64,000 bases of DNA from a virus. The notes below the pieces were generated by a model. It worked only from the letters and a program-made list of their open reading frames with translations. It had not been told where the DNA came from and made no database searches. The translations under genes and the position numbers were made by a program. The stretch covers positions 1-64,000 of the IMG/VR virus record IMGVR_UViG_3300010883_000022; one strand, given 5' to 3'. How positions within the stretch are numbered: the stretch's first letter is position 1; every line of letters begins with the position of its first letter. Shown piece by piece: positions 1 through 64,000 of the stretch.

Positions 1-1067
1 AAATTGGCCGCAGGCATGTTAGCGACGCCGCCCTGTGTTAATTGGTTGAGGCCCTCAATGATCTCCGACATAGGTGCATTCGGGTTGCCCATATCTCCGA
101 AAATCTCACGCATCGCATCTACTGCGCCAGATAATCCTTCTATACGACCCTTAACGCGTTTAGCGTCAAACTGTCGTAGCTTAGTTTGGAATGCTTCCTG
201 GCCGCTTTCGCCGTCCTGCGCCTCGGCCCGAACTTCCTCTGGTGTCTTACCCTCCTCTTCAGCAAGATGCTCATACTGCTGTGAGCGTGTCATCGTACCC
301 GCACCGCGGACACCTAGCATTCCTCGTTGGCTCAGCGTTTCGTACATGAGCCCCGCTTGGCCCATGCTTATACCGTGCTGGCTCATTTCACTTGCCGGGT
401 CGTTCACTGTGTCCTGCAATGCTTCCATCATAACTTGCACAGACGATCCGCCTTCCATCGTCATTTTGCCTGTAACCGGATCCTTGACCATCTTTCCAGC
501 TTGGAGTTCCCGTTGCCCTGTAACCGGGTCGATAGCATAACGACCACCACGCATAAGCCCTTGCGCTAGTACTTGCGCGCTACCTTTTCTGCCGTGGAGT
601 TTATCGAAGAAGTCAGGGGCAAACTGCGCTAACATCGGGGTGAACTGCGATGCAAACCGTGCCATGCCTGCGGCATTACCTTGCTGTGCTAGGCCTTCGC
701 CTGGAACTAGTCCCATGTTTATAAGGGTTTGTTGTTGGACACCGCCAGCTCCTGCATCCAGTGCCGCGCCCTGCGCTACCGCTTGCTGTGTTTGCTGATT
801 TCGTTGTTCTTGCCTGTACTGGTCATAGAAATTTTGGGTGCCCATGAACTGGCCGGGGATCATACCCTGGCCCTGGATAAAGCCATGAATCATAGGCTGG
901 GTAGCCATATTAAGCATTCCCATGCCAGGAAACGACCCAGCGGGATTACCGGGCATAGCGTTATACCCGGTAAACAGGCTAGAGTTGCCCCCTTGTGCGA
1001 CAGAGTTCATGAACATACTGCCGCCCATCGGCGCTGACGGGCCCATTTGTTGTCCTGGAAATGCCAT
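1..1067 (-). CDS. Putative tail-associated virion protein, 3' end cut by window edge
   Basis: Reading frame open from an ATG at 1067 to the left edge, at least 355 residues, with no stop, so the C-terminus is missing. The start is preceded by AAGGA about 8 bases upstream. The first 100 residues are rich in Met, Gly, Gln and Pro (starts MAFPGQQMGPSAPMGG). The rest is mostly alpha-helical in character, with alanine- and glutamine-rich stretches. It follows the overlapping pair that resembles tail assembly chaperones, which is the usual place of a tape measure or baseplate gene. I do not recognise the family, and the tape-measure idea is inference from position only. Confidence 0.7.
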   Translation of the reverse strand, partial: MAFPGQQMGPSAPMGGSMFMNSVAQGGNSSLFTGYNAMPGNPAGSFPGMGMLNMATQPMIHGFIQGQGMIPGQFMGTQNFYDQYRQEQRNQQTQQAVAQGAALDAGAGGVQQQTLINMGLVPGEGLAQQGNAAGMARFASQFTPMLAQFAPDFFDKLHGRKGSAQVLAQGLMRGGRYAIDPVTGQRELQAGKMVKDPVTGKMTMEGGSSVQVMMEALQDTVNDPASEMSQHGISMGQAGLMYETLSQRGMLGVRGAGTMTRSQQYEHLAEEEGKTPEEVRAEAQDGESGQEAFQTKLRQFDAKRVKGRIEGLSGAVDAMREIFGDMGNPNAPMSEIIEGLNQLTQGGVANMPAAN

Positions 1068-1085
1068 ATAGTACGCATCCTTGCG

Positions 1086-1541
1086 TTAGTTATTTAATTC
1101 GTCTTCGTCCACTAACCACCGAGAAGTCGCCTCTATTTGCGCCTTAATTAGTGGGTCGTTGAGGTCTCCGAATGCTTGCGACCACGCCTCCTGTAGCCCT
1201 GTATACTTACCCGACTTCTTAGCTTCTTCTGCTTTTGTTTTTTCTTTTTCAGTCTTCTTCAACCACGATAACTCTAAATCCTTACTCTTATCATAAATAG
1301 TATTAGCTGAACCCCATACGTTTTTCAGTGAATCTCCGCTGAAACTGGAATTCCCTAATTGAGATACTATCTGTCTATGTAGCATATCATAGAGTCGTAT
1401 CTCGTTTTGCTTTTGCATCTCTGTTAATAGTACTCGCACCTTAAAATCATCACGAGTACTTCTGGGATCTATCTGGCTAAAATCAATCAAGCCTTGCGCA
1501 GCAGCTTGTATCATTAAAGCTGCTGTGCGATCCCTTTCCAA
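1086..1541 (-). CDS. Tail protein overlapping upstream ORF, possible -1 frameshift product
   Basis: Frame of up to 151 residues that overlaps the end of the upstream gene by 28 bases in the -1 frame. The first possible start in the overlap is TTG at 1541, and no good ATG with a Shine-Dalgarno exists there. An internal ATG lies at residue 10. The protein is charged and helical, with a Lys/Glu-rich segment near residues 95-112. A TTTTT run lies just before the overlap, so a ribosome could slip back one base and fuse this frame to the upstream protein. Such fusions are known for tail assembly chaperones of many phages. Here this is inference from the overlap and the position behind the tail tube. 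Confidence 0.65.
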   Translation of the reverse strand: MERDRTAALMIQAAAQGLIDFSQIDPRSTRDDFKVRVLLTEMQKQNEIRLYDMLHRQIVSQLGNSSFSGDSLKNVWGSANTIYDKSKDLELSWLKKTEKEKTKAEEAKKSGKYTGLQEAWSQAFGDLNDPLIKAQIEATSRWLVDEDELNN

Positions 1542-2575
1542 AAATCCGAATCATCTACTCTCGCCTCCAGCATCTCCACAAGGCGTTGGAACCGTTGATG
1601 CTCCAACCCTACAACCCTGCGCATTGATTCGCTAACAAGCGCGTTGTCATGTAACCAATTTTCTAGTACGGGTAACGCTGTCTGCGCGGGATCTTCGAGG
1701 CCCGGTGCGTCCCATTCTATATCCTGGACGGCTGGGACGACATGCACAATAGCCGGCGTGGATATCTGCTCTATCGACATCGCTAACCGGTAGTTCGTGA
1801 ATATGCGATAAAACTCTCCTTGATCCGGTATCAACCCGTCGCGGAAGTCATACGACGTTTGCTGTAGCGCAAGATCGGCTTCTTCCGTTAGTAGCGTCCT
1901 GTATCGGACAGTTACCGATTCCCCGAATAGGTTTACGTCTTTATAGAAACGTGTACCTCCCAAGATAGACGAGAGGAAGTCCCGTTTATCCTGTATCGCG
2001 GGTTCTGGTACTTCTTTGTTGTGTAAATCCCAGCCGCAGTGTTTACACTGCTTTGCGTTTTGAAGATTAGTGCCTAGGCGGTTACTTGTTGCGGCTGCCG
2101 CTGGTTGCTCGGGTGCCTGTGATGGATCATCTACAAGCTCCACACCCTCATCGGTATCTGGCTGAGACGCTATTTGCAGGGCTTCTGCTACACCTGGTGC
2201 TGCTATTTCAGGCGGTGTAATCTGCGCGGGTTGTGCTTCAGTCGTAGTGCGCAGTTCCTCAAATGCCGCGGTTAGCTCATCTTGTCGTTCTTGGGGTAAA
2301 TCATCAAAATTGACCATCTCAGGTGCTGTGGCTTTTGCGCCGCTTTCCGTTAGATCAACTACGGCTTTATCCTGCTCCGCAGCTACCGCGGCCAAGTAGG
2401 TTTTCAAGTCTGGTACCGCGTCACCTTCTTGCCAGCCTGCGTTCTTAAGGAATTCAAGCTCCTCCGGCATCAACCGCATCTTCTCACCCGGGGGAAGTGG
2501 TAATTTGTTTACTGGCGCTGCTACTTCCTGTGCAGACGGCGCTGCTTTCTTTCTAAGGTCTAATTTCTTATCCAT
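1514..2575 (-). CDS. Putative tail assembly protein with zinc-knuckle-like CxxC
   Basis: I place the start at the ATG at 2575 (protein begins MDKKLDLRKK) because AAGGAG lies about 9 bases upstream. Earlier in-frame starts would overlap the spike gene without a clear binding site. The product is 353 residues. The first 170 are acidic, alanine- and proline-rich and probably flexible. A CKHC pair sits near residues 177-180, but no second CxxC completes a zinc site. The last 150 residues look folded. The gene lies between the spike/hub gene and a protein that may be its frameshift partner. Role in tail assembly is inferred from gene order; I do not recognise the family. Confidence 0.75.
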   Translation of the reverse strand: MDKKLDLRKKAAPSAQEVAAPVNKLPLPPGEKMRLMPEELEFLKNAGWQEGDAVPDLKTYLAAVAAEQDKAVVDLTESGAKATAPEMVNFDDLPQERQDELTAAFEELRTTTEAQPAQITPPEIAAPGVAEALQIASQPDTDEGVELVDDPSQAPEQPAAAATSNRLGTNLQNAKQCKHCGWDLHNKEVPEPAIQDKRDFLSSILGGTRFYKDVNLFGESVTVRYRTLLTEEADLALQQTSYDFRDGLIPDQGEFYRIFTNYRLAMSIEQISTPAIVHVVPAVQDIEWDAPGLEDPAQTALPVLENWLHDNALVSESMRRVVGLEHQRFQRLVEMLEARVDDSDFWKGIAQQL

Positions 2576-2615
2576 TGCATCATCTCCTTCTCGTTCCACG
2601 TGGTTAACTAGTTTT

Positions 2616-5510
2616 TTACTGGACGATAACCCTATAGTTACCATCAAGCTTTAAATTGTTTTTAGATTTATTAGGCATAAACGACCACGGTTCTTTATCC
2701 GCATCGTCTCCTCGGTAAGGCATGCCTGTCTTCTTGCCGGACATAGGGTCGTCTCGCATAACCTCAACGGTGGTCAAGTCCCCTGATCCGCTTGCTTCTA
2801 CAAACCCTAGATCCGGCTGTACTAGGTTTTTGTCTTCTTTCCACGACTTTTTACCTGGGTATGGGTAAGTCACTAAGCCGTCTTCTTCTTCTTCCGCGTT
2901 GGCCTTTACAGCATTTTCTTTCCATTTTCCTGTGGAACCTCCGCCAGATATCCGTGACATTTGTTGCCACCTATCTTCAAAGAGTACAAACTCCTCTGTT
3001 AGGTATTGCTTGTCATCTCTCAGACTTACGCCTATTTTCTTAATCGTTTCGTTGTCTCCCGGTTTTTTAGTTTCATACAGTTTGGTGGTGAAGCGCTCAC
3101 TGTACTCCGACATACCCTTTGTAGCTAGCTCCGCCTGCCTATCTTCTGTAACGGCTTGCAAACCTTCTTTTTGTTTTGTCACATCTGCCGCTTTCATCTT
3201 ACCTACCATGCCGCCAGACGGGGATCCGTACCCACCGTCCAGCACAAAGTCACCGCTTTTACTAATCTTGTACCCGTTAATCATCGCGTTACCGTTGATA
3301 TTACAACTAGCGCCTATAGTACACGCCGTAGGGCGGAACTCGTACGCAGAGTAGATTTGGCCAACTGTTTTTCCCGTTCCTTCGCAGAACCACCAAAAGA
3401 CGGCGTCGCGGACAAAATGTTCGTGGTACCCGGCGTTCGTCTTATAGGCGCCTTTTCCTTGGTTGCAGTCCATCGTGATGTCCCCTAGGGACGACTCATC
3501 GAGTCCTGCACGTACGTAGACACTCGGTCCTATAACAACTGCTGGTGCTTTTGATGACTTAATCATTACACCGCCAGAGACTACGTCCTCGCCTAACTTA
3601 GGTGCGAAATCATACTTCTCTACGCCCCGGGATTCCATGAGTAACCCGCCTTTGCCTGAATTACCCGCAAGCAATTGCATATTCTTTTCAGCCTTAATAC
3701 GTACATCTTTATCGCTCGCCGTAACATCGATGGAGTTCTTAGCTTTAATGATCGCGTCTTGTCCCGCCCATACGTTCGTGTTACGTCCGGACTTGAGCCA
3801 TATGTCGCCAGGTGCAGATAAGAATATTTGCCCGCCTGTCATGCGAAGCTCTGCGCCAAACCCGTCGGCAATGACGATACCACCATCCTCCAGGAGGTCT
3901 ATTGAGGACGTATTAGGGTAATACCCGCCAACACCCTCAGGGTTATCGTCGTAACGGTGGTCTATTGTCTCTGGTTCAATGGCTTTAGGGGGCTCTAAGT
4001 ATTGCTTCTTAGCTAGCGAAGAGAAATCCATCTTTGATTGGAAGCTTGCCTTATCTCCTTCTTTGAGTGGGCTGCCTGCCTCGTCTGCAGTTCCCCAATC
4101 ATGTTTATGGTAGAGATATGCTTGATTGGACTCCATATTAAATGTGAAAGCGTGGGAGTCCATAACACTAGCTGCGCGTATTAAGAATACAGGCGCGCCT
4201 GAATCCGATTGGTCGAACTGCACCTTTTGCGCCCACTCTGTGGATTCTTTTAGTTCGTCACGTATTTCATGGGCGGGGATCTGCTGAGATGAGGATACGT
4301 TATTGGCCCAATCTTCTACACCCGCGAACCTATAGTTCGTTTCTGAGTCTGCGCCCTTGTCTACATCGCTAACCGTCTCAGGGCGTGCCATCCGTTTGAA
4401 GTTAGCCATTGGTACGTGCTTGGCTATGGTGATAGCCTTAGCACTGCGCAAGTTGTACCGACCTGTTAGTAATATGTCTTCCGAGAATACGAGAGGACCC
4501 AACTTGTCCGGATCTGTGCTGTACCGGTATTCACCTGTTTTGCCGTAAGGGAGTTGTACACGCCGTTGTCCGCCTTGACCTAAGTACCCTTGTACATGGG
4601 TAACACGGTGGAACGGCATTTGGTCATCGTGTACAGGTTCTCGTTCAGCGTAATACGGCGTATCTATCTGGGATTGCTCCGCAGTATTATCCTTGCTGGG
4701 TGTCGTCGCATGCCCAAATACTCCTTTATGCTCCCACGGGTAGGGTGTGAAGCCGTGGATATGCGTAAACTCACCTTGGTCGTTTAATGCTTCTAATTCT
4801 GAGCCAGCTGTTCGTATCTGTAAGTTGTTCCCTGCAAGGCGCAGCATGTTGTCGTACATGAAGGCGAAGACGCCGCATGATTCATTCACAGCCATTTGAA
4901 GCATAAACGGATCCAGGAATATCCTTAACCCTGTTTCAGTTATGTAGCCCCACTCCCCTGCGGAAGTACCATCTACAGGGCGGTCTGCGGAGAAGTCGAT
5001 AACGCCTGAACCGCCTGCCATTGTTGTGGGGAATTTGTGCGCGTCGTCTACTTTAGGACCGCAGCGGCTAGACAAGGTGATCGCGTCGCCTCGCTTTTCC
5101 CGGGCGTCTATTGCGAACGGAGGGGCGCAGCCGATGATCGTCCCGTACTCTAGCTGCGGGTGGACCATGATCCAGACATGCGAGCCTGGCACGATACTAG
5201 AGAGAGAGCGTGCTCCCGTGAATGTGTTGGAAGCCTCGCTTAAAGCCGCACACCCTATTATTCCAATGGGTGGCTCAGCTTGAACCTTATAGAAGTGCAT
5301 GGACCCAAGCGTATCCACAACAACACCTGTGACAATCTTTGTTGTTTGGTCTAGGCTTTGCGTGGTCATAGCCGCGCGGCTGAGCATGCCCGAATCTATC
5401 TTGTCATCGCCTGCTTCTGGCTTTTCTATTTGTTTATCACGAAGTTGCCGTGTAACGCGTTGAGCGCGTAACGGGTCTACCGCTCCTGCAATGAGGATTT
5501 TATCTGCCAT
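2616..5510 (-). CDS. Baseplate hub/spike-like protein (VgrG/gp5-like features)
   Basis: 964 residues starting at an ATG preceded by GGAAGG. The N-terminal third (about residues 45-135) contains a beta-rich segment with the spacing of an OB-fold, as in gp5/VgrG spike proteins (GVVVDTLGSMHFYKVQ, PGSHVWIMVHP). Residues about 540-620 form short beta repeats such as GGQIFLSAPGDIWLKSG and DVRIKAEKNMQLLAG, the pattern of the gp5/VgrG beta-helix shaft. The C-terminal 250 residues are charged and unrecognised. It follows the tail tube gene. The likely role is the central spike of the contractile tail that pierces the envelope. The length is large for the family and I see no clear lysozyme domain. Confidence 0.75.
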   Translation of the reverse strand: MADKILIAGAVDPLRAQRVTRQLRDKQIEKPEAGDDKIDSGMLSRAAMTTQSLDQTTKIVTGVVVDTLGSMHFYKVQAEPPIGIIGCAALSEASNTFTGARSLSSIVPGSHVWIMVHPQLEYGTIIGCAPPFAIDAREKRGDAITLSSRCGPKVDDAHKFPTTMAGGSGVIDFSADRPVDGTSAGEWGYITETGLRIFLDPFMLQMAVNESCGVFAFMYDNMLRLAGNNLQIRTAGSELEALNDQGEFTHIHGFTPYPWEHKGVFGHATTPSKDNTAEQSQIDTPYYAEREPVHDDQMPFHRVTHVQGYLGQGGQRRVQLPYGKTGEYRYSTDPDKLGPLVFSEDILLTGRYNLRSAKAITIAKHVPMANFKRMARPETVSDVDKGADSETNYRFAGVEDWANNVSSSQQIPAHEIRDELKESTEWAQKVQFDQSDSGAPVFLIRAASVMDSHAFTFNMESNQAYLYHKHDWGTADEAGSPLKEGDKASFQSKMDFSSLAKKQYLEPPKAIEPETIDHRYDDNPEGVGGYYPNTSSIDLLEDGGIVIADGFGAELRMTGGQIFLSAPGDIWLKSGRNTNVWAGQDAIIKAKNSIDVTASDKDVRIKAEKNMQLLAGNSGKGGLLMESRGVEKYDFAPKLGEDVVSGGVMIKSSKAPAVVIGPSVYVRAGLDESSLGDITMDCNQGKGAYKTNAGYHEHFVRDAVFWWFCEGTGKTVGQIYSAYEFRPTACTIGASCNINGNAMINGYKISKSGDFVLDGGYGSPSGGMVGKMKAADVTKQKEGLQAVTEDRQAELATKGMSEYSERFTTKLYETKKPGDNETIKKIGVSLRDDKQYLTEEFVLFEDRWQQMSRISGGGSTGKWKENAVKANAEEEEDGLVTYPYPGKKSWKEDKNLVQPDLGFVEASGSGDLTTVEVMRDDPMSGKKTGMPYRGDDADKEPWSFMPNKSKNNLKLDGNYRVIVQ

Positions 5511-5556
5511 ATTGTGGCACCTTCCGGCGAGGTTATGGGCATAAAGCCCCAGTACC

Positions 5557-5578
5557 GGAGGCGTACCATAACGCCTCC
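5557..5578 (-). terminator. Hairpin downstream of tail tube gene
   Basis: Perfect 8-bp inverted repeat GGAGGCGT / ACGCCTCC with a 6-base loop, between the tail tube gene and the spike gene. No T-run follows on the minus strand, so it may be an RNA-stability or attenuation hairpin rather than a full Rho-independent terminator. Confidence 0.55.
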
Positions 5579-5620
5579 AGTACCAGAATACCGTTTAACG
5601 AAGTATACGTTATGACTTAA

Positions 5621-6103
5621 TTAAGAGTAAGACAAGGCTACAAACATTAACTGAACTTGTTCGTTAATGATCATATCTTGCGCTTGCACTGTAAAGCCCA
5701 TAGACGTAATGACTGCGTTATGGATAGTAAAGCCAGCTTTCGCAAAATTAGAACTGGCACCGCTATCGCAACCAGCTTCTAACGAGAAGTTGATGGTGTT
5801 GTCTGCAGCTTTACAGACATCCCCGAACTTCTTGTAGAAACCAATCTGTAATGCTCGTGGACCAAAGACACGGCCTAACGTGGCTTGACCCTGTGTTCTC
5901 CCACCTACGTAGTAAGTGTTCTGAGAACCAATTTCAAATAAACGGGTAATTTGCTGCGAGTAGTTCACAGACAGGTTTTGTGTTAGTAAGCCAACACCCC
6001 CTGCTTGTAGATCTCCCCCACCAGCAAAAACAACTTTAGCGGAATCAGCTGAAAACGACCCTTTGAAGTCGTGTCCTCCGCGTGAAAATACATCAGTAGG
6101 CAT
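5621..6103 (-). CDS. Tail tube protein
   Basis: The start is set at the ATG at 6103 (MPTDVFSRGGHDFKG) because GGAGG sits 8 bases upstream; an upstream in-frame extension of 12 codons would include this site. Product 160 residues. Size, lack of Cys clusters or signal, beta-rich composition, and position directly after the sheath gene fit the inner tube protein of a contractile tail. Segments such as LSVNYSQQITRLFEIGS and VQLMFVALSYS are typical of tube proteins in myophages. Tube monomers stack as hexameric rings within the sheath. Hairpins flank the gene on both sides, which may help give it its own mRNA level. Confidence 0.8.
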   Translation of the reverse strand: MPTDVFSRGGHDFKGSFSADSAKVVFAGGGDLQAGGVGLLTQNLSVNYSQQITRLFEIGSQNTYYVGGRTQGQATLGRVFGPRALQIGFYKKFGDVCKAADNTINFSLEAGCDSGASSNFAKAGFTIHNAVITSMGFTVQAQDMIINEQVQLMFVALSYS

Positions 6104-6175
6104 AAGTAAAACCTCCATGTTTAAAGCACAAATTGCCAAGCCTGCGCCAGGTTGTCGGTATAAAAACCGGTAAAA

Positions 6176-6201
6176 GGTAGCCGCCTATTGAGACGGCTAC
6201 C
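6176..6201 (-). terminator. Hairpin downstream of tail sheath gene
   Basis: Perfect 8-bp inverted repeat GGTAGCCG / CGGCTACC with a 10-base loop, 20 bases after the sheath stop codon. There is no strong T-run. It probably stabilises or partly terminates the sheath message. Confidence 0.55.
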
Positions 6202-6220
6202 CGGCACCAAATAATGATAA

Positions 6221-8944
6221 TTAAACTACCAAGTGAACTTCGATATTGTTCATCGGGTACGGGATCTCAAGTTCGAGTACAATCACGACACGATCTTTCA
6301 ATAAGGCGTGCTGCCTTAATTGAGTGATCACGCCATCAATGAGCTGGCCTCCAAGCGTGTCCGTAAATCCGTTGGCTTTCAAGAAGTCAATTGACGCGGT
6401 TACCTCTACAGAGAGAATATCCAACGCAGACGGTGTAACATTGGAACGCCCAATGTACGGTGAAAGCCGGTTAAGGAACAAGTACGACATCGAGTCTACA
6501 TTACGAACGACTTGCTCTTCTCTACGGTTCAAGTCAGTCGAATCCGTGGTCAGCGCATGTCGCGTAAGAATGTTGCCCTCGTCATCTTGGGTAACAATCC
6601 AAACGCCACTATTAGCCATAATGTTCAACTGATCCCCGTTAAAGAGGTCCCGTGAACGAGATGCATCGTCGAAGCCGGATATCTGGATGTTTGTCAGGCC
6701 CTGGTGCGGCACGACGCCACTCGAGAGACCCGCCAAAGCTGCGGCCAAGTAGAACCCGTCCGCCAACTCTCCGCCCTGGTTAATGTTATCCGGCCACACA
6801 GCGCGGACCCGACGATTACCCCAAGCGCCTGCATTCAATGCAATTGCTGCGGCTAGCTCGTCTTTGTCCCGCGTATGGCGGATCTCAACCCGCTCAGCGT
6901 CCGTAATCGTTCCGGCATGGGCTGTCGTAAGGATTAAAGAGTCATCGCCGAGAACGCTATCAACGACAAACTCAGTATAAGTCTCGTTGCCATGCCCGTC
7001 TTCGTCGAAGAGATACCGAACGATATCCCCCGGCTCCGTACGGTTCGCTGCGCTGTCGAGGTCGACATTTGCACTGGTGACTACGAGCTTGGAGTACTGA
7101 GTTCCAGCAGTGGCCGGATCATCAATCAGCGTCGCCAAAACTACCGCACTATCAGACGAAGTAGCAGCTCCGGCAACTTCAATGGCGTCATCCGCGTCAG
7201 CAACGGTCCACATAACACGCCAGCGACCAGCTGTTGCACTGGACTGGCTATTTACGTGACCTTCAACCAAGTCCAAGACGGTCTTGTTGTGAGTCAGCGG
7301 AACCAGGCCGTACACATCATCGCGACCAACACCAAGAGCCAACGCCTCGGCCCATTCGTCGTTGTCGCTAGGGTCTGAAACTGCAGTGTACTTAACCCAA
7401 GTACCATTGGAGTTGGACAACGCCTTGTAGACGCCCCACTTCAATGGATTGTCCGGGTCTAATGGCCCGTCCATTCCATCAATGTCTGCAGTATCTTGCA
7501 GAGCCGCAATTGCGCCGACCTTGGTCGACAACCATTCACGATACTCCACAAAAACATCACCCTGCGTGACATCCAGTGCTACCAGATCACCGCCACTATC
7601 TACCCAGTCAGCATCATAAGCGTCGATTGCGCTGTTGATGGTGACCTGAGAAGCGGTTGTGGACCAGTTATCCACACCGGCGGCACTAAGGCGATTAAAC
7701 GGAACCTCGATGTCCTTCTTGATGGAAAGCCAGAGGTCTACGTTAGTAGCGGCCGCCAGCGTGGCATTCATTGAATGCGCCATCTCCAGGATATTAAAGT
7801 CACCATCTGCCGCAGCAGTAGCTGCAAAGCGGAACTTATCGCCCTTAAACAGGCCAGTCGCGTGGTCGAACTCGATAGTAAGCCCGAAGTTTCCAATTGA
7901 AACAGGTGTCGCTGTAGCGGACACCGCGCTCGGACCCGAGGCATCGACACCGTTGGTGGTTGTCACCTGGATCTTAGCGTCAGTTCCGTATAAAGCACCT
8001 TCAACTACCTCAATAATGTAGGTAGTGTCTTTCGTGCCGGTATACGTCCCAGCAGCCGTGCCAAGGTTGGCCGTGGTAGTCTGGTCAATCGTCCAAGTGA
8101 AAACATCCCCAACTTCCAGGTTCTTGTCGCTACCGAACTCAGTAAACGCAAGCGTGAGCCCGCGCACTCCGACTGCTTTGGACACGCCAGTAAGGGCGGG
8201 CACAAAATTAAGGTGGTCGTCGTCACCGGAGCCAGAAACAATGTCCACAATAGCTGTGGAAAAGACCGTGCCCGTTGACCCCTGGGTAACGGTAAGGGTG
8301 TACGTATCTGTTTGCACACCGGTCTCAAAGATCTTATAGCTACTCTCATCTACCCCTAAGGTTGACGAGGTGACATTACTACCGCCTGCAGCGCCCGCCG
8401 TTGTTGCCGCTCCAGCCGCTGTAGCGACATTAGCAGCATCTTCGGTGGCGTTTGTCACAATAGATGCGCCAACCTGGGTTGCGAGAACATTCTTAACGTA
8501 GGTGTTAAGCGTTTCTCCCGCACCTTTTACTTTGACACGGTCCCCGGCCTTCACGTCGCGCAAAATCGCAGCCGTTCTGGCGTAGGCACCGTTATCTTTA
8601 AAGTTAGTCGCGCTAGACGAAATGCGATTCGCATAACTAGCGACCGGCGCAACTGTCGCGGCACCTTCAAGCTCCGCATGGAACTGAAGATACGCATCGT
8701 CAATAAAGACTTTGACGTAGCTAATGTCTATGACAGACCCCGTATCTTTATCCGGCCAATTGTAAGCCGTATTCGAGTCTTTGTCGTAAGCGCCGATATC
8801 AATATCTAGTTTCTCATCAGCGTCCGCGTATCGGTGGAGATCGGCGTGTCCTCCAATAATAAACGCACGTAATGGATTTGTCAGTTCGGCTGGGATCAGG
8901 TTGAATTCCTGGAAGACCAGCGCTTGTGGTAATACGTAAGCCAT
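6221..8944 (-). CDS. Tail sheath protein, unusually long
   Basis: 907 residues from an ATG preceded by CACGGAGG. The last 150 residues have the conserved C-terminal sheath core (SMSYLFLNRLSPYIGRSN, then an amphipathic helix and IVLELEIPYPMNNIEVHLVV), which makes the intermolecular contacts in contractile sheaths. The N-terminus (LPQALVFQEFNLIPAEL) fits the sheath N-arm. Most sheath proteins are 400-700 residues. Here about 120-470 hold beta-rich, Thr/Ala/Gly-rich segments that look like inserted domains exposed on the sheath surface, two of them similar in style (TDTYTLTVTQGSTGTVF and TKDTTYIIEVVEGALYG). The tube gene follows directly. Confidence 0.88.
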   Translation of the reverse strand: MAYVLPQALVFQEFNLIPAELTNPLRAFIIGGHADLHRYADADEKLDIDIGAYDKDSNTAYNWPDKDTGSVIDISYVKVFIDDAYLQFHAELEGAATVAPVASYANRISSSATNFKDNGAYARTAAILRDVKAGDRVKVKGAGETLNTYVKNVLATQVGASIVTNATEDAANVATAAGAATTAGAAGGSNVTSSTLGVDESSYKIFETGVQTDTYTLTVTQGSTGTVFSTAIVDIVSGSGDDDHLNFVPALTGVSKAVGVRGLTLAFTEFGSDKNLEVGDVFTWTIDQTTTANLGTAAGTYTGTKDTTYIIEVVEGALYGTDAKIQVTTTNGVDASGPSAVSATATPVSIGNFGLTIEFDHATGLFKGDKFRFAATAAADGDFNILEMAHSMNATLAAATNVDLWLSIKKDIEVPFNRLSAAGVDNWSTTASQVTINSAIDAYDADWVDSGGDLVALDVTQGDVFVEYREWLSTKVGAIAALQDTADIDGMDGPLDPDNPLKWGVYKALSNSNGTWVKYTAVSDPSDNDEWAEALALGVGRDDVYGLVPLTHNKTVLDLVEGHVNSQSSATAGRWRVMWTVADADDAIEVAGAATSSDSAVVLATLIDDPATAGTQYSKLVVTSANVDLDSAANRTEPGDIVRYLFDEDGHGNETYTEFVVDSVLGDDSLILTTAHAGTITDAERVEIRHTRDKDELAAAIALNAGAWGNRRVRAVWPDNINQGGELADGFYLAAALAGLSSGVVPHQGLTNIQISGFDDASRSRDLFNGDQLNIMANSGVWIVTQDDEGNILTRHALTTDSTDLNRREEQVVRNVDSMSYLFLNRLSPYIGRSNVTPSALDILSVEVTASIDFLKANGFTDTLGGQLIDGVITQLRQHALLKDRVVIVLELEIPYPMNNIEVHLVV

Positions 8945-8978
8945 TTTTTATGCCTCCGTGCTAGCTTAAATTATGTGA

Positions 8979-9605
8979 TCATGGTTCGAACGTTTGTAAT
9001 ACTACACGCTTGAGCTTAGGAGCATGGGGTTTAATCGTCCATGTCTCCTCGTGGGCGTAACTAATTGTTACTGGAACAACATAATGTGTCACTGATTCCT
9101 CTAACCCACTAAGCGGCCCAATTTCGGCTACGGCGAACCGATGTAAGTCGAGCTCCCGGCGGATGTATGAGGAAAAAGACACCAGGTGCCTGTAAACCTC
9201 AGCCGCCAACTTCTCACATTCTGCTCCTGCCCGCGCTAGGCAGAATATCGTGTGAGAACCAGACATAAACGTGGCATAGTGATCGTATCCATCAGGAGAA
9301 GGAATCCCCATGATTTGATCGTTAATTCCACGTCGTTCTACTCGCCACCCGTTTCGCTTAATAATAAGCGCTGGGCGGGAACCCGCTTGGTCTGGGTTCC
9401 ACCGAGTAATGCTTTCAATCAGGATAGTACTACTAGCGCCTGACGTCCAAAGGTAATCTTCAAGACTGCGATCCTCAATTTGATCCTTTTCGGCAAAATG
9501 TTCCATGAACAATTGCCTTAAAAACCCCGTCATAAGAAGTGGGCGCATTCCCAATGAACAAAGAGAGCTTGCGCGCTCAACTCTAACTTCCGGAGATGTC
9601 GGCAT
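8979..9605 (-). CDS. Putative neck / tail-terminator protein
   Basis: The start is placed at the ATG at 9605 (MPTSPEVRVERASS), 5 bases after GGAGG in CACGGAGG, rather than at the 27-codon upstream extension. Product 208 residues, mixed alpha/beta, with no recognised motif. It overlaps the upstream small gene by 23 bases and lies just before the sheath. That is the place of tail-terminator or neck proteins in contractile-tailed phages. The binding region resembles those of the sheath and capsid genes, which suggests strong translation. Function is inferred from position. Confidence 0.7.
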   Translation of the reverse strand: MPTSPEVRVERASSLCSLGMRPLLMTGFLRQLFMEHFAEKDQIEDRSLEDYLWTSGASSTILIESITRWNPDQAGSRPALIIKRNGWRVERRGINDQIMGIPSPDGYDHYATFMSGSHTIFCLARAGAECEKLAAEVYRHLVSFSSYIRRELDLHRFAVAEIGPLSGLEESVTHYVVPVTISYAHEETWTIKPHAPKLKRVVLQTFEP

Positions 9606-9894
9606 CCGTGCCTCCGTGAGGAATCTCAGTACTCTTAACGTTACCTGGTTGCTTAGTAAACCTGACAACATCATCATCAGGTTCATCGTGCAAGGAAACT
9701 GTGCTCCTCATACGTATTTTAGGTAACAGGCTCGGCAAGGTGCTTTCTTGCCCTGGTTTTTTCTGTTTCGGGACCACGGGTTTATTCCGCCGGGGTTCCT
9801 GGTGCGGTAATTCCGCTTCTAAATCATCGGGTATCCATGGCATCTTTACACCTAGCCTCATCTCTAAGGATACTACGGCATACCGGTTGTTCAC
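9583..9894 (-). CDS. Small unknown protein in neck module
   Basis: Up to 103 residues. The first start is GTG at 9894; an ATG at 9843 (MPWIPDDLEAELP) is an alternative that shortens it to 86. Neither has a perfect ribosome site. The protein is hydrophilic, rich in Pro, Lys and Asp, and probably disordered (RRNKPVVPKQKKPG). It overlaps the following neck gene. I do not recognise it. Confidence 0.55.
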   Translation of the reverse strand: MNNRYAVVSLEMRLGVKMPWIPDDLEAELPHQEPRRNKPVVPKQKKPGQESTLPSLLPKIRMRSTVSLHDEPDDDVVRFTKQPGNVKSTEIPHGGTDADISGS

Positions 9895-9903
9895 AACCTA
9901 TTT

Positions 9904-10716
9904 TTATGTAATTGTTACTTCATAAATGGGATCGTTAAACGCGGCTGGGCGTAATTCCACATTTACAATGATAGGAACACCCCGAATCTCTGCTGCATGC
10001 TGCACAGAATGTATGAAATAACGTTTATCAGATGTAGCGTCCACCCACACATCCTTCGTGTTTAATTGTGGAAATGCAACTGTGCGCCCAGATATTCTAA
10101 CATCGTTAATGGTACCACGGTTTTGTAAGTCTGTCTTAATATGGTGTGTTTCAGGAGCAAGATCCATAAACATAGCGAGCGGACTGTAATAACCACCAAC
10201 TTTAGATGTGCCCTTACCATCTGTATCAATTGTTTTAACAACCTCGCCAGTCAACGGATCAATAACTTGATGATCATCAATTGTTGTGCCCTCTTGCCAT
10301 TTACGCTTTAGAAAAAACCCGTTAGGCGCCGCCTTCTTCTCGAGCCGCAAAAGTTCTTTTCGAATAATCGACTTAGCAAGCAACCAATCTCGCTGTGATA
10401 GCAATCCGTATGTTGCTACAGGCTGAGACAAATATGTACCACCGGACGTGGTCAGCTTGACCCGATAATGTGTCGTTAATCGCTTACCGTACACACGTTT
10501 CGTGCTGTCTACCGCAAAAAATGTGTCCACAATTGCCGCACCCACGTCTGCCCAATCACCCGCCGTGCCAACACCTGTGGCCCCTACTTGAAGCTGAAAT
10601 GTATGCGGGGTCGCATCGGTAAAGGTTTTCTGCAGCTCCCAAGATACCCGGGAACCACCGCCTACGAGATGGTCGACGCTAACACGATTAAAAACTGCAT
10701 CTCTAGTAGTTGGCAT
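9904..10716 (-). CDS. Putative neck/connector virion protein
   Basis: 270 residues from an ATG preceded by GGAGGG. The N-terminal 100 residues are beta-rich (VSWELQKTFTDATPHTFQLQ, LTTHYRVKLTTSGGTYLS) and resemble an Ig-like or jelly-roll domain. The remainder has helices and a C-terminal beta segment (VPIIVNVELRPAAFND). It is separated by only 3 bases from the upstream gene, in the capsid-to-tail junction part of the operon. A role in the neck or head completion is likely from position; the family is not recognised. Confidence 0.7.
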   Translation of the reverse strand: MPTTRDAVFNRVSVDHLVGGGSRVSWELQKTFTDATPHTFQLQVGATGVGTAGDWADVGAAIVDTFFAVDSTKRVYGKRLTTHYRVKLTTSGGTYLSQPVATYGLLSQRDWLLAKSIIRKELLRLEKKAAPNGFFLKRKWQEGTTIDDHQVIDPLTGEVVKTIDTDGKGTSKVGGYYSPLAMFMDLAPETHHIKTDLQNRGTINDVRISGRTVAFPQLNTKDVWVDATSDKRYFIHSVQHAAEIRGVPIIVNVELRPAAFNDPIYEVTIT

Positions 10717-10719
10717 ATA

Positions 10720-11577
10720 CTACCCTCCGTAGTTATATGGGGAATCAAGTCCGCCGTACCCTGCACTTAGATTAAGCGACACCTTCTTTGTGCGTGCAAA
10801 CTGTTCCCACTCTTGTTTCATCTGCGCAGCTTTTTGTTCATAGTCGTTGGCTTTGTTCTTATCGTCGATCTGCATCCCGCCTGCGCTGTATTGAAGACGA
10901 TTACGCCTGTAGTGCTCAGCAGCTATGGAGAATAGGTTTGCGCAAATTGCGATTAACCAGTGATACCGCCAGGGAAATGTCTGCGATGAATACGTGTTAT
11001 TCAAAGGCGGCAAGATCTCATTCCAGAAACGCACCGGTAAAGTAATTGCCGCTGCAATCTCACTCATATCAAAGTCAACCGTGTCTAGTAATTCGTTCTC
11101 TTGCGAGTAATCACGTAAGAATAAACGAATCTCAGCTAGTGATGGCGGCCCTATAGAGTCGCTTAAAGACCCGAATAGACCCTCATCAACAACAACCCAC
11201 AGCGTATTAGAAAATAGCATGCGGGCGCTGGCATCCAGGACGGCAAACTCGCCTATGTAAATACCAGGGGTATCCTTAACGGCGGCCGGTATTTCACAGC
11301 GAATCTCGCCGTCTGCTGCTGTTGTAACCGTACAGTCTGCCGTAGGCACACTTGCCGCGCTGGTGATTGTCACCGCATCTTTGAACTTAGCTTTAACAGT
11401 GGTCGATGAGTAATCAGCGTGGCTGAGATCAACCGGGTTTCCGGCATTATCGTGCAGCGTAACGTCAGCAAAAGCATACTGACCTGATTTAGTAGCAAGC
11501 ACACGGCGCTTCAGCGGAACTGCAGCACCGCCAAAGTGATTAACGCCTCCTTGATCTGCGATATCGTTAAGGGCCAT
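10720..11577 (-). CDS. Putative connector protein with N-terminal Ig-like domain
   Basis: 285 residues from an ATG preceded by GGAGGACC. Residues 20-130 form a beta-sandwich of the kind found in baseplate/neck accessory proteins (ATKSGQYAFADVTLHDN, PGIYIGEFAVLD, MLFSNTLWVVVDEG). Residues 140-285 are helical (LAEIRLFLRDYSQENELLD, RYHWLIAICANLFSIAAEHY) and resemble head-tail connector helices. The two-part layout suggests an adaptor that displays an Ig-like domain on the neck. It is the first gene after the glycosyltransferase gene. Function is inferred. Confidence 0.7.
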   Translation of the reverse strand: MALNDIADQGGVNHFGGAAVPLKRRVLATKSGQYAFADVTLHDNAGNPVDLSHADYSSTTVKAKFKDAVTITSAASVPTADCTVTTAADGEIRCEIPAAVKDTPGIYIGEFAVLDASARMLFSNTLWVVVDEGLFGSLSDSIGPPSLAEIRLFLRDYSQENELLDTVDFDMSEIAAAITLPVRFWNEILPPLNNTYSSQTFPWRYHWLIAICANLFSIAAEHYRRNRLQYSAGGMQIDDKNKANDYEQKAAQMKQEWEQFARTKKVSLNLSAGYGGLDSPYNYGG

Positions 11578-11596
11578 CCGTGGTCCTCCTTAGGTA

Positions 11597-12937
11597 TTAG
11601 CGAAGAAGCGGCGATCCCGCAATTCTTCGTTTGTCCTTAATAGCTATTAAATCTGTGTTTGAATACAACATATTTGAATTGGCGTGCTGGGCATCGGGGT
11701 GCTCATCCCAACGGCGAGCTGTGTGAAAACAGGCAGTGTAGCCCTTTTCTCCAACAGGGGCCGCTGTGTCTGCGTTCTCAAAAAGCAAAAAGGAATTGCT
11801 GTTCCAAAAACTTTTGTACGTAGGTACCTGAAAAGCCGCGCGCCCGTCTGTACTAGGCACAGACAAAGATAACCAACCCCCCGGCGCTAACTTTTCCCAC
11901 ACTGTATTAATCCAAGAAAGCACATCTTCTCCCGCCATATATTGAAGCACATCTTTTGCGCGTACCCAACCTATTGAATTATCGACCAGGTCCTTCACAT
12001 CTAAATAATGTGACACCCCCTCCGATGCCCTATTAGCAACAACTAGTACTGGCAACCCGCGCCTTCGACAATCTTCATTAACGATAGCATGTGTTCTTTG
12101 ATGTGCTATATCTCCTTCAACTTTTTGTATCTCCTTATTCATCAGCGAAATGCTTCTACTACCACTCCACTGACGATAGAGATACAGGCATTTATCAATA
12201 TGATGAAAATCAACCCCGGCTAAGTATGTTCTGCTTACTAAATCAAAGTCGTCACATACGCAGTACTTGGGATCGTGCCCACCAACTTTATTGTACGCTT
12301 CTTTACTCCATACACGCACGTGATTTGGCGTTGTAAATATTCTGTGTAAGGAATCTGCAGTCGGCGGGAACGCCCGGCTCGCTAAAAAATCCGCCCCGTT
12401 AAGAACTACGGGGTAGCTCTCCCACCCATTGTCTTCTGGGTAAGTAATAGACGACCCATCTTCTCTGAAGGACGCAAAGTTTGAATACAAGAACCCGGCG
12501 CCAGTCTTTTTGTACGCCTTAACAACTTCAAAAAGCGCATCAGTTGATAGTATATCATCGTGGTCGAGCTCAACATATAACTGACCACTGCATTGATAAG
12601 CGGCAAACTTTTTCAAACTACCGATACTGACATCCGCGCCGGCATCGATAGGAAAATATGTCACCTTTACACGGGAATCTTTACGAATTACCGCCGGTAT
12701 ATCCGTAATCTTTTCTAGCGCCCCGTTGGGAACAAGCACCCACTCCCAATTAGAATACACCTGGGCACGCAGTGACTCGTAGCATTCTTTCAGGTGTACG
12801 ATGTTATCCGTAGGTGTAAAGACGCTCACAAGCAAATCTTTCTTCTTGCTTGTAGGAGTTCTTTTCTCTGTCGCCTTCCTGGCTGGTTTCTTTGGCGCCC
12901 TCCTGGCTACCTTCTTCTTCTTTGGGGTAGCTGCCAC
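11597..12937 (-). CDS. Glycosyltransferase (GT-A) with lysine-rich N-terminal tail
   Basis: The start is GTG at 12937, preceded by GGAG at 8 bases. The longer frame would run through a terminator hairpin. Product 446 residues. Residues 1-32 are a Lys/Arg/Ala/Pro tail like histone H1 tails. Residues about 36-250 are a GT2-type GT-A fold (LLVSVFTPTDNIVHLKECYE, LYVELDHDD as the DxD-like metal site, FDLVSRTYLAG). Residues about 300-440 resemble an incomplete SAM-methyltransferase domain (VWEKLAPGGWLSLSVPS). It probably transfers a sugar from a nucleotide sugar. Its place between capsid and tail genes suggests action on virion proteins, which is inference. Confidence 0.82.
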   Translation of the reverse strand: MAATPKKKKVARRAPKKPARKATEKRTPTSKKKDLLVSVFTPTDNIVHLKECYESLRAQVYSNWEWVLVPNGALEKITDIPAVIRKDSRVKVTYFPIDAGADVSIGSLKKFAAYQCSGQLYVELDHDDILSTDALFEVVKAYKKTGAGFLYSNFASFREDGSSITYPEDNGWESYPVVLNGADFLASRAFPPTADSLHRIFTTPNHVRVWSKEAYNKVGGHDPKYCVCDDFDLVSRTYLAGVDFHHIDKCLYLYRQWSGSRSISLMNKEIQKVEGDIAHQRTHAIVNEDCRRRGLPVLVVANRASEGVSHYLDVKDLVDNSIGWVRAKDVLQYMAGEDVLSWINTVWEKLAPGGWLSLSVPSTDGRAAFQVPTYKSFWNSNSFLLFENADTAAPVGEKGYTACFHTARRWDEHPDAQHANSNMLYSNTDLIAIKDKRRIAGSPLLR

Positions 12938-12954
12938 TCTCTTTGCTCCTATAT

Positions 12955-12994
12955 AAAAAACAGGCTGGTACACACGTAGTATACCAGCCTGTTT
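12955..12994 (-). terminator. Rho-independent terminator after capsid genes
   Basis: Inverted repeat AACAGGCTGGTA / TACCAGCCTGTT (12 bp) with an 11-base interior, followed on the minus strand by TTTTTTAT. This is a classic intrinsic terminator placed after the capsid-module gene ending at 13022. The next gene's ribosome site lies just downstream with no room for a promoter, so read-through must supply the glycosyltransferase and tail genes, or a promoter overlaps the hairpin. Confidence 0.85.
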
Positions 12995-13021
12995 AGAAAT
13001 TCAAGTATCTCAACACCGCGA

Positions 13022-13402
13022 CTAGGCATGCCCAGTAACTGTGTCGTACGCACCCCAATCAAGATCTGCGACAGCATACGACCCGGCGGCGGGAGCAACT
13101 GTCTTAACGTCATCATTAGATGCGTCGAGGGTAACCTGCAACGGATCAGTAATGATCACGAGATACGGATCCCCACCTGTCCCGACTCCGGTAATTGGGT
13201 CGATGGGCTCCTGAAGAGCGGCGTTCAGCGCCTTCTCTTTACGAGGATTGCCCGCAACGAGTGACTTCAAATCACCAACGAACGTATAGTATTCGTCCTT
13301 TGCCAGAGACACGCCGTGCGGCCCCAAGAAACCAAAAAAGATATCTTCATCAAGACCCGAAGAGTTTCGGACTTTGGTACGAAGTGATAAAAGATCTGCC
13401 AT
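13022..13402 (-). CDS. Small capsid-module protein, possible decoration protein
   Basis: 126 residues from an ATG preceded by CGGAGG. Glycine- and aspartate-containing beta-rich sequence with no membrane segment or Cys (EDIFFGFLGPHGVSLAKDEYY; PYLVIITDPLQVTLDASNDD). It is the last gene before the strong terminator and sits two genes after the major capsid protein. Size, position and strong ribosome site fit a head decoration or stabilising protein. No family recognised. Confidence 0.65.
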   Translation of the reverse strand: MADLLSLRTKVRNSSGLDEDIFFGFLGPHGVSLAKDEYYTFVGDLKSLVAGNPRKEKALNAALQEPIDPITGVGTGGDPYLVIITDPLQVTLDASNDDVKTVAPAAGSYAVADLDWGAYDTVTGHA

Positions 13403-13418
13403 AGTATATTACCTCCGA

Positions 13419-13820
13419 TTACTGTTGCTGGATCTGGTCAACCAATATGTTGGCCGCGACAGCATCCTGATATGTTAACGACGCTTCCTTCAAAAGAGGA
13501 TCGCTTGCCATTTCATGAATGGCATTCTGCAGAGAAGAATCTGGCTGTGCATTTTCTCCATAAACAGCACGATCCAACTCTTGGCCGGCCGCGTCTAAAA
13601 ATTCATTCCGTTGCCCAGCAGACTTGGTTTGTTCCTGCCTCTGTGCAACTCTCAGCTTATCGCTCAAGTCCAACAGTTGCTGAGCTTCTTGCTCATTTTG
13701 CGGAACAACACCATAGTCTTCGGCCAGCTTATTAAAAAAGACCGGCGCATGAACATTATCGAACAGGACGCTTTGGGCCTGGTCGGGTGTCAATTCCGGC
13801 ACTTGCTGACTTTGCGACAT
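13419..13820 (-). CDS. Small helical capsid-module protein
   Basis: 133 residues from an ATG preceded by GGGAG. Almost entirely helical and Gln/Ala-rich (EQEAQQLLDLSDKLRVAQRQ), with the K-x-A type sequence DPLLKEASLTYQ near residue 110. It follows the capsid gene and its hairpin. I do not recognise it. It could be a minor capsid or internal protein. Confidence 0.65.
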   Translation of the reverse strand: MSQSQQVPELTPDQAQSVLFDNVHAPVFFNKLAEDYGVVPQNEQEAQQLLDLSDKLRVAQRQEQTKSAGQRNEFLDAAGQELDRAVYGENAQPDSSLQNAIHEMASDPLLKEASLTYQDAVAANILVDQIQQQ

Positions 13821-13860
13821 AGTGAGTATCTCCCAAATTTGTAACGCATAACAGGATTAA

Positions 13861-13884
13861 GCGGAGCCCTTGATTGGGCTCCGC
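13861..13884 (-). terminator. Hairpin downstream of major capsid gene
   Basis: Perfect 9-bp inverted repeat GCGGAGCCC / GGGCTCCGC with a 6-base loop, 12 bases after the capsid stop codon. It is not followed by a clear T-run, so it may protect the capsid mRNA 3' end or give partial termination. Confidence 0.65.
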
Positions 13885-13896
13885 CATCCCTGTTTC

Positions 13897-14829
13897 TTAC
13901 GTGAAGTTAGCGCGGGCAAGACCACTGGTGTGACCAATGGTTCCGCCTGCAGTTTCATAGGCGAAGAACTCAAGCATGTAAGCTTCCCGCTTGATGTACA
14001 TAGTCGTATCCTCAAGCAAGTAGTTCTTACCAATGAACTTGGGATCCGCGAACTGGTAAATGGTGTCGTCAGCAACAAAACCGGTTCCGCGCTTGATCGT
14101 GATGATCCAGCGACAGTTCAGCAGTTCAGCTTCCGACCAACCATTCTTCAGGGTGTCCTGGCTGAAATCACCACCAGCCTCGTCACGACCCCACTTCATG
14201 ATCTCTTTGATCGTCACGTTGTTGACCAAGATCGTGTTAACTTCCAGGTGACTGGGAGTTGACGGCATGATCTTCAACGATTCGACAACCGTGTCACGAG
14301 TGATACCGCCAACAATATTCTTATGCTGGACGACACCTGACGTGGGAGTTGCGACACCCACAGTACCGATCGCTGTATTAACAGCGGCGAGGAACTTAGA
14401 GTCCTCTTCGGCCAACATGTCCTTGATAGCGTTGTCGCTAAGGACCTGCCGAATGTCCATGACGTAGGTACGCAGTTCATCAACATCTTTGGTGAAGCGC
14501 GGGGTCACGATACGATCGAACATAACCCGGTAGCGCGGTCCGCGGATGTACAAGTTAATCGGCAAGGTTGCAAACGGGATCGAGATGGCCGCGGGGCTAT
14601 CAGGTTCCTTGTCCACAATCTTGACCGGCTTGTCGGTATCGACCTGACGATCCAGTTCGTCGTTGCTAATCTGCAACGGCGGAAGGATGCGGCGGTAAAA
14701 CCCGTCTTCCCGCATCTTCGTACGAGTAAAATCATTCACCGCATCAATAGCGGTTTTCTCCATTCCTGGAGTCGAAAGCTGCTCAAACAGAGTCTCGTTG
14801 AGCAGTTGAGCTTCTGACTTATTAGTCAT
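13897..14829 (-). CDS. Major capsid protein (HK97-fold type)
   Basis: 310 residues with an exceptional ribosome site (ACACGGAGGTTAATAAACC then ATG). Features typical of HK97-fold capsid proteins of large phages include a short N-terminal region ending GMEKTAIDAV, an extended-arm stretch (MREDGFYRRILPPLQISNDE), spine-helix sequence (VDELRTYVMDIRQVLSDNA) and a C-terminal beta segment (TTMYIKREAYMLEFFAYETAGG). It forms the icosahedral shell. The first 25-30 residues may be a propeptide cut by the maturation protease at the K-x-A sequence; this is inference. It lies downstream of the protease and scaffold-like genes, as usual, and a hairpin follows it. Confidence 0.88.
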   Translation of the reverse strand: MTNKSEAQLLNETLFEQLSTPGMEKTAIDAVNDFTRTKMREDGFYRRILPPLQISNDELDRQVDTDKPVKIVDKEPDSPAAISIPFATLPINLYIRGPRYRVMFDRIVTPRFTKDVDELRTYVMDIRQVLSDNAIKDMLAEEDSKFLAAVNTAIGTVGVATPTSGVVQHKNIVGGITRDTVVESLKIMPSTPSHLEVNTILVNNVTIKEIMKWGRDEAGGDFSQDTLKNGWSEAELLNCRWIITIKRGTGFVADDTIYQFADPKFIGKNYLLEDTTMYIKREAYMLEFFAYETAGGTIGHTSGLARANFT

Positions 14830-14850
14830 GGTTTATTAACCTCCGTGTTC
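14830..14850 (-). promoter_or_regulatory. Strong ribosome-binding region of capsid gene
   Basis: The 21 bases before the capsid ATG, containing GGAGG and AT-rich spacer, are identical to those before the next gene upstream (15463-15483). Identity beyond the Shine-Dalgarno core suggests a selected translation-initiation or regulatory element, or a recent copy. Confidence 0.7.
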
Positions 14851-14886
14851 AATTTCATTTTAAAAGTAACATGCTCAACAGGGAGC

Positions 14887-15462
14887 TTAGCTTTGTCCCG
14901 GAAGATACACAGGCCAGAATCGCAGTACGCTAATGCCATGTGAGTTCGTGTTCGTACCAGTAGAAACAACACCGCAAACCGCCTGGTCAGTCCCAGTTGC
15001 GCTTGTTGAATCAAGTTCCCACGGCACCGACAACGCAGTTCCAGCATCATCCTCGTTATTGAGGAACCCACCAATAGTCGCACTAGCGTTAGATACCGCA
15101 GCGCCAAGCAAATTGCCAGGAACATACGTCTGGGCAATGAACTCAGACGATTCCAGTTCGTACGCGCCAGTAGCAACCAAACCGGACATTGCGCCCGTAG
15201 GAGCAACCGCGGTCCAGTAGTCACCGCCAGGATTAGCGACATCAGAATCGTCACTGCTATTCAGCAGGAAGATTGCCATACCAGTATTGCTGACGCCCGA
15301 CTCATATTCGCCGACACTATTAAGATGAACAACACGACCCTGTTCGTACGGGTCAACGGTCACGTTAGCAGAAAGTTTAGCTGAATGATCAAGCGCGGCT
15401 TCGTGAAACCAGCCCTTGCACGCATCCAACGTGTGATCAAACATTTGACTAGGATTAACCAT
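14887..15462 (-). CDS. Abundant capsid-associated protein, likely head decoration
   Basis: 191 residues, Gly/Ser/Thr/Ala-rich, beta type and without Lys-rich tails (GAMSGLVATGAYELESSEF; AVCGVVSTGTNTNSHGISVL). It shares the 21-base leader of the capsid gene, which suggests similarly high production. It lies directly upstream of the capsid gene. These traits fit a decoration or cement protein that coats the shell; the sequence family itself is not recognised. Confidence 0.7.
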   Translation of the reverse strand: MVNPSQMFDHTLDACKGWFHEAALDHSAKLSANVTVDPYEQGRVVHLNSVGEYESGVSNTGMAIFLLNSSDDSDVANPGGDYWTAVAPTGAMSGLVATGAYELESSEFIAQTYVPGNLLGAAVSNASATIGGFLNNEDDAGTALSVPWELDSTSATGTDQAVCGVVSTGTNTNSHGISVLRFWPVYLPGQS

Positions 15463-15483
15463 GGTTTATTAACCTCCGTGTTC
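15463..15483 (-). promoter_or_regulatory. Strong ribosome-binding region identical to that of capsid gene
   Basis: Same 21 bases as at 14830-14850, including the GGAGG core and the spacer up to the ATG. Confidence 0.7.
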
Positions 15484-15517
15484 GGATTTTTAATTTCGGA
15501 ATAAAGTGGCCACCGCA

Positions 15518-15919
15518 TTAGTAGCCTAAAAGGGCCTCGCGATATCGACGGTCGGACTCTTTTTCGTTAGAAGTCGGAACGCCTGCAAACGGGCTGGTAA
15601 GGCTGTCATATGCGGCAGACTTAACAGTACCCGTCGGAGTACCCAACTGGCCGGCTTCCGCACCTATGCGGTGGTCGGCGACTTTCTCAAGGATTTCTAG
15701 CGCCTTGATCGGATCCCGGAGCATATCAGCCGCTGCTGACTTTTCATGCTCGTCAATTCGTTCATTACGCGCCAGCGCGTCAACTACAGCAGGGATTAAC
15801 TCAGCGTACTTCTGCTGCACGGCCTGCTTCTCAGCTAGGACCGTTTCTGCTTTATCAAGCGCAGCAGAAGACCAAGCAATCTGCTCGATGACCTTCTGTT
15901 GAAGGGTTTTATTGGACAT
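15518..15919 (-). CDS. Capsid-module helical protein
   Basis: Start set at the ATG at 15919 (MSNKTLQQKVIEQ), 9 bases after GGAGG in ACACGGAGG; an ATG that overlaps the GGAGG itself is unlikely. Product 133 residues. The first 95 residues are helical (ALDKAETVLAEKQAVQQKYAEL). The end is flexible and contains GTVKSAAYDS, a K-x-A type sequence. It is encoded between the scaffold-like and decoration-like genes. It may be a core or minor capsid protein; unrecognised. Confidence 0.65.
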   Translation of the reverse strand: MSNKTLQQKVIEQIAWSSAALDKAETVLAEKQAVQQKYAELIPAVVDALARNERIDEHEKSAAADMLRDPIKALEILEKVADHRIGAEAGQLGTPTGTVKSAAYDSLTSPFAGVPTSNEKESDRRYREALLGY

Positions 15920-15956
15920 AATTGTCATCCTCCGTGTGATCAATGTTAATGCTTAC

Positions 15957-17303
15957 TCACCCAACAAGCTCGAGTACATGAGCTTTCATTAGGTCTCGAA
16001 TTTTTCTTTCACGGTCATTTGTAGCTTCCTTAAACTGAAACTTTCCAGACCGTTTAAACGACGTCAATGCTGAAGCCAACTTAGCGCCCTCTGCACCGGC
16101 TGCCCCCAATTCCTCACCCGGAACACCGGATTCCTGCAAAGCCATTGCTAGCTGCGCTAACAACTCTTCATCAGAAACAGGCTCTGGACCAGATTCAACG
16201 AGTTGCTGAATAGCTTCTGCAATCTCAGCGTCACCGACTTGGTCGCCTCCGCCAAGTCCCCCGCCGAGTTCTCCGCCAAGTCCCCCGCCAAGTTCTCCGC
16301 CGAGCTCTTCGCCGAGTCCTCCGCCAAGTTCTCCGCCAAGTCCCCCGCCAAGTTCTTCGCCGAGTCCTCCGCCGCCTTCGCCGGCCATCTGAGCAAGCAG
16401 TGCAGCTTCGTCACCACCTTCTTCCATGCCGGACGATTCGTCGCCGAACCCATCGTGATCTTCACCTTCAGCTTCACCGCCAAAAGCAGGATCTTCAAGG
16501 GGATGCTCGCCAATCTTTTCAGCTTCATGCGCCAACGTATGCAGATAACTTCCCACCAAATCCGCATCGTATGATGCATCTTTGATCGTCTGTTCAATGG
16601 TAGCTGCCGATCGCTCTTCTTCGGACATCTTTTCCATTCCAAGAACAGAAGCCAACTGGTACCCCGCGTCAGCAGCTTGCTGCGCTGCGGGAGCTACTGC
16701 AGCCTGCTTTACGGCAGGGGGCGCCACTTGCTGCTGATACTGGGGAGCTTCAACTAGCGGCGCCTGGGCTTTTTTTTGAATGTGTACCTCGCCAAAACCA
16801 TAACCATTTGCGAAGTCAGCCAAAATATCGTTGCCTAGATTCAAGGCAGCTGTTTTAGCTTGCCAGAAATTCGCGCCTGTGCACGCGCTTTCCAATGATC
16901 CAAACTTTTCACCATCTTTAGTGTCAGCAGGATGCGCTGTACCCGGATCATCTTTGTCACCCTTAAAGTCGTTCTCGACCGAGGGGTCTTCTCCGGTGGC
17001 GCTTTGCTGCGTGCCCATATTGAGCTGCCGGTCATCTTGAGCCGGTCCCGCATCGCCTTCGCTAAGGTCGTCTGGTGATTTACCGGGAATGTCATTTTTG
17101 ACATCAGCTGAATTCTCAGCAGACCGGGCCCCTTCCGAGGCATCAGCAGTACTGTCGTCTACTTTAGCTGACGGGTGCGAAGACTCTCCTGCGTACCCAC
17201 CAGCTTCCGTATTAGCTGCTGCTGTTTTTTCAGCGGCAACTTCTTTCATGAAATCGTTCAACTGCTCAAAATATTGAGCGGTTTGGACTGAAGAACTGGT
17301 CAT
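15957..17303 (-). CDS. Acidic scaffold/prohead-core-like protein with Gly-Glu-Leu repeat
   Basis: 448 residues from an ATG preceded by AAAGGAG. Very acidic, Ala/Gly/Glu/Asp-rich and low in aromatic residues, as expected for a prohead core or scaffold. Residues about 308-353 are a low-complexity tandem repeat of GGGLGEEL/GGGLGGEL units, visible in DNA as short repeats. K-x-A sequences occur at AAEKTAAAN, WQAKTAALN and GAKLASALTS. The C-terminus is basic and helical (RERKIRDLMKAHVLELVG), like capsid-binding ends of scaffolds. It lies between the protease and capsid genes, the normal place of a scaffold. Confidence 0.72.
   Translation of the reverse strand: MTSSSVQTAQYFEQLNDFMKEVAAEKTAAANTEAGGYAGESSHPSAKVDDSTADASEGARSAENSADVKNDIPGKSPDDLSEGDAGPAQDDRQLNMGTQQSATGEDPSVENDFKGDKDDPGTAHPADTKDGEKFGSLESACTGANFWQAKTAALNLGNDILADFANGYGFGEVHIQKKAQAPLVEAPQYQQQVAPPAVKQAAVAPAAQQAADAGYQLASVLGMEKMSEEERSAATIEQTIKDASYDADLVGSYLHTLAHEAEKIGEHPLEDPAFGGEAEGEDHDGFGDESSGMEEGGDEAALLAQMAGEGGGGLGEELGGGLGGELGGGLGEELGGELGGGLGGELGGGLGGGDQVGDAEIAEAIQQLVESGPEPVSDEELLAQLAMALQESGVPGEELGAAGAEGAKLASALTSFKRSGKFQFKEATNDRERKIRDLMKAHVLELVG
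16248..16380 (-). repeat. Short tandem repeats encoding Gly-Glu-Leu-rich segment
   Basis: About 130 bases built from near-identical units of 12 or 24 bases that read GGGLGGEL or GGGLGEEL. The unit number is likely to vary between related genomes. Confidence 0.8.
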
Positions 17304-17350
17304 ATTTAGTCACTCCTTTGACGGCAAATTGCTCGTGTCCTGTGCTATAC

Positions 17351-18793
17351 CTAATTTTGCAGGATACTAAGCGTTAATGTCAACGATAATTCCGCGCTTT
17401 GCGGTTCCATTTGAGTAAATGCGGCAACTTTATATAACGCATACTGCCGCGCAAGTTCTTCGCCGGGACCAGTAAAGGCTGCTGCCTTTTCCACACCCGG
17501 CAAAGGATTAACTCCTCTAAGTGTTGCCTTACGTATTCTACTCTCTATATGATTTGATTTCAAAGAGTAGTCTGCTGCCAACGTGTTAGCAAGCTTACGA
17601 TACTCTCCCATGTGTGTAGTTTCAGTGCTGATGAACGGATTGTTGCGAGCTGCTGTTTCAAAACTGCCATCCGTCAACATGCGATCATAAACACCAAAAA
17701 GATGTTGCTTAACTTGTGGTGCAACCGATGCAGCCTTTTCTGTATCTCCTTGTACCATAACAAGAAATTCTTCCACAGGTAATACAATTCCTTGTTCTGC
17801 CAGTGCACGAGTCATTTGAGCAACTTTAGTCGTCGTTACAAATTGCGCTCCAGGAATATTCACGGAAGTCCGTACTTCTGGTGAAAATGCCACAGATTTG
17901 TGCGCCCATTCTGAAACGCGCCCTTCTGCATCACTTAATTGCTGCGCCAGTTTAAGTTGCGCAATTACAGCAGAAGAAAGCTTCCCATCAAGAGAAAAAT
18001 CTAACGGCATGGACAACTGCATATTCTCAGCAATTTCCGCTCCAGAAATAGTTGTCCCGTCCGAAGCCGCCTTCTCTAGTTGCCCCATTGTATAGGCAAT
18101 ACGATCAGCTGGCCTAAATACTTTGGAAATATCAAAAAATGTTGGGTCAGGATTATCTGCGTGAAGAATATGCCCACTCTCTAACACCGTACCAATTTTA
18201 GATGCAAGTCCGCCGTGCTTGCAAAGAGCGCCCGTACAATACTCACTACGATTGCGCGCTTTGTTACCACAGCCACTACAAACATCGAACGGTACGCGAC
18301 AAGCCATACTAACAGCAATATCATCACCATTAGCAAGTTTTTCCATCTCTTCGTCTGCAAGCAACCCGCCATTTCGTTTCGCCGCTTCCTTAGTGCTGTT
18401 AAGCGCAACAAGGAGCTCAATCCGCTTCATATCCGGATTGTAATTCGAAGCTTTAATAAGTCCGAAGCTTTTGTCCGGGTTCTTATTCTTATGGTTACGA
18501 TACCAACGCGCATGCTTTACGAACGTATTATGATCTCGCTTACACGTTGCTTCTTTAAATCCATCGCCATTACGATTCGGCCCGTAGAACTCCGTTGAAC
18601 CAACCGCAATGAGGTGTACAGGAATATCCCCCTCATCTAATTTGACGTTCTGGATCTCATCGGCAAACCGGTGACCTGCTCGTTTAATAAACGAACTTAA
18701 GTCGCTGCCTTTAAGGCCTTGGCTAGAAACTTTAATCAGTTGCGCAATAGGCTCGTCAAACGGCCATGCGCCTGGTGTGATGATTTTTAACAT
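17351..18793 (-). CDS. Capsid maturation protease with Cys-rich insert
   Basis: 480 residues. The N-terminal half fits a prohead protease of the herpesvirus-assemblin-like kind. The stretch STEFYGPNRNGDGF is followed by the helix HNTFVKHARWYRNHKN, which supplies a candidate catalytic His. GDDIAVSMACRVPFDV supplies a candidate catalytic Ser. Directly after it, CSGCGNKA and SEYCTGALCKH could bind zinc. The C-terminal 230 residues are helical with many K-x-A sequences (LEKAASDG, TEKAASVAP, VEKAAAFTG, LYKVAAFTQ), which may be self-processing sites. It precedes the scaffold and capsid genes. The assignment rests on motifs and gene order. Confidence 0.72.
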   Translation of the reverse strand: MLKIITPGAWPFDEPIAQLIKVSSQGLKGSDLSSFIKRAGHRFADEIQNVKLDEGDIPVHLIAVGSTEFYGPNRNGDGFKEATCKRDHNTFVKHARWYRNHKNKNPDKSFGLIKASNYNPDMKRIELLVALNSTKEAAKRNGGLLADEEMEKLANGDDIAVSMACRVPFDVCSGCGNKARNRSEYCTGALCKHGGLASKIGTVLESGHILHADNPDPTFFDISKVFRPADRIAYTMGQLEKAASDGTTISGAEIAENMQLSMPLDFSLDGKLSSAVIAQLKLAQQLSDAEGRVSEWAHKSVAFSPEVRTSVNIPGAQFVTTTKVAQMTRALAEQGIVLPVEEFLVMVQGDTEKAASVAPQVKQHLFGVYDRMLTDGSFETAARNNPFISTETTHMGEYRKLANTLAADYSLKSNHIESRIRKATLRGVNPLPGVEKAAAFTGPGEELARQYALYKVAAFTQMEPQSAELSLTLTLSILQN

Positions 18794-18795
18794 GG

Positions 18796-20277
18796 TTAGT
18801 GTTTGCCCTCCGTACGATCTGATTCTGCAAGCTCCGCGAGAAGACCAGCGAACAACGGCAGATGAGCAAGCCGGCGCAGCGCCGGGTTACGCCCAAACTT
18901 CCCGCGCAATGAGTTTTTCGGTACCTCGATGTCGCCGGCGCCGCCGCGGCCTTTTATACTGGTAGCCACGTCGGATATAACACCAGGGGGCGTTCGTTGG
19001 GCGCCGGGCAGCTTACGTCGTAGATTCTGCAACCACCTCGGGCCGCTCATTGGTACGCCGCTGCTTAAGTTCGCAAGCGTATTCGGGGCGAACTGCATGC
19101 CGCCAGGAACAGGTTTAACTGTGGTATCGCCTAGAAGTTCAACGAGGTCGCGCTGTCTATATGCCGTCCCGTCGATCTGCACAGTCCCGCCATTTATCAA
19201 GTGCTGCAAATCACCCTGACTCGCATCCCGCACCCAATTCTTTACTCCCTGCGTTCTTGCTGCGGTCGCGTCAACCGGGATACGACCTGGCGCCACTGCC
19301 TCTACAGCATCAACCCCCGGTCGGCCGGGTCGGCTGGCCGAACCAGGATCATCTATAACTTGGTTATATGTTCCATCAGGCTGAAGGATGGTGCCGTCTT
19401 TATATGTAGGTGGCCTGGCTGGCACCGCATGGACCTCAGGGACCGCGGCCGCCGCTGCCGTGCCGGTGCCCGGGGCATCCATCATCGGCACGTCCATGCC
19501 GGCAACTTGATGGCGAACCGCTTCAGGCAGCGCGGTTCTTACAGCCTGAGTCCTAGCCTTGATAGCCGGTTTGGTCGCATTTTTGAGATCAACCCGATTG
19601 CCACGTCCTTCAATCAGGGATAACCCACCGTGACCTAACCCTGATGTCACGATGCCCGCTGCCGCCGGGCCACGGAGGATACCGTTTTCGTCGTAAGATG
19701 CTGGCAGGAGCGTATCCAGTACTTTCCCGCCGGGATATATCAAACCACTTGCAACGTTTGTGGCAGCATTGACGGCGTTATGAATCAAGCCCTTGTCGGC
19801 TCCTTCGGCATTCGCGAGCGCCTCCGCCTGGGCGACTGCGTTGGCGGCTTCCACTTGCGCCGCCGTACCCTCACCTGTAGTGCCTCCGTGTGGCAGTTGG
19901 CCGCCACCTGCAATGCTCAAAGCATTACTAACTCCACCCACCTGATCGTTCAGGTACGCGCCGCCAGCACCCAGTCCACCACCGGTTAATGCGCCCCACA
20001 GGACATTCGAGTAATCCCGATTCTTCTTCTTTTTCCGCTCTTCATTAAGCGCTGCAAGAAGACCGCCAGTACCCGCACCAGCAAGACCATAGGCCAATGG
20101 CTTCGATGTTGTGAGACCTGTTTTAAAGTCTTCCCAACTGTAAGCTTGCTTAGCGAAAGCAGTGTTCAATGTGTTTACCAACGTTGGCGACGCCTTACGC
20201 ATTGCACGAATCTGATAAATGTATGCAGTAGCTTCTTTCGGCGTACCGAGAAGCACATGCGCAGGAATATTACTCAT
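18796..20277 (-). CDS. Large glycine-zipper virion protein (putative ejection protein)
   Basis: Start at the ATG at 20277 (MSNIPAHVLLGTP), 8 bases after AAGGAG. Product 493 residues. Residues about 58-110 contain two glycine-zipper hydrophobic segments (LAYGLAGAGTGGLLAAL and WGALTGGGLGAGGAYL) separated by a basic loop ERKKKKNR, able to form a membrane hairpin. AFAKQAYSW before them is a K-x-A sequence. The rest is Ala/Pro/Gly-rich. The motif VPGGMQFAPN also has a counterpart (VPGGPQFRPS) in the neighbouring upstream protein. Location in the head module suggests an internal or ejected protein that inserts into the host membrane; this is inference. Confidence 0.68.
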   Translation of the reverse strand: MSNIPAHVLLGTPKEATAYIYQIRAMRKASPTLVNTLNTAFAKQAYSWEDFKTGLTTSKPLAYGLAGAGTGGLLAALNEERKKKKNRDYSNVLWGALTGGGLGAGGAYLNDQVGGVSNALSIAGGGQLPHGGTTGEGTAAQVEAANAVAQAEALANAEGADKGLIHNAVNAATNVASGLIYPGGKVLDTLLPASYDENGILRGPAAAGIVTSGLGHGGLSLIEGRGNRVDLKNATKPAIKARTQAVRTALPEAVRHQVAGMDVPMMDAPGTGTAAAAAVPEVHAVPARPPTYKDGTILQPDGTYNQVIDDPGSASRPGRPGVDAVEAVAPGRIPVDATAARTQGVKNWVRDASQGDLQHLINGGTVQIDGTAYRQRDLVELLGDTTVKPVPGGMQFAPNTLANLSSGVPMSGPRWLQNLRRKLPGAQRTPPGVISDVATSIKGRGGAGDIEVPKNSLRGKFGRNPALRRLAHLPLFAGLLAELAESDRTEGKH

Positions 20278-20289
20278 CACCCCAGCTCC

Positions 20290-22869
20290 TTATGAATTCC
20301 GAAGTTCTCTAGACTGGTTCTCCCAGCGCGCGTCCTGCCGTGCCTTATCCGCAGCTGCCTGGCCATCGCTAGGATGAAATTCAGGTAAGCGGCTCCGAAT
20401 TTTGCCTGGCGGGCTCTCATCTTTAATGGCACCTACAAGACTGCCGCCCGCGGCCCTCCCAAGGCCCACACCCTTGCCAATCACAGAACCCGCGGCCTGC
20501 CCACCACCAGTAATACGTTTACCAGCGTCACTCAAAACAGATCCAATGCGCGCTCCTTCTTCGTCGTGTAGTCGGTCTTGCCCTGCAGTTAAGCTGCGTC
20601 CACCGCCACCGAGGCTGCCAGGTGCGTGGACCGGCTTGGAGTAGTCGGCAGCTGTAGCTGCAAGATCTTTTTCATTTCCTATGATATTTGCACCGATATC
20701 ACGTGGATCCATAATCCCACCACCACCTTCCACTCCTGCCAGATGCTGTCTAATCAAATTGCGCATCAATAGGGGGGAGTCTGCAGCGCGCGGGGCTAAC
20801 TGAACAATCTCATTGTAAGCTTCCGTGACCATGTTCGGATCTTCTTGGCTAATGATCGGATCATTTGCCATCATACTCTCAAGCTGCGCCCGTACGACAA
20901 TCCGCTTCAGTTCTTCTTGATGCGAAGGATCGTCTAGTTCTTCTACGTAATCTTCAACTGCTTCCTCCTGAGCCGACTGGGTAGCATCGCCGCCTCGCTG
21001 AACGCCCTTAAGCAGATGACTCAGCGCAAAAATGCTACCTACGCTCGATTGCTTCGAGTGCGCGGTTTTACCTACCTGCTCTAAAAGAGATGGATCAGCA
21101 TCAAAACCTTCGACTCCACCCATCCGCAGCGGCCGTGCGGGCGGGTCCCTGTCTCCGGGAACCTCGTCGAAGTCGCGTCCTCTTCGCAGCCCCAAGTCAC
21201 CGGCTTCCAGGTCCCTGTCTCCGGGAACCTCATCGAAGTCGCGTCCTCTTCGCAGCCCCAAGTCACCGGCTGCCGGGGTAGTCAAGTTGGGCATGTACTC
21301 TGCCCCACCTGGATTAATGTCTGCGCCGGGTCGCTGGTCGGGATCAAATGGTAGTACTGCGCCCTCGTCGAGGATGCCGTCAGCGTTGCTGTCAAACGGA
21401 CTACGAGCGTGCATACCAGGAATAGGCGGACGAATATCCCCGACCACGGTCTGCTCACTGTCCAGGATACCGTCGCCATTTAAGTCAGTGTCGCTCGGGC
21501 GGAACTGCGGGCCGCCGGGGACAGGTTTAAATTCGGCATCGGCGGGTGGTGTGGTTGCGCCTTGCCGGGACGGATCCTGCGCAGGGTCATATGCCTGCTC
21601 TGCTGGCGTTTCCGCGGCTGGTGGCGTGGGCTTGAGCTTGTTTAAGTCAGCCAGGCCCTGGTCATACCCGCCTGGATCCTGGAGCGCGGGCTTCTTAACC
21701 TCCGGCGTCCCAGCAAATGCGTCATATGCGACCCCACCACCTAGGCCTACGGCGCCGCCCATCGCAAGGTCGCCCAGTAAGCTGGAGCGCTCCTCATCTT
21801 CTTCCTTATCCTTGTTCTTAAAATAATTGAGTGCGCCTCCGGCCGCTAAACCTGCGCCTGCGCCATACAACGGCGCCATTGATGCCTGCTTATCGTCAGT
21901 CGCCGGCAAGGGTAGATCCAATACAGATCGTCCTTGCCTGGGGGAAAAAGGGCGGATTTGGTCCTCTGCCTTCTTGGTGACATGCTGAGCAAGCTCATGA
22001 AGAGTGCGCTGCTTATCGTGTACGTCGGCGGCGAGTTTGATGCTCTCGCGAATCCATTTCCAAGGCGCCTGGTTCGGCTGCACCTCCACAAGACCGGCAC
22101 TCTTCTCCTGCCGCTTCTTTTTCTTCTCCTCCATCCACTGCTCATGTGTGGAGCTAGGGTGGATGGCAGAACAATTGTGCTTAGCCTCTTTACTGAATTG
22201 CGGCACGGTTCGAGAAAGCTGGTTAAGAATAGCGCGCCCCATGCCCCCGTGCTGGATCTCTACAGCATCGCAAGCGTCGTCAAAAGACACGCCGCCCGGA
22301 GTACGGAAGTAATTGCTAAGCTTCTCAAAGTTGCTTGTAAGTAGATCCTTGGCGCGAGCAACCTCTCGCCGGCACTCTTCGAACCGACGCTTATCGAAAT
22401 CAACGGAGTGGATCGCTTTCTTGATCGCCGTGTGTGACTCTCCCGCGTATGGCTCCGGAGGCGTATCGACCAGTTTCCAGTCGACCTTGCGCGCGGATAT
22501 GTGAGCTGCTTCTTTACGCTGCGCAAATATCGGCGCTCGCGTGTACTCATCATCAACGATAGTCTCGTCGCGCTTTTGCGCAGCAGACTTAACATTCGTC
22601 GGATACAACCGCCCCATAATATCCTGCTGATCTGCCAGCTCAAACGTTGCAGCCTTATCAAACGGACTTTCCGCTGCCATACGCTGCTTACCCGTACGCC
22701 CGGTGTTATATGCAGACACCATCAAGTTGATATGCCCCGCAGGGATATCATGCTCCGAGGCGGCCTTCACGATGGCGTCATTAGGGCTTGTGCCCTCGTT
22801 GACGGCATCCGCAACCGATTCCAGGGCAGTCAGAACTCTACTTTCAGCTTCCTTGCTCAGTTTTTTCAT
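20290..22869 (-). CDS. Large multidomain virion protein with glycine zippers and calcium-type repeats
   Basis: 859 residues. Residues 1-60 form a helical N-terminal domain. Residues about 340-395 have two glycine-zipper segments (LYGAGAGLAAGGALNYF, GDLAMGGAVGLGGGVAYDAF) around an acidic loop. Residues about 460-500 contain two calcium-binding loops of thrombospondin-3/dockerin type (DTDLNGDGILDSE, DSNADGILDEG). A 22-residue unit is tandemly duplicated around residues 532-575. Many K-x-A sequences occur (FDKAATFE, NVKSAAQKR, VGKTAHSK). No strong ribosome site is seen, and the start overlaps the end of the upstream gene, so translation is probably coupled. Likely an ejected internal virion protein. 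Confidence 0.68.
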   Translation of the reverse strand: MKKLSKEAESRVLTALESVADAVNEGTSPNDAIVKAASEHDIPAGHINLMVSAYNTGRTGKQRMAAESPFDKAATFELADQQDIMGRLYPTNVKSAAQKRDETIVDDEYTRAPIFAQRKEAAHISARKVDWKLVDTPPEPYAGESHTAIKKAIHSVDFDKRRFEECRREVARAKDLLTSNFEKLSNYFRTPGGVSFDDACDAVEIQHGGMGRAILNQLSRTVPQFSKEAKHNCSAIHPSSTHEQWMEEKKKKRQEKSAGLVEVQPNQAPWKWIRESIKLAADVHDKQRTLHELAQHVTKKAEDQIRPFSPRQGRSVLDLPLPATDDKQASMAPLYGAGAGLAAGGALNYFKNKDKEEDEERSSLLGDLAMGGAVGLGGGVAYDAFAGTPEVKKPALQDPGGYDQGLADLNKLKPTPPAAETPAEQAYDPAQDPSRQGATTPPADAEFKPVPGGPQFRPSDTDLNGDGILDSEQTVVGDIRPPIPGMHARSPFDSNADGILDEGAVLPFDPDQRPGADINPGGAEYMPNLTTPAAGDLGLRRGRDFDEVPGDRDLEAGDLGLRRGRDFDEVPGDRDPPARPLRMGGVEGFDADPSLLEQVGKTAHSKQSSVGSIFALSHLLKGVQRGGDATQSAQEEAVEDYVEELDDPSHQEELKRIVVRAQLESMMANDPIISQEDPNMVTEAYNEIVQLAPRAADSPLLMRNLIRQHLAGVEGGGGIMDPRDIGANIIGNEKDLAATAADYSKPVHAPGSLGGGGRSLTAGQDRLHDEEGARIGSVLSDAGKRITGGGQAAGSVIGKGVGLGRAAGGSLVGAIKDESPPGKIRSRLPEFHPSDGQAAADKARQDARWENQSRELRNS
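21145..21276 (-). repeat. 66-bp tandem duplication inside a virion gene
   Basis: Two adjacent copies, 21145-21210 and 21211-21276, differing at about three bases, in frame and coding for a 22-residue unit containing GDLGLRRGRDFDEVPGDRD. The few differences suggest a recent duplication. Confidence 0.9.
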
Positions 22870-23812
22870 GGGACGTCATTTCTGGAAATGATAGGGAATT
22901 AAGGGTCTCTTCTAAACCAGGTGGCACTTCACCAGTAGCGATCATCAGTAACTCATGTGTTCGTAATTCGTGTCCCTGCTTATCGAACATGGACAGGGCC
23001 GGGAAATCCTCATCGTTTGCGCGCCTACCAACAAGCATCTTCGGCGCTAGTTCAAGTAACGCCTCCACATTAGCAAGAAGTTGGCTACTACCAGCGCCAC
23101 CCGCCTCTGCAGTCTTTTCTATCTCAACAAACTTGGTCCAAATATGTAGTAGGTCGGCCTGTGTAAAACTGTTAACTGGCATTGTTCGGGCTGCGATCGC
23201 TTGCTTCCTTATAATCGAGCCCATCCCGTCATCTTTCCACGCCGCCTTTACCTGCGTTTGATTCTCCGGCGCGGTCACATCAATAGCTTGACCAATTAAT
23301 GAATCCAACATTAAGGAACCATATGCATAAGCATACCATTTCCATAGTTTATCGTATTCCCGCTCCGTAAATCCACGGTGCATTTCACGACCAATCGCCG
23401 TGTGATACACATAACCAGGTGTATCTAACTTGTCCTCTACATTATAGAACAATTTTTCGTACATTTGCACGGTTCCAGGTTCAACACCTAAACGCAGTGA
23501 AATGCCCGGGGAATCGTCTCGCGACAACAAACGCGCCTCTAGTTCACTCTTATACGGGTTGCCTTCGTCCTGATATATGTCGTGCGCCCAGTACAGGTCC
23601 GAGGAATTATTCATTAACGATCTACGGTCTGCATCATCATCACAAGTATCTAATTGCCGTTTAAACGAAGCCGCCTGCCGTACCCACTCATCATCAATTC
23701 GCCGATTAAACGAAAGCTGCTCTGTTGTAGGCGTATTTTCCGCTAAGAGACAGGCGCGTTGCCAGCGCCAATCCGTTGGACGCCTCGGGTTGTTGGGGGA
23801 AATTTCTAACAT
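22844..23812 (-). CDS. Helix-turn-helix-like protein of the head module
   Basis: The start is the ATG at 23812, which overlaps the upstream stop (TAATG). Product 322 residues. Residues about 95-135 contain a short stretch like a helix-turn-helix (ISLRLGVEPGTVQMYEKLFY) followed by NVEDKLDTPGYVYHTAIG. I associate this pattern with putative DNA-binding phage or prophage proteins from memory. The remainder is helical. FVEIEKTAEAGG is a K-x-A sequence. It could be a packaging (small terminase-like) protein or a regulator; position favours the former, but no terminase large subunit is visible nearby. Confidence 0.6.
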   Translation of the reverse strand: MLEISPNNPRRPTDWRWQRACLLAENTPTTEQLSFNRRIDDEWVRQAASFKRQLDTCDDDADRRSLMNNSSDLYWAHDIYQDEGNPYKSELEARLLSRDDSPGISLRLGVEPGTVQMYEKLFYNVEDKLDTPGYVYHTAIGREMHRGFTEREYDKLWKWYAYAYGSLMLDSLIGQAIDVTAPENQTQVKAAWKDDGMGSIIRKQAIAARTMPVNSFTQADLLHIWTKFVEIEKTAEAGGAGSSQLLANVEALLELAPKMLVGRRANDEDFPALSMFDKQGHELRTHELLMIATGEVPPGLEETLNSLSFPEMTSHEKTEQGS

Positions 23813-24108
23813 TAGATGATCATCCACCAAACCTTGTTATCAGACCCGGACTCCGCAATAGCGTAGAGAAGATCTGGGTTCCGGGTAGGAATAACAACTG
23901 TTTCACCGGCAATAACCGGATACCCGTCGGTTCCGTCCGCATCATCCGCGGTAACCGACGAAGAGTTGCCAATATAAACCGTAGAGCCGTTATCCGCAGG
24001 CGCTGTAATTTGGACACCGCGACGAGCCTTCACACCAGTAGCCATAACAGCTACGGCGCTTGTACCAATACTACTTTTACGACCTGTCCAAATTTGCCTG
24101 GTTGCCAT
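23812..24108 (-). CDS. Small beta-rich virion protein
   Basis: The start is set at the ATG at 24108 (MATRQIWTGRKSS), overlapping the end of the upstream gene. Product 98 residues. The sequence GSTVYIGNSSSVTADD, then GYPVIAGETVVIPTRNPDLLYAIA, is characteristic of small beta-sandwich head or fibre-associated proteins in many phages. It couples by TAATG to the following gene. Virion role is likely; the exact place is unknown. Confidence 0.7.
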   Translation of the reverse strand: MATRQIWTGRKSSIGTSAVAVMATGVKARRGVQITAPADNGSTVYIGNSSSVTADDADGTDGYPVIAGETVVIPTRNPDLLYAIAESGSDNKVWWMII

Positions 24109-24109
24109 T

Positions 24110-24391
24110 TTATAACCCCAAAAAATCCAACACGGTCTCAACGATATTAGACTCAGTGTCTAACGTAAATCGGCGGTATGTTGCTCCGTGTGCGGACAGT
24201 GAAAAGTGCACCCCTAATTTATCCTTAGTAGTGCCCGAGGGACTCGTCGGCGGGACTACCCGCGACCGTGCTGATAGCGTTGGTGCAGAAAACGTAGAAG
24301 ATATTGCCGTAGCGGGAGCCATCACAGACGAGGCTGTCGTCGTGGCTCCGCTCAAATCCAACGGCTCTGTAATATCAATTACGATAGACAT
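24110..24391 (-). CDS. Small unknown protein in virion operon
   Basis: The start is the ATG at 24391, overlapping the previous stop as TAATG. Product 93 residues, Ser/Thr/Ala-rich in the first half (GATTTASSVMAPATAISST) and then a short beta region ending NIVETVLDFLGL. Unrecognised. Tight coupling on both sides suggests it is made together with the two neighbouring small virion proteins. Confidence 0.65.
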   Translation of the reverse strand: MSIVIDITEPLDLSGATTTASSVMAPATAISSTFSAPTLSARSRVVPPTSPSGTTKDKLGVHFSLSAHGATYRRFTLDTESNIVETVLDFLGL

Positions 24392-24807
24392 TAGGTGATA
24401 TTCACAATCCCTTCTGCAGCCCACTGAATAGTAAATGTACCGGACGTAACTGTCTGCGCACCATCGAAATCAATAGAGCAGATCAACGGCTTGCCAGTGG
24501 CGGTATCGGAATAAATGACGGCGTGATAAGCCGTGAAGGATGCGCTAGTCCACTCAGCATTAGCTGCATCAAAAACACCCTCATTATCGCTGTCGTCCTG
24601 GGTTACCGTTTTGCTTCCAAGCGCAGCGCCGCCTGCGGTATAACCTGTTCCGCTAATTTCATTGGCATCCGGGGTGGCCCAGCCCAACGCACTAGCTGCA
24701 AACGAATGAGTAGTAGTCAGCAACGCGCAATTAACTGTATCGTTAACAAGGTCGATAGTTTTTTTCATAATTTCAGTTTTAAACTGATTATATACACCAG
24801 AAACCAT
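24391..24807 (-). CDS. Small virion protein
   Basis: 138 residues from an ATG preceded by GAGGAG. The start MVSGVYNQFKTEIMKKTIDL leads into a beta-rich region (FTAYHAVIYSDTATGKPLIC, GTFTIQWAAEGIVNIT). This layout is common among small phage structural proteins with a short helical tail. Its stop overlaps the next start (TAATG). Confidence 0.7.
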   Translation of the reverse strand: MVSGVYNQFKTEIMKKTIDLVNDTVNCALLTTTHSFAASALGWATPDANEISGTGYTAGGAALGSKTVTQDDSDNEGVFDAANAEWTSASFTAYHAVIYSDTATGKPLICSIDFDGAQTVTSGTFTIQWAAEGIVNIT

Positions 24808-24809
24808 AA

Positions 24810-24989
24810 TTATTTCTCCTCATTTTGTGTCTTAGACTTCGTAGAAATGCGAGGCACTTGAATTGTACAGTCTTTTCTACCATTTTCATGATAAGTTTCT
24901 ATGACTGTTAACGGCACAATAACTTCGCGCTCTTCTCCGCCTTCATTAATTGTAATCTTGCCTTCGCATACTTTAGTTTCTTGCCTCAT
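24810..24989 (-). CDS. 59-residue protein between fibre and virion genes
   Basis: Starts at an ATG at 24989 preceded by AAGGAGG with 7-base spacing, and overlaps the stop of the upstream gene (ATGA). The 59 residues are MRQETKVCEGKITINEGG, a beta stretch EREVIVPLTVIETYHEN, and a basic tail. The strong ribosome site and tight packing support a real gene. Unrecognised; possibly a small virion component. Confidence 0.75.
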   Translation of the reverse strand: MRQETKVCEGKITINEGGEEREVIVPLTVIETYHENGRKDCTIQVPRISTKSKTQNEEK

Positions 24990-26818
24990 AGCGTAACCTC
25001 CTTCTTACGATTAACATTTGGAGGCGCGCCTTGAACAGATGAAACTGCCGATAACACACCAGGTACTACTTTAGCCACGGAAAGCGGAGCTTGATGTGTA
25101 GCCGCAGCTACCACCTCCGCCGCGGCGCTGTACTTAACTTGAACAACTGGCGCCACAACCGTAGCAGATGCCGCAACCACAGAAATACTCAGCGGAGTAT
25201 CAACCTCCGGCGCATTAACGGATGCCGTTACCGAAAGTACTGCAGCTGAAACAACCCCATCTATAATAACAGATGGGGTGGGTATTGAAGAAACGGCATT
25301 CAAAGCAGCTGAAACCGTTTTTGTACAATCTATTTGAATTGCGGGGGCTTGTGCGGTCGCTGCCGCTGATATTTCGCTAGGGGCTACCAAGATCTTATAT
25401 AGCGCGGGGTCGACTACGGTTGCTGTAGAAGATAAGGCAGTAGCACCCGCAGAAATGCCCAGGGCTGGTACTGGCGCCTGTGCAGAAGAAGTTACAGACA
25501 GCACACCATCTTTCTCTGAAATATCTACTGTTACGTTGGGAGACGGTATAGTTTGGTCAGCACCGATATCCCACGTATCTCCCTCGTCGTCTCTATCCCT
25601 ACCGTCTATGTCAAAATTTACATTCGCAGGGGTAGTCCCTAAATCAGTGCCCGCGCCAATAGCATCTGATCCATCTTTTAAGTGTAAATCCTCAGATCCA
25701 CCTGTTATTGACACAAACTGATCTGCAGTAGTTTTACTTGCTAAAGATCCAGTGCCACCGGCTGTCGCGTCGGATGACATGTTGTACTGCATCACTGCCG
25801 AAGCTGGCTCGTTAAAGCAGTCGGCCGTTCCGGATGAAGAACCAGACACGCCCATACTAATACAGTTTTTGACAGTCTTATTAGCGTGGTTCTTTATCTG
25901 AAAAGCGTTGGTGTTTCCTGAAGCACTATTGTTGTTCGCGTTATATCCCGTGCAGTTATAAAAATTTTGAGTATAAGTGCTCGAACCATTCATTTTAAAA
26001 AAGTCACAATAGCCGCTCGTACCGCCTGAGGTTAAGTCATACGCAATACAGTTCAAAATATCTGTATTGCCGTCGGCCCAGAAAGCGCGACTGTGGGTTC
26101 CCGTATCGCCGCCGGTAACCGTGGTAGCAATACTATGCGCAATACAACCAAGAAAAGTGCTCGTCGTAGTGCTACTTGTATCCGTTTTAAAAGCTCCACG
26201 AATACATTCGTTGTCTGACATGTCTATCTCAAGCCATTCAACTGTAGTGGGGGCTATTGCTACCTCAATACATTCCCCAACATCTACGGTTCTAACTATT
26301 CTTGCACCTGTACCAGCCGTACCATCGTGCCGCTGGGAGCTCGGCACTGTCAAAACCCGGGAAGCCAGGCTTACAGTATCTCCCCCGTCTATTGTTACGT
26401 CCTCGTTAAAAGCGGAGTCGTTATACATCGAACCCTGCGCAATGTCGCTTGAAGCGTACAGATCACTGTCGTCTAGGTCGGCTTCCCACGCGCTGATCGT
26501 GGAGTAATACCGAGAAAACGTGCCGTCCGCCTGGGAGAACATCATGTTGTAAAGCAAGCACGGCGACGTGTCACCCGACATCATATCGTCGGTTACGTAC
26601 ACCATTGTGATATCTGCGCCAGACACAGCCGTCACACGGTATGTAAACTCAGCACCCATGCCACCTTCGTCTGTAAAGACACACTTATCTCCAACACTCA
26701 CGCCAGAAGGAGTTGATACAAAAGTCACAACGTAGGGAGAGCTCGAGCCGCTGCAAGAGTCCGGAACTCCCGTAGCGATACTGCTGTTAGAACCTATGCT
26801 TGTAATAATAGTGGCCAT
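24986..26818 (-). CDS. Beta-helix fibre-like protein
   Basis: Start at the ATG at 26818 (MATIITSIGSNSS), preceded by AGGTG. Product 610 residues. Residues about 120-400 have the repeating short beta-strand pattern of right-handed parallel beta-helix proteins (ILNCIAYDLTSGG, NFYNCTGYNANNN, VKNCISMGVSG), ending in DIDGRDRDDEGDTWDIGA, a frequent end of such domains. Residues about 435-600 hold four or five degenerate Ala/Val/Ser repeats. It is probably a head or tail fibre or appendage that binds or cuts host polysaccharide; no catalytic residues can be assigned by eye. Confidence 0.72.
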   Translation of the reverse strand: MATIITSIGSNSSIATGVPDSCSGSSSPYVVTFVSTPSGVSVGDKCVFTDEGGMGAEFTYRVTAVSGADITMVYVTDDMMSGDTSPCLLYNMMFSQADGTFSRYYSTISAWEADLDDSDLYASSDIAQGSMYNDSAFNEDVTIDGGDTVSLASRVLTVPSSQRHDGTAGTGARIVRTVDVGECIEVAIAPTTVEWLEIDMSDNECIRGAFKTDTSSTTTSTFLGCIAHSIATTVTGGDTGTHSRAFWADGNTDILNCIAYDLTSGGTSGYCDFFKMNGSSTYTQNFYNCTGYNANNNSASGNTNAFQIKNHANKTVKNCISMGVSGSSSGTADCFNEPASAVMQYNMSSDATAGGTGSLASKTTADQFVSITGGSEDLHLKDGSDAIGAGTDLGTTPANVNFDIDGRDRDDEGDTWDIGADQTIPSPNVTVDISEKDGVLSVTSSAQAPVPALGISAGATALSSTATVVDPALYKILVAPSEISAAATAQAPAIQIDCTKTVSAALNAVSSIPTPSVIIDGVVSAAVLSVTASVNAPEVDTPLSISVVAASATVVAPVVQVKYSAAAEVVAAATHQAPLSVAKVVPGVLSAVSSVQGAPPNVNRKKEVTL

Positions 26819-26825
26819 GCAACAC

Positions 26826-27656
26826 CTATACCGCCACGACGCCAGTTGCAACCTTATCTACATGGATGTCATCCATGTGACTTATCTGATTAGATTGCTG
26901 TCCGACACGTCCGTCTAAAATTTTATTTTTATTACGAATGTCATCCACATTAATGCTCAAACTATTGGCAATATCCCAGTAAGGAACCTGCCATTGTTTC
27001 TTAGCAATTAATACGGGAGATTCGTCCGGATCGGCGGGGGACGTAGAAACACTGCGCGCACGCTCCCCGCAAGTACCGTCTGAAACTTCCACGTTAGATC
27101 CATTGCGGTGTCCGCAACAATCTAACGGAAGAAAACCGCGCTTCTCTCTATCACTAAACGGCCATTGAGAGAAATGCTTTTTCAAATTATCACTATGTGT
27201 TTCAATCTGCTTCCAAACGATATCTACTGCAGGCCTATCTCGGGAGACGTTGCCGCCATACCACACTTCGTCCCCGTGCGCCGTACCAAATATTTTATGG
27301 TTTGAATTCTTCAAACGGCGACGAATAAACTTATTGACATACATAGCCTCCCCCGCCTCATTAGGCGTGTCGCTAATGATGTCAACTTCTTCGGTTAAAA
27401 GGTTAAACCTCTCAACTTCGCGCTCGCTGTCGTGGACGTGGGTAAACCGGTACTTGCTAGTAAGCTCCATGTACTTTTCTAACAACGTACCGCGATCACG
27501 AAGACCCACCGTATTAAAGCCAAAATTTTTAGTATGGCAGATCATTTCTGCGTGGCAGAAATGTATTTGGACGGAAGATATAGCACAAACTATATCTCCG
27601 TCCTGGTAAGTCTTCTGGTCGTCAGTTACGGAACCAACTTTTACTAACAGCTCCAC
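26826..27656 (-). CDS. Unknown protein beside fibre gene
   Basis: 276 residues from a GTG at 27656, five bases after GGAGGG. It contains His/Cys-rich sequence (VQIHFCHAEMICHTKNFGFN and PLDCCGHRNGSN). The C-terminus (DIRNKNKILDGRVGQQSNQI, then SHMDDIHVDKVATG) resembles a coiled-coil end. The composition does not suggest a membrane protein. It ends 8 bases before the fibre-like gene and may be its chaperone or a fibre part; this is inference from position. Confidence 0.6.
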   Translation of the reverse strand: MELLVKVGSVTDDQKTYQDGDIVCAISSVQIHFCHAEMICHTKNFGFNTVGLRDRGTLLEKYMELTSKYRFTHVHDSEREVERFNLLTEEVDIISDTPNEAGEAMYVNKFIRRRLKNSNHKIFGTAHGDEVWYGGNVSRDRPAVDIVWKQIETHSDNLKKHFSQWPFSDREKRGFLPLDCCGHRNGSNVEVSDGTCGERARSVSTSPADPDESPVLIAKKQWQVPYWDIANSLSINVDDIRNKNKILDGRVGQQSNQISHMDDIHVDKVATGVVAV

Positions 27657-27686
27657 GTCCGCCCTCCTGTAACATCCATGCCAGCA

Positions 27687-28076
27687 TCATGTAGGCTGCG
27701 TAATAAGTTCTCCCGCGACGGCAACGTCCCACGTTTCAGCGCCTGCCGCAGTAGCAGTCATCTTCAGGTAAATTTTTCTTGTGGGAACCGATAGCGTTCC
27801 CTCCATATTCTTATGAAGGTAATTTATCTGGAACAAAGTTACAGAGTCTCCAGCGAGGGCAGATTGGTCTGGAATAACCGTATGCTTAACACTCTCATCC
27901 GCAGTAGATGACGAGATATCTTTGTTGTATAGCGCAACAGTATACGCAATATCCGTACCTGATAATTGCTGCACAGTCAGCTTCTTAATCACGGCCTCCT
28001 GCGGAAAATCCAAAGAGAACACTTCAGACGAGCCTGCAGCACTGGTGAGGGCGTAATGAGTTTCATAAACTTTCAC
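27687..28076 (-). CDS. Small beta-rich virion protein
   Basis: 129 residues from a GTG at 28076 preceded by AAGGAG. Alternating hydrophobic strands (AVIKKLTVQQLSGTDIAYTV, RKIYLKMTATAAGAETWDVA) indicate a beta-sandwich. It resembles in style the other small structural proteins at 23.8-24.8 kb. Probable virion accessory protein. Confidence 0.65.
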   Translation of the reverse strand: MKVYETHYALTSAAGSSEVFSLDFPQEAVIKKLTVQQLSGTDIAYTVALYNKDISSSTADESVKHTVIPDQSALAGDSVTLFQINYLHKNMEGTLSVPTRKIYLKMTATAAGAETWDVAVAGELITQPT

Positions 28077-28089
28077 GAGTTATTTCTCC

Positions 28090-30468
28090 TTATGTTCCCG
28101 CAATCGGGCCGAGGTCGACTCCGAGCGATCCTTCTTCTGGATAAGGGTCGACGCTCTTCTGCTTAAGGAAGAGCACCAAGTCGCCCATAGATTCAAATGT
28201 ATTGCGCAAACTATCCTCTAGCTCAGGCATATCAGCTTTGCCATAACGATCGCCAAAGTCATCCTGGTGGAAGTAGAACATGAAGAGAATGCGACCAACG
28301 CGATCCATCCCCTTCATCAAGTCACCAAGATATTTGTCTACCATGGAATCCTGTCGAACAGCTTTCAACATAGAGCCAATCATGGCCGTATCAAAAACGT
28401 CCTTCTGGCCAAGCTGCGCTGCTTGCTGTGCGCCCTGCATTGCCATCGGATCGGGTACTGCCGTCGGATCGTACTGAGAGGGATCTCCGCGATACATATC
28501 CGCAACAGGTTGTTCTGCGCTCATGGGGAACTGCGCAGGCACCTGCCCACCAATCACATCCGTTGTACCCATCTGTGGCCCCGGGAAGCCTGGCGCCGTC
28601 GGGCCTGGCTGCAAGAAGGGATCCTGCGCCTGCTTCACATATTCTGCGTACTTCACACGATAACGAGCTTTACGTTGCTGCTCGGCCTCACGCAACATTG
28701 CACGCGCCTGCTTCTCGCGGAACCCGTGATCTTTGATCAATGCGATGAACGCCTGCTTCGGCTCCATGCGCAGATTGTTAAGCTCTACTTCATAACCACT
28801 GTGATAGATAGTCAGCTCGGCCGTCTTGGCCATGATCATCATCTCAGCATCAGCAATGTTGCCCGGAGCTAGCGGCTCTTTACTGTCGGAATCAAAATCA
28901 TCCGCGGGCTTAGCTACCGGAATGGCATAAAAATCTTCCGGAACAAACACATCACCCTGGGAAGCAACTAACTTGGAACCACCTTTACCCTTAAGATGAA
29001 TTCGCTGTCCGTCTCTATAAGGACTGTATTCGTCATCCCATTCTGCTCGACTAAAATCTCGGTGGCCGGCCTCGTAAACAGCGCGCCCACGTTCAGCATG
29101 AGTGTGAAAATTAACGTTGTAAACAATTTTGCCGTCTGCATCCCCGATAGTACTCTCAACACGGAAAGGAACCGTGCACTCACCTGTGCGCCCGCACAGC
29201 ATATAAGTGCTTCCTTTACTAAGGCTATCAGGAACCGACAACCCCTCGAGCCAGTCGGTGTACTCATCGCCCTCTACCTTAGAGACCGCCCACACTCGCG
29301 TGGGGTGTACGTTGATCCAGTCCTTCTTCCCGCCGCCTTCCGAGCGAACAAGCGTAGCAAACTTAAACCGCCCATTCGGCCCCATCGGGGCGAGTGCAAT
29401 AAAACAGCGCTCAATATCACCAGTATTTGTCAGAACCTCGTACAAGCCAGACTCAGCTGGGTTGAACAACTTCTTCTCTACCTGCGTATTATAAGCAACG
29501 CTGACCTCGTCCCCCGCGCGCTCATCCTTGATTAGAACACCGTCACGCAGAAGCTTTTCCTGGTCTTCCTCATCAGGGCCCTCGGGGAGCGTTTCCGACC
29601 TCGTGTAGTCGATCGTGATGATTTCCAGTGCGCCAGTTTTAATCGGGTGTGGGATAGTTGTATCGATCACGGAACCGGTACGAGATGTACGCTTACCTGT
29701 CGGTTGCGCGGGCGTTAACACATTAGAAGCGTTCTTGTGTAGTTCGCAGGCTTCCTTGAGTGCGCCAGAAAGTTTATCGCCATATAGCTCAGTCGCCGCC
29801 TTAAACACCGACGGGTAGCGATTAGCGACCTCGTACATAAACTTCACAGAATTCCCGCCCTCAGCAGCAACCACCGCCGGGAAGGTGCGCATATTTGCAA
29901 ACTTTTCTTGCTCCGCGGGCGGCGTCGTCGCCATATATGCCCAAACGGGGAGGAAGTCCTCTACCCATGCAGGGTATGCAGAACTACTCTTCACCCTATT
30001 ACTTGATAGTTGCTGCAAACTCGGACTCCTCACGCCGAGTTGGTGCGTATCCTTATCTGTCCCGTCGCCAAGAATGTTAGGTTTGCGACTAAGGAGATAA
30101 TTTAACCAGTTCTCCTTGAGGGGCACGAATACATCCTGATCTTTGATGTACAAGAGCTCGTGGCCTTTGAGCTCTCCGCGCAGGAAAAAGATGGGCACGT
30201 ACAGCCACATCGAACCGACCTTGAAGCCTACAACTCCAGCGGCCTTAGTATTTTCCTGGTTGCGCTCCAGGAGCTGAAACCCAACCTCAAAATCAAGCAG
30301 ACTGGGCGCCTTATCTCTTAAGTATGCATGAGCAAGATTACTCAGCGCCTGTTCAAACGGGATATCCTGCCCATCTCCACCGAGTTCGGCTTGCTTAGCC
30401 CACCCGCGCTGTTGATTATTCAGGGACAGTAGACTTTTTTGTGTACTGTGAGATAGTTGCAAGACCAT
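28090..30468 (-). CDS. Large virion protein of unknown role
   Basis: 792 residues. The N-terminal region (AHAYLRDKAPSLLDFEVGFQ, VGSMWLYVPIFFLRGELKG) is followed by beta-rich central parts, a Pro/Gln/Gly-rich linker near residues 620-690 (FLQPGPTAPGFPGPQMGT) and a helical C-terminus (MVDKYLGDLMKGMDRVGRIL). K-x-A sequences occur at WAKQAELGG, MAKTAELTI and YVKQAQDPF. It is preceded by a 97-base gap after the RNA polymerase gene. Size and place would allow a portal, but I see no portal signature, so I leave it unnamed. Confidence 0.7.
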   Translation of the reverse strand: MVLQLSHSTQKSLLSLNNQQRGWAKQAELGGDGQDIPFEQALSNLAHAYLRDKAPSLLDFEVGFQLLERNQENTKAAGVVGFKVGSMWLYVPIFFLRGELKGHELLYIKDQDVFVPLKENWLNYLLSRKPNILGDGTDKDTHQLGVRSPSLQQLSSNRVKSSSAYPAWVEDFLPVWAYMATTPPAEQEKFANMRTFPAVVAAEGGNSVKFMYEVANRYPSVFKAATELYGDKLSGALKEACELHKNASNVLTPAQPTGKRTSRTGSVIDTTIPHPIKTGALEIITIDYTRSETLPEGPDEEDQEKLLRDGVLIKDERAGDEVSVAYNTQVEKKLFNPAESGLYEVLTNTGDIERCFIALAPMGPNGRFKFATLVRSEGGGKKDWINVHPTRVWAVSKVEGDEYTDWLEGLSVPDSLSKGSTYMLCGRTGECTVPFRVESTIGDADGKIVYNVNFHTHAERGRAVYEAGHRDFSRAEWDDEYSPYRDGQRIHLKGKGGSKLVASQGDVFVPEDFYAIPVAKPADDFDSDSKEPLAPGNIADAEMMIMAKTAELTIYHSGYEVELNNLRMEPKQAFIALIKDHGFREKQARAMLREAEQQRKARYRVKYAEYVKQAQDPFLQPGPTAPGFPGPQMGTTDVIGGQVPAQFPMSAEQPVADMYRGDPSQYDPTAVPDPMAMQGAQQAAQLGQKDVFDTAMIGSMLKAVRQDSMVDKYLGDLMKGMDRVGRILFMFYFHQDDFGDRYGKADMPELEDSLRNTFESMGDLVLFLKQKSVDPYPEEGSLGVDLGPIAGT

Positions 30469-30565
30469 GCTTTTGACTCCGTCCGTGGAAGTTACCGCCC
30501 TACATAAAGGGCCGCATTCTTATACTAACAATTCTAATAAACTGAATATACCTCTTACCCGATAT
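30469..30565 (-). other. 97-base intergenic gap, possible promoter region
   Basis: Gap between the RNA polymerase beta' gene and the next virion gene, one of the longest in the window. It is AT-rich in its middle (TATAAG and TTTATT stretches on the minus strand). No good bacterial -35/-10 pair and no hairpin with a T-run is seen. It could carry a promoter for a phage polymerase. Confidence 0.35.
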
Positions 30566-32440
30566 CTATTTCCAACCTTTACTCAAACCAGAGCGCCCAA
30601 AGGTCTCGCCAGACATCAAGGAAGGAACATAACTAGTTCCGCTTGTATCGCTCACATCTCCACGGTGAAGACCTGAAAGTAAGCTACCCTGCCCACGTTT
30701 CTGCCTGGCGCCCATCATCCTAGCCGCCCAATCAGGATCGTACTCCAGTGATTTTTCTGCTGGACGCATTTCCGGCTGAAATCGCGGAGGCTCGTCATGA
30801 ACTTCCAGCCTATCAACCCCGAACTGTTTGAAATCTTTCAACATGCTCGGGCGAATCTTTGTACCAATAGTATAATGCAAGACGGGTCTCTCCAGATACT
30901 TTCCTTTTGCCTGGCGGTAATCAATTACCTGACTTCCTGGCCGCGCTTGGTACTGATTAACAAAGGAACTATACGGAATTATATCACCCGGCACATAGTC
31001 ACCGACCTCTTCATCTATCCGAACGTGGTCGATCAACCCCCGGGATACCAGCTCAATATTACGCCTATGCACACTAATTCCCGCGTCAGCGTAGGCATCG
31101 CTTAGGCTCCCCACAAGGTACCTGCGCCCTTCTCCGATGCCCTTATGTTGCACAATTTCTGCCGGATTGGGGACGCCTGCAGAAAGCACATCGCCGGCCT
31201 CTACCGTGTCGCCCGGCTTTACATTTACTTGGAGGCCTGGTTTCACGTAATGTTGCTCGCCCTGAATCGTTACGTAACTGCCCCCTTGAGGAGCCGCTTC
31301 AACCTTTTGTACTTTTCCATCAACTTGGGCATGCGCTGCGCCGTGCTTAAATGTCTTGGGAACATTGACCAACTGGTTAATCAACGCAAAACCGCTGACA
31401 CCTGCGGCAGCTCCCGCTACACCACCAGAGTGCTTAGATGAAATCTGCGCTTGGGTGAGCGGCTCAGAAACAGCTTGTGCAGCAGCCATTCCTACATAAT
31501 CACCAATAGGGGATAGCCCACCGCGCTCTCTCGAGCCCACATCCCGCGCATAAACACCGCCATCTGCCGGGCCACCTACCAACGGACTCCGGATAAGGAT
31601 TTGCTTAGTCCCACCCTTCCGCAGCTCCTTCAGAATTTTCTGCGTTAATACCGTGTTACGCTTATAACCACCCGCGGGTAATGCAAGAAGTGCGCCCTCG
31701 CTATCCATATCATCCGTATCAACGGGTAGTCCCAGTCGCGCAGCACCCGTTTCTTTATCGTCGTCTAAAGCGCTAACTAACAATCGGTGCGTTGCGCGGT
31801 TCATTTGCTTGGCCATGTACCCAGCATCAGCCGTAGCCAACTTAACATCAGTGATGCCTTTGCGCGCACCGTATGTACTAGCCCAATACTCCACAGGATT
31901 TAAACCCTCAGAGTAACTGCTAAGTACTGGGATGGGCAGCGGGCGGTCCTGGCCGTCCACATATATCCCATCGCCCGCAAGCAATCCGCGCAAGCTCCGC
32001 GCGTTGCCGCGGGACCCCGATGCGACCTGGCTCGCGAGGGGATTATTTTCTCGGGTACTTTCCTGATAAATCGCATCAATGAGCGGTTCGTTAGCGGCAC
32101 CAACAGCTTTAAGGATCTCTTCGTCTTTGCGCTTATCACTAAGCTTAGGGTTGCTATGAATAGCGGCAATCTTACGACGAAGCGGTCCGTATGCTTTTTG
32201 CGCAGCTAATGATTTGCGCATATGCTTCAAACCAAATGAAGTCCCGCCAGTAGAGTAAGCAACATCACGACCAACATCGGACAACTCTTTAGCAATCTGA
32301 CGGTACTGTTCAGGATACTTCTCTGCTACTTCCTGCAACAACGCATCGATGCCCTTCTTGTCGAGCTTGCGATTGTAGTCTCGCAAGTTCGCGGGGAGGG
32401 TCTCGTTGACCATCAATTGTCCGATAGTTGTATTCAACAT
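30566..32440 (-). CDS. RNA polymerase beta' subunit, C-terminal half
   Basis: 624 residues matching beta' from just after the catalytic domain to near its end. The N-terminus TIGQLMVNETLPANLRDYNR matches the TVGR...VPKGLPY segment of bacterial beta'. The sequence YSEGLNPVEYWASTYGARKG, about residue 177 on, is the bridge-helix region. VGMAAAQAVSEPLTQAQIS and KHSGG, about residues 315-340, match the trigger-loop base. VEAGDVLSAGVPNPAEIV matches the late jaw/C-terminal part. The Cys zinc site of beta' is replaced by SPLVGGPADGGVYARDVG, without Cys. It works with the beta-beta' fusion encoded four genes upstream. Confidence 0.92.
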   Translation of the reverse strand: MLNTTIGQLMVNETLPANLRDYNRKLDKKGIDALLQEVAEKYPEQYRQIAKELSDVGRDVAYSTGGTSFGLKHMRKSLAAQKAYGPLRRKIAAIHSNPKLSDKRKDEEILKAVGAANEPLIDAIYQESTRENNPLASQVASGSRGNARSLRGLLAGDGIYVDGQDRPLPIPVLSSYSEGLNPVEYWASTYGARKGITDVKLATADAGYMAKQMNRATHRLLVSALDDDKETGAARLGLPVDTDDMDSEGALLALPAGGYKRNTVLTQKILKELRKGGTKQILIRSPLVGGPADGGVYARDVGSRERGGLSPIGDYVGMAAAQAVSEPLTQAQISSKHSGGVAGAAAGVSGFALINQLVNVPKTFKHGAAHAQVDGKVQKVEAAPQGGSYVTIQGEQHYVKPGLQVNVKPGDTVEAGDVLSAGVPNPAEIVQHKGIGEGRRYLVGSLSDAYADAGISVHRRNIELVSRGLIDHVRIDEEVGDYVPGDIIPYSSFVNQYQARPGSQVIDYRQAKGKYLERPVLHYTIGTKIRPSMLKDFKQFGVDRLEVHDEPPRFQPEMRPAEKSLEYDPDWAARMMGARQKRGQGSLLSGLHRGDVSDTSGTSYVPSLMSGETFGRSGLSKGWK

Positions 32441-32464
32441 CCGTGTTTACCTATCAACGACTAC

Positions 32465-32851
32465 CTACGCTTGGAACGAACTTCCGCAACCGCATGACTT
32501 AACAGCATTTGGATTTTCGAAAGTGAACCCCCGTTTGTCTAGTCCGTCGTGCCAATCAATAACCGTACCATCTAGGTACAGGGCGCTCTTCTTATCAACG
32601 ACGACATCAACACCATGCTGGGTGTACCTATTGTCGGCTGATTTATCAAATTCAGATTCGAATTTGAGCGAATAACTGAATCCGCTACATCCGCCGCCTT
32701 CTACACCGACTCGCAAGAAGGTTGCCGCATCGAGTACGATCTGCAGGAAGATGGCGTCGGCTGGTGCCTGGGCCATCAGGGCAGCATTGACCTGGTCTGT
32801 CTTAACTTTTGTGACTTCTGCCGCTGCTTTTTCCGTTATAGAAACTGGCAT
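32465..32851 (-). CDS. A-type iron-sulfur cluster carrier (IscA/ErpA/HesB family)
   Basis: 128 residues from an ATG preceded by GGGGAAG. The family's three Cys ligands are present: GGGCSGF (Cys55) and SCGCGSSF (Cys120, Cys122). The fold motifs [19 protein letters not shown] and [16 protein letters not shown] are also there. Length is slightly above the usual 105-120 because of an insertion near residues 20-35. These proteins carry Fe-S clusters to target enzymes in the cytoplasm. In this genome it lies between the two RNA polymerase genes; candidate targets such as a phage Fe-S enzyme are not visible in the window. Confidence 0.93.
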
Positions 32852-32854
32852 AAT

Positions 32855-33427
32855 TTATGCACTTCCCCAGCTATTAAATACTGTTGTATATGGTTTCAAA
32901 TGGTCAATAATATCTTCGAGCATCAGGACATCAGAAATACACTTCTTAGTAATCTGGTCCATCGCTTTTTTATCGCCGTCAAGAATGGCCCGTAACCAAA
33001 CCTGACCATCCACATTCTTTTTCTGATTAACTCCCAGCACAGATGCGATGCGCTCTAGGCTGTTGTAGCCCAACCTCAAACTTTTGCGCGCGATCTTTAC
33101 CGGATCTACAATCTTAAAATCAGGCAACGGCGGAAGATCGTTAACTAACAACCTGGTACGCAAGAAAGGCAGATCGAAATCTACCCCGTTATGCGCTACC
33201 AAGATGTCGTACTTCTTCAACTCATTTGCTACTGCTTCAACAATCTTCGAATCATCCGACCGGGCTTTCGCCCAGTTTGGATTCAACTTATCAGCTCGAA
33301 ACACTGTAGGCTTCTTAAACGGTGTCTTGATAACAGCCGCCAGAATAATCCCAAAATCTGCCTGTAACGAACTACACTCTAGATCAAAGCACGCAGATCC
33401 AATCATATGCCGCTTTGTGCCACTCAT
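32855..33427 (-). CDS. DnaQ-like 3'-5' exonuclease with altered Exo III motif
   Basis: 190 residues from an ATG preceded by GAGGGAA. RNase H-like fold with Exo I FDLEC (Asp15, Glu17), Exo II HNGVDFDLPFL (Asp83, Asp85) and Exo III KCISDV (Asp166). In the DEDDy group a Tyr stands four residues before that Asp; here it is Lys162. It is closest in style to predicted exonucleases that act on DNA or RNA 3' ends. Lying inside the RNA polymerase gene group, it could act on transcripts or in DNA repair. Function of the unusual site is unknown. Confidence 0.85.
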   Translation of the reverse strand: MSGTKRHMIGSACFDLECSSLQADFGIILAAVIKTPFKKPTVFRADKLNPNWAKARSDDSKIVEAVANELKKYDILVAHNGVDFDLPFLRTRLLVNDLPPLPDFKIVDPVKIARKSLRLGYNSLERIASVLGVNQKKNVDGQVWLRAILDGDKKAMDQITKKCISDVLMLEDIIDHLKPYTTVFNSWGSA

Positions 33428-33458
33428 ATAAGTTCCCTCGCTTCCTTGCTCAGTACAT

Positions 33459-33698
33459 TTATGGCCTAATACGCGGAGATATATCTACCTCGTCCACTAG
33501 GACAGTTTTATTAACCCCCAATGATTCAAGTAATGAATTGAAGTCCTTATCTCCAACCTGCGACGTATAGTACGCACCTGGATGAAATTCAACTATCAAC
33601 GAAAGTGGGTTACCAGTTTCTTCATCATATACGACAACCCGGGTAGTTTTTACCTTTAAAGGCTTGCCGTTCTCATCAAATAATTCTGCACGTAACAC
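33459..33698 (-). CDS. 79-residue unknown protein in polymerase operon
   Basis: Starts at GTG 33698, directly after the upstream stop. Sequence with beta hairpins (RVVVYDEETGNPLSLIVEF) and an acidic end (VLVDEVDISPRIRP). No recognised family. Position between the PMGG-repeat gene and the exonuclease suggests it is made along with the transcription genes. Confidence 0.65.
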   Translation of the reverse strand: MLRAELFDENGKPLKVKTTRVVVYDEETGNPLSLIVEFHPGAYYTSQVGDKDFNSLLESLGVNKTVLVDEVDISPRIRP

Positions 33699-33700
33699 AC

Positions 33701-34477
33701 TTATTGACCCCGACTATTCGCATTACGCGCCATCTGTGCAAGTGCCGCAGTCCTATTAAAAATATCCGCTGCAGAAGGGGATATGCGCGCTTCACCAGTA
33801 GAACCAGTAAACGGCGAACCAACTGTTGGTACCCCTGACAACTCTTCAGAAACCTTAAGCATGTCACCACCGCCGCCGCCGTCGCCCATCGGAGGCCCGC
33901 CTCCGGCTTCAGGGCCCATTGGCATTGCTGGTTGAATTGCCTCGATCGGTTTGATCGCACTGCCTGGACCGGCAAGATCTACTGGCGGCGCCTCCAGGCC
34001 GTCAGCACCTTCGGGAGCCGTAGTGCCTTCCGGTGGCGGACCAAGCAAAGCTTCCGGAGGTAAACTAACGCCCATCGCGTTAGAAATGGCAACAATCAGC
34101 TTTTCCATGTTGTACAGCTTGGTGTTCAATTCTTCCGGATCAAATTTCTTTGCCTTGGCTCCGGCAGGACCCATAGCTCCGACGCCACCGCTGACGCCGG
34201 CATTAGAAAGCTCCTCCTGAATAATACTCCTAACATCCTCCGTAGGCGGAGGCGGCGGAGCATCCATTGGCGGCTCCATCGGAGGAGGTCCGCCCATTGC
34301 GGGATCACCGCCCATTGGAGGTCCACCCATTGGAGGTCCACCCATTGGAGGTGCGCCGCCCATTGCGGGATCACCGCCCATTGCGGGATCACCGCCCATG
34401 GGTCCGCCGGGAGGAACAATCCCCTGTTTCTCAAGCTGCCATGTTGCGAGCTTCAAAAGTTCTCTATTAATACCCAT
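33701..34477 (-). CDS. PMGG-repeat low-complexity protein
   Basis: 258 residues from an ATG preceded by AGGAGA. Begins MGINRELLKLATWQLEKQG, an amphipathic helix with a K-x-A sequence. It is followed at about residues 24-62 by a Pro-Met-Gly-Gly repeat (GGDPAMGG, GGPPMGG) and a proline run. A helical region (FDPEELNTKLYNMEKLIVAI) and more Pro/Gly-rich sequence follow. It is probably a flexible virion protein. It directly follows the RNA polymerase fusion gene; whether it binds the polymerase is unknown. Confidence 0.68.
   Translation of the reverse strand: MGINRELLKLATWQLEKQGIVPPGGPMGGDPAMGGDPAMGGAPPMGGPPMGGPPMGGDPAMGGPPPMEPPMDAPPPPPTEDVRSIIQEELSNAGVSGGVGAMGPAGAKAKKFDPEELNTKLYNMEKLIVAISNAMGVSLPPEALLGPPPEGTTAPEGADGLEAPPVDLAGPGSAIKPIEAIQPAMPMGPEAGGGPPMGDGGGGGDMLKVSEELSGVPTVGSPFTGSTGEARISPSAADIFNRTAALAQMARNANSRGQ
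34291..34400 (-). repeat. 15-bp tandem repeats encoding GG(P/D)(P/A)M units
   Basis: About seven units near 15 bp, such as GGTCCACCCATTGGA and variants, in frame with the PMGG-repeat protein. Likely prone to copy-number change. Confidence 0.85.
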
Positions 34478-34488
34478 TTCAAGGTCTC

Positions 34489-37400
34489 CTAACCGTTTAA
34501 TATTGTTACTTGCTGACCTGCATCAATTTCACCACGGCGATAAGCACGAATAGCCTCTGCCTTTGAAGAAAAAGTTCTAGGGCCTTTTCTATTCTTCTTT
34601 GTAGAGGCTGCGTACAAACCACCTGTATATTCCTGAGACGGCTTGTAATGCACATTAAAATCACGCGCTGAAAACAAATTACGAGATGGCATTAGTTTGT
34701 TAATCGCCTCGTCCACTGCACTTGATGATACAGGTACATGATACTGCATTGCATCCCCGTCAAAATCTGCGTTAAAACCCCCGACAATAAGCGGGCTTAC
34801 CTGCATTGTGTCATTTTTTACCAGCTGAGGCCAGAAAGCCATAACACCATACCGATGAAGTACCGGCGCACGATTAATGACAACAGGACGCTTAGACATA
34901 ATTTTGAGCAACTCTTTGCGCGCAACAGCAGAGCGATCCTTTACCGCACGTGCTGCATCTAACTTGGGAATACCGCGCCTACCCAGATCTCTAATAATAA
35001 GCGGCTGATAAACCTCCCACGCTTTTTCCTCAGGTATCCCAACTTGATCCATATCCAAATCAGGATTAGGCGTGATAGCTGCCCTACCTACTAAGTCGGT
35101 CGTATTGCTCAGTAGCTTTCTTTGCACAACGCTGTATTTTGGATTTTTACCGAAAACTTCCCGAAGGATCCCGCGAACTTGTTTTTCTTGAGCATCACTA
35201 CTAATAGGATCTCCCAAACCCGTTACTGCTTTAAATGCATCATAAACAGATAGCCGTTCTTCACCAATATCATCAGATTTCTTAGCGTTCTCGCGTAGAA
35301 ACTTATTGGCTTCAAACAAATCTCGGTACAAGTAATTCGTGTCGGAAACCAGCTGGTTTCCTGAGCCTTGCATAACACTTATTGGACGAAATGCAGGGGG
35401 CAACACGGGTGCACGAGAAAGCATCCAATCCCGCGGATGTAGCTTCTGTTTCTCTGCGCCTTTAAAGTATCGCAAACGCTTCACAGCAGCATTACGCTTC
35501 TCACCTTTACTCGACTTGACATCTTCTCGCGCCTGCGCTGTTGCCTGCTTCAAGTTTATCTTATCCAACGCATGCGCAATTGCGCGAGAACCTGTCTGCC
35601 CCTGGAATTCTTGCTTACCGGATAAGATATCCCGGAAATTAGATTCCGTAAGCCCCAGCACGCGCATGATAGGTTCTTGCATTGCTGGGTTTGGCATAGG
35701 CTCAGCAAGACGAATAAACGACCACTTATTGCCACCGTGCCCGCCCGTCGCCGAAGGATCAAACAAACCACCCTTTAACGGCTTTAGACCCTGCTTCCAG
35801 TCGACAGTGTTGGAACCCGTAATCTCTCTATCGCCGGCTAACTTGGTTACATCTGCCTCCGTCATAGCCAACAGATGAGTGCGCGTTCCCTTCCGAACTG
35901 GGTTGATTCCCGCCGCCCGCAGCTGATTCACAAATTTCTCATAAACCATGGGAACCTTTGGTGTCGCGGGCTTGAACCCCGCCTGGAATGCCGACCAGTA
36001 ATCAGGATTCATTTGTCCCCGAATCATCTTCGCGTCCCTGATAACCTCAGTAGCGCCATGCGAAAGCAACGCGTTAAGCTCAAGCATTCCAATCGTCTTA
36101 GCACCTTCCTCGCCACCTTTAGACGGACGCCCCTCTGACGTGTATCCCCCAAAGCTACGCCCTGTTCCCTTAGACTCGGCAACGTGGTGCAATTTCATGA
36201 AAAAGCGATTACCAACAAAGACATCATTAATCTGGCGCCCGTTAGTGGGGTCCGTAATCGTTTCCAGATCCTGTATATCATTTGCTTCAAGTTCGCGCAT
36301 TGCGAACTCGGTGAGGTCTTCAATATTTTCAAAATCCTGGATCTTATATGGCTTCCCCGTCCGCTCTGCAATTTTACCAAGCGCCGCTTCTATCATTTGC
36401 GCAGGATTAGTTCGGCTAATAATACCGAGCGGATTTAACAATAGTTCAGAAGAACGACCATCAGCCGCTACGGGCATTTCTTCATCTGGAATGATCTCAG
36501 AGATAACGCCCTTATCACCGTACCTACCTGAAAGCTTATCGCCCACTTTTGCCGTAGCCGTAGACTTAACCGTAACTAGGATTCCGTGCTTGGTTTTGGC
36601 AACATCTGTGACAATGCCGGGCGCATGGTGGGACCACATTTGGGTTTTATCAATGTACTTGGGGGCCCGCCCACGGGAGACCTGGTTAGCTGTCCGTTCT
36701 CGTTCTCGGACAACAAGTGCCAACGGATCTCCGCTGTTGACGGTCGTTCCTGGTTTAATGACTCCGTCATTGTCCATTTTCTCCAAAGTAGTGCGATCAA
36801 ATTTGCCAGGAAACATAGCGGTGAAACCAGCCTTGCTAGTCCGCACCTTTTCCTCAGAAAAATCGACCGTGGTCTTGTACATATGTTGCGAAGACAACCG
36901 GTTAGCAAACGATTCACTAATAACAACGGCATCCTCGAAATTAAGGCCGCGAAATGGAACGTATGCTACACGTGCATTTAACCCAAGAGCCGTCGTTCCC
37001 TTGTCGTCTACGAAATTAGACTTAGCTAACAATGCGCCCTTCGGAAACCGCTGCCCCTTCTGAACAACAACATCCTGATGAATATACGTTTTACGGTTAT
37101 ATGGATAGTTGTCGTACAGCTCTATCGTCTCAACAGCACCGTTACCATATTTAACAGTGATCTCATCTTTATCGACCTTCGTAACAACCCCGCCATGCTT
37201 TGCGCGAACGGCGCCCATTTTAGTTCCATACCGATTTTCAAAACTATCATCCTCACCCGGAATACCCGCTTGAACCAACGGAGCTTCCGCATTATCCAGC
37301 GGGAGTGCTTGCGTTAACATCCTGGCCGCCATCACAGATCTCTGCGCCTTAGTTGCCGATTTCATCGGGATCATATTGGCAAGAAAAGAAAAAGCGCCCT

Positions 37401-38943
37401 CCATATGCGGAACCTCGTAATCAACCGCGTGAGGAGACACGTGCCGAACAGTGCCGCCAGACATGGCAGCTACCCGTGATTTACCCGATCGCAGCTCTCC
37501 TGGAAAAGCCACAACAGAAGACGTAATAGTCTCCGGGTCTCGCCACACCGTTTCACCGCTGCGAACATCTCGCATCTTTGTGTAAATCTTACCGTCCCGT
37601 CCTTTACGCGCATTACCCGCCATACGAAGATCGACGCCCGCACGCTCTGACTCAGGGGTTATGATCGGATCAATGAAACCAAAGTGGCTGGACTGAACAT
37701 TCCGCGCTTCCGCGGGCACACCACGTGCGCTCTGAATGCCGCCATCGCCCATCTTTGAAACACGGCTTTGCTGCTCAAAGATTTGCGCAGGATTGATCCC
37801 TTCCAACGGCTGCGCCAGAGAACCAAACAACACCGAATCCAGGCTCTTATTCATCAAGCCCGTACCAATACTCTGCACGTTTTTCTTAGATGTGGCTTTC
37901 CAAAGTGCGCGGTTAAGCAAACCTTTATTCTTGCCAATACGCTCTGCAAGCAAATCCTCAGGACCCAAAAAACGCATGAACGCCAAGGAGTCCCGATCAT
38001 CAACCTCGGCCGGGTCTAATCCCAATTTAGCTAGTACAGCTGGATCCGCTCTATTCTGAATAGCCAATAGCTTCCGAGTACTAGCAAGTAAACTTTCAAC
38101 AGTTACTCGCTTAGTTGGTTTACCCAGCGTCCGCTCTGTTGTTGCGGGATCCAACTCCATCTTTGCAAATGCCTTAGCAATTGCTTCCTGGCGAGATCGC
38201 GCGTCCGTATCAACACCGCCGAGAACAAACTTCTTATAGATCTTCGCCAAGTCCGCTGGAGACGCCTTTTGCATATTCGCCGAGGCGAGCTCGCCCCAAG
38301 CTGTCTGTAGTTCCTTATCCGTCGCGCCCATTGCGCGGAGAATAGAAATCAAGGGGATATTCGCGTTACCTACGTTCGCCTTAAAAAGGCCCGTTGCGGG
38401 GTCCAAATGGATACGATGCGATAAACCCGTACCAGGCTTTACGTTTATGCTGGATTCAAGCTCGCCGTTTTCTTTTTCCCGATGATAAACTCCGGGTCGC
38501 AGTCGCATTTGATTAGACAACGTATACTCATTGCCGTTGCGGATAAACGTGCCGCGGCTAGAAAAGTAAGGCACCTGCGCAACCGTTGCGCGCTTATTAT
38601 CAAGCACCGTCCCGGAAGCATTATCAACTAGCTGCCAAGTACCGCGTAAACTACGGCGCAGGTTACGTTGCTCCAAAAGCGCGCGTTTTTGATCAGCGAG
38701 AGAAATTTCCTTCTCATCGTCGTCGTAATCTACGTCAACAAGTTGTAACGTATGCGTCTGGTTAGAAACTGGTTCAATCGCGCGCGCAGCTGCTCGCACA
38801 TTTTCATAAATGCCGCGCCGCACCGCCGCAGAATCCCCAAATTCTCGAAGGCCTGCGGGCGCACGAGAGGAAGGCGCCAACGGCTTCGCGGGTGGTGTCA
38901 CCAACGACGGGGGCGGATTGCGGGGATCAAGTACACTTGGCAT
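34489..38943 (-). CDS. RNA polymerase beta fused to N-terminal half of beta'
   Basis: 1484 residues. About 1-1040 are beta: NFEDAVVISESFANRLSS (near 667), GDKLSGRYGDKGVISEI (801-817), then GTGRSFGGYTSEGRPS and GAKTIGMLELNALLSHGA. About 1050-1484 are the front of beta': GGLFDPSATGGHGGNKWSF, WMLSRAPVLPPAFRPISV, NRAPVLHRYGVMAFWPQL and the catalytic NADFDGD at 1391-1397 (34753-34773). It stops about 90 residues later, just before the bridge-helix half, which is a separate gene. The zinc-finger cysteines of the beta' N-terminus are absent. Together the two chains should form a complete catalytic core. No alpha, omega or sigma subunit is seen here. Confidence 0.95.
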   Translation of the reverse strand: MPSVLDPRNPPPSLVTPPAKPLAPSSRAPAGLREFGDSAAVRRGIYENVRAAARAIEPVSNQTHTLQLVDVDYDDDEKEISLADQKRALLEQRNLRRSLRGTWQLVDNASGTVLDNKRATVAQVPYFSSRGTFIRNGNEYTLSNQMRLRPGVYHREKENGELESSINVKPGTGLSHRIHLDPATGLFKANVGNANIPLISILRAMGATDKELQTAWGELASANMQKASPADLAKIYKKFVLGGVDTDARSRQEAIAKAFAKMELDPATTERTLGKPTKRVTVESLLASTRKLLAIQNRADPAVLAKLGLDPAEVDDRDSLAFMRFLGPEDLLAERIGKNKGLLNRALWKATSKKNVQSIGTGLMNKSLDSVLFGSLAQPLEGINPAQIFEQQSRVSKMGDGGIQSARGVPAEARNVQSSHFGFIDPIITPESERAGVDLRMAGNARKGRDGKIYTKMRDVRSGETVWRDPETITSSVVAFPGELRSGKSRVAAMSGGTVRHVSPHAVDYEVPHMEGAFSFLANMIPMKSATKAQRSVMAARMLTQALPLDNAEAPLVQAGIPGEDDSFENRYGTKMGAVRAKHGGVVTKVDKDEITVKYGNGAVETIELYDNYPYNRKTYIHQDVVVQKGQRFPKGALLAKSNFVDDKGTTALGLNARVAYVPFRGLNFEDAVVISESFANRLSSQHMYKTTVDFSEEKVRTSKAGFTAMFPGKFDRTTLEKMDNDGVIKPGTTVNSGDPLALVVRERERTANQVSRGRAPKYIDKTQMWSHHAPGIVTDVAKTKHGILVTVKSTATAKVGDKLSGRYGDKGVISEIIPDEEMPVAADGRSSELLLNPLGIISRTNPAQMIEAALGKIAERTGKPYKIQDFENIEDLTEFAMRELEANDIQDLETITDPTNGRQINDVFVGNRFFMKLHHVAESKGTGRSFGGYTSEGRPSKGGEEGAKTIGMLELNALLSHGATEVIRDAKMIRGQMNPDYWSAFQAGFKPATPKVPMVYEKFVNQLRAAGINPVRKGTRTHLLAMTEADVTKLAGDREITGSNTVDWKQGLKPLKGGLFDPSATGGHGGNKWSFIRLAEPMPNPAMQEPIMRVLGLTESNFRDILSGKQEFQGQTGSRAIAHALDKINLKQATAQAREDVKSSKGEKRNAAVKRLRYFKGAEKQKLHPRDWMLSRAPVLPPAFRPISVMQGSGNQLVSDTNYLYRDLFEANKFLRENAKKSDDIGEERLSVYDAFKAVTGLGDPISSDAQEKQVRGILREVFGKNPKYSVVQRKLLSNTTDLVGRAAITPNPDLDMDQVGIPEEKAWEVYQPLIIRDLGRRGIPKLDAARAVKDRSAVARKELLKIMSKRPVVINRAPVLHRYGVMAFWPQLVKNDTMQVSPLIVGGFNADFDGDAMQYHVPVSSSAVDEAINKLMPSRNLFSARDFNVHYKPSQEYTGGLYAASTKKNRKGPRTFSSKAEAIRAYRRGEIDAGQQVTILNG

Positions 38944-38958
38944 TTAATGGCCTCAAAT

Positions 38959-40056
38959 TCAGACGGACGCCGAAATGGGCTCGTCTTCTTTTTCTTCATG
39001 CAAAACCTCCGCACCCGGAGTGAGGTAAATCGGCTGAGGGCGTCGGCGAGCTAAATCAGCTTTGCGTCGACGCATTGCTTCACTTAGCGGGCTCTTGCTG
39101 CGCGATTTGTTACGCGTCCAGTTATACGCCATCATTCCTGTAGGTATTCCAGAAATTGCAGCCATCATAGTGAGCAATCCCCCATACTGCTTAAGGCCCT
39201 TAGTGATGTCTCCGGTGGTAACATTTTCTAGACCACCAAGATTAGGCTGCGGAAACTCGATTCTTGGTACCTCCGCCAGCTTAACAAAACCAGCGTACAG
39301 TTCGTCCAACGACGAGCCTAATACGGAAGCTTCCTTACTCGCCTCAAATTGCTCTGCAATAGCCGTTTCATATTCGTCTTTGGCATCTCGTACAGCTTCT
39401 TCCCGCAACCGCTTTCTACGGCGCGAAGCAAGGTAATCACCCAGAGCATTTCCGCCCCAAAAACCACCCAAGCCTAAGCCAACCATCGCGGGCCATTTGG
39501 CTATGGGAGCCGAATCACTGCCCAACCACGAGGTCTCGGCCTCTAGCTTGTTCGCTTCATTATATGGGCTCGCTGATTGCTGTGCGGCTTTATCCAGCCG
39601 ATCTTCTTCATCCTCTTCCGGTTTCCGCCGACTAACAAATTTACGTTGCGGTACCGAAAGCTCCATGGGCAGGGAAGATGTGCCAGCTCCCGCCATTTGC
39701 GCCACACTCGGACGCCTTAAGGCTTTGACTAACGAAGCTCCGCCGCCAAGCAACGCCGCCCCGCCGCCCACCGCAAGAAGCTGCATCAGGTTTTTGTTGT
39801 ACAGCAACTCTGGGTCGCTCAGGATAGTCGACGGAGTCGTCTCGTAAAGCAGACTAGATTCTTTGCGCATATCCTGCGCGTGCTTAATCAAGTCCGGAGC
39901 AATGTCGATGTAAAGGCGCTCGTTTGCAAAAGAGCCCCCCGTCGCCTCGGACTGCTTGCGCATATCCTGCGCATGCTTGATCAAATCCGGAGCAATATCA
40001 ATGTAAAGGCGCTCATCATCGATTGAGGCGGACTGTTTGTGTATTTGTTTCTGCAT
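38959..40056 (-). CDS. Glycine-zipper membrane protein with duplicated leader
   Basis: 365 residues. Residues 14-65 contain two copies of a 31-residue unit whose core is ERLYIDIAPDLIKHAQDMRK. Hydrophobic Gly-rich segments follow at about 88-108 (LMQLLAVGGGAALLGGG), 185-205 (MVGLGLGGFWGGNALGDYL) and 288-310 (LLTMMAAISGIPTGMMAYNW). Between them are highly charged regions, including RRRKRLREE. FVKLAEVP and RLDKAAQQ are further K-x-A sequences. The start overlaps the upstream gene by 41 bases and has a GGGG site. Likely a virion protein that enters the membrane during DNA ejection; inference. Confidence 0.7.
   Translation of the reverse strand: MQKQIHKQSASIDDERLYIDIAPDLIKHAQDMRKQSEATGGSFANERLYIDIAPDLIKHAQDMRKESSLLYETTPSTILSDPELLYNKNLMQLLAVGGGAALLGGGASLVKALRRPSVAQMAGAGTSSLPMELSVPQRKFVSRRKPEEDEEDRLDKAAQQSASPYNEANKLEAETSWLGSDSAPIAKWPAMVGLGLGGFWGGNALGDYLASRRRKRLREEAVRDAKDEYETAIAEQFEASKEASVLGSSLDELYAGFVKLAEVPRIEFPQPNLGGLENVTTGDITKGLKQYGGLLTMMAAISGIPTGMMAYNWTRNKSRSKSPLSEAMRRRKADLARRRPQPIYLTPGAEVLHEEKEDEPISASV
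39865..40015 (-). repeat. 93-bp period direct repeat duplicating an N-terminal leader
   Basis: Two copies of about 58 bases, beginning at 39865 and 39958, differing at a few third-codon positions. Both encode the ERLYIDIAPDLIKHAQDMRK core. Silent differences show that the amino acid sequence is being kept. Confidence 0.85.
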
Positions 40057-40429
40057 CGGTTACCCCGCGATAATTAGGCGATTTACCCTTGGGAAGTTCC
40101 CCGTAAATCTGATTCCATTCTAAGTATACTCGCCAACTTCCGTGCTCCTCATCAAAGAGGCGCTCAATATGTATCAACTGATACCACCCGTTTGATGCGC
40201 GATCACGTATCTGACGATATTCTTTTAATTCATCCGCGTTCCACAGCTCAAACATCCTGCAGTGGAAATCAAACGCTAGTGGTATCTCTTCTGTTTCGTC
40301 TGACGTCAGCGTTGGAGGAACACTTGTACCCCTGAAAGGAAATCCAGAAGTAGTTCCTGGCCAATGTAACTGTCCGCCATGTGCGCTATCAGTGCCACCA
40401 CGTTCACCAAAATATTTCAATATGCCCAT
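40016..40429 (-). CDS. Unknown 137-residue protein
   Basis: Begins MGILKYFGERGGTDSAHGG with a glycine/serine-rich front. Residues 50-115 look folded (LAFDFHCRMFELWNADELKE, WYQLIHIERLFDEEHGSWRV). Its 3' end overlaps the following gene by 41 bases. The style fits a small neck or tail-fibre accessory protein, but I do not recognise it. Confidence 0.6.
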   Translation of the reverse strand: MGILKYFGERGGTDSAHGGQLHWPGTTSGFPFRGTSVPPTLTSDETEEIPLAFDFHCRMFELWNADELKEYRQIRDRASNGWYQLIHIERLFDEEHGSWRVYLEWNQIYGELPKGKSPNYRGVTDAETNTQTVRLNR

Positions 40430-40439
40430 TTATTCCTCA

Positions 40440-40922
40440 CTAGATCCTAGACCAACGATTCGCATCTTCTTCTTCCCTCTTACGTTTAAGCTTAAGCATC
40501 CCTGCGCGGCGTCGCGTGGAAGCCGCCTCCCTACTAAGCGACTGAACAAGCTCTGCTGCTTGAATATCTTGAATTTCTTCTGGAGTAGACTCACCCTGTG
40601 CACCCATAACCGGATCAAACTCATTACGAAGCTTACCTGCGAGCATGCCACCGCCCGCGCCCGCAATAGCGCCGCCGCCCAATGCCAACCACGGAGCCTT
40701 CACCAAAAGATTAAGAACACTGCCAGCCAGATTTGCCCCGGCCTGGAGAGGACCAAAGGCCTGCTTCACAAGCTGTTCTTCCTCGGGAGTCGCGTTTGCA
40801 CACCTGTGATGCAGAACGTGCGCAGCCTTGGTCCGCGCAGTGATCTCGTCTGCGCCCAAACCCTCTTCTTCGCACCGGATTAAAAAACCCGTTTTAAACG
40901 CTTCTCTTGGTGTAAGTGGCAT
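40440..40922 (-). CDS. Small glycine-zipper protein with conserved-looking N-terminal domain
   Basis: 160 residues. The N-terminus LTPREAFKTGFLIRCEEEGL resembles an N-terminal helical domain I associate with virion proteins of large phages (from memory, not searched). It is followed by EEQLVKQAFGP, a K-x-A sequence, a hydrophobic Gly-rich segment at about 74-97 (WLALGGGAIAGAGGGMLAGK) and a basic tail (LKLKRKREEEDANRW). One membrane segment. Likely part of the same group of membrane-active virion proteins as those at 18.8, 20.3, 39.0 and 49.8 kb. Confidence 0.68.
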   Translation of the reverse strand: MPLTPREAFKTGFLIRCEEEGLGADEITARTKAAHVLHHRCANATPEEEQLVKQAFGPLQAGANLAGSVLNLLVKAPWLALGGGAIAGAGGGMLAGKLRNEFDPVMGAQGESTPEEIQDIQAAELVQSLSREAASTRRRAGMLKLKRKREEEDANRWSRI

Positions 40923-40937
40923 CCGTGCGGACTCCCC

Positions 40938-41363
40938 TCAAGGAATAATTATGTTGGTATCTTCTTCTAAACCCGGCATCATAAAGGTACGAGGACGCTT
41001 CATCTCATGCTTTTGGATGTACGCACAAACTTTAGGATCCAGGGGGTCGCCTTGAGCTTTTGCCTGTTTTGCGCACGCAAGCATGCACTCAACTAACGAT
41101 ATCATAGCGTCCCGTTCTTGGACCGCCGTCATTTTTTTCCACTCATTTCCAGCTCTTGTTGCAATATCCCCAAGCCTTTGCGCATCGGCGTTGAACGACG
41201 ATGTGCGCTCCAACCAGTCCCGCCGACTACATGTAGTAAACGATCCATCGTCTTTGTCTTCGATATAAATGAAACCGTTTTCCGGCCAAAATATCAAACT
41301 CAGGTATTCGTAACGATTCCCACGCTTTCGCGGCTTCGTGGGAAATAATGACTTATCAACCAT
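40938..41363 (-). CDS. Unknown 141-residue protein
   Basis: Begins MVDKSLFPTKPRKRGNRYEY, then beta strands (LSLIFWPENGFIYIEDKDDG), and a helical C-terminal half with Cys residues (LVECMLACAKQAKAQG). An upstream gap of 83 bases holds a perfect 14-bp palindrome. The start has AGGAACT nearby. Unrecognised. Confidence 0.62.
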   Translation of the reverse strand: MVDKSLFPTKPRKRGNRYEYLSLIFWPENGFIYIEDKDDGSFTTCSRRDWLERTSSFNADAQRLGDIATRAGNEWKKMTAVQERDAMISLVECMLACAKQAKAQGDPLDPKVCAYIQKHEMKRPRTFMMPGLEEDTNIIIP

Positions 41364-41425
41364 AAACCCAGTTCCTATATAAATATGCGCCTATAACTAG
41401 CATAACTGAATTGAAATCCCCAAGC

Positions 41426-41439
41426 CACAGTATACTGTG
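41426..41439. promoter_or_regulatory. Perfect 14-bp palindrome in intergenic gap
   Basis: CACAGTATACTGTG reads the same on both strands. It lies 63 bases upstream of the start of the gene ending at 40938 and in one of the few real gaps of this operon. The form is that of a dimeric repressor operator or a small hairpin; no function can be proven by eye. Confidence 0.45.
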
Positions 41440-41446
41440 TTACGGG

Positions 41447-41713
41447 CTACCCGGGGAAATCTCGCGGATCCGTTTTCCACTCACCCCAATCGTCTGGTCG
41501 CTCACCGTCGTCGCAAGGCTTCCACCAATCTGCAGAATCCGCATGTGCGCGCTGGCGCCTGCTATTGCGCCGTTGCGTGGCCCCCCGCATTTCTCGGCGC
41601 CGGGCCTTGGTTTCCGCAAGTCCGTATGAAAGGCATGTAACGTACATACCCAGCAAAACCCCCACAACAAACACAAGCGAAAACAAAAGAGCGACAAGTA
41701 CGTTCACAGTCAT
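41447..41713 (-). CDS. Small single-pass membrane protein
   Basis: 88 residues from an ATG just after the upstream stop, with AGGG nearby. Residues 3-28 are a membrane segment (VLVALLFSLVFVVGVLLGM), followed by a basic region (KARRREMRGATQRRNSRRQR) that should face the cytoplasm. The tail is acidic. An overlapping frame of similar length exists, but the membrane segment with a basic flank supports this one. Role unknown; small membrane proteins in phages often act in lysis or host interference. Confidence 0.65.
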   Translation of the reverse strand: MTVNVLVALLFSLVFVVGVLLGMYVTCLSYGLAETKARRREMRGATQRRNSRRQRAHADSADWWKPCDDGERPDDWGEWKTDPRDFPG

Positions 41714-41715
41714 AA

Positions 41716-42108
41716 TTAACCCTGGCCATCGCGTGGGGAAAGCGGCTTTACAAAATAAATGCCGCGGTTCTCGTAAACGGTCTTCTGATCTGCTTCGTTC
41801 CCAAACAACCAGTTGATAATCATCTTGGTCACGATAGATATCACAATATTAATGAACAACATGAAAACGATGCTCCCAACCACACCATATTTCTTCTTCG
41901 TGTGCCCATATAGGTGCGCCTTTAATTCTTTTCTTGCCTGTTTGCGATCCTTAAAACCGCCGTCTCCATATGGGCGGGTAGCCCACCACTGCATAGCCTC
42001 CTGAGTAAGCTCGTCAGATAGCTTCGCTTTGCGCCCTGACAAGTTGTTCTCTCGCTTAATCCAAAATTGAACTGCAGGTAATGTATAGCCAGTAGGTTTC
42101 TGCATCAT
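41716..42108 (-). CDS. Membrane-anchored basic protein
   Basis: The start is taken at the ATG at 42108 (MMQKPTGYTLPAVQF) because GAGGTGG lies 5 bases upstream; a longer form from 42168 has a weaker site. Product 130 residues. The first 70 are basic and helical (KAHLYGHTKKK at the end). One membrane segment follows (VVGSIVFMLFINIVISIVTK), then a short tail. Unrecognised. Confidence 0.6.
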   Translation of the reverse strand: MMQKPTGYTLPAVQFWIKRENNLSGRKAKLSDELTQEAMQWWATRPYGDGGFKDRKQARKELKAHLYGHTKKKYGVVGSIVFMLFINIVISIVTKMIINWLFGNEADQKTVYENRGIYFVKPLSPRDGQG

Positions 42109-42157
42109 AATATCCACCTCGACATGACACGCCGCATGGGCACCGTCAACGTATCTG

Positions 42158-42892
42158 TTACTTCCCATGGGATTTGTTCGGAATACTTAAAACCGCTCCG
42201 GCCGCTTTATAATCCTTTTCAATTTTTAACAACGTTTCGTACTGAATCTTGGAGATGGGTTGCACAGCAGTTGTTTGCTTAGCGTACAACTCAATACACT
42301 CCGGGCAGTCCCCAAACCCCTGCAGCCCAGGTGTGGGGTGCGCATGTTTCTTTGCGTAGTGATTCGTATACATCTCAGTTTGCAACAGCGTATACGAAAA
42401 AGAAGCATGCGACTCAAGCAACAACGTAATAGAAGCTAGCTCTTCTTCAACATTAATCGGGGGCTCCGCCTCTTCAATTGGAAACGGGCTTGCTGGAAGC
42501 CCGCGCGTAACCCGCGCCATGTCACGCAACGTTTTCAAACGAGCCACCGGAATCCAAACAATACCCCCTTTCTTAGTCCCCCACAGATCGCCGCATTCAG
42601 GACAAAGGTCCTGGAAAGACGTATGCGGCTTGGTGTAGTGCTGGGTACGTAAGTGAGTATCTGAAATAACGCGATACCGAGAAGCTATGAGTTCCAAGGT
42701 GTTATAAATCTTGGAAAATGCGTCGTCTAGCTCATCGTTATCGGCCGTATGCGCAGCAAGCTCGTTCTTTAACGCAACATTTTGTGAGTAGAGCCCGACG
42801 CAGAAACTCATACAAAGACAAATCACAAAAGTTATTGCTAACCTAAATGCAATTTGCCTCAAATCTGTAGTAACGTTAATCCAACGATCCAT
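42158..42892 (-). CDS. Membrane-anchored protein with two CPEC motifs
   Basis: Start at the ATG at 42892 (MDRWINVTTDLRQ) with AAGGA upstream; three residues earlier is another ATG. Product about 244 residues. Membrane segment at about 17-36 (LAITFVICLCMSFCVGLY), then a coiled-coil-like stretch. There are two repeats each containing CPEC (DLCPECGDLWG and GDCPECIELYA), with similar helices around them (HLRTQHYTKPH, EMYTNHYAKKH). The two CPEC units could share one zinc ion. The duplicated arrangement suggests an internal repeat of about 100 residues. Function unknown. Confidence 0.68.
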   Translation of the reverse strand: MDRWINVTTDLRQIAFRLAITFVICLCMSFCVGLYSQNVALKNELAAHTADNDELDDAFSKIYNTLELIASRYRVISDTHLRTQHYTKPHTSFQDLCPECGDLWGTKKGGIVWIPVARLKTLRDMARVTRGLPASPFPIEEAEPPINVEEELASITLLLESHASFSYTLLQTEMYTNHYAKKHAHPTPGLQGFGDCPECIELYAKQTTAVQPISKIQYETLLKIEKDYKAAGAVLSIPNKSHGK

Positions 42893-42918
42893 GCTATGCA
42901 TCCTTGCAGCAGGAGTAG

Positions 42919-43263
42919 TTAGGACACAACTTTGAGTGTTGCGTCCGGTAAACCGTCAATTTCAATGACGATCTTTTCTTCGGAGATCAGTGCGCCAACA
43001 ATATCCCCCTTCAACCAACCTGATAAGTTCACCCGGGGAAGCGTTCCGTTCAGTGTAATCTTTAACTTAGTAGGAGTATCTTCCAAAATAGAAAGATCAA
43101 GATTCAAAACTTCAGGACCTTCGATAGTCACACGCTTTCCAATCCTAACCCCGTTGCCGCTCATAATAGATTGCAACTTCCCAATAACCTCTCTGATCGT
43201 ATCTTTGCCTCCTTCAATATCTGGTAATTTAGGTCCAAATCCATGCCGCTCGTCACTAAACAT
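42919..43263 (-). CDS. Unknown 114-residue beta protein
   Basis: Sequence alternating in beta style from residue 40 (VRIGKRVTIEGPEVLNLDLS, KLKITLNGTLPRVNLSG, EKIVIEIDGLPDATLKVVS). No membrane segment or Cys. Ends 18 bases before the CPEC protein. Possibly a virion accessory or appendage protein; unrecognised. Confidence 0.62.
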   Translation of the reverse strand: MFSDERHGFGPKLPDIEGGKDTIREVIGKLQSIMSGNGVRIGKRVTIEGPEVLNLDLSILEDTPTKLKITLNGTLPRVNLSGWLKGDIVGALISEEKIVIEIDGLPDATLKVVS

Positions 43264-43266
43264 TAC

Positions 43267-43734
43267 TCATCCTCTTAGGCCTAGGAATAGTCGACTCAAC
43301 CAACTACTGTTTTTCATAGCTTGCATATACGCTTTCTTTTGCTGCGCACGAGTTAACAGCACTGGGCAGGAACACTTGCCGTGCTTTTCCTCGCATGCAC
43401 AGTAATACCCAGGGGAATCACACTTACACTTGTGCGCAGCAGGGGCGTCTGCTCCGTGGTACGGACACTCAGTTGTGTGCCCATCACCATGGGTAATAAC
43501 GCCCGTACCCTTACATGGGCACTTATCCTTGTCAGGATGTGGAACAAGATCCGGAACATCTACGGGATCTTTCGTGGCCAGGGAGGAAACCCCAAGCTGT
43601 ACCGAGATCGTCGGCACCCAGTTTATACAAGAAGACCTCGGAACAGCTATAGGAACTGCTGCAGATGGTGCTATCGCAGAAAATACGCCAAAGGCCACTG
43701 CAACACCAGTAAAAACTATTGCTGAATTACGCAT
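43267..43734 (-). CDS. Secreted cysteine-rich protein
   Basis: 155 residues from an ATG preceded by GGAGA. Residues 1-26 form a typical signal peptide (SAIVFTGVAVAFGVFSAIAP). The mature part is rich in Cys and His: CPCKGTGVITHGDGHTTECP, then CKCDSPGYYCACEE and KCSCP. The close spacing suggests one or two bound zinc ions or disulfides in the envelope. The C-terminal 25 residues are basic and helical. Family not firmly recognised. It could act at the host envelope or be displayed on the virion. Confidence 0.72.
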   Translation of the reverse strand: MRNSAIVFTGVAVAFGVFSAIAPSAAVPIAVPRSSCINWVPTISVQLGVSSLATKDPVDVPDLVPHPDKDKCPCKGTGVITHGDGHTTECPYHGADAPAAHKCKCDSPGYYCACEEKHGKCSCPVLLTRAQQKKAYMQAMKNSSWLSRLFLGLRG

Positions 43735-43750
43735 GTTAACGTCTCCATGT

Positions 43751-43921
43751 CTACGTATGCATCAAACGAAGCATCGCCAAGCTATGCCGCAATGATTCAT
43801 TATCACTGTGCGCACCTACTTCTTCATCAAGCCGCTTAAACAGTTCACGTGCTACGTCTACACTAATATACTCACGAACTATCTTAGCAATCTGCTGCGC
43901 TTCCACATTTGTGGTTGGCAT
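43751..43921 (-). CDS. 56-residue helical protein
   Basis: ATG at 43921 to TAG at 43751, beginning MPTTNVEAQQIAKIVREY, followed by an amphipathic helix and ending in RLMHT. The ribosome site is weak (TTGGAT). It fills the gap between the secreted Cys-rich gene and the papain-like protease gene on the same strand. Unrecognised. Confidence 0.6.
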   Translation of the reverse strand: MPTTNVEAQQIAKIVREYISVDVARELFKRLDEEVGAHSDNESLRHSLAMLRLMHT

Positions 43922-43946
43922 TTAATTGATCCAATCATCGCACGAG

Positions 43947-44888
43947 TTAACCCCACAACGAACCGCCATAATCAGGCAGTTTACGCGGTGGGAAACCATC
44001 TACACTAGAAAAGACCCACGTACCCCGAGCCTTAATCATTTGTTCAACAGTACGCTTCTTCACCCAAAAACTACCTTCAGGCTGGTCAAAAGAGCGGGGG
44101 CCGCCGTTCCAATGCCCCCAACTATTCTGCACCAATATCCCAGGACCGCCACTTTGTTTCGTGTCGTTGCAAGCAATGAAGGTCATTGCGTGGTTCCACC
44201 CGCCCTTCAATTTAGCGTACCCGTCGGCATCCCGCCGAGACGAGAACCCGATACCACTACAGACTGTCATCGCGTAGCCATTAGCAAGCGCGTCCCTGGC
44301 CTCTTCCCAGGATGTCACCAGAGAAACAGTGCGCACCTGATGCTTCTGCCCCTCCGTACTAACTTCCGAAGGAACACCCCTGCGCCCCCACTTATCCCCA
44401 GTAGCGCTGTCGTATACCGAGAAATCAACAAACCCATAGTCTTTGCGCAGAAGGATGCCGCCCTCATCATGCACAAATCGCGCCGCCGCTGAACAGGACA
44501 TGCCCTGCCCGCCGTGGCCTCGCGCACCATAAATAGCCTCAGTGGCGCCCCTGCAGATAAACTCCTCGGGCTCGTTATCAACATCGATCTCTACAGCACG
44601 AGTAACATCAACCGCATTACGCGTTGCGTGGCTTACACAATCACCGGTTGTCTGGCTTTCTGCGGGGCCAAACCCCGCATCAAACTTTACTAAGGATTTG
44701 AACGGTAAAGAGATCTTTCCTTTGCCACTTTCTTCAAGTGCGTGCGCTGCAGCGCCAAAAACAGGATGCGGAAGCTCACCAAGCAATCGAGCCACATCCT
44801 CAGGATTGCACTTAGAACCAACAAAACCTTCGGAATAAGCCTTCCAAAGATTGCGCGGCGTCGGATTTACAGGAAATTCTAAAGACAT
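43947..44888 (-). CDS. Papain-like cysteine protease (C1A type)
   Basis: 313 residues. The catalytic set of papain-like enzymes is visible: Gln79 and Cys84 in QTTGDCVSH, His233 in GGWNHAMTF, and Asn255 in QNSWGHW. There is no signal peptide and no long propeptide, so it may be active in the cytoplasm or packaged. The segment KKRTVEQMIKARGTWVFSSV near the end is also typical. This family is uncommon in phages. It may process virion or host proteins. It sits between the small envelope-type genes and the glycan genes. Confidence 0.9.
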   Translation of the reverse strand: MSLEFPVNPTPRNLWKAYSEGFVGSKCNPEDVARLLGELPHPVFGAAAHALEESGKGKISLPFKSLVKFDAGFGPAESQTTGDCVSHATRNAVDVTRAVEIDVDNEPEEFICRGATEAIYGARGHGGQGMSCSAAARFVHDEGGILLRKDYGFVDFSVYDSATGDKWGRRGVPSEVSTEGQKHQVRTVSLVTSWEEARDALANGYAMTVCSGIGFSSRRDADGYAKLKGGWNHAMTFIACNDTKQSGGPGILVQNSWGHWNGGPRSFDQPEGSFWVKKRTVEQMIKARGTWVFSSVDGFPPRKLPDYGGSLWG

Positions 44889-44907
44889 ACGGTTACCTCC
44901 AGTAGTC

Positions 44908-45378
44908 TTACTTTACCACGTCTATAGTCATATTCTGAACATTACTAGTAACCCGCGTAACCCGGGTTACTCCCATACGAAAAAGAGTTGCTTCAAGCCA
45001 GGGAAAACTCAGGGAAATATGATGAAAATTGCCGGGATAATCCTGCCCCCCGTTAATGATCTTTGACAATCTTTCCCAACTTATCTCACCTGACTTTGCT
45101 TGATGAAAATACGTCGTACATATCTTCTCTATATCCGGAGTCTTGATAAGCAAACGGCCGCCCGGTCGTAAAACTCGCAGCCACTCGGCTAATGCTTTCT
45201 CATACTCATAAATACTGAAATGCTCAATAATGTCGAGCGCTACAACTTCATCCACACTCTCGTCAGCATAATCCAGATTCCGCACATCTCCGCGCACAAC
45301 ACCGGGAATGTCCCGCTCATCTATGTTGATATACCCTTCCTTGATGTCAGGGCCGCAGCCCACGTTAAGCTTAAGCAT
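44908..45378 (-). CDS. SAM-dependent methyltransferase
   Basis: 156 residues, a compact class I methyltransferase. Motif I is LNVGCGPDIKEGYINID; SVDEVVALDIIEHF is motif II and LRVLRPGGRLLIKTP is motif III. Length is short for the class, ending after the seventh strand. Similar small enzymes accompany glycan synthesis genes. The substrate may be a sugar or nucleotide sugar; this is inference from the cluster. Confidence 0.85.
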   Translation of the reverse strand: MLKLNVGCGPDIKEGYINIDERDIPGVVRGDVRNLDYADESVDEVVALDIIEHFSIYEYEKALAEWLRVLRPGGRLLIKTPDIEKICTTYFHQAKSGEISWERLSKIINGGQDYPGNFHHISLSFPWLEATLFRMGVTRVTRVTSNVQNMTIDVVK

Positions 45379-45380
45379 GC

Positions 45381-46040
45381 TTACAATCCCCCCAAGTACT
45401 GATCTCCGGGGATCTCCTTATGCGGTTGCCAGGTGCTATCGCCCCGTCTCCAACCTATATGTAACGTAGTTCCCGGCAAAACGTAAAAAGAAAAAGCGCT
45501 ATCAAGACGAGCCATAGCCCCGATAATGTGCCAATCATATTGCTGATTTCGCGGTAGTGGGCGTAATTTCTGCCAATCTTCAGTGCGCATCACAGCTGTA
45601 CCAGCAGTGCATTTCTTCTTAATGATCCACTCACGACCATGCACTGTAGTGCGCCCGACCTCTGCATGGTCTGTACTGTTATGACCTTTAGCTAGAAAAC
45701 ACGATGGGTTCTCTTTGAGCATTCTGATGTAAGTGCTAAGCGGCTCTAAATACATGAAATCATGGTCGGTAGTAAGGATGTACTTATACAACTCATCGAC
45801 GTTATCAGGGATGGCGTCTTGATACCCGCCGCCAATATTTCTATTGGTGTCGAAAAGGGTTTTCTCCACACCTTCTATGTTATTGATAACAGAAACTGTC
45901 TCAGCATTTGATCCGTTATCAATAATATGAATGTCTGCCGTAATAACATCCTCAGCAATGCGCGCCTTTAATGACTCCACCGTCTGCACTAGAAAGTCCG
46001 GGCGATTCCAGGAGATGACGTAGATACCTAAATCCTTCAC
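45381..46040 (-). CDS. GT2-like glycosyltransferase, short
   Basis: 219 residues from a GTG at 46040 that overlaps the upstream stop (GTGA). The N-terminus IYVISWNRPDFLVQTVESLK and DIHIIDNGSNAETV are typical of GT-A enzymes; LTTDHDFMYLEPL supplies the metal-binding acidic residues. The C-terminal acceptor region includes WHIIGAMARLDSAFSFYVLP. It follows the formyltransferase gene, so it may transfer the formamido sugar. This is inference. Confidence 0.83.
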   Translation of the reverse strand: MKDLGIYVISWNRPDFLVQTVESLKARIAEDVITADIHIIDNGSNAETVSVINNIEGVEKTLFDTNRNIGGGYQDAIPDNVDELYKYILTTDHDFMYLEPLSTYIRMLKENPSCFLAKGHNSTDHAEVGRTTVHGREWIIKKKCTAGTAVMRTEDWQKLRPLPRNQQYDWHIIGAMARLDSAFSFYVLPGTTLHIGWRRGDSTWQPHKEIPGDQYLGGL

Positions 46041-46624
46041 GGTAAAGTCCTATCCACCAAGTGAGCTTGAAACGCTTCAAACCGCTCACAAAGTTCAAAA
46101 GGACCCCTATGATACATGCGCGGTGGATACGCATAACAATTACTAATCTGATCATCTGCCAACAATCGCACTAGCTCTATACTACTGTGAACAAACCCCG
46201 GAAGGATGCAACTAAGCCGCCCATACAGATCAAACGAGGTATCAGCTGCGAAGACAGGGTAGGTCGTCTTACTAATGATGGGGCCTGCGTCAAAATTCTC
46301 CACCATCTTGTGAAAAGTGATGCCCTGCTCCCTATCCCCGTTAACAAGCGTGTGCGCCAAGATATCCAGGCCCCCATAATCAGGAAGAAGGCCGGTGTGC
46401 ACGTTGTACGCGTTCTCGATGTCAACCAGTTTGCGATCCCACTGAATTGACAACTTGATGTCGTGCTCAACATCAAAACTATCTAATACAGGTAACGAGA
46501 TGTTCCCCGGGAATGCCGGACTTCTAGACGGGACATAGCCCACCAAGTTATAGAAGCCCGCGAGGTGCTCAACCACAAGTTCGGTGAGATAAGATGATCC
46601 CAGGATGATTATTTTGTAATCCAT
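46037..46624 (-). CDS. Sugar N-formyltransferase-like protein
   Basis: Start at the ATG at 46624 (MDYKIIILGSSYLTELV) with GGAG at 7 bases. Product 195 residues. The catalytic triad of the formyltransferase fold is present: Asn74 and His76 in NVHTGLLPDYGG, and Asp112 in ENFDAGPI, with the usual spacing. GITFHKMVENFDAGPIIS is a strong family match. It lacks the C-terminal OB domain of methionyl-tRNA formyltransferase. With the adjacent aminotransferase this fits N-formylation of an amino sugar, using N10-formyltetrahydrofolate. Confidence 0.88.
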   Translation of the reverse strand: MDYKIIILGSSYLTELVVEHLAGFYNLVGYVPSRSPAFPGNISLPVLDSFDVEHDIKLSIQWDRKLVDIENAYNVHTGLLPDYGGLDILAHTLVNGDREQGITFHKMVENFDAGPIISKTTYPVFAADTSFDLYGRLSCILPGFVHSSIELVRLLADDQISNCYAYPPRMYHRGPFELCERFEAFQAHLVDRTLP

Positions 46625-46640
46625 TACTAACTCCACGCAA

Positions 46641-47765
46641 CTACCAACCCTCTTTTATACAGTCAACGATATGCTGACGATCCTCGTCGCTTACCCACCA
46701 ACCACAAGGAATACAAATCATGTCCTGACTAAGTATATCCATACTTGGCAGCGCCGCACGAAACTCTTTAAGACAATGATGCTTATCGTTTCGATCGTGC
46801 ACCTGACTAACACCAATGCCGCACCCCTTCATCTTTTTAACGAAGCCCGGACGGCCGCTCACGCGCAGTGTATACACCCAGTACGATGATGACCTATCTG
46901 AACTAGTTTCCAGCAGCTGAACACCAGGAGTACCAGCCAACTGCTCATCGAAAAACTGCCCGTTACTGCGATGATGTGCCACCAACTCAGAAACATGCGG
47001 AAAGTTACACAAACCAATAGAGGCGTTCACATCATTCATATGATACTTGAACCCCCACTCCTCGATATTCTGCTCGCAGCGGAAATCAAGGCTTCGAGTC
47101 CTATCCAACCCGTACCACCGCAACCTTTTTGCGCGCTGATGCTCTTCATAGCTCGGTGACACAAGTAAGCCACCGTCTACCGTCGTGAAGTGCTTGATAG
47201 CCTGGAAGCTGAAGCAGCACGCATTCCCATGATTGCCCAGCAGCTTATCCTTGTACGTTGCGCCCCACGCATGTGCACAGTCTTCTATGACTGTAGGATA
47301 AAACCCGTAAAGATCCTGACAACGAATCTGCAGTTCCTTAAGTGCATCCAAATCACAGGGGTACCCACCCCAGTGCACAACCATGATAGCCTTGGTCTTA
47401 GGACTCAGCTTCCTAGCCAAATCATTTAAACACATATTACAAGTGCCCGGATCAACGTCGACCCAGCGAAGGCGCGCCCCTGTTGCAAGGATCGCAAAGT
47501 TGGTGGCTGTGCAGGTCAACGGAGTAGTTAGCACCTCGTCGTCCGGCCCCAGGTCACACATGTGCGCAGCAAGCGTTAACGCCGATGTGCCGCTGTTAAG
47601 CGTATTCAAATACGGCGTACCCAGGTAATCAGACAACGTAACTTCAAACTCTTCTACCCGAGGCCCCTGCCCAATATATCCGGACAAAAGCGTATCAGAG
47701 ACTGCGCTCGAAACGTCCTCCGACATAAAAACTTTGAACAAGGGAATATTCTTTTCCGACGCCAC
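46641..47765 (-). CDS. DegT/DnrJ/EryC1-type sugar aminotransferase
   Basis: 374 residues from a GTG at 47765 preceded by GGGAGGGG. PLP-binding signs: LNSGTSALTLAAHM near 56-69, IEDCAHAWGA (Asp162), and FSFQAIKHFTTVDGG with Lys191 as the Schiff-base lysine. The start IPLFKVFMSEDVSSAVSDTL is also typical. These enzymes convert a keto sugar nucleotide to an amino sugar with glutamate or glutamine. Paired with the formyltransferase it would make a formamido sugar. The dehydratase that supplies the keto sugar is not in the window and may come from the host. Confidence 0.92.
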   Translation of the reverse strand: MASEKNIPLFKVFMSEDVSSAVSDTLLSGYIGQGPRVEEFEVTLSDYLGTPYLNTLNSGTSALTLAAHMCDLGPDDEVLTTPLTCTATNFAILATGARLRWVDVDPGTCNMCLNDLARKLSPKTKAIMVVHWGGYPCDLDALKELQIRCQDLYGFYPTVIEDCAHAWGATYKDKLLGNHGNACCFSFQAIKHFTTVDGGLLVSPSYEEHQRAKRLRWYGLDRTRSLDFRCEQNIEEWGFKYHMNDVNASIGLCNFPHVSELVAHHRSNGQFFDEQLAGTPGVQLLETSSDRSSSYWVYTLRVSGRPGFVKKMKGCGIGVSQVHDRNDKHHCLKEFRAALPSMDILSQDMICIPCGWWVSDEDRQHIVDCIKEGW

Positions 47766-47767
47766 AA

Positions 47768-48655
47768 CTACGCCCCTCCCAAGATATGAAAACCACCGGA
47801 ATCCCGCTCACAAGTAGATGCCGGCGCAAGTCCCAACAACTGCCCGCGTTCAAGTTGAACCTGATGACCCATGATTGCGCCTATGGGTAATTCAGCCGGA
47901 GCAAACACAAGTGGGCGCGGTATAAGAGAGTTATCCAAGTAGATAATGTTCTTCTCAGCCGTTGTCGGATTCCTCGTACAATGCATAAAAGAAATACAAT
48001 AATCAGCAGACATGCTGCGGATACTCAGTCCTTTATTAGCAAAAGATCTTAAGTATCCCACCTGTGTCGCCGGGCCCTCCCGCATAACATCTGGCGGTAG
48101 ATGGAAAGAACCACCGTACTTGTTAAATAGGTCAACGTTAATAAGCCCAATAGAGCAAGCAGCATGCGGTCCCCACTTAGAAGGATCCAACCAATGTCCA
48201 ACACAGATTAAAACTGATTCCTTATCTACATCAGTTGAATAGCTGTAGGACAACCATTCCTTGTCAAAGCCACGCATGACTGGAAGATAGTCATCTTCAA
48301 AAAGAAATGCGAAGTTAATACCTTCACAATGTTGCTGAAGCGCGAGATTCCACCCACCGTAAGACCAGTGCGCGGGATTTTGCTTACTAAAAACAACGGT
48401 CGGGATGCCCGTTTCCTGCTCAAAAGCAGCAGCCTTATCCTCCAAGAGAAGGAAGTGCTCTTCGTGGCCCGGGTCTAGACTGCAAACAAGGACTACCTTG
48501 TCCAGACAAGTGGCATATCTACGAAGAGCCTCGAGATACGTATCCGCGTGGCAACGTGCATGACTGTGATTAACACGATTGTGCGCGCCATCATATGACT
48601 CTGGCCTACCAAAATAGACCGCACAAATATACGCCACACGGTTTCCTTGCCACAT
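47768..48655 (-). CDS. Putative glycosyltransferase
   Basis: 295 residues. YICAVYFGRPESYDGAHN at the start and FAFLFEDDYLPVMRGFD (an acidic metal-binding set) are GT-A-like. AHWSYGGWNLALQQHCEGIN fits the region before the metal site. No signal or membrane segment. Belongs to the glycan cluster by place. The sugar and acceptor are unknown. Confidence 0.75.
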   Translation of the reverse strand: MWQGNRVAYICAVYFGRPESYDGAHNRVNHSHARCHADTYLEALRRYATCLDKVVLVCSLDPGHEEHFLLLEDKAAAFEQETGIPTVVFSKQNPAHWSYGGWNLALQQHCEGINFAFLFEDDYLPVMRGFDKEWLSYSYSTDVDKESVLICVGHWLDPSKWGPHAACSIGLINVDLFNKYGGSFHLPPDVMREGPATQVGYLRSFANKGLSIRSMSADYCISFMHCTRNPTTAEKNIIYLDNSLIPRPLVFAPAELPIGAIMGHQVQLERGQLLGLAPASTCERDSGGFHILGGA

Positions 48656-48657
48656 AC

Positions 48658-49143
48658 TTAAGGGGCTCCATTTTTAATACTCCACGCAATTGCGCGAAAT
48701 ATGTTAACAGCTGCCGCCCGCTTCTCCGCAGACAGCTGAACATCTTCGAGCCCCAAATGCTCCTCGAGAACCGCGTCCTTTACTGCACCGAACCCAGGGT
48801 ACTTACCAACAAGTTCCGTACGCTGCAACATCAGCTTCTCTGCCCGCATAAAGCCTTCTCGGATCGTGCCGGTTGTCTTTATGATATCAGTGTCACGATC
48901 GATGACGTCCGCAAAGTCGGCATAAAACTGCGCAGTGTCAGCGGCATCTACGGGATCAGAAATAAGACCCCGTAAAGCTTTCGTGGCCTCTTTAAGCTCT
49001 GCAGTCGGCTCAGCTATTTCCGTACGATAGTGCCCATCATGCAAAGCCGGGGGCGGATCAGGCTCCGAGTTCCTGGGAAACAAACAACCCGGGCACGTCA
49101 AAACAACCAACAACAATAACGACATAGTATTGCGTAGCATCAT
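48658..49143 (-). CDS. Putative lipoprotein, possible outer-membrane spanin
   Basis: 161 residues beginning with a lipoprotein signal (MSLLLLVVLTCPGCLFPR) whose Cys20 could be lipidated. The mature part is Pro-rich and then helical (LMLQRTELVGKYPGFGAVKD). Its start overlaps the stop of the upstream two-membrane-segment gene. A holin-like gene is nearby. The pair could be lysis spanins, but the lipoprotein is longer than most and the idea rests on arrangement. Confidence 0.6.
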   Translation of the reverse strand: MMLRNTMSLLLLVVLTCPGCLFPRNSEPDPPPALHDGHYRTEIAEPTAELKEATKALRGLISDPVDAADTAQFYADFADVIDRDTDIIKTTGTIREGFMRAEKLMLQRTELVGKYPGFGAVKDAVLEEHLGLEDVQLSAEKRAAAVNIFRAIAWSIKNGAP

Positions 49144-49553
49144 AAGAAAAAGACTCCCTGCTCTTTACCTGCGGGCGGGTCGACGGAACCTTCCGCCACA
49201 GGTTCTCGCTTGGTTATAGTAGCGCCGCCCTGCATCACCAACCGCAGCGTTGCCATCACCTCATGATTAGCTTGCATACGTTCCGCAAGACGATGCAGCG
49301 CACTCAGATCCTTCCGCGCCTCAGCATCAATAAACTGAGAATCAAAAGAAACTACTTGCGAATCTAGGACAGGACGCAGTGTAAGCCCCCAACACACAGC
49401 GGCCACGCCAGCAGCTATACACGCGCCGGCCTGCGCCAACCAAGTAGCTGTGGGGACGTCACCACCAGCCCTAACAGCAATGGCGATTACCGCGTAGTTT
49501 ACAAGAACAACTCCAACAACCATCAGCAGTGGAGACAGTCTCTTTTTAGACAT
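49140..49553 (-). CDS. Two-segment membrane protein of the lysis-like region
   Basis: 137 residues. Two hydrophobic segments at about 8-27 (LLMVVGVVLVNYAVIAIAVR) and 38-58 (WLAQAGACIAAGVAAVCWGL), then a helical, charged tail (LSALHRLAERMQANHEVMAT). Overlaps the downstream lipoprotein gene. A lysis-related function is possible by context; no family recognised. Confidence 0.62.
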   Translation of the reverse strand: MSKKRLSPLLMVVGVVLVNYAVIAIAVRAGGDVPTATWLAQAGACIAAGVAAVCWGLTLRPVLDSQVVSFDSQFIDAEARKDLSALHRLAERMQANHEVMATLRLVMQGGATITKREPVAEGSVDPPAGKEQGVFFL

Positions 49554-49574
49554 TAACGCACTTTCCTTTGATTC

Positions 49575-49811
49575 CTAAACCGTCGGTGTGACGGGCTTGT
49601 TACTTGCAATAAACTTGCGAACAAAGTTAGCGGCCACAGCCCATCCAGCTGCAACAATAGGAGTCCACAGACCAAAATCGGTGCCAGAAACCCATTCGCT
49701 ACCATACGTAAGCGCCGCACCTGCAAGTGCGATCAACATACCCTTACCAAGCTTCGTCAAATCGACTGAATTAATTGAGAAGCTACCGCTTCCATCACTA
49801 GGAACTGCCAT
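49575..49811 (-). CDS. Holin-like small membrane protein
   Basis: The start is the ATG at 49811 (MAVPSDGSGSFSIN), 9 bases after AAGGAG; a longer frame has no better site. Product 78 residues with two membrane segments (LGKGMLIALAGAALTYG and LWTPIVAAGWAVAANFV) and a basic end (RKFIASNK). Size and layout fit a class II phage holin, which permeabilises the inner membrane at lysis. No endolysin is evident beside it. Confidence 0.65.
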   Translation of the reverse strand: MAVPSDGSGSFSINSVDLTKLGKGMLIALAGAALTYGSEWVSGTDFGLWTPIVAAGWAVAANFVRKFIASNKPVTPTV

Positions 49812-49830
49812 TTGAAGATCTCCTTGACTA

Positions 49831-51024
49831 TTAAAAAATTGCGCGAGCTGCTGCACTAAGCAACCCACCCCATAAACCTACTTGCTGTAGTTTCTTTTGT
49901 CCTTTTGAGTTAAGGCCCGCCAGGCCTCCCGCAACCTTACCGGCAATAATACCAGAAAGCGCGCCAGATCCAGCGCCCCAGGCTATTCTTGCAATATCCA
50001 TGGGGGATACCCAACTTGACTTTCTAGCCGCTGCTGCGCCACTTACCATCCCCGCCATAGCACCAACTGCCGGAGGAGGCGTATACATAGGAGCATAGCG
50101 AGAACCGTAGGGATCTCGCGTTCCAAACGAATTAGGTCGCTGTATCGCGTGGCTAATCACAGGATTGCCCACTGCATCCAACGGAGAATGCACCTCAAAC
50201 ATGCTTTTATTCAATTGCCCAATAAACTGCGGTGCGTTGATCGTAGGGCGGAACATGGAACCAACGCCCCCAATCATTGCCATCTTATCAAAGAACTTTT
50301 CAACATCACCGTCAGCCGAGTCTGCAGATGCAGTACGAACAGACCTTCCCGGATCCCGCGGTCTGTTGTACTTACCCCAATAGTTACCTCCGTGCGCATC
50401 CTGTTTGCCCTTGGCAATCCATAAAGGCAAAGCCGCTCCCGCAGCCCCGCCAGCCATCGCCAACCCAGGCGCCCACCAGTCCGACTCTTCATCATCGAAA
50501 TACTCAGGAGCAAGTGCTTTAAGCGGCTTCCGAACAAGCCAGCTAAGTCCTGTACCAAGCCCGTAGCCCGCCAACCCACCAAGCGCAGCTCCCGTGAGTG
50601 CGCCAGTGGCCGTATTATGGCCCCCGATAAGCTTCCCGGGCGCATCCCAAATCTTTTTTGGAATACCAGCTACATCACTGATCATCATCGGCTTCTTAAC
50701 TTCTGCGCCCGTCTTCAAATAAACCCAGCCCTCGGGGTCTTCCGGCGCTTCCGAAGAAACATGAACAGACGCAATCGTGTCCATACATGCGAGCTTCTCC
50801 CATCTCCGATGATCAAAGTCTTTGTTATCCTTAACAACCCAAAGCTCATTACGTAGCGGGGCCAATAGGGCATGGCCCGCTCCCTCTGGGAAGCGAGCCG
50901 TTGCCACTTTGATTAAAACAGCCGCAGGGGTACCAGCCTTAACATACTCTGCCACCCGCGCCGGCACCTGCTGCCAGTGATGCCTGTCAGCTGCTGCCTC
51001 CAATGAACCACGGATATCTTCCAT
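49831..51024 (-). CDS. Glycine-zipper multi-segment virion protein
   Basis: Start at the ATG at 51024 (MEDIRGSLEAAADRHH). Product about 397 residues. A folded N-terminal region (about 1-110) is followed by Gly-rich hydrophobic segments: ATGALTGAALGGLAGYGLGT, WAPGLAMAGGAAGAALPLW, VGAMAGMVSGAAAA and WGAGSGALSGIIAGKVAGG. VEKFFDKMAMIGG is a K-x-A sequence. The pattern matches the other glycine-zipper proteins of this phage, here encoded next to lysis-like genes. Suggested role is membrane insertion during DNA ejection; inference. Confidence 0.68.
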   Translation of the reverse strand: MEDIRGSLEAAADRHHWQQVPARVAEYVKAGTPAAVLIKVATARFPEGAGHALLAPLRNELWVVKDNKDFDHRRWEKLACMDTIASVHVSSEAPEDPEGWVYLKTGAEVKKPMMISDVAGIPKKIWDAPGKLIGGHNTATGALTGAALGGLAGYGLGTGLSWLVRKPLKALAPEYFDDEESDWWAPGLAMAGGAAGAALPLWIAKGKQDAHGGNYWGKYNRPRDPGRSVRTASADSADGDVEKFFDKMAMIGGVGSMFRPTINAPQFIGQLNKSMFEVHSPLDAVGNPVISHAIQRPNSFGTRDPYGSRYAPMYTPPPAVGAMAGMVSGAAAARKSSWVSPMDIARIAWGAGSGALSGIIAGKVAGGLAGLNSKGQKKLQQVGLWGGLLSAAARAIF

Positions 51025-51031
51025 ATCTGAA

Positions 51032-52015
51032 TTACTTCCTATCCACGGGAAGTGGAACAAGCTCTAGTTTCGGAGAGCTAGGCTTCATGTTGATAGTCCT
51101 AATCCTATACGGAAACTTCATGGGAGTAAGTGTAATTCCCTTACTTCCATCTTTACCGCCCACAAAGTTAGTACCCACGTCCTCGATCGGCATGGCCTTC
51201 AACTTTTCTTCTGACGGCATCTTAACCGCGGGATCCAGCGCCCAAGAAACACCGGCACGCGCTGCCCAGTCACGCATACGACGCGCAGGAACAATAAGAT
51301 TGAACCCCTCGCCAGCGCCTCGGACCAACATCCCGACGTAACGACCATCTTCCAGGTAGACACCCCCACCACTTGAGCCAGGAAATGCCGTTACCGTAGT
51401 CTGGTCGTAAACCGTCTTGCCGATAAGTCTGCCATGTTGACTCATTATGCCTGTCGTCATGGAATTGCTTCCCTGCTGACCGAGTAACGAGCCTACGTGA
51501 AGGAGGCGAGTGCCCAGCGTAGGAATAGACTTATCCAGGTAAAAACGCGCGGTCGTCTTGATGAAGCCCTTCTTACGAACACGCAAGAGAGCCAGGTCCT
51601 CGCCGTGGTCAGCATTTGAATAACGGATCACTTCCGCATCCATTTCAAGCCGCCCAACAGTGCGCCCCTCGTCAATCAACGTCTTGACGACTTTAGCGTC
51701 CTTAAACTCCACAACAGTGCGCGGAGTACCTGTCTTAGGGTCAACAACTGAACGAGTAGTGCGCAAGCCATCGACTACGTGCGCTGCTGTCCAGATATAG
51801 GTGATATTATCACGATTAAACGCAACACCCGAGCCCTCAGAGCGGTCAGCGCGAATCGTGACTGAGATATCCTGTAGATAATCAGGAATACCGTCCGTAG
51901 CCTCGACTTCTGCCGCGCTGGCAATACAACAACTACCAGGAATAGACGGAAGAAGTGTGGCCGATAAGCCAATAGCTAAAAAAAATGCCAATACAGTTGA
52001 TTTGAGAAAGTTCAT
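51032..52015 (-). CDS. Secreted trypsin-like serine protease
   Basis: 327 residues. An N-terminal signal (STVLAFFLAIGLSATLLP) ends near SAAEV. The chymotrypsin-fold triad is visible: His79 in TAAHVVDG, Asp140 in HGEDLALLR, and Ser215 in FPGSSGGGVYL. No PDZ domain is seen; the C-terminal 90 residues are unrecognised. The signal peptide predicts a periplasmic or extracellular location. A phage protease in the envelope could degrade host proteins or mature an exported phage protein. Preceded by the ParB-like gene. Confidence 0.88.
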   Translation of the reverse strand: MNFLKSTVLAFFLAIGLSATLLPSIPGSCCIASAAEVEATDGIPDYLQDISVTIRADRSEGSGVAFNRDNITYIWTAAHVVDGLRTTRSVVDPKTGTPRTVVEFKDAKVVKTLIDEGRTVGRLEMDAEVIRYSNADHGEDLALLRVRKKGFIKTTARFYLDKSIPTLGTRLLHVGSLLGQQGSNSMTTGIMSQHGRLIGKTVYDQTTVTAFPGSSGGGVYLEDGRYVGMLVRGAGEGFNLIVPARRMRDWAARAGVSWALDPAVKMPSEEKLKAMPIEDVGTNFVGGKDGSKGITLTPMKFPYRIRTINMKPSSPKLELVPLPVDRK

Positions 52016-52046
52016 CCTTGAATTCTCCTTTAACTTCCATGTTATG

Positions 52047-53135
52047 TTACGTAGTTCGAGCAGGCTTTCCTTGCCGCCATCTCATCGCATTAGCCCACTC
52101 ATCCATATTAGGTTGTTCTGCATGAACAGCAAACCTATTAGACGACGACGGAGCATCCGGTACCGAATACTGCATCCCAGATGGTTTATGCAACCAAGTA
52201 GACTCATTGCCTGTACTAGAGTGTAACTCAAATTCATGCGGATTACGACGCATGACATCATAGAACACACCCCCCATACCCTGATCCCACGATGCACCAG
52301 GGCCTCCTTGTGGATTATACCCCGCATTAAAGTTCGGCTGACCGACTGGGCCAGATGTCTGCTCGCCCCACGGGGAATCTACTGCTGCTGTAGGCTGGTT
52401 TTGCGCTGCAGCGCCCCAAGCACGGTTGCGCGAGTCTACGCCCTCTCGGTGCGCGATCGCAGCCTGTATGTTCCTAAACTGTGTAGCGTGATCTCTTTCC
52501 TCTCCCTTGCGCTTCATCCCACGCCCTGCCCAACTCTTAAGCGTAGAACCAACATCACCCTTCCAGAAAGAACCCTCGCTTGGGCGTGTAAGCGCTGTGT
52601 TAGGTAACTCATTAGCCCACTCGCCTACACTCTCATATTCCCCGAAGAAGCCCTCGGCGGGCGTGTTGGCTGTGAACGAGCGCATAGTGGGATTACCGCG
52701 CGGAGTAAAAACCCCGCCCTGGAGGGCCGCCGCCCTCTTAAGCAACCCAGGAAGATCAAGGATGATGTCGCGATCCAGAGCCTGCTTCACTGCTTCAATA
52801 TCTTCTGGTAAAGCAGTTACAGCTTGAACCTCTTCTTCCCCCTCGTCTTGTAACTTAGCAACACGATGGCGCCCATCCCACAGAGTACCCGCTTCATCAA
52901 CGATGACCGGAAACTTTGTGTCAGCATCTGCATAACGCTTCTTTTGAAACCCAGTGTTACGAGAGCGATTAATCTTGGGGAGCGAGATCTTGCGTGCCTC
53001 TCTGTCCTTGAGCCGCTCTATAAGCGCAAGTATGTCATACGACGTATCTCCACGTGTGGTTGTATGCGTGCGTGTATGCCCAGCCTGCTTAAGCAACCCA
53101 GGAAGATCGAGGATGATATCGCGTTCTATACTCAT
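52047..53135 (-). CDS. ParB-like domain protein with duplicated leader
   Basis: 362 residues, starting at an ATG that overlaps the upstream stop (ATGA). ERDIILDLPGLLKQAG at the N-terminus is repeated as DRDIILDLPGLLKRA near residue 120. Between them is a ParB/sulfiredoxin-like segment (FPVIVDEAGTLWDGRHRVAK), whose GRHR resembles the ParB nucleotide-binding motif. The C-terminal 200 residues are Gly/Pro/Asn-rich, with no recognised domain. The repeated leader resembles the one in the glycine-zipper protein at 39.0 kb. The domain could bind DNA or CTP; presence in virions is a guess based on the leader. Confidence 0.72.
   Translation of the reverse strand: MSIERDIILDLPGLLKQAGHTRTHTTTRGDTSYDILALIERLKDREARKISLPKINRSRNTGFQKKRYADADTKFPVIVDEAGTLWDGRHRVAKLQDEGEEEVQAVTALPEDIEAVKQALDRDIILDLPGLLKRAAALQGGVFTPRGNPTMRSFTANTPAEGFFGEYESVGEWANELPNTALTRPSEGSFWKGDVGSTLKSWAGRGMKRKGEERDHATQFRNIQAAIAHREGVDSRNRAWGAAAQNQPTAAVDSPWGEQTSGPVGQPNFNAGYNPQGGPGASWDQGMGGVFYDVMRRNPHEFELHSSTGNESTWLHKPSGMQYSVPDAPSSSNRFAVHAEQPNMDEWANAMRWRQGKPARTT
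52738..53123 (-). repeat. 35-bp direct repeat around ParB-like domain
   Basis: Copies at 52738-52772 and 53089-53123, identical except at about two bases, 351 bp apart (117 codons, in frame). They encode RDIILDLPGLLK. The layout suggests that two genes with the same leader became joined, or that a domain was inserted behind a copied leader. Confidence 0.88.
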
Positions 53136-53257
53136 GCCAGCATCCCAGCCAGGAATTCAATAAACGAAAATATGCCGCCCACAAGGAGCAGCAGCACAAC
53201 CACCGCCGATATTAGTGCAAACAGGTAAAAGAGCGCCTTGTAGTATAACCGTTCCAT
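53132..53257 (-). CDS. 41-residue single-pass membrane peptide
   Basis: ATG at 53257, 5 bases after GGGAGGTG, to a TGA that overlaps the next start (ATGA). The product, starting MERLYYKALFYLFALISAVV, is almost wholly one membrane segment with a basic N-terminus. The strong ribosome site and coupling support it being real. Function unknown. Confidence 0.75.
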   Translation of the reverse strand: MERLYYKALFYLFALISAVVVLLLLVGGIFSFIEFLAGMLA

Positions 53258-53325
53258 GAGCACCTCCCTGTGCATATAGACATTCTACCGCACAGACCAA
53301 ACCGGGCTCAACTGGATAATTTCAA

Positions 53326-54042
53326 CTACCACTCGATCCACCTAATATCTTCCTTTATAGAAAGTGCGCCCGGCTTGCTATACATGGGCCGGTAGTACGT
53401 GCAATCCGGGGCATAATAGTGCGTTACCTGACTATACCTTGTTGCGCCTTCACGAGTTATCTTAGTTCCGCCGTGTAGAAAATTAGAAGCCCAGATAAAC
53501 GCCTGACCTTTGGAGCATGTAAATACCTTTGCTTCAAGATTCTCCCGCGCAATCACGCTTGCCATATAAGCCTCGTACTCTTTACAGGGCTTGCGCGCTT
53601 CTATTGGGGGTGGCACTACACCTACATCACTCATCACATACTCTGGCAACCGGTGGCTGCCTGGATAATAGAACAACGGACCCTGATCTTCTTTAACATC
53701 CTCCAGAGCAACCCAAACGCCACACATGCGGCCAGCAGGAATAGTATTGAAATGAATTGTGTCACTGTGGGCAGGCTGCTCTGTCCCATACTTGAAGTTC
53801 ATTGCCTGCCAAGGCTTCATCGGAAAGTCGTACAGCGCCTCAAGCGTTTTAAGAATCCGCGGAGCCAATACAATTTGCTTCACACAGTTGTAAATATGCA
53901 CCAAATCATACATTCGCTTTGATTTAGAAGAAAAAGCAGAAGAAGTTACCTCGCGCGCCTCATCTAGCCAGTGCTCATCAATTTGCGGATCAAATACAAG
54001 ATACCCATCACGGTCAAACCGTTGTTTTTCCGTCAACTCCAT
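53326..54042 (-). CDS. PhyH-type Fe(II)/2-oxoglutarate dioxygenase
   Basis: 238 residues. The iron triad is visible: His92 and Asp94 in PAHSDTIHF and His190 in ASNFLHGGTKI, with Arg202 as a possible 2-oxoglutarate ligand. The N-terminus RFDRDGYLVFDPQIDEHWLD is typical of the phytanoyl-CoA dioxygenase family. These enzymes hydroxylate small molecules. Its place next to glycosyltransferase genes could mean modification of a sugar or lipid, but the substrate cannot be told. Confidence 0.9.
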   Translation of the reverse strand: MELTEKQRFDRDGYLVFDPQIDEHWLDEAREVTSSAFSSKSKRMYDLVHIYNCVKQIVLAPRILKTLEALYDFPMKPWQAMNFKYGTEQPAHSDTIHFNTIPAGRMCGVWVALEDVKEDQGPLFYYPGSHRLPEYVMSDVGVVPPPIEARKPCKEYEAYMASVIARENLEAKVFTCSKGQAFIWASNFLHGGTKITREGATRYSQVTHYYAPDCTYYRPMYSKPGALSIKEDIRWIEW

Positions 54043-54514
54043 TACTTGCCACTCCTTGTGCGCCTGAAAGCTTCACAAACGCGTCTTCTATGTCCGAACA
54101 ACTGGAATACCACTCATTTCGAATATGGTACTGCTTAAATTTGCTATGTAACGCACGTTCCAGCGAGCGGCTGCCCACCACAAAGTACAATAAGCGCAAA
54201 GGATGCGCATTTGCCGTCGATAAAGTGCGCAAACGGCGTTTTGGATTTGATGATAAGCCAATTTTAACCTCATCGGCCTGGTTGGCCATGAGATACACAT
54301 ATGTCTTAACTGTGCGCCGAGGAAGCGGCCGCCTTCGCAACAAACCAGCCACCGCCTCATACATTTCACGGTGATGCCGCGACTCTTGCACCTGAAAAAG
54401 AGCCACAAGCGCATCGTACTCCGCTAAAAGCGCCACATCTTCCTTCTTTATAAGCTCCGCGAACCTTCCACGAAGCTTATCCGCACGTACAGCGTAATTC
54501 CGTTCACGTTCCAT
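54014..54514 (-). CDS. T5orf172/GIY-YIG-like domain protein
   Basis: 166 residues. The N-terminal 70 are helical and charged. Residues about 70-140 match the T5orf172 (MUG113) type of GIY-YIG fold: YVYLMANQADEVKIGLSSNP, then RRLRTLSTANAHPLRLLYFV, RALHSKFKQYHIRNEWY. Such proteins are common in phages and are thought to act on DNA, but their role is not well known. Overlaps the dioxygenase gene by 29 bases. Confidence 0.82.
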   Translation of the reverse strand: MERERNYAVRADKLRGRFAELIKKEDVALLAEYDALVALFQVQESRHHREMYEAVAGLLRRRPLPRRTVKTYVYLMANQADEVKIGLSSNPKRRLRTLSTANAHPLRLLYFVVGSRSLERALHSKFKQYHIRNEWYSSCSDIEDAFVKLSGAQGVASNGVDGKTTV

Positions 54515-54540
54515 AGTCTTCCCTGACTAGTACAACTGCG

Positions 54541-55485
54541 TTACCGCTTAAGCTTATACAATTCTACATCCATTAATCGTGAATAGGGCTGATTTTTACT
54601 CTTTAAACGACACTTCAACTCCGGAACGAACGCAAGCATATGGGTATCTTCTTCATCGTTGAGATTATTATCCCTAAAATGCCGCTCAAACCAATCATCG
54701 TCGTCATGCACACCGGAAGAAAGCCTGCCTCGTGCTCTGATCTTATGCCGAAACTCCTCTTCGGACCGCGTTGCGTAGTGATTAACGCGAAAAACGTCCC
54801 AAGAGGCCCGGGGAGTACCTGCATACGTGAGAAACGGCGCCGTCTGCGTCTCCGGAGTAAGGCAAATACCATGCGCATCCACAAAAGGATACTCCGCGCC
54901 AACGTCATCACACCCAGCCCGCCACATATGCGGATCTAATGACTTCACAACACAAAGTGGATTAATAATGGGCTTCACATGCCTATTTTTCGTGTTATCA
55001 ATTTTGCCTCGCCTCGTATAGTTCTCAATGACAAGCCCCGCGGGAGGGGTCACATGCCCATTCGTACCAAACATAGCCCAGTTGAGCACAACACCGGCAA
55101 TCTCTCCCTGCTGCGCCAGAAAGTCGCTCAGTGTCACATCTGACATTTGCGCCAAGAACTCATCTGAATCAATAACAACAATCCAGTTTGCCACACCACG
55201 TAATCGTTTTAGTGCGTGGTCATATGCTGTTACCTGTGGATACGGCCCGCCCCCGCCTGGAGCGTATCTTCTACGTGGAAAATTCCACTCCACCAGCGTA
55301 ACCTGTTTGTTCTTAATATACGGGGCCAGCACCTCCTTGTAATTATCTTGGCTCATGTGGCTATACAAGAAGAAATGCTCAATGCCGAGCATTAGATGGT
55401 ACTCAAGCCACTCGTCAAGGATGTGCGCTTCATCCCTAAATATCATGCAAGCAGCGATATCAAAAGTCGTCGTATTTTTCGTCAT
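54541..55485 (-). CDS. GT92/GT2-like glycosyltransferase
   Basis: 314 residues. ACMIFRDEAHILDEWLEYHL, then GIEHFFLYSHMSQDNYKEVL, is the hallmark N-terminus of GT92-type (DUF23-like) transferases. VIDSDEFLA is the metal-binding DxD. The C-terminal part HYATRSEEEFRHKIRARGRL fits the acceptor region. Overlaps the upstream zinc-ribbon gene by 26 bases. Sugar unknown. Confidence 0.87.
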   Translation of the reverse strand: MTKNTTTFDIAACMIFRDEAHILDEWLEYHLMLGIEHFFLYSHMSQDNYKEVLAPYIKNKQVTLVEWNFPRRRYAPGGGGPYPQVTAYDHALKRLRGVANWIVVIDSDEFLAQMSDVTLSDFLAQQGEIAGVVLNWAMFGTNGHVTPPAGLVIENYTRRGKIDNTKNRHVKPIINPLCVVKSLDPHMWRAGCDDVGAEYPFVDAHGICLTPETQTAPFLTYAGTPRASWDVFRVNHYATRSEEEFRHKIRARGRLSSGVHDDDDWFERHFRDNNLNDEEDTHMLAFVPELKCRLKSKNQPYSRLMDVELYKLKR

Positions 55486-55753
55486 CCGGCCCTTCCATCT
55501 CGTCCATTCCCTTTGGCAACTTCACGTCATACTCTACACCACACTTGGGACATTGTACGTTACCAGGCACCACCATGAAGAACGTATTGTCGCTATCATG
55601 TGCGCCCATCTCCGGCGGAACTTCGCCCTCGTTCTCCTCTAGAAAATCATCGAACGGCAACGGAGGCTGCGGAAATGCACCAAAGAACGATCGACGGCAC
55701 CTGGGACAGTGCCAAGAGAACGCCCATTCGAGTTGTACAGTGGGACCAGCCAT
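55460..55753 (-). CDS. Zinc-ribbon protein
   Basis: 97 residues. Two Cys pairs, CPRC (near 16-19) and CPKC (near 68-71), form a plausible zinc ribbon with a long acidic insert (DDFLEENEGEVPPEMGAHD). The start overlaps the upstream stop as TAATG. Could bind nucleic acid or protein. Unrecognised beyond the ribbon. Confidence 0.7.
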   Translation of the reverse strand: MAGPTVQLEWAFSWHCPRCRRSFFGAFPQPPLPFDDFLEENEGEVPPEMGAHDSDNTFFMVVPGNVQCPKCGVEYDVKLPKGMDEMEGPDDEKYDDF

Positions 55754-57708
55754 TAAGCGTCCTTTTTCTCTACCGGTAGTTCATCAACAACTTCTAATGA
55801 TAAGGACTCAAGTACCATTTCACACGGGCCTACGTGAGGATCAAAACGTAATGCAGTTAGGGGATCGTCGGTGAAGAAGTGCGCCACATGCCGAGAAGAC
55901 ACCGAGTTTCCCTCTATCTCTAAACGGCAAGATTCGGGGGGCTTCTTTCCACCTAGACCTGCCGTCGTCTCCCAATAAAAATACGCCATAACGTCTGCAG
56001 CAGACTTACAAACAATTACTACCCGTTTCCACCCTGCCGGGGCGGACACAGAAACACTCATTTGCGGATCCGCTCCCGCGCCAACGATTTTTACACCGTT
56101 AGGAAGATTGCTAAGACGTATGCCAAGCAAGCTCTTCCAAGAATCCCAGTCTTCTTCAGTTTTCCAATCCTTTACAACGGAATAAAATGGCGCACCTATA
56201 TGCCAACACTCCATATCCCAATCCACCTTAACTATCTGCCTAAAAACATACGGGCCCCGTTCTTTCGCTAATTCTATGAGGTGATCGAAAAACGCTCTCT
56301 CGTAATCCTGGTTGCCAGCGGCTAGATCCAACTCCCAGCCGGGCCGAATTACGCGCAGTGTCGCCTCGTCAGGTACGTCAACAAATACAGATTGCTTCAA
56401 GCACTCCCGCCGCACGACAACACAACCAAAACCACCAGTTGCTGGGACCTCTACCACGCCGATCCCGGCACGATCCCGCCCCTTTCCTCGATTGCTACGA
56501 TCGTGGACCACGTTAAAAAAATTGGCCGCGCGTTGATATCTAGATCTATGCGGCGCACTGACTAGTGCGACATGCGGACCCATGGATCGCAATAATTGTT
56601 CACAGACCTCTGGTACCGGCGGACGAATGTCATCCTCAAGGATCCAACAGTATGGCGTTACTAATATGCTAGATAAATAACAGTACATTTGCCGCATAGC
56701 TGCACGAACTTGCGCCTGCGTCTGTACACGGTCGTGGTCCGCTAAATTCGGCGGGCCCACCACATAACGAAGTAGTCGAACATCAGCGTAATCACAATCG
56801 GACACCCACGTGCGCACCGTTTCATGAAACGCGTCCGATTGACTTGTATCCATTAATACCAATTGGATTTGATCATGCGGCCAGGTTTGCTTCTCCAAAA
56901 ACTCCGCTAAAGACGGCCACTGTTCACTGCGCCCAGAAAGCGGAATAAACAATGTAATAGTTTCTGCAACCAAGTTGGCCAAATCAAAATAATGTTGCTC
57001 GTGATACGTTTGCGCTGCCAAGTTACCAGCACCCTCCCTCCAACACTTATTCGACGGGGGAACGTGCTTTTGTAGGCGGAGGCGCTTGGCAGATCCTTCA
57101 TGCTCTCGGTACTGATAAAGAGCGGGTTGTTTTACAGCCTGCCAGTAATAACGCAAAACCCGCCGCCACATATACCAATCATCGTGAGAGTTAAGCTCAA
57201 TCCGCACATTCCAAGCATCTGCATCCATTAACGCCGCACGCAATACGAGAGAGGCCGCGTGGATGTAGTTTACCCTCTGCAATAATTCACGATCGAACTG
57301 CTCGGGATACTTCTTATAAGCATCCGAAGCTCCAAAAGATTGCATGTCTGAGTAAACAACAGCAACATGCGGATCATTAAAGCAGGGCAACCCTGCAGAT
57401 AAGTAATCTACAGGGAGGCGGTCGTCTGCGTCTAAAAAACACAACACCGCCTGTTCAGTAATCTCTGCGCCAATGCGCCGGTTTTCTTGCACGTTGCCCG
57501 TCGCAACTCGGTGGTACCTAACCCCACGATCGGCGAATACCTTTGCTACTTCCGGCGTATCGTCTGTGCTCGCGTCATCGATTACGACTATCTCCTTCGC
57601 CGGCCGTGTTTGCATCAAAACACTAGTGATAGCTTCCGCCAGATACCTACCGTAATTGTGGCAGATAATCACAACCGATACGTCAAGCACGTCACTACGA
57701 ACACTCAT
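55753..57708 (-). CDS. Tandem glycosyltransferase with C-terminal beta domain
   Basis: 651 residues, coupled to the upstream gene by TAATG. Residues about 9-220 are a GT2 domain: VSVVIICHNYGRYLAEAITS, VVIDDASTDDTPE and FLDADDRLP. Residues about 245-500 are a second GT-A-like domain (ITLFIPLSGRSEQWPSLAEF, WILEDDIRPP). Residues about 540-651 look like a beta-sandwich (VSVSAPAGWKRVVIVCKSAA, MVLESLSLEVVDEL). Two active domains in one chain suggest sequential sugar additions. Acceptor unknown. Confidence 0.88.
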   Translation of the reverse strand: MSVRSDVLDVSVVIICHNYGRYLAEAITSVLMQTRPAKEIVVIDDASTDDTPEVAKVFADRGVRYHRVATGNVQENRRIGAEITEQAVLCFLDADDRLPVDYLSAGLPCFNDPHVAVVYSDMQSFGASDAYKKYPEQFDRELLQRVNYIHAASLVLRAALMDADAWNVRIELNSHDDWYMWRRVLRYYWQAVKQPALYQYREHEGSAKRLRLQKHVPPSNKCWREGAGNLAAQTYHEQHYFDLANLVAETITLFIPLSGRSEQWPSLAEFLEKQTWPHDQIQLVLMDTSQSDAFHETVRTWVSDCDYADVRLLRYVVGPPNLADHDRVQTQAQVRAAMRQMYCYLSSILVTPYCWILEDDIRPPVPEVCEQLLRSMGPHVALVSAPHRSRYQRAANFFNVVHDRSNRGKGRDRAGIGVVEVPATGGFGCVVVRRECLKQSVFVDVPDEATLRVIRPGWELDLAAGNQDYERAFFDHLIELAKERGPYVFRQIVKVDWDMECWHIGAPFYSVVKDWKTEEDWDSWKSLLGIRLSNLPNGVKIVGAGADPQMSVSVSAPAGWKRVVIVCKSAADVMAYFYWETTAGLGGKKPPESCRLEIEGNSVSSRHVAHFFTDDPLTALRFDPHVGPCEMVLESLSLEVVDELPVEKKDA

Positions 57709-60233
57709 TATGCGTCTCGCCGGGTTAAAATTGTCAGGGCAGGAGCACGCACAGTTTTGTGAATACTAAACTGAGGATACTTAGCAGCGATTGCAGTATG
57801 CACAGTACGATTATCCTCTATGACGTATACAAAGTTATCAGCTAAATGCTCGTAAAAACTATGTAATGTCATAAGAGCTGTTTCATCGGAATGGTACCCG
57901 TCGTCAGCCACGTACTTAACCTTGCGCCCCCTAAGAATCTTTTTCAAGTACGAAGAGTTATCAACAAACTGATCGTACTCAGTTAGTTCAAGGTTATTAT
58001 TCTGAAAAGCACCCTGCGCCTTTAGTGCGGGCAAGTTCTCTTCCGCGTAAGAAATATCAATATCAAGACCATAAACCGGATTAGCAGGAAACAGGTCCGC
58101 TAATGCTGCAAGCCCTGTCCCCTTCAGAATACCGACCTCAACAACAACATCGGTATCATCTTTTTCCAATATGCTGGGTAAGTGCGCTGCATACTCATAT
58201 GCGTACTTACCCAGGAGCATACGCTCTCCACCCCAGTTCTCCACTGACACAGGCGGAGACGGCTCACTCGGGCTGAATTTGCGCCTTTTCACCTGGCGAC
58301 CGTATAAAGGATGTGCGCCGCTTTCGGGGGCAGTCTCGGCACTAAACTCGTACATATAACACTGCTCTAACGTTATCAGCTTACAGGCAAGCTCCCACCG
58401 TGAAGACCCCTCCGTCGCACCGCAGTACTCAAAGTATTCTTCAAAAGCGATCTTCGGGCGCTGTGCTACAACAATATCTTGACCAGTAAACGGGGGTACA
58501 CACGCCGATTTACCGTCCACTTGTTCCATCAGAGATGCATGGCGACTCACACGATCCGGATCTACGCCGCTCCAACTACCAAAAAATAAATGAATTACAT
58601 CTAGTTCTGTGTCCTTGTATAGCTTGCAATGCGCCGCAGCTGCATAGCCCAGGCAAGCTTCCGGGTCGGGGCGGCCGGCGTTATCCGGTCGCGATCGATG
58701 GTACCCGGCCCAAGTGTGTGGATACTCTGGCATACGAACAAACTGAAATGCTGATACATCTTCTTCCATCCGTTTCTGCACCCCATCATCTAACAGAAAA
58801 CAAGAAGCTAACACACACCCGCCGGGACGAAGCACGCGCCTGATTTCTTGTAAATAATTCGCTACATCTGCCGGAAACATGTGCGTAAAAACAGAAGCAA
58901 GAAAAATAACATCAAAAGACTTATCATCAAATGGAAACGCGTACTTCGATGGGCTATCTCCACACCCGTCCCGCCTATACGCAGCATTCGTGACGTCTGC
59001 ATGAAAGAACCGCAGGTTAGGCCGCCGTGAAGTTATATTATGCGAGTGCCAATCAACCATATCTTCATTTACTTCTACTCCACAATATGACCCTGCAGGG
59101 CTTATATAATCCCACAAGACACGAGCTGTACGGCCAGCACCAAACCCAAGTTCTAATACATCAGAAGAAGGCGTTAATCCCGCATATTTTTTTAGGTACC
59201 CGCACCACTCTTCCGAAACACCGTATCGCTGCTGGATATCCTTATGAAACAACAAGCCTCGATCGCTCGTAGGCCACAAGTCCATTGGGATATCGCGAGC
59301 GCCTGGGCTGTACTCTTCGTACAAATTCACATAATGCCGTGCGATATCCCGCGTCATATCCACAGCAGGAGATTCCGCTGCATGCTGCCCGTAACCACTA
59401 CCGCCTGCCTGCCACAAACGCTGCACAAATCCCGGCAAATCAGGGCTCTCAATACCCCACTCTAAATACTCAATCAAATGCGCGGGCCTGGCTCCGTGAT
59501 AATGCACTATGGGAGCTGCCTCAAACACGCCCATCCACGGACGCCAGTTAAATGTTCGGCGTAAAAACTTGATCCGCTTATCAAAGTGCTGGTTAATAAC
59601 CCCCTCGTTCCACCCGCTCCCAATACTCCCCCACTCAAACCGCTTTGACGTAGCTACAAGTGCATCAAACTCCCGTATCCACGCTTGTACATTAATCAGC
59701 AAAACTCCAGCATTAATGTAGCGCCGTGACTGCGGCTTGGGACCGACTGGCCAACAAGATGCCTTCCCATAGCTAACACCTGCAATAAACTCGGGCCGCT
59801 CGACTTGAAGCAAAGGCACTGGATCCCGCTGAAAGATGACGTCCGTATCGGTGTAGAGGATGTAGTCCTCTTCCGGAAACAGCCCGGGTACGTCAAAGCG
59901 CATAAAGGTCCCGCAAAGCGATTGCGCAACGAACTGCAGTGGCAATCCCCGGGGGTTCTTCGGGGTAGGTGCACCAGGATCCGGCCAGAACGTCGGATCA
60001 TCTGCGAGAGAGAACCTTTGCTGGATGCAGCGAACATCATGCGCTGCTAAGAAATCCAGGAATTCCGGTGCGTCCCCGTCATACATCACTGCGATGTCCA
60101 AGGACGTATTTGCGCGTGCCGACTGAATAGCCGCCATCGCCATCTCTACGGTCGGTGTGATGATCTTTTGCGGATTGTAGCACACGCCCCTAAATGGACG
60201 AGTGCCGTCTGCACAGCACATTACCCATAACAT
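57708..60233 (-). CDS. Three-domain glycosyltransferase-methyltransferase fusion
   Basis: 841 residues. About 1-260 are GT8-like: ILYTDTDVIFQRDPVPLL supplies the DxD, and RRYINAGVLLINVQAWIREF is typical. About 350-560 are a SAM methyltransferase (VLELGFGAGRTARVLWDY; FTHMFPADVANYLQEIRRVL; RPGGCVLASCF). About 660-841 are a second SAM methyltransferase-like domain of macrocin/cephalosporin-hydroxylase style (VVEVGILKGTGLAALADLF; GLDIDISYAEENL; DDGYHSDETA). The combination suggests a sugar is transferred and then methylated. Translation is coupled to the tandem glycosyltransferase. Confidence 0.88.
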   Translation of the reverse strand: MLWVMCCADGTRPFRGVCYNPQKIITPTVEMAMAAIQSARANTSLDIAVMYDGDAPEFLDFLAAHDVRCIQQRFSLADDPTFWPDPGAPTPKNPRGLPLQFVAQSLCGTFMRFDVPGLFPEEDYILYTDTDVIFQRDPVPLLQVERPEFIAGVSYGKASCWPVGPKPQSRRYINAGVLLINVQAWIREFDALVATSKRFEWGSIGSGWNEGVINQHFDKRIKFLRRTFNWRPWMGVFEAAPIVHYHGARPAHLIEYLEWGIESPDLPGFVQRLWQAGGSGYGQHAAESPAVDMTRDIARHYVNLYEEYSPGARDIPMDLWPTSDRGLLFHKDIQQRYGVSEEWCGYLKKYAGLTPSSDVLELGFGAGRTARVLWDYISPAGSYCGVEVNEDMVDWHSHNITSRRPNLRFFHADVTNAAYRRDGCGDSPSKYAFPFDDKSFDVIFLASVFTHMFPADVANYLQEIRRVLRPGGCVLASCFLLDDGVQKRMEEDVSAFQFVRMPEYPHTWAGYHRSRPDNAGRPDPEACLGYAAAAHCKLYKDTELDVIHLFFGSWSGVDPDRVSRHASLMEQVDGKSACVPPFTGQDIVVAQRPKIAFEEYFEYCGATEGSSRWELACKLITLEQCYMYEFSAETAPESGAHPLYGRQVKRRKFSPSEPSPPVSVENWGGERMLLGKYAYEYAAHLPSILEKDDTDVVVEVGILKGTGLAALADLFPANPVYGLDIDISYAEENLPALKAQGAFQNNNLELTEYDQFVDNSSYLKKILRGRKVKYVADDGYHSDETALMTLHSFYEHLADNFVYVIEDNRTVHTAIAAKYPQFSIHKTVRAPALTILTRRDA

Positions 60234-60237
60234 AATC

Positions 60238-60651
60238 CTAGGGCCACTCCACGATTCCTAACGTTGACAACCACGGCAACATGGCCGTCCAGTACAAGAG
60301 TGTACTAGTAATCAGAAAGTAGTGCCAATAACGCCTCTTCCAGTTCAAGAAATACAGAAACAAAAGCGGGTAAATACACAGCCTACTTATCCAAAGAGAC
60401 ATGTAGATACCAAAGTACTTAATACAAAGGCTCATAGGCAGGAACGTTTCGCGCTGCCAATCATTTCCAATGTATTGCCTCGTAAGCTGCATATCGAGAG
60501 CGTGTATCACTACAAGTAGAAACACAAATAATAGCGAAATAGTTTTTGATGGTCGGAAATTGTCATCCATGACAGAACCCGCGGTTGGAATAGGTCTAGC
60601 ACACTCCCGATCTGGCGCGTCGTAATAACGCACCATCTCTTTCGTAACCAT
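60238..60651 (-). CDS. DUF5658-like membrane protein
   Basis: 137 residues from an ATG preceded by AAGGAGG. Three to four membrane segments (LLFVFLLVVIHALDMQLT, WISRLCIYPLLFLYFLNW, YFLITSTLLYWTAMLPWL). The HALDMQLTRQYIG motif resembles the start of DUF5658-type proteins, as in the next upstream gene. The two may be distant copies. Function unknown. Confidence 0.65.
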   Translation of the reverse strand: MVTKEMVRYYDAPDRECARPIPTAGSVMDDNFRPSKTISLLFVFLLVVIHALDMQLTRQYIGNDWQRETFLPMSLCIKYFGIYMSLWISRLCIYPLLFLYFLNWKRRYWHYFLITSTLLYWTAMLPWLSTLGIVEWP

Positions 60652-60674
60652 TCACAGCGTCCTCCTTGACCCTG

Positions 60675-61016
60675 CTAGTGAACAAAAAGAAAAGGAATAT
60701 AACTACAAAGAACGACTATCTGCACAATGATCAATGCCCATATTACGATGCCCAAGTTCTTGTAACGGCGCGCTCGAATCGCCGCGCAAATAAGCAGCGT
60801 GAGCGCGGTTCCAAATGTCTTGAAACCTACAAGAAGAGCAACACCGCCCCCATCCAGGTTAATGAGGTACTTGGCCATTGGATTCAACTCTACAGGACCT
60901 AGAGCGAATCCGGCACGCGCAGACATGTAGCTATCAAACGAGGAAATACCTGCAACGAGCACCATTGCAAGCCAAAAGGGGAACGCTTTCTGGAATAACT
61001 TAGACATTACTGGCAT
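60675..61016 (-). CDS. DUF5658-like membrane protein
   Basis: 113 residues from an ATG with GGGG upstream; an internal ATG three codons later is also possible. Three membrane segments (FWLAMVLVAGISSFDSYMS, GGVALLVGFKTFGTALTLL, IVIWALIIVQIVVLCSYIPF). The pattern SSFDSYMSA, then VELNPMAKYLI, is characteristic of DUF5658. Role unknown; small membrane proteins of this kind occur in many phages and bacteria. Confidence 0.7.
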   Translation of the reverse strand: MPVMSKLFQKAFPFWLAMVLVAGISSFDSYMSARAGFALGPVELNPMAKYLINLDGGGVALLVGFKTFGTALTLLICAAIRARRYKNLGIVIWALIIVQIVVLCSYIPFLFVH

Positions 61017-61050
61017 CCTTGCCCCGAGGCAGCGTCCTTGCCGCCTACGA

Positions 61051-61407
61051 TTAAGTGTCTGTATCTACATCATCAGTTATCTCTTCCTCAAGTATTGCTT
61101 TTTCATACCACCGGTAGACACGCCCGTAAGCGGTCTGCCACGCTGTTCCATGGTGTGCTGTTTCGCAGAACCAGGACAGTACATGCGCGTACTCATGAAG
61201 TAGCACATGTACGTCCCGCTCTGCTCCATTGCTTTTACGGACAATAATAACGAAGCGAGGATTAGGTCCGTCCTCTATGTACTGGCAGGAACCATGGGAG
61301 CTGTATCCCCTTTTTAATCGTACGTGTACCGTATGACCTGTGGGTAAATCTTCCCGTAGTCTCTTAGATACTTCGTAGAAAAACGCATATTTGGGATCTC
61401 GTGGCAT
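61051..61407 (-). CDS. SprT-like zinc metalloprotease
   Basis: 118 residues from an ATG with AGGAGG upstream. The zinc-binding HExxH is HEYAH (His71, Glu72, His75), and His85 in ETAHHGTAWQTAYG is the likely third ligand. The pattern HGTAW...AYGRVYRW is typical of SprT/Spartan-like families. These enzymes cleave proteins, often those attached to DNA. Its phage role is unknown. Short, with no added domains. Confidence 0.85.
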   Translation of the reverse strand: MPRDPKYAFFYEVSKRLREDLPTGHTVHVRLKRGYSSHGSCQYIEDGPNPRFVIIVRKSNGAERDVHVLLHEYAHVLSWFCETAHHGTAWQTAYGRVYRWYEKAILEEEITDDVDTDT

Positions 61408-61442
61408 CCTTGCCTCCTGTGATAACCCACTACACTACTCCG

Positions 61443-61577
61443 TTAAAATAAAAACCGCTCCCACCAACCTTGCTTAGCTCCTATGAGATATAAACCAACT
61501 AACGCGCCGCCAATAAGGGCAGCCCGCCGAATAATCCGATGCTTCTTCAAAAACGCTAGTACAGGTCCATCAGCCAT
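61443..61577 (-). CDS. 44-residue single-pass membrane protein
   Basis: ATG at 61577 preceded by AAGGAG at 9 bases, to TAA at 61443. MADGPVLAFLKKHRIIRRAA is followed by a hydrophobic segment (LIGGALVGLYLIGAK). The basic N-terminus should face the cytoplasm. Function unknown. Confidence 0.72.
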   Translation of the reverse strand: MADGPVLAFLKKHRIIRRAALIGGALVGLYLIGAKQGWWERFLF

Positions 61578-61603
61578 TACCTAGCACTCCTTTGTGCAAT
61601 AAG

Positions 61604-61852
61604 TTACTCCTTAGGACTACGAGACGATTTATCGAGCTGCTTCTCCAAACGCTGCATAATCGCAGTGTTCGCAGAGATCACCTCCGTACAATTAGCAACT
61701 AACTCCTTTAACGTAGATGTGTAATCTTCTTCCAGCAAAGAAATGCGCTCGCTCATACGCGTTTCACGCTTCCACCCCTGCCAAGTAAAAAACACGACAA
61801 GAGCAACCATGATCCCGAACTCACGCAGAACCTCCATAAATGCTATATCCAT
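61604..61852 (-). CDS. BhlA/UviB-like holin candidate
   Basis: 82 residues from an ATG preceded by AGGAGAG. One N-terminal membrane segment (FGIMVALVVFFTWQGWK), then a basic turn and a long helical coiled-coil tail (MSERISLLEEDYTSTLKELV). This layout is that of BhlA/UviB-type holin-like proteins. A second holin-like gene lies at 49.6 kb. Role in lysis is inferred. Confidence 0.66.
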   Translation of the reverse strand: MDIAFMEVLREFGIMVALVVFFTWQGWKRETRMSERISLLEEDYTSTLKELVANCTEVISANTAIMQRLEKQLDKSSRSPKE

Positions 61853-61863
61853 ATGTCGCTCTC

Positions 61864-62028
61864 CTACGCTTCCTTGCGATGATAAATACCCAAACCCCTC
61901 GGATACCCCTCCCCAAGGTCCATTATGAATGAAGGGCTACTCCATTCAACCTGCGAAGGCATTCTAATGCCACAACCCCCGCTCTCCTCCCGCCGAACAG
62001 TCTTAGCTAACGACGGTTTCCCGAGCAC
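61864..62028 (-). CDS. Small possible gene of about 54 residues
   Basis: An open frame from GTG 62028 (AGGA about 9 bases upstream) to TAG 61864, with an internal ATG at 61962. Contains a basic part (SLAKTVRREE) and then VEWSSPSFIMDLGEGYPRG. Composition looks coding, and it fills an otherwise empty stretch on the coding strand. Start and reality are uncertain. Confidence 0.4.
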   Translation of the reverse strand: MLGKPSLAKTVRREESGGCGIRMPSQVEWSSPSFIMDLGEGYPRGLGIYHRKEA

Positions 62029-62156
62029 GTAAGCCGCATCCTGCGAAGTCCGTGCTCCCTAACCTGGTGGTGACTCACCAAACCTGGGTATCTAAATTCT
62101 ACCTTTTCGATCCACGAGACGGAATTATAAGGCCAAAGAGTGCGCCATTACACAGG
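62029..62156 (-). other. Intergenic stretch of 128 bases
   Basis: No gene seen. It holds a GGTGAGTCACC inverted repeat on the minus strand and a TATAAT sequence, but no -35 element at proper distance. It could be a promoter region for phage or host polymerase; not provable. Confidence 0.3.
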
Positions 62157-62372
62157 CTACGGCCACAATTCAGGCGAAAATTGAACACTTATATACGGCG
62201 CACACCGTGCACATATCTCAATCTTATCATGCGCATAGTCATCTAGTGGTTTCTTATAATCACAATGAAACTCACAAACAAAGCAACGGGCAGCAATGTG
62301 CGCAATGCCCCGGCGTACCGATACAACTGCATTGCGCCCGGGTTCTAGTAGCTTGTCGTCGCTTGGCATCAT
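62157..62372 (-). CDS. Small CxxC protein
   Basis: 71 residues from an ATG with AAAGGAGG closely upstream. Two Cys pairs (CFVCEFHC near 30-37 and CARCAP near 54-59) could bind zinc. No other domain recognised. Confidence 0.68.
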   Translation of the reverse strand: MMPSDDKLLEPGRNAVVSVRRGIAHIAARCFVCEFHCDYKKPLDDYAHDKIEICARCAPYISVQFSPELWP

Positions 62373-62384
62373 ACCTCCTTTAAC

Positions 62385-63212
62385 TCAACGATACTCTGGG
62401 TGCCCGTCTGAGGAAAACTCAGAACGTATGTCACATCCGGAACTTGTAAATTGTAATGCAGCGCCCGTCTTTAACGTGTGTGCCATCGCAGAAAAGCTGC
62501 TGAACTCACTTCCAATAATATGATCTGTGCGCGCAAGCAAGTACAAATCTGCAAGTGCCTTTTGCATAGACTCCTTCGAATGCCATTCGTAAGGATTTTG
62601 TTGGTGGTGAAATGCGCGTCCCGGAAAATGCTCTGCAAGCAACGACACAACCCGCTCCTCCTCAGCAGATACAAACACCTCTGCCTGCGGAAATCGCTGG
62701 AAATACGCTGAGAGATTATCGATAAAGCTGTCAACTGATGAACGCTTACTCGTTACCGGGTGGGCCCGTATGGTGCGTATAGACACGCCGACAATCTGCT
62801 CTGCTTCGTCAATGGTTGGTAACAAGTTATCTATTAAAGCCTGCACAGGTTCGCTTGGGGTAAACTGCTTGGCGTACTGCCCAATACCCTCTATCAATGC
62901 TGTGCAGAAAAAGAAATACGAAGATACCTTTACGCGGTGCGCTTCTCCCGGAGACTCCTCCCACGGCACAGTCAAAGGCCCCAATGCGTGCCAATCTTCT
63001 GCAGAAACTTGCGCCCAATTATTGGACCACAAATCACTAAACGATGCTTGCGGGCTTAAGAACCCCCCTGAAAACTTAGCAGTACCCTTCTCAGGCGGCC
63101 AACAAACTACAAGGCGCCGATCGTCCCGCTGACATATAGCCAACGCAGAGCAAAGTGCGCGCCACCTGTTACATAGCCCGGCATGCGCATAAACCCACAG
63201 CTCTCGTTGCAT
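62385..63212 (-). CDS. Fucosyltransferase-like glycosyltransferase
   Basis: 275 residues; its start overlaps the upstream stop (TAATG). GLCNRWRALCSALAICQRDD near residue 12 resembles the GxxNR start of GT-B fucosyltransferases (NodZ/GT23/GT11-like). IVGVSIRTIRAHPV holds the HxR-like part, and LLARTDHIIGSEFSSFSAMA near the end is the typical donor-site segment. It probably transfers fucose or a related sugar from a GDP-sugar. Part of the glycan cluster. Confidence 0.82.
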   Translation of the reverse strand: MQRELWVYAHAGLCNRWRALCSALAICQRDDRRLVVCWPPEKGTAKFSGGFLSPQASFSDLWSNNWAQVSAEDWHALGPLTVPWEESPGEAHRVKVSSYFFFCTALIEGIGQYAKQFTPSEPVQALIDNLLPTIDEAEQIVGVSIRTIRAHPVTSKRSSVDSFIDNLSAYFQRFPQAEVFVSAEEERVVSLLAEHFPGRAFHHQQNPYEWHSKESMQKALADLYLLARTDHIIGSEFSSFSAMAHTLKTGAALQFTSSGCDIRSEFSSDGHPEYR

Positions 63213-63799
63213 TAGATATCCTTGGGATCCTTCCTACTCTCTTCAACAGATTTGCGCGACACCCTGTTCATAAGGTACAGCTCGTTAGAAAGCGTCATCA
63301 TACGAGCAAAAGCATCAGCATCTGCCGCCTCCATGAAACACATATTATGCGGTAACACATCCACGTTAGACTGGCCGCGTAGAACTGACCCCGGCGCATC
63401 CTCCATATGGTGCACCACCATACCCGTATTTACAGCACGCCGCTCAGTTTTTCCATCCACCCCCGCGTAAGGGCCTGGGCCATAGATGCTCCAGAATATG
63501 TCTATCTCGTCTGGAGGTGCGCCTGGAGGCCAATAACAAATAGGCGCTGCAACATATGCCGTAGGATCCCCGTCGAACCTGGTCTGGCGCTCTACGTGCA
63601 CTGCCGACAGTATCTGCATATGTACCTGCTTGTAATTCTTCGGTGTGCAAACCTGCCGAAGATCACAAATCAGATCCAATAATGTATCACCTTCGTGCTG
63701 CATCCGTTCAGCCCCCGGTGTAAGAGAGAATGGTGTTATATCCATATACCTATTATACAGCCCATATCGTTCCTGCTCGTAGGACAGACCCGGGCCCAC
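63212..63799 (-). CDS. Unknown protein preceding fucosyltransferase-like gene
   Basis: Up to 195 residues from a GTG at 63799; an ATG at 63745 (MDITPFSLTPGAERM) is an alternative giving 177. Mixed alpha/beta, with VVHHMEDAPGSVLRG and HNMCFMEAADADAFARMM. No motif recognised. It couples to the fucosyltransferase-like gene by TAATG and is the first gene after a strong terminator, so a promoter may lie nearby. Confidence 0.6.
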   Translation of the reverse strand: MGPGLSYEQERYGLYNRYMDITPFSLTPGAERMQHEGDTLLDLICDLRQVCTPKNYKQVHMQILSAVHVERQTRFDGDPTAYVAAPICYWPPGAPPDEIDIFWSIYGPGPYAGVDGKTERRAVNTGMVVHHMEDAPGSVLRGQSNVDVLPHNMCFMEAADADAFARMMTLSNELYLMNRVSRKSVEESRKDPKDI

Positions 63800-63813
63800 A
63801 AACCCTGATAGCT

Positions 63814-63856
63814 AAAAAAAGGACCGGATCCCTGGCCCGAAGGCCAAGAATACCGG
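63814..63856 (-). terminator. Rho-independent terminator with UUCG tetraloop
   Basis: On the minus strand a stem with outer CCGG/CCGG and inner GGCC-TTCG-GGCC is followed by seven T (TTTTTTTAGC). The C(UUCG)G loop is very stable. It ends the transcript of the gene at the right edge. Confidence 0.85.
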
Positions 63857-63864
63857 GCATGAAC

Positions 63865-64000
63865 TCAACCCTCCAGCTTCACAAGCCGCTCAACGATTTC
63901 CGCTTCCAGCTTCAGGATCCGGGCTGTGGAAGTTGCTGCCAGCTTCAGCGCCCGGTCGTTGGCGCGGTTCAAATCGGACTTGGTGTAGTGCAATACATCG
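63865..64000 (-). CDS. C-terminal end of a helical protein, cut by window edge
   Basis: 44 residues and a TGA stop at 63865. The visible part (NRANDRALKLAATSTARILK, then LEAEIVERLVKLEG) is an amphipathic helix, likely a coiled coil. It ends just before the strong terminator. The rest of the gene is outside the window. Confidence 0.65.
   Translation of the reverse strand, partial: DVLHYTKSDLNRANDRALKLAATSTARILKLEAEIVERLVKLEG

Follow-up and report, generated by a model that had tools for sequence, protein, structure and literature searches.

Recurrent K-x-A sites in head proteins of an uncultured large phage suggest a prohead protease that cuts after alanine

The window, i.e. the whole 64,000-nucleotide stretch analysed here (positions 1 to 64,000 of IMG/VR virus record IMGVR_UViG_3300010883_000022), encodes head-type and glycine-zipper proteins on its minus strand between positions 13419 and 53135. 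A preliminary description had quoted 11 peptides from this range as examples of a recurrent K-x-A sequence, and all 11 were found in minus-strand proteins of the window. The relevant features are given below with observed versus expected motif counts (h, hydrophobic residue).

13419..13820, minus strand: head protein, 133 aa; motif in 31 of 35 homologs
13722..13730, minus strand: conserved K31-L-A33 of this head protein, from homolog conservation and profile
13897..14829, minus strand: major capsid protein, 310 aa, predicted propeptide residues 1-27
14749..14757, minus strand: capsid K25-T-A27, predicted cut after A27
15518..15943, minus strand: small core-like protein, 141 aa; hxKxA 83 vs 22 in relatives
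15957..17303, minus strand: scaffold-like acidic, Gly-rich protein, 448 aa, between the protease and capsid genes
17351..18793, minus strand: prohead protease, 480 aa, from its T4 gp21-like fold and annotated homologs
17423..17431, minus strand: protease K455-V-A457; motif in 23 of 31 homologs
17480..17488, minus strand: protease K436-A-A438; profile score over threshold
17729..17737, minus strand: protease K353-A-A355, in the helical C-terminal half; profile score over threshold
18065..18073, minus strand: protease K241-A-A243, within a disordered linker (227-254) that follows the catalytic domain
18677..18685, minus strand: protease K37-R-A39, at the N-terminal edge of the catalytic domain
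18796..20280, minus strand: glycine-zipper protein, FAKQA at 42-46; 2 vs 1.27, alone not significant
20290..22869, minus strand: internal or core-like protein, 859 aa; hxKxA 443 vs 106 in relatives
22648..22656, minus strand: K72-A-A74 of this core-like protein; across 50 homologs, K and A columns 1.00 and hydrophobic residue also present in 44
22759..22767, minus strand: K35-A-A37 of the same protein; all 50 homologs carry the motif, with 44% identity at the middle residue
28090..30468, minus strand: head protein, 792 aa; hxKxA 155 vs 44 in relatives
38959..40056, minus strand: glycine-zipper protein with LIKHA (twice) and FVKLA; 5 sites vs 0.98
40440..40922, minus strand: glycine-zipper protein, LVKQA at 51-55 before a hydrophobic stretch; 1 vs 0.48, alone not significant
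49831..51060, minus strand: glycine-zipper protein with LIKVA, WEKLA and FDKMA; 4 vs 1.59
52047..53135, minus strand: protein with LLKQA, AVKQA and LLKRA; 3 vs 0.57; segment RDIILDLPGLLK present twice

The product of 13897-14829 shares 30% identity with the protein annotated as capsid in Salmonella phage Arash, and its sequence marks it as an HK97-fold capsid protein, mainly through a profile match to the phage G capsid gp27 structure 6wkk (E 1.2e-8); Pfam gave no match at E 0.01. Its AlphaFold model aligned to HK97-fold capsids with Z 6.6-8.7, but since this is a low-confidence model (mean pLDDT 53.5) it was left out of the propeptide placement. K25 and A27 are invariant in 18 of 18 nonredundant capsids, while the residue between them is only 44% identical; the site was displayed across 66 distinct sequences.

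For the protease, sequence searches of Pfam and the PDB returned nothing useful and only the fold search was informative. The first Foldseek match of the AlphaFold model was T4 gp21 (5jbl, prob 0.99, E 0.07), with no PDB match at E 0.001 or better; direct comparison with 5jbl gave a VIA Z of 9.5 over 141 aligned residues (rmsd 3.2), and herpes proteases were next best (Z up to 5.8). A homolog in Rhodococcus phage E3 is annotated as prohead protease and one in Gordonia phage Pupper as capsid maturation protease, and the gene order protease, scaffold-like protein, capsid (17351-18793, 15957-17303, 13897-14829) recurs in Arash gp222-226. All 32 aligned proteases share the candidate catalytic residues S162, H60 and H101, a C172-x-x-C175...C186 cluster is likewise invariant, and the C-terminal domain is helical. 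This family has the strongest motif enrichment, with a mean of 9.0 sites per protein. K37 and A39 are invariant in all 31-32 aligned proteases, those of Arash and Vibrio phage D69 included, while at the linker site (pLDDT <50) A243 is invariant and K241 is 97% conserved. The product of 17351-18793 is a putative protease that would also cleave itself. Some motif copies sit in folded regions, e.g. residues 93-95 within the catalytic domain.

Among the other head proteins, members of the scaffold-like family carry 2-11 sites (mean 5.6), whose positions drift across 75 columns of the alignment (hxKxA 283 vs 91 expected). K108 and A110 of the small core-like protein are conserved at 90% or more, and the two invariant K-x-A of 20290-22869 lie close to its N-terminus. 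The protein at 28090-30468 is a remote homolog of Arash gp218 (phmmer E 1.3e-7).

The motif was counted in the window as [hydrophobic or E]-K-x-A, the form first described, against 1000 within-protein shuffles, the control named in that description. The recurrence in the head module proved real: seven head proteins held 36 copies against 8.8 expected, a count that no shuffle reached. The six glycine-zipper-type proteins showed a roughly twofold excess (12 vs 6.0; 13 of 1000 shuffles reached 12), whereas in the 11 glycan enzymes, classed by eye from sequence, the motif was indeed rarer (1 vs 6.6; 999 of 1000 shuffles reached 1). Together, the 36 non-glycan proteins of 13419-53135 held 64 copies against 29.3 expected, again reached by no shuffle. 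The 16 other proteins outside this range showed no excess (6 vs 8.6; 874 of 1000 shuffles reached 6), and neither did hydrophobic-x-K-x-A in 15 other proteins within it (11 vs 11.7), so the excess is not range-wide. The described pattern can be refined: its hydrophobic residue sits mostly two positions before K rather than next to it, and the position adjoining K is usually occupied by E, V, I or T.

Relatives were drawn from about 80 environmental viral contigs, and a second scan, run with the capsid alignment, yielded almost the same 80 contigs; capsid relatives numbered 109 in one scan and 326 in a profile scan, of which the best 80 were retained. The family counts of hxKxA cover families of at least 4 sequences and homologs at least half as long as the window protein, with near-identical homologs thinned. 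Because the seven-family head set, which also underlies the count in seven head proteins of the window and the flanking profile, was drawn up after the enrichment had been seen, its ranking of residue pairs is partly circular, and the scan was repeated with position-only and homology-only sets. In ten families picked by gene position alone, K.A ranked first of 3,200 gapped residue pairs (1987 vs 769.4 expected), and it also ranked first in the capsid and protease families alone (462 vs 151.1). By contrast, it was depleted in six tail-side families (98 vs 135.0, rank 3,041 of 3,200). Tail and decoration-like proteins, portal and terminase showed no excess, nor did two families of the head region in relatives (14887-15462 and 22844-23830). 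As a positive control, the identical scan of nine T4 head proteins ranked I.E first, which is part of the known site; this set included gp68, tabulated as uncleaved in a T4 review (PMC9026906), and did not include Alt. In the head families of the window lineage K.A came first and the top 30 contained no X-E pair of spacing 2. K.A pairs in which both columns were conserved at 90% or more around a middle residue below 90% occurred in five of seven head families (8 sites) and in none of eight other families, while the next pairs reached 3 of 15 families. Flanking preferences trained on six families recovered the sites of the seventh with an AUC of 0.77-0.95.

The same restriction to head-type proteins was observed in Arash. 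K.A ranked first in gp218-226 (46 vs 21.1 expected), with L.K second, and the profile matched 26 of 34 K.A sites in six head proteins against 16 of 79 in non-structural proteins. Over all 56 virion proteins, however, bare K.A was not enriched (124 vs 113.7, rank 552), the excess being confined to the head group. These counts cover 56 virion-annotated, 6 portal, polymerase or fibre and 79 other proteins; the numbering reaches gp251, and the uncounted remainder are mostly short hypothetical proteins. The motif is common to relatives down to 30% capsid identity.

In the head families small residues are favoured directly after A, and the extended site likely reads [F/L/M/I]-[E/V/I/T]-K-[Q/T/V]-A|[A/S/E]-[D/A/F], with | marking the bond that is probably cut. 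This would place a hydrophobic residue at P5, Lys at P3, Ala at P1 and a small residue at P1'. Scanning whole genomes under a strict P1' filter was dropped: it gave 36, 43 and 37 sites against 19.0, 15.3 and 18.8 expected (G001, G002 and G003), but lost the capsid site itself (P1' Ile) and was thus too strict.

The motif marks the capsid N-terminus, both edges of the protease catalytic domain, and the scaffold-like and internal proteins. The preliminary description had read it as a cleavage site of the capsid maturation protease, and the computable predictions of this reading hold. We consider it very probable that the phage's own prohead protease recognises K-x-A as the core of its cleavage site, including the following scheme. 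Within the closed prohead, self-cleavage after A39 and A243 would release the protease, and the capsid protein would lose its 27-residue propeptide. The protease would also fragment the scaffold-like and core proteins at several sites and shorten glycine-zipper proteins that would be packaged inside the head and probably ejected; the order of these events is likewise putative. Several observations speak against this reading: bare K.A is not enriched over all Arash virion proteins, some motif copies lie in folded regions, some genes of the head region show no excess, the phage G capsid protein has no K.A, and Bixzunavirus-type phages have lost the hydrophobic position. This would be a new specificity, cutting after Ala, in a known kind of system.

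According to the T4 review, gp21 cuts after Glu at L/I-X-E sites, its substrates being capsid, scaffold, core and internal proteins, and the phiKZ site is S/A-X-E (PMC9026906). SPN3US gp245 uses A-X-E with a small P1' (Ser), has several sites in propeptides and removes its own C-terminal propeptide (PMC10052503), traits that the window protease probably shares apart from the Glu. The window lineage resembles T4 in protease fold, in its short core motif and in the protein classes that carry sites, but P1 is Glu in T4, SPN3US and phiKZ, whereas here Ala probably takes that place, preceded by Lys at P3 and a hydrophobic residue at P5. The cysteine cluster and helical C-terminal domain also set the window protease apart from gp21, and the SPN3US portal is cleaved while portals of the window lineage carry no excess (3 vs 4.3 expected). 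Herpesvirus assemblin does cleave after Ala, with a hydrophobic P3 instead of Lys. Its protease domain and C-terminal part with a release site between them (UL26; PMC4498786) resemble the layout of the window protease, although the fold match is weak.

A docking or capsid-targeting role, in which K-x-A tethers internal proteins to the shell or scaffold and is left uncut, could account for its presence once or a few times in glycine-zipper proteins, as in a targeting tag, and for the duplicated segments in 38959-40056 and 52047-53135, which resemble repeated binding elements. We regard this as unlikely: K-x-A is invariant in the capsid protein, which would require no tag for its own assembly, the protease has many sites, of which conserved ones lie at the domain edges and one in a disordered linker, and the small residue preferred after A is as at P1' of known sites. 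Less probable still is cleavage by another enzyme, either a host protease or the trypsin-like protein at 51032-52015 (Trypsin_2 domain, E 5.2e-15). Trypsin-like enzymes cut after K, which the motif contains; such a cut would leave the A fixed two residues later unexplained, and the prohead protease is the most enriched protein, its catalytic domain bracketed by sites, in phage G too, as self-processing predicts. That the excess is a by-product of Lys/Ala-rich helical composition has the slightest chance. A, E and K do abound in several of the carrier proteins, but the excess persists over shuffles that preserve composition, i,i+2 spacing is not helical, single K and A columns are invariant around a variable middle residue, and the reversed pattern AxKxh stays near 1 in most families (exceptions: capsid 3.2, 14887 2.5, 27687 1.85).

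Returning to cleavage by the prohead protease, homologs in Bacillus phage G (gp19), Mycobacterium phage Ava3 (gp98), Rhodococcus phage E3 (gp77) and Gordonia phage Pupper (gp94) have catalytic domains 28-36% identical to that of Arash, and all four carry K-x-A directly behind the domain (LEKVAS, NNKTAG, KRKQAY and KKYAEC, respectively). In the three actinophage proteases the hydrophobic P5 is weak or lost, unlike in the window lineage, and in Bixzunavirus-type phages, where this position is lost, only the protease is clearly enriched. Among 19 proteins from the first 45 kb of phage G, the protease has sites bracketing its catalytic domain but the capsid protein is without K.A. The chances seem evenly balanced that K-x-A| is an old non-Glu-P1 specificity inherited by Arash-like phages that encode an RNA polymerase, phage G and Bixzunavirus-type actinophages, and usable as a readout of packaging and processing. 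Literature searches on such a site, on Arash, Bxz1, phage G and phage E3, mostly of titles and abstract openings, turned up no report of a K-x-A head-protease site, which does not imply absence in print.

To our knowledge, few large tailed phages have had the cleavage sites of their head proteases mapped, and a Lys/Ala specificity would widen their range beyond the Glu-cutting T4, phiKZ and SPN3US enzymes. If the reading is correct, packaged and processed head proteins of uncultured giant phages, glycine-zipper membrane proteins included, could be read from sequence alone; the motif would mark internal or ejected head proteins that are otherwise hard to annotate, and predict exact mature N-termini. 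The lineage comprises phages of about 200 kb that are common in metagenomes, and its cultivated relative Arash makes testing simple.

All mReC capsids are reported to match PF07068 (Weinheimer and Aylward 2020). Membership in mReC is not claimed for the window, as its capsid has no PF07068 match (Pfam, E 0.01), although its beta/beta' RNA polymerase genes fit: Rpb2 and Rpb1 domains lie in 34489-38943, and 30566-32440 holds, by reading, the C-terminal part of beta'.

According to the preliminary description, a K-x-A sequence (Lys-any-Ala) recurs in presumed virion proteins encoded at 13419-53135 and seems rarer in glycan enzymes. All 11 peptides quoted there were found in the window, and observed counts were compared with 1000 shuffles inside each protein. 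Against this control, [hydrophobic/E]-K-x-A was enriched in the range's 36 non-glycan proteins (64 versus 29.3 expected) and indeed rarer in the 11 glycan enzymes, which were picked out by eye (1 versus 6.6); the 16 remaining proteins, outside the range, had 6 versus 8.6. The excess was carried by seven head proteins (36 versus 8.8 expected; 0 of 1000 shuffles reached 36), whose families are named below by start coordinate:

13419-13820, head gene
13897-14829, capsid
15518-15943, small core-like protein
15957-17303, scaffold-like protein
17351-18793, prohead protease
20290-22869, internal/core-like protein
28090-30468, head gene

Six glycine-zipper-type proteins, a group that the description also mentions, showed a weaker excess (12 versus 6.0 expected; 13 of 1000 shuffles). 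With a hydrophobic residue two positions before K, these six had 16 sites versus 5.3 expected; another fifteen proteins from the range had no excess (11 versus 11.7).

One scan of viral contigs with the capsid gave 109 relatives, of which 80 were kept. Environmental relatives were 64-98% identical to the window capsid, remote cultivated ones (Salmonella phage Arash and Vibrio phages D69, D148 and D181) ∼30%, and phage G was further off. The pattern hxKxA, with h standing for I, L, V, M, F, W, Y or A, was 3.1 to 4.9 times as frequent as expected in the head families 13419, 15518, 15957, 17351, 20290 and 28090, and 2.4 times in the capsid family. Ten other families also had relatives, tail-side and decoration-like ones among them; nine of these stayed at 0.13 to 1.05 times expectation, and the glycosyltransferase-like 11597 family was at 1.27. 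A previous scan was partly circular, its families having been picked after enrichment was seen. All residue pairs at spacings 1 to 8 (3,200 patterns) were compared with shuffled sequences in ten families at 13419-30468 chosen by position only. K.A ranked first (1987 versus 769.4, z 43.9), and the runner-up, E-K (z 18.7), belongs to the same motif. K.A also ranked first in the homology-defined set of capsid and protease alone (462 versus 151.1), and 3,041st of 3,200 in six tail-side families (98 versus 135.0). As a positive control, nine T4 head proteins gave I.E, part of the known T4 head-protease site (PMC9026906), as rank 1 (26 versus 12.0) and L.E as rank 25; K.A was not picked up there (26 versus 20.8).

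The flanks of 1,898 K.A sites, computed on the head families of the previous, partly circular scan, favoured F/L/M/I at -2, E/V/I/T at -1 (avoiding G, A, P and R), Q/T/V/L at +1 (avoiding G, D, P and N), A/S/E at +3 and D/A/F at +4. When six families were used to train a profile over five flanking positions, it told K.A sites of the seventh, left out of training, apart from those of tail proteins (AUC 0.77 to 0.95). Such alternating preferences at -2, 0 and +2, followed by small residues, would be the imprint expected of a protease with P5, P3, P1 and P1' pockets. We infer that the scissile bond follows A, because A is the last fixed residue, like P1 of the T4 and SPN3US sites, and P1' would be small, as reported for SPN3US (PMC10052503).

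All 18 nonredundant capsid sequences, Arash (GLVKEA) and D69 (GLTKEA) among them, kept K25 and A27, versus 44% for the middle residue and 48% for the preceding segment. K37-x-A39 of the protease was invariant (32/32), and K241 (97%) and A243 (100%) come after its catalytic domain. The 20290 family had K35/A37 in 50 of 50 sequences and both columns of K72/A74 at 1.00, and scaffold-like proteins carried 2 to 11 sites each, drifting across 75 columns. A conserved K.A with a variable middle residue occurred in five of seven head families and none of eight others; any other conserved pair recurred in at most three of the 15.

In Arash, K.A ranked first in the nine genes gp218-gp226 (46 versus 21.1), followed by L.K. 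Carriers were gp220 (9 sites), gp223 and gp242 (8 each), gp225 and the protease gp222 (6 each), gp218 (5) and the capsid N-terminus; non-structural proteins had no excess (37 versus 39.1). Across all 56 virion-annotated Arash proteins bare K.A was not enriched (rank 552) and hxKxA was (78 versus 47.4). K-x-A was not enriched in portals (3 versus 4.3) or terminases (2 versus 3.3) of Arash and three relatives. These three relatives encode, near the large terminase gene and beyond the window, a protein with 22 motifs versus 4.5 expected and, over the three homologs, 41 K.A versus 10.4, which is predicted to be an internal head protein and substrate:

G001:C1:10005-11249, terminase-neighbouring protein
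G002:C1:32855-34024, terminase-neighbouring protein
G003:C1:33458-34675, terminase-neighbouring protein

Pfam and PDB searches with the protease sequence gave no useful match; homologs are annotated "prohead protease" (Rhodococcus phage E3) and "capsid maturation protease" (Gordonia phage Pupper). An AlphaFold model from 29 sequences (mean pLDDT 81, pTM 0.49) showed a catalytic domain predicted with confidence, joined through a disordered linker at 227-254 to a helical C-terminal domain, and best matched T4 gp21 (Z 9.5, 141 residues, rmsd 3.2), followed by herpesvirus proteases (Z up to 5.8). K241-A-A243 lies within the linker, resembling the herpesvirus UL26 release site that divides protease from scaffold part (PMC4498786). 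A near-conserved F-x-K-x-A copy within the catalytic domain (residues 91-95), not found in Arash or D69, is possibly an internal self-inactivating site like that of some herpesvirus proteases. The 197-kb phage L210 (Virus Rctr197k), from an enrichment culture labelled DAMO/AAA, encodes at 8794-11790 a remote protease homolog with additional CxxC pairs within the domain.

In phage G, Mycobacterium phage Ava3, E3 and Pupper, K-x-A occurred immediately behind the domain of the protease. The phage G protease homolog gp19 (36% identical) had 8 K.A versus 2.5, with LVKTA, LEKVA and LLKIA flanking the domain. The Ava3 protease had 18 versus 8.0 with the hydrophobic position lost, and the other Ava3 head-region proteins showed no clear enrichment. 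[KR]-x-A exceeded expectation in actinophage proteases (E3, 20 versus 10.9), a weak signal since the reverse pattern was raised too (E3, 19 versus 11.3). K.A is absent from the phage G capsid. Because the sequence deposited for it as PDB 6wkk begins at Met1 and the Ava3 capsid aligns with it from residue 36 only, a phage G capsid without propeptide fits, a deposited sequence not being proof of the observed N-terminus.

The recurrence noted in the preliminary description is correct, and the support for K-x-A as the putative cleavage site of the capsid maturation protease is good but comparative, not chemical. Prohead proteases that recognise a short motif are already known; the predicted specificity differs from those given for T4 and phiKZ (PMC9026906) and for SPN3US (PMC10052503).

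Residues 1-39 of the 40440-40922 product were 46% identical over 39 residues to the protein of G001:C1:76381-76497, with a common EAFK.GFL.RC.EE. Sharing limited to this N-terminal segment ahead of K-x-A is a pattern as would be left by a modular head-targeting propeptide. The 38959-40056 product carries ERLYIDIAPDLIKHAQDMRK as a tandem duplicate (residues about 14-34 and 45-65), and in that of 52047-53135 RDIILDLPGLLK is present at about residue 5 and again at about residue 122. The repeats of the two proteins resemble each other, reading hydrophobic-D-[IL]-x-x-L-[LI]-K-x-A and so ending in K-x-A, and are a possible targeting element.

The window, taken from a 65,250-base virus record, is a piece of a large phage, contractile-tailed by our reading, with nearly all genes on the minus strand. 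It encodes RNA polymerase beta and beta'; beta and the N-terminal part of beta' are fused in one gene (34489-38943), and the C-terminal part of beta' is separate (30566-32440), neither gene having a K-x-A excess. Between them lie iron-sulfur-carrier-like (32465-32851), exonuclease-like (32855-33427) and Gly/Pro-rich protein genes. Genes that by eye resemble those for glycosyltransferases, aminotransferases, formyltransferases and methyltransferases occupy 44908-48655 and 53326-60233, with no motif excess. The 43947-44888 product reads as a papain-type cysteine peptidase (QTTGDCVSHA, GGWNHAM, LVQNSWG), with no Pfam match at E 0.01. A Trypsin_2 domain with a signal-peptide-like start is encoded at 51032-52015, adjoining a glycine-zipper protein gene.

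Follow-up and report, generated by a model that had tools for sequence, protein, structure and literature searches.

The polymerase gene pair

The window, a stretch of 64,000 nucleotides from the viral record IMGVR_UViG_3300010883_000022, encodes two RNA polymerase (RNAP) chains, P0001 and P0002, whose open reading frames are both present on the minus strand, where the earlier note had placed them (Table 1). P0001 displays the Pfam order Rpb2_3 (E 4e-6), Rpb2_6 (5e-55), Rpb1_1 (4e-7), and Rpb1_2 (2e-22). Compared with solved structures, its residues ~49-1014 correspond to bacterial β and residues 1089-1480 to β' (E down to 1e-65): the chain is a complete β in line with the N-terminal part of β', up to the NADFDGD barrel. 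P0002 matches Rpb1_5 (E 2e-25) and β' residues ~660-1171 of solved structures (E 3e-40), and is the remainder of β', bridge helix and trigger loop included. Separate, complete β and β' chains, as in the cellular bacterial core, are not found in the window pair. The fusion of β with β'-N and the free β'-C, which the earlier note had read from the 1484- and 624-residue proteins, are thus confirmed, while the interpretation that it attached to them is partly supported.

Table 1. Features of the polymerase locus and the adjacent head genes (positions in the window).
Feature	Position	Strand	Basis
P0001, fused β + β'-N RNAP chain, 1484 aa	34489..38943	-	Pfam, solved-structure matches, model
P0002, separate β'-C chain, 624 aa	30566..32440	-	Pfam, solved-structure matches, model
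β double-psi barrel region, Rpb2 domain 6, P0001 residues 581-935	36139..37203	-	
Catalytic lysines K803 + K811, GDK..GDKG motif, P0001	36511..36537	-	
β/β' fusion junction, P0001 residues 1004-1062, β C-terminus to β' N-terminus	35758..35934	-	
NADFDGD magnesium-binding motif, β' barrel, P0001 residues 1391-1397	34753..34773	-	
Bridge helix, P0002 residues 182-217	31790..31897	-	
Trigger loop + helices, P0002 residues 316-359, SKH replacing cellular TFH	31364..31495	-	
258-aa Gly/Pro-rich protein between polymerase genes; homologues adjoin polymerase in many relatives	33701..34477	-	
Gene immediately downstream of β'-C; product homologous to Arash gp218, a virion protein	28090..30468	-	
Product homologous to Arash gp220, a virion protein	20290..22869	-	
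Product homologous to Arash gp222; protease, probably for head maturation	17351..18793	-	
Probable major capsid protein; homologous to D69_0275 (Vibrio phage), weak match to phrog_2522 (major head protein)	13897..14829	-	

Catalytic elements and selection

According to the alignment, the catalytic aspartates, both β-barrel lysines, the bridge helix, and the trigger-loop histidine are all kept in the window pair, i.e., the markers of a two-barrel, cellular-type RNAP (β' DxDxD, barrel lysines, bridge helix, trigger loop) are present, including the trigger loop, for whose loss the earlier note had recommended a check. Each chain is modeled confidently, bridge and trigger helices can be seen in the models, and the predicted folds match bacterial β' and β folds. 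For the 3' half of P0002, a dN/dS of 0.086 against the nearest relative, L003, indicates purifying selection. The bacterial β' N-terminal zinc finger is absent just past the fusion junction of P0001, and by alignment both zinc sites and the equivalents of trigger-loop residues R933/F935 are lost; the equivalent of E. coli H526 is Q in the window chain and N in phage Arash. The loss of the zinc sites and of R933/F935 might be expected of a decaying or inactive relic, but the intact catalytic residues, the confident folds, the low dN/dS, and intact frames in 72 non-redundant loci make such a relic scarcely conceivable.

Relatives and origin of the cut

The fused-and-cut arrangement occurs in 108 loci, of which 72 are non-redundant and have intact frames. 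Beyond these, four phages in culture have it: Arash (Salmonella) and D69, D148, and D181 (Vibrio). The nearest relatives are 29 non-redundant loci in which β and β' form one chain of about 2050 aa. Both groups together make up one clade (UFBoot 99), which is separate from cellular enzymes (UFBoot 100, in a tree with six cellular sequences and without those of the multi-subunit RNAP-encoding Caudovirales, mReC). Host gene contamination is ruled out by this tree and by the phage gene neighborhood, and one candidate for a form with separate β and β', L088, is actually one frame broken by TGA codons. P0001 has an uninterrupted β, as do nearly all relatives, so that the split β of phiKZ-type enzymes is not seen here.

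The cut in β' maps into a ~5-residue linker of the single-chain relatives and lies behind the catalytic barrel, as in phiKZ-type enzymes. It is close to, but not exactly at, the cyanobacterial RpoC1/RpoC2 position: the profile-match starts of three RpoC2 chains give an estimated distance of ~12-19 residues toward the N-terminus, in agreement with the proximity claimed earlier. Three other genes separate the polymerase genes in the window, and in relatives this gap is anywhere between 0.6 and 7.4 kb long. An intron or frameshift was rejected as the source of the cut (a search of the window against Rfam gave no match, genes lie inside the gap, and gaps vary in relatives), and so was trans-splicing by a split intein, as the chain ends in 72 loci are free of intein sequence. 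In contrast to these ends, the β of L062/L099 does carry intein sequence. Cuts in β' are present in other phages too, namely YerA41 and EP_H11.

Since relatives with a complete single-chain β-β' exist, "fused, then cut elsewhere" is the better description of the arrangement. In the best tree, the cut form is one group by itself (UFBoot 82), but the AU test retains alternative placements (p 0.08 and 0.22), and a fused ancestor that was cut once in β' is therefore favored, not proven. From these relationships we infer the order of fusion and cut: the ancestor was probably one ~2050-aa β-β' chain, which survives in the sister group, and in the window lineage it would have been cut at the short linker that follows the β' barrel, beside the RpoC1/RpoC2 cut. 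Alternatively, fusion and cut could have arisen independently in the Arash and window branches, or the single chain could be a rejoined cut form. The AU values are compatible with either, and the β' cuts of YerA41 and EP_H11 are a further point in favor; nevertheless, this is rather unlikely, considering that the cut form is one clade in the best tree, that both branches have the same cut point and a K-H trigger loop in common, and that L211, a single 1643-aa chain, takes a basal position in the phage clade. The chances are about even that the whole represents a deep phage lineage, in which the core became a single ~2050-aa chain without α and ω and one branch was cut again to yield a two-chain, sigma-directed, virion-packaged enzyme, i.e., a series of separate, fused, and re-cut forms. 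When genomes were scanned for β'-C with the closer relatives as query, a Planctomycetia MAG yielded one phage-like contig, an Actinobacteria MAG a cellular enzyme, and a Lentisphaerae MAG a 1643-aa chain.

Accessory subunits and sigma factors

Neither α (PF01000, PF01193) nor ω (PF01192) was detected in 20 phage records, although the positive controls were matched, and the bacterial habit of encoding these subunits with the core is thus not seen in these records. This agrees with the missing α of the earlier note, whose conclusion that assembly must differ from bacteria holds for α and ω. Initiation, however, may resemble bacteria more than that of phiKZ does, as sigma-type factors are encoded by related phages: Sigma70_r2 is found in 8 of the 20 records, in genomes of the window clade, a sigma-like protein, though divergent, matches Sigma70_r3 (E down to 1e-9), and overall a sigma or sigma-like protein is encoded by most related genomes. 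The window, part of a 65-kb fragment, contains no sigma gene. Each of the 20 records has a single Rpb2_6 match, which means one polymerase of this kind per genome (the search would miss a second enzyme of very divergent sequence), and the phiKZ-type pair of a virion and a non-virion RNAP was not found.

The phage chains might still recruit host α and/or ω to form a hybrid enzyme: most of β and β' resembles the bacterial subunits, and the absence of α was tested in phage genomes only. This appears improbable, as several unrelated phage types work without α (PMC7598289, PMC10770324), the covalent β-β' link removes the need for a scaffold, and a self-sufficient virion enzyme would have no host α at hand unless it was packaged.

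Head module and virion association

The polymerase genes are part of the head (capsid) module, with portal-side genes on one side and protease and capsid genes on the other. The window thus shares the β + β'-N fusion, the free β'-C, and the head-module synteny with Arash, for which virion proteomics is available: gp206 gave 3516 spectra, the most of all proteins and above the capsid protein, gp216 gave 1210, and the sigma factor gp10 gave 467 (PMC10585845). Per residue, this amounts to about 2.3 (gp206) and 2.0 (gp216) spectra, which is compatible with a ratio near 1:1. The particles also contained ribonucleotide reductase, primase, and ligase, and carry-over is named as an option by the authors (PMC10585845). 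As metabolic enzymes and primase were in the same preparation, the polymerase in Arash particles may partly be carry-over as well. Virion presence is published for Arash only.

These observations leave some room for a late, non-virion polymerase, whose genes the host polymerase would transcribe after infection, and which would itself transcribe late genes and enter particles by carry-over. The co-purified enzymes fit this possibility, and so does the finding of one polymerase of the fused-and-cut type per genome, since the host polymerase could then do the early work. It is unlikely, though, in view of the spectral count of gp206, the position of the genes inside the head module, portal-side to protease and capsid, and the presence of gp10 alongside the polymerase.

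What the pair probably represents is a virion-packaged, α-independent, sigma-directed two-chain RNAP, derived from a fused ancestor that was then cut. A catalytic core of two chains would replace β, β', two α, and ω. Chain 1 holds both double-psi barrels, so that the active center would be formed within one chain, and chain 2 supplies the bridge helix, the trigger loop, and the remaining β'. As β and β' are already tethered, the scaffold role of α is probably dispensable, and between the chains only an interface at the linker that follows the β' barrel would have to form. We infer activity of the two chains, sigma dependence, and injection: a sigma-type factor from another part of the phage genome most likely selects the promoters, and the enzyme itself most likely belongs to the virion. 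It would be produced together with the head proteins, enter the particle, and upon injection start phage transcription without the host polymerase.

Cultivable phages offer bacterial-type RNAPs that align residue by residue with cellular ones and have no detectable α or ω. The existence of both one-chain and two-chain forms is a natural test of the universal enzyme without its usual scaffold subunits: direct tests become possible of which α and ω roles are confined to assembly, whether sigma can act on a core that lacks α, and how packing and injection of the enzyme proceed. Laboratory work could also gain a bacterial-type polymerase encoded by just one or two genes.

Comparison with known polymerases

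Among the closest known systems is Arash, whose gp206/gp216 have the same architecture as the window pair in a cultured phage with virion proteomics; there, gp206 is named "β" and gp216 "β'", and neither the β' barrel with its magnesium site in gp206 nor any relatives are mentioned (PMC10585845). The annotation of such phage proteins, so far simply named β and β', is hereby corrected. An earlier description of the fused-then-cut architecture was not found in the open-access literature (subscription papers and preprints were outside the scope). The suggestion that the arrangement is non-standard needs correction: it is the norm in a phage lineage that is widespread and has four members in culture, with virion proteomics available for one.

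The mReC, with 97 published contigs that stem partly from IMG/VR, are similar in being tailed-phage contigs with alignable, bacterial-like β/β' that branch outside all cellular enzymes, and in having the polymerase genes amid phage structural genes (PMC7481178). They are described as encoding "the β and β' subunits," with no mention of a fusion or cut and in contrast to the fused crAssphage enzyme, and all eight capsid proteins detected in them belong to PF07068 (PMC7481178). The capsid proteins of Arash and the window belong to another family: that of Arash matches phrog_2522 and, weakly, PF05065, the window candidate matches phrog_2522 weakly, and neither matches PF07068, so that the mReC trait of a PF07068/VOG11186 major capsid protein is not shared. 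A genome search for PF07068 gave no match, but had no working positive control. Judged by their published description, the window lineage neighbors or overlaps the mReC phages.

phiKZ/AR9-type enzymes likewise lack α and ω, have β' cut behind the barrel near the cyanobacterial site, and share the concept of a virion RNAP, but their β is split as well, the core comprises four to five chains, each phage has two enzymes, and sigma is absent (PMC7598289). In the window lineage, by contrast, β is intact and fused to β'-N, there is one enzyme per genome, and relatives have sigma-type factors; the distinction from the phiKZ type drawn by the earlier note is thus upheld. Cyanobacterial and plastid RpoC1 and RpoC2 are also cut in the linker behind the β' barrel, but about 12-19 residues further on, with β separate and α and ω present. 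The fused enzymes of Helicobacteraceae and Wolbachia also have α and ω. Their rpoB-rpoC fusion (PMC7483510) resembles P0001 in joining β and β' in line, but it is cellular and its β' is complete. The polymerases of crAss-like phages (gp66) and P23-45 (gp64/gp96), as well as YonO, have both barrels in one chain and no α, but are far more divergent than the window chains (PMC10770324, PMC7481178). The crAss RNAP was not recognizable with β/β' profiles to the authors of the mReC study (PMC7481178), whereas the window chains can be aligned for the most part with bacterial enzymes.

Architecture of the Divided Polymerase

The earlier note had read the polymerase of this virus record (65,250 bases in total, of which the window covers 64 kb) as a fused β and β′-N chain, P0001, with a free β′-C chain, P0002, and this is confirmed by ORF reading, Pfam and matches to solved β and β′ chains. 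In sequence searches against solved structures, P0001 matches bacterial β chains over residues ~49-1014 and β′ over 1089-1480, and P0002 aligns with actinobacterial β′ from ~residue 660 to 1171. Judged from sequence, the two make up a whole bacterial-type RNA polymerase catalytic core, unusually divided. GAGG lies seven bases 5′ of the P0001 start codon.

Polymerase genes, neighboring genes and related loci
Locus	Coordinates	Strand	Feature
Window, P0001	34489-38943	minus	1484 aa; Pfam order Rpb2 domain 3, Rpb2 domain 6, Rpb1 domain 1, Rpb1 domain 2
Window, P0002	30566-32440	minus	624 aa; Pfam Rpb1 domain 5
Window	38959-40056	minus	365-aa protein; its gene immediately precedes that of the polymerase
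Window	55753-60233	minus	651-aa glycosyltransferase family 2 protein adjoining 841-aa glycosyltransferase-8 + methyltransferase protein
L064 (also L065-L078, L081-L087, L090-L093, L151, L155, L163)	8896-15111 (L064)		single-chain polymerases on phage contigs, ~2000-2140 aa
L211	5122-10053	minus	1643-aa single-chain β-β′ polymerase, stronger Pfam matches
L009 (Vibrio phage D181)	7431-7711; 3634-3841		group I introns
L005	9929-15664		fused polymerase with LAGLIDADG inteins
L004	1732-7413		fused polymerase with LAGLIDADG inteins
L062	8878-12024 / 13938-15698		β split into two ORFs
L099	1642-4758 / 5159-6907		β split into two ORFs, same site
L088	9496-14928		single-chain frame with in-frame TGA codons

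Alignment shows both barrel lysines (K803, K811), the NADFDGD motif, bridge helix and trigger-loop histidine, all retained throughout the related set. The AlphaFold model of β′-C shows a single bridge helix of 36 residues plus a pair of trigger helices (mean pLDDT 87.0, pTM 0.73), and residues 297-1484 of the fusion are modeled with similar confidence (86.6, 0.77); the best solved Foldseek matches are Thermus β′ (E 1e-29) and Thermus β (E 1e-54), respectively. The kept catalytic parts and these confident models thus speak against a missing trigger loop, which had been set beforehand as the refuting point. The loop reads SKH, TKH or AKH (rarely ARH/EKH) in the fused-cut form, i.e., β and β′-N joined with β′-C apart; cellular enzymes have TFH, and most single-chain relatives, with all three parts in one ORF, retain FH. 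Fused-cut loops carry K at the position of E. coli F935 and mostly S or G at that of R933. The β′ N-terminal zinc finger is missing from the window polymerase by alignment, and the C-terminal zinc site is lost in the window clade and kept in Salmonella phage Arash and single-chain relatives. The 2108 residues of P0001 and P0002 contain no cysteine. Compared with L003, the closest relative of P0002 among the matches listed, the 3′ half of P0002 has a dN/dS of 0.086.

In single-chain relatives, ~5 residues separate the β′ barrel from the domain that follows (..TDVIxVGGxxTTxGRxxLxxxLP..). Chain 1 of the window group ends at this linker (e.g., ..DTPVHIVEDK, then stop) and chain 2 starts there (MLKTTLGQLLINEALP..). 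The match of cyanobacterial RpoC2 chains begins at profile position 23-24 and their own residues 5-12, so that RpoC2 starts ~12-19 residues further on: the cut is near the RpoC1/RpoC2 site, as previously proposed, but adjacent rather than identical.

Distribution and Origin

IMG/VR was scanned with alignments of both window proteins (fusion query: at least 439 confirmed relatives, best 80 used; β′-C query: best 80 of 103), and architecture was then read from ORFs. Among the matches listed, the fused-cut form occupies at least 108 loci (72 once redundancy at 98% identity is removed), its two genes on the same strand and 0.6 to 7.4 kb apart, with an extra break within β in a few; the single-chain form occupies at least 31 (29 non-redundant), with ~2000-2140 aa if complete. 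Fused-cut isolates are Salmonella Arash and Vibrio D69, D181 and D148, the last known just as a match sharing the D181 layout. The fused-cut architecture is widespread among phages. Other divisions occur: β separate from full β′ (Cobetia Carin-5), a full-length β′ ORF (Rhizobium RHph_Y65, Vibrio Va2), and β′-N and β′-C as separate ORFs (Yersinia YerA41, Escherichia EP_H11). The single-chain polymerases can be aligned to cellular enzymes over most of their length.

In a tree of 54 taxa (IQ-TREE LG+F+G4), phage and cellular polymerases are split with UFBoot 100, and single-chain and fused-cut forms group together with 99; the two forms make up adjacent clades (fused-cut 82, single-chain 88), with L016 the window's nearest relative and L211 the most basal phage branch. 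FastTree gives the same picture with weaker support. The most straightforward reading has a fused common ancestor and a single β′ cut, in one branch; this order is an inference, as constrained alternative topologies, although 29-35 log units worse, pass the AU test (p 0.22 and 0.08). The K-for-F935 signature occurs in both branches of the fused-cut family and, with the common cut site, lends additional support to a one-cut history. L211 and L189 share one contig, which was binned with a Lentisphaerae MAG.

Partners and Probable Virion Association

Partner searches covered 17 IMG/VR contigs of ~150-230 kb together with the window, Arash and D69, 20 records in all. As anticipated, α (PF01000, PF01193) was detected in none of the 20, nor was omega (PF01192), with 13-14 of 14 control genomes positive. 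Every one of the 20 yields a single Rpb2_6 match, unlike phiKZ-type phages, which have two enzymes. Sigma70_r2 occurs in 8 of 20, and window-clade genomes encode a divergent ~245-265-aa protein that matches Sigma70_r3 (best E 1e-9) and, marginally, Sigma70_r4. Such proteins are found in L190, L191, L192, L194, L195, L196 and L197; in those scanned, r3 is recognized and r2 and r4 hardly. The window fragment, ~1/3 the size of related genomes, contains no sigma-type gene. Arash (OQ632216) encodes two sigma factors, gp10 and gp196. Only gp10 is in the virion proteome as far as reported in the available part of the Arash paper (PMC10585845), which suggests one virion and one non-virion sigma.

Downstream of the window β′-C gene, homologues of Arash gp218, gp219, gp220 and gp222 follow in kept order, then a capsid protein homologue. 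In the Arash paper, mass spectrometry places gp218, gp220 and gp222 in virions, where the fusion gp206 is the protein detected most (3516 spectra), beside β′-C gp216 (1210), capsid protein (1333) and gp10 (467); its authors caution about carry-over into particles (PMC10585845). Our rough calculation from these counts gives ~2.3 (gp206) and ~2.0 (gp216) spectra per residue, compatible with equal amounts.

The active site would most likely form in cis, with both barrels on one chain, and β′-C would most likely dock via the linker interface. Cuts near the phage site are compatible with function in cyanobacteria and plastids. Natural β-β′ fusions are known from Helicobacteraceae and Wolbachia (PMC7483510). 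Most likely, α would be dispensable because covalent linkage stands in for its scaffold function, a phage sigma-type factor would recognize promoters, and the enzyme would be synthesized together with the head proteins, then packaged and injected. We infer these steps past the anatomy, virion presence excepted, which is published for Arash alone.

Relation to Known Enzymes

The phiKZ-type enzymes share the β′ cut and the lack of α but split β (PMC7598289), which is whole in P0001; the previously drawn distinction holds. Arash is an orphan phage to its authors, who label gp206 "β" and do not mention the β′ catalytic barrel within it (PMC10585845). The window lineage borders on, or overlaps with, the multi-subunit RNAP-encoding Caudovirales (mReC), whose description names β and β′ subunits and mentions neither fusion nor cut in them (PMC7481178); our guess is that the mReC filters could have counted so large a fused ORF as both subunits. 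Because the Arash and window capsid proteins differ from the mReC family PF07068 (PMC7481178), and mReC contigs were compared by description only, the lineage is not filed as mReC. The fused-cut arrangement is unmentioned in the reviews of 2021 and 2026 that were searched, and a search of the open-access journal literature found no description of it. It is a new architecture among phage two-barrel RNA polymerases, and the original observation is confirmed.

Inserts, Probable Recoding and Neighboring Genes

Of the D181 introns, one lies inside the fused polymerase gene; the other, a short distance upstream, adjoins a homing endonuclease gene. The L005 and L004 inteins lie at the β/β′ junction and in β, and many further relatives have inserts of similar size. 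The first β ORF of L062 closes with an intein-like segment (weak Intein_splicing match); the L062/L099 gene possibly contains a naturally split intein. The L088 frame is interrupted solely by TGA codons, one at an invariant Trp of its relatives, and this phage probably reads TGA as Trp. The 365-aa window protein contains a near-perfect internal duplication (ERLYIDIAPDLIKHAQDMRK twice) and has homologues at no fewer than 83 loci among the matches listed.

What the first reader, a model, noticed from the sequence alone, without database searches (positions are those of the whole stretch)
44908..48655. Aminotransferase plus N-formyltransferase: a formamido-sugar pathway in a phage
A DegT-type aminotransferase and a formyltransferase with Asn74, His76, Asp112 are adjacent, followed by a glycosyltransferase and a methyltransferase. 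Together they could make and attach an N-formyl amino sugar as in some bacterial O-antigens. Such a pair in a phage is unusual.
Basis: partly seen in the sequence, partly recalled or inferred. Interest (0 to 1): 0.72.

Follow-up and report, generated by a model that had tools for sequence, protein, structure and literature searches.

The report
Phage operon making formylated amino sugar
A large phage carries a small operon that probably adds an amino group to a host sugar, caps it with a formyl group and attaches it to something; the capping enzyme belongs to a compact family that turns up next to amino-sugar enzymes in many other uncultured phages.

Summary
In detail: five tightly packed minus-strand genes (GT-A-like, DegT aminotransferase AT, Formyl_trans_N formyltransferase FT, GT2, methyltransferase) lie in a genuine phage (capsid and fused RNA-polymerase homologues of Salmonella phage Arash). 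The FT triad Asn/His/Asp is real (78/80/116 from the GTG start). The FT is short (199 aa), divergent and misses every NCBIfam cut-off. A profile found the same compact FT in 23 other viral records (16 clusters at 90% identity). 19 of 23 also encode a DegT aminotransferase, 16 within 1.5 kb, 7 directly upstream in the window's order; the four misses end within 1 kb downstream of the FT. FT-linked aminotransferases are scattered over the AT tree (one clade rejected), so the pairing recurred. In the window AT's two closest relatives the FT slot holds a GNAT acetyltransferase, suggesting an acetyl-to-formyl swap. Formylation of the AT's amino sugar is thus well supported; exact sugar and acceptor are unknown. 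The record has no dehydratase, so the keto-sugar must come from the host or unseen phage genes. The pair is not unique to this phage, but I found no published phage sugar N-formyltransferase. New variant of a known kind.

The parts
47768..48655 (-). GTx, 295-aa GT-A-like glycosyltransferase (FEDDY motif after a strand)
   Evidence: No Pfam/PHROG/NCBIfam hit. Low-confidence model (pLDDT 56.5) matches GT-A/nucleotidyltransferase folds, best mannosylglycerate synthase, E=1.3e-6, TM 0.41. Distant homologues (21-25%) lie beside AT relatives in L014, L049 and L053; GNAT-fused in L049 and L053.
46641..47765 (-). AT, DegT/DnrJ/EryC1-type PLP sugar aminotransferase; K191 as probable PLP lysine
   Evidence: Pfam E=1.5e-74; PDB best 4zwv/4xau 418 bits, then CalS13 4zas 357 bits; K191 invariant in 17 aligned sequences.
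46037..46636 (-). FT, compact formyltransferase, N78/H80/D116 (GTG start; ATG at codon 5 gives 74/76/112)
   Evidence: Formyl_trans_N 54.6 bits; 23 viral loci with relatives at 46-59%; triad invariant in 24 of 24; model pLDDT 72.2 matches Fmt, ArnA, WlaRD, WbkC folds.
45381..46040 (-). GT2, family-2 glycosyltransferase, overlaps FT by 4 nt
   Evidence: Glycos_transf_2 28.1 bits; no convincing PDB relative.
44908..45378 (-). MT, SAM-dependent methyltransferase
   Evidence: Methyltransf_11 44.9 bits.

Best explanation
The operon makes and uses an N-formylated amino sugar. AT transfers an amino group to a nucleotide-linked keto-sugar supplied by the host (or by phage genes outside the 65-kb record). 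FT moves a formyl group from the host's 10-formyl-tetrahydrofolate onto that amine, doing the job that a GNAT acetyltransferase does in sister loci. GTx and/or GT2 transfer the formamido-sugar in the cytoplasm, and MT methylates the glycan. Supported by sequence and gene order: the AT and FT enzyme classes and their coupling. Inference only: exact sugar (a 4-amino-pentose or 4-amino-6-deoxyhexose is my guess), order of the later steps, and acceptor. I think a phage-made protein such as a virion protein most likely, because the five enzymes look soluble and the record has many other glycan genes among virion genes.
For: Operon packing. FT family: 19 of 23 viral records also hold DegT; on the loci 16 of 23 have an AT-profile ORF within 1.5 kb and 7 of 23 directly upstream (gap -19 to +3 nt); all 4 misses have under 1 kb of sequence downstream of FT. 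FT-linked ATs are not one clade (16 of 63 rows, dlnL 413, p-AU 1.7e-7), so the pairing is not just one inherited block. Sister ATs L002 and L021 (60%, 58%; grouped with the window, SH-aLRT 96) have GNAT genes directly downstream. In L119 the FT is followed by a dTDP-glucose 4,6-dehydratase-like gene (TIGR01181 245.8 bits, below its 365.1 cut-off); in L125 by an RmlC-type isomerase and then AT. Sugar FTs rank first in the profile search of PDB. Closest solved ATs include CalS13; AtmS13 is postulated to aminate C-4 of a TDP-keto-pentose (PMC10951976, passage).
Against: Margins over Fmt and PurN are small (48 vs 42 and 37 bits), and Foldseek ranks an Fmt first. All NCBIfam equivalog cut-offs are missed. 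0 of 26 other AT-bearing viral records of the first scan carry Formyl_trans_N, and none of 49 AT-bearing cellular genomes gave more than a partial match to the compact FT profile. No PF01370 or PF16363 sugar dehydratase/epimerase in the record. Many viral contigs are fragments. No biochemistry.
Confidence: 0.72

Rival explanations
1. Same sugar chemistry, but the product is put on the host cell surface (O-antigen, capsule or teichoic acid) to block superinfection, as proposed for cyanophage sugar clusters.
For: PMC7824862 (passages) proposes this for jumbo-phage sugar clusters; N-formyl sugars are known in O-antigens (PMC10924466 and PMC5981137, search listing with abstract starts).
Against: No hydrophobic stretch over 1.62 (19-aa Kyte-Doolittle mean) in 11 examined window proteins, so no clear integral membrane enzyme or flippase among them. 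The record is probably only a part of the genome.
Confidence: 0.25
2. The sugar or its derivative decorates phage DNA as a hypermodified base against host nucleases.
For: Large phages use glycosyltransferases and amino groups for DNA modification (recalled); PhyH-type oxygenase at 53326-54042.
Against: None of the 30 window ORFs that I scanned in one or more libraries had as its family a known DNA-base modification enzyme such as a TET/JBP or thymidylate-synthase homologue (only weak DNA-methyltransferase matches of the two methyltransferases); many window ORFs were not scanned; PhyH is not a DNA-oxygenase family as far as I recall.
Confidence: 0.07
3. FT is not a sugar enzyme but a purine (PurN-like) or tRNA (Fmt-like) formyltransferase that happens to sit in the operon, as PurN-type genes do in cyanophages.
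For: The PHROG match is a cyanophage PurN-like family, E=4.4e-14; Foldseek rank 1 is an Fmt; cyanophages carry such genes among replication genes.
Against: Misses PurN (39.3 vs 150.1) and Fmt (49.2 vs 201.5) cut-offs. The cyanophage genes in the two annotated regions read sit without sugar genes, whereas 19 of 23 records of this FT family hold a DegT gene.
Confidence: 0.08

Closest known systems
Bacterial sugar N-formyltransferases (ArnA N-domain, WlaRD, QdtF, WbkC, VioF)
   Same: Formyl_trans_N core, Asn-His-Asp triad, next to a DegT aminotransferase; best profile hits in PDB.
   Different: About 185-207 aa against 261-417 aa for the solved WbkC, WlaRD, QdtF and FdtF chains; shorter between the first strands and the NxH motif; misses ArnA, VioF-type, PurN and Fmt model cut-offs.
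AtmS13 / CalS13-type sugar aminotransferases
   Same: Closest solved relatives (418 and 357 bits; that 4zwv/4xau are AtmS13 is recalled).
   Different: Those serve actinobacterial antibiotic pathways; the keto-sugar used here is unknown.
Mimivirus UDP-viosamine pathway (R141, L136, L142)
   Same: Virus-coded aminotransferase plus N-acyl transferase making a capped amino sugar for virion fibres (PMC4691112, passages).
   Different: Acetyl instead of formyl; giant virus of amoebae with its own dehydratase.
Glycosylation gene clusters of large phages (cyanophages, Flavobacterium phage immuto)
   Same: Immuto carries a 48.6% AT relative among glycosyltransferase and methyltransferase genes.
   Different: No formyltransferase annotated in the immuto region read, and the words formyltransferase and aminotransferase do not occur in the main text of PMC7824862.

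Membership tests
Formyl_trans_N (PF00551) formyltransferases | Profile score over the curated cut-off | tested here: met
   54.6 vs 26.1 bits, over profile 105-169 only
Formyl_trans_N (PF00551) formyltransferases | Asn-x-His ... Asp catalytic triad | tested here: met
   N78/H80/D116 align with ArnA N102/H104/D140; 24 of 24 rows
Known sugar N-formyltransferase equivalogs (ArnA, dTDP-4-amino-4,6-dideoxyglucose FT) | NCBIfam equivalog cut-off | tested here: not met
   51.2 vs 777 and 34.7 vs 238 bits
PurN / Fmt | NCBIfam equivalog cut-off | tested here: not met
   39.3 vs 150.1 and 49.2 vs 201.5 bits
Sugar N-formyltransferase (function) | Formylates an NDP-amino sugar with 10-formyl-THF | not testable with these tools
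   needs an assay
DegT/DnrJ/EryC1/StrS sugar aminotransferases | Profile over cut-off and PLP lysine | tested here: met
   251.9 vs 19.8 bits; K191 invariant in 17 sequences; that it is the PLP lysine is inferred from its place in the SFQAIKH motif
ArnB / PseC / WecE / DesI equivalogs | NCBIfam cut-off | tested here: not met
   best PseC 206.5 vs 423.5 bits
Complete NDP-formamido-sugar pathway in one record | SDR dehydratase or decarboxylase | tested here: not met
   0 matches to PF01370 and PF16363 in G000; the record may be partial

The most novel reading that the evidence does not exclude
Phages own a distinct compact sugar N-formyltransferase family, seen so far only in viral records, that is shuffled between unrelated amino-sugar gene sets and swapped with acetyltransferases, so that phages vary the N-acyl cap of their virion glycans much as bacteria vary O-antigens.
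Probability: 0.35. Interest if true: 0.68.

Novelty: new variant of a known kind. Interest (0 to 1): 0.55.

Why it matters
N-formyl sugars are known from bacterial surface polysaccharides; a recurrent phage family for making them would add a new chemical group to phage glycobiology and tie virion or host-surface decoration to the host folate pool. The acetyl/formyl exchange in one gene slot is directly testable with purified enzymes.

Tried and rejected
FT single-protein scans of viral contigs and genome contigs and GTx and PhyH scans found no relative; only profile scans (A3, A4) did, so the first impression that the pair is unique (1 of 27 records with FT, window included) was wrong.

Annotated phage records with both AT and FT hits among the rows listed are OQ572407.1 (H3, H23) and OR851163.1 (H11, H30); 17 of 37 AT rows were not listed. 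In OQ572407.1 (UNVERIFIED) the FT is the start of a 662-aa ArnA-like ORF after a DegT gene, so I take it as bacterial arn-type sequence; OR851163.1 was not opened. The marine-virus hits H1/H2 are PurN-like by eye.

Shared ancestry of all FT-bearing phages: the window's fused RNA polymerase is absent from the 7 FT records tested (0 of 7; 0 of 16 other records in all).

Cellular source of FT: 0 of 299 genomes sampled from the phylum of G042 at E<=1e-20 (no positive control inside that call; Pseudomonadota is read from the title of L040); 14 of 49 AT-bearing genomes gave only partial matches, best E=1.8e-14, in frames of 277-886 aa. Other phyla were not sampled, so 'virus only' is not shown.

A dioxygenase-like ORF family (alignment A6) near FT: by-eye HxD...H...R motif, no Pfam (L119:5367-5984, L121:6584-7222, L125:5334-5999) and no PDB match, so its function is unproven.

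The first AT tree had long misleading branches; for the clade tests I dropped L051, L031, L057, L020, L016, L032 (also L022), thinned the cellular rows and left L148, L151, L152 and L154 out of the FT-linked ATs (near copy, short or weak AT). The FT group was named after seeing a first tree.

Full report
What is there. The minus strand at 48655-44908 holds five ORFs packed with gaps of 2, 4, -4 and 2 nt: a 295-aa GT-A-like protein, a DegT aminotransferase (AT), a Formyl_trans_N protein (FT), a GT2 glycosyltransferase and a methyltransferase. The next gene upstream (48658-49143) is also only 2 nt away, so the transcript may be longer. The host record is a virus record of 65,250 bases. It is a real phage: 34489-38943 is a fused beta/beta' RNA polymerase 31% identical to that of Salmonella phage Arash, and 13900-14829 is 30% identical to that phage's annotated major capsid protein, E=4e-35.

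The formyltransferase. It passes Pfam (54.6 against 26.1 bits) over the catalytic half only and fails the NCBIfam cut-offs of ArnA, Fmt, PurN and the dTDP-4-amino-4,6-dideoxyglucose enzyme. With seven relatives as a profile, PDB hits rank ArnA 48.2, WlaRD 45.8, QdtF 45.7, WbkC 43.6, Fmt 41.6 and PurN (3kcq) 37.1 bits (the names QdtF and WbkC for 4xcz and 5vys come from the titles). A model (pLDDT 72.2) matches formyltransferase folds, an Fmt and ArnA first (E=7e-9). The class is therefore clear; that it is a sugar enzyme rests on gene context more than on the sequence.

Context. Single-protein scans found no FT relative, and in a first set of 26 other viral records with related ATs none had Formyl_trans_N. 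A three-sequence profile then gave 7 close viral loci among 15 hits and the eight-sequence profile 23 loci, with the triad invariant in 24 of 24 rows and 17 clusters at 90% identity including the window. A DegT gene is present in 19 of 23 records. The four without it (G384, G030, G391, G392) have 2, 942, 194 and 25 nt downstream of FT; three of them cluster with records that do have it. 16 of 23 loci have an AT-profile ORF within 1.5 kb, 7 of 23 directly upstream as in the window. For comparison, 37 of 50,697 annotated phage records have any tblastn match to the window AT; this is a different collection, so only a rough yardstick.

Acyl swap. The two ATs closest to the window's, L002 (60%) and L021 (58%), have a GNAT acetyltransferase directly downstream, and the three form one group (SH-aLRT 96). 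L015 also has a GNAT there. In 28 records (window included) PF13302 is found in 6 and hexapeptide repeats (PF00132) in 6, together 11 different records, none of them the window; not all lie beside the AT. Two cellular loci, L049 and L053, have a GTx relative fused to a GNAT near the AT. So an N-acyl transferase is a frequent partner and formyl is the variant here.

Independence. Sixteen FT-linked ATs (window included) in a 63-row tree need 7 changes; one clade is rejected (dlnL 413, p-AU 1.7e-7; an earlier 57-row test with 5 FT rows gave dlnL 127.6, p-AU 3.8e-74). Either FT moved between AT lineages or was lost often; in both readings FT stays with ATs.

Which sugar. Two FT clusters show precursor genes next door: a dTDP-glucose 4,6-dehydratase-like gene in L119 and an RmlC-type gene in L125. 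Of the 8 records (window included) 5 have PF16363; the window's has none, nor PF01370. The window AT resembles CalS13-type enzymes, and AtmS13 is described as postulated to aminate C-4 of a TDP-keto-pentose (PMC10951976, passage). A 4-amino sugar is thus likely, its identity open.

Acceptor. None of 11 examined window proteins of this kind shows a clear membrane segment. Other glycan genes lie at 11597-12973, 53326-60233 and 62385-63212. I favour protein decoration; host-surface decoration is the main rival (PMC7824862, passages).

Literature. Searches (PMC open-licence papers only; listings and abstract starts, with passages read in PMC7824862, PMC10951976, PMC4691112 and PMC9723584) showed no phage sugar N-formyltransferase. 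Mimivirus makes acetylated viosamine (PMC4691112, passages), the nearest viral precedent that I saw. Subscription papers were not searched.

Noticed in passing
L139-L161, ORFs near FT (alignment A6): A conserved ~210-aa family with by-eye HxD...H...R pattern (2OG-Fe dioxygenase-like) lies in 13 of 23 FT loci; no Pfam or PDB match.
   Followed up: partly
53326-54042: PhyH-type dioxygenase with 31-36% relatives near the AT in six viral AT loci (L007-L010, L012, L026) and 33% in FT locus L154.
   Followed up: partly
34489-38943 and 30566-32440: Fused beta/beta' RNA polymerase and a second subunit, like Salmonella phage Arash and some Vibrio phages.
   Followed up: partly
52047-53135 and 38959-40056: Short motifs repeated inside one protein (DIILDLPGLLK twice; ERLYIDIAPDLIKHAQDMRK twice), perhaps processing or targeting signals.
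   Followed up: no
43947-44888 and 51032-52015: A papain-like protein by eye (no Pfam hit) and a Trypsin_2 protease flank the glycan genes.
   Followed up: no
55753-60233, 62385-63212, 54541-55485: Further glycan genes: large GT2-like, multi-domain methyltransferase, O-FucT-like (below cut-off), GT92.
   Followed up: no
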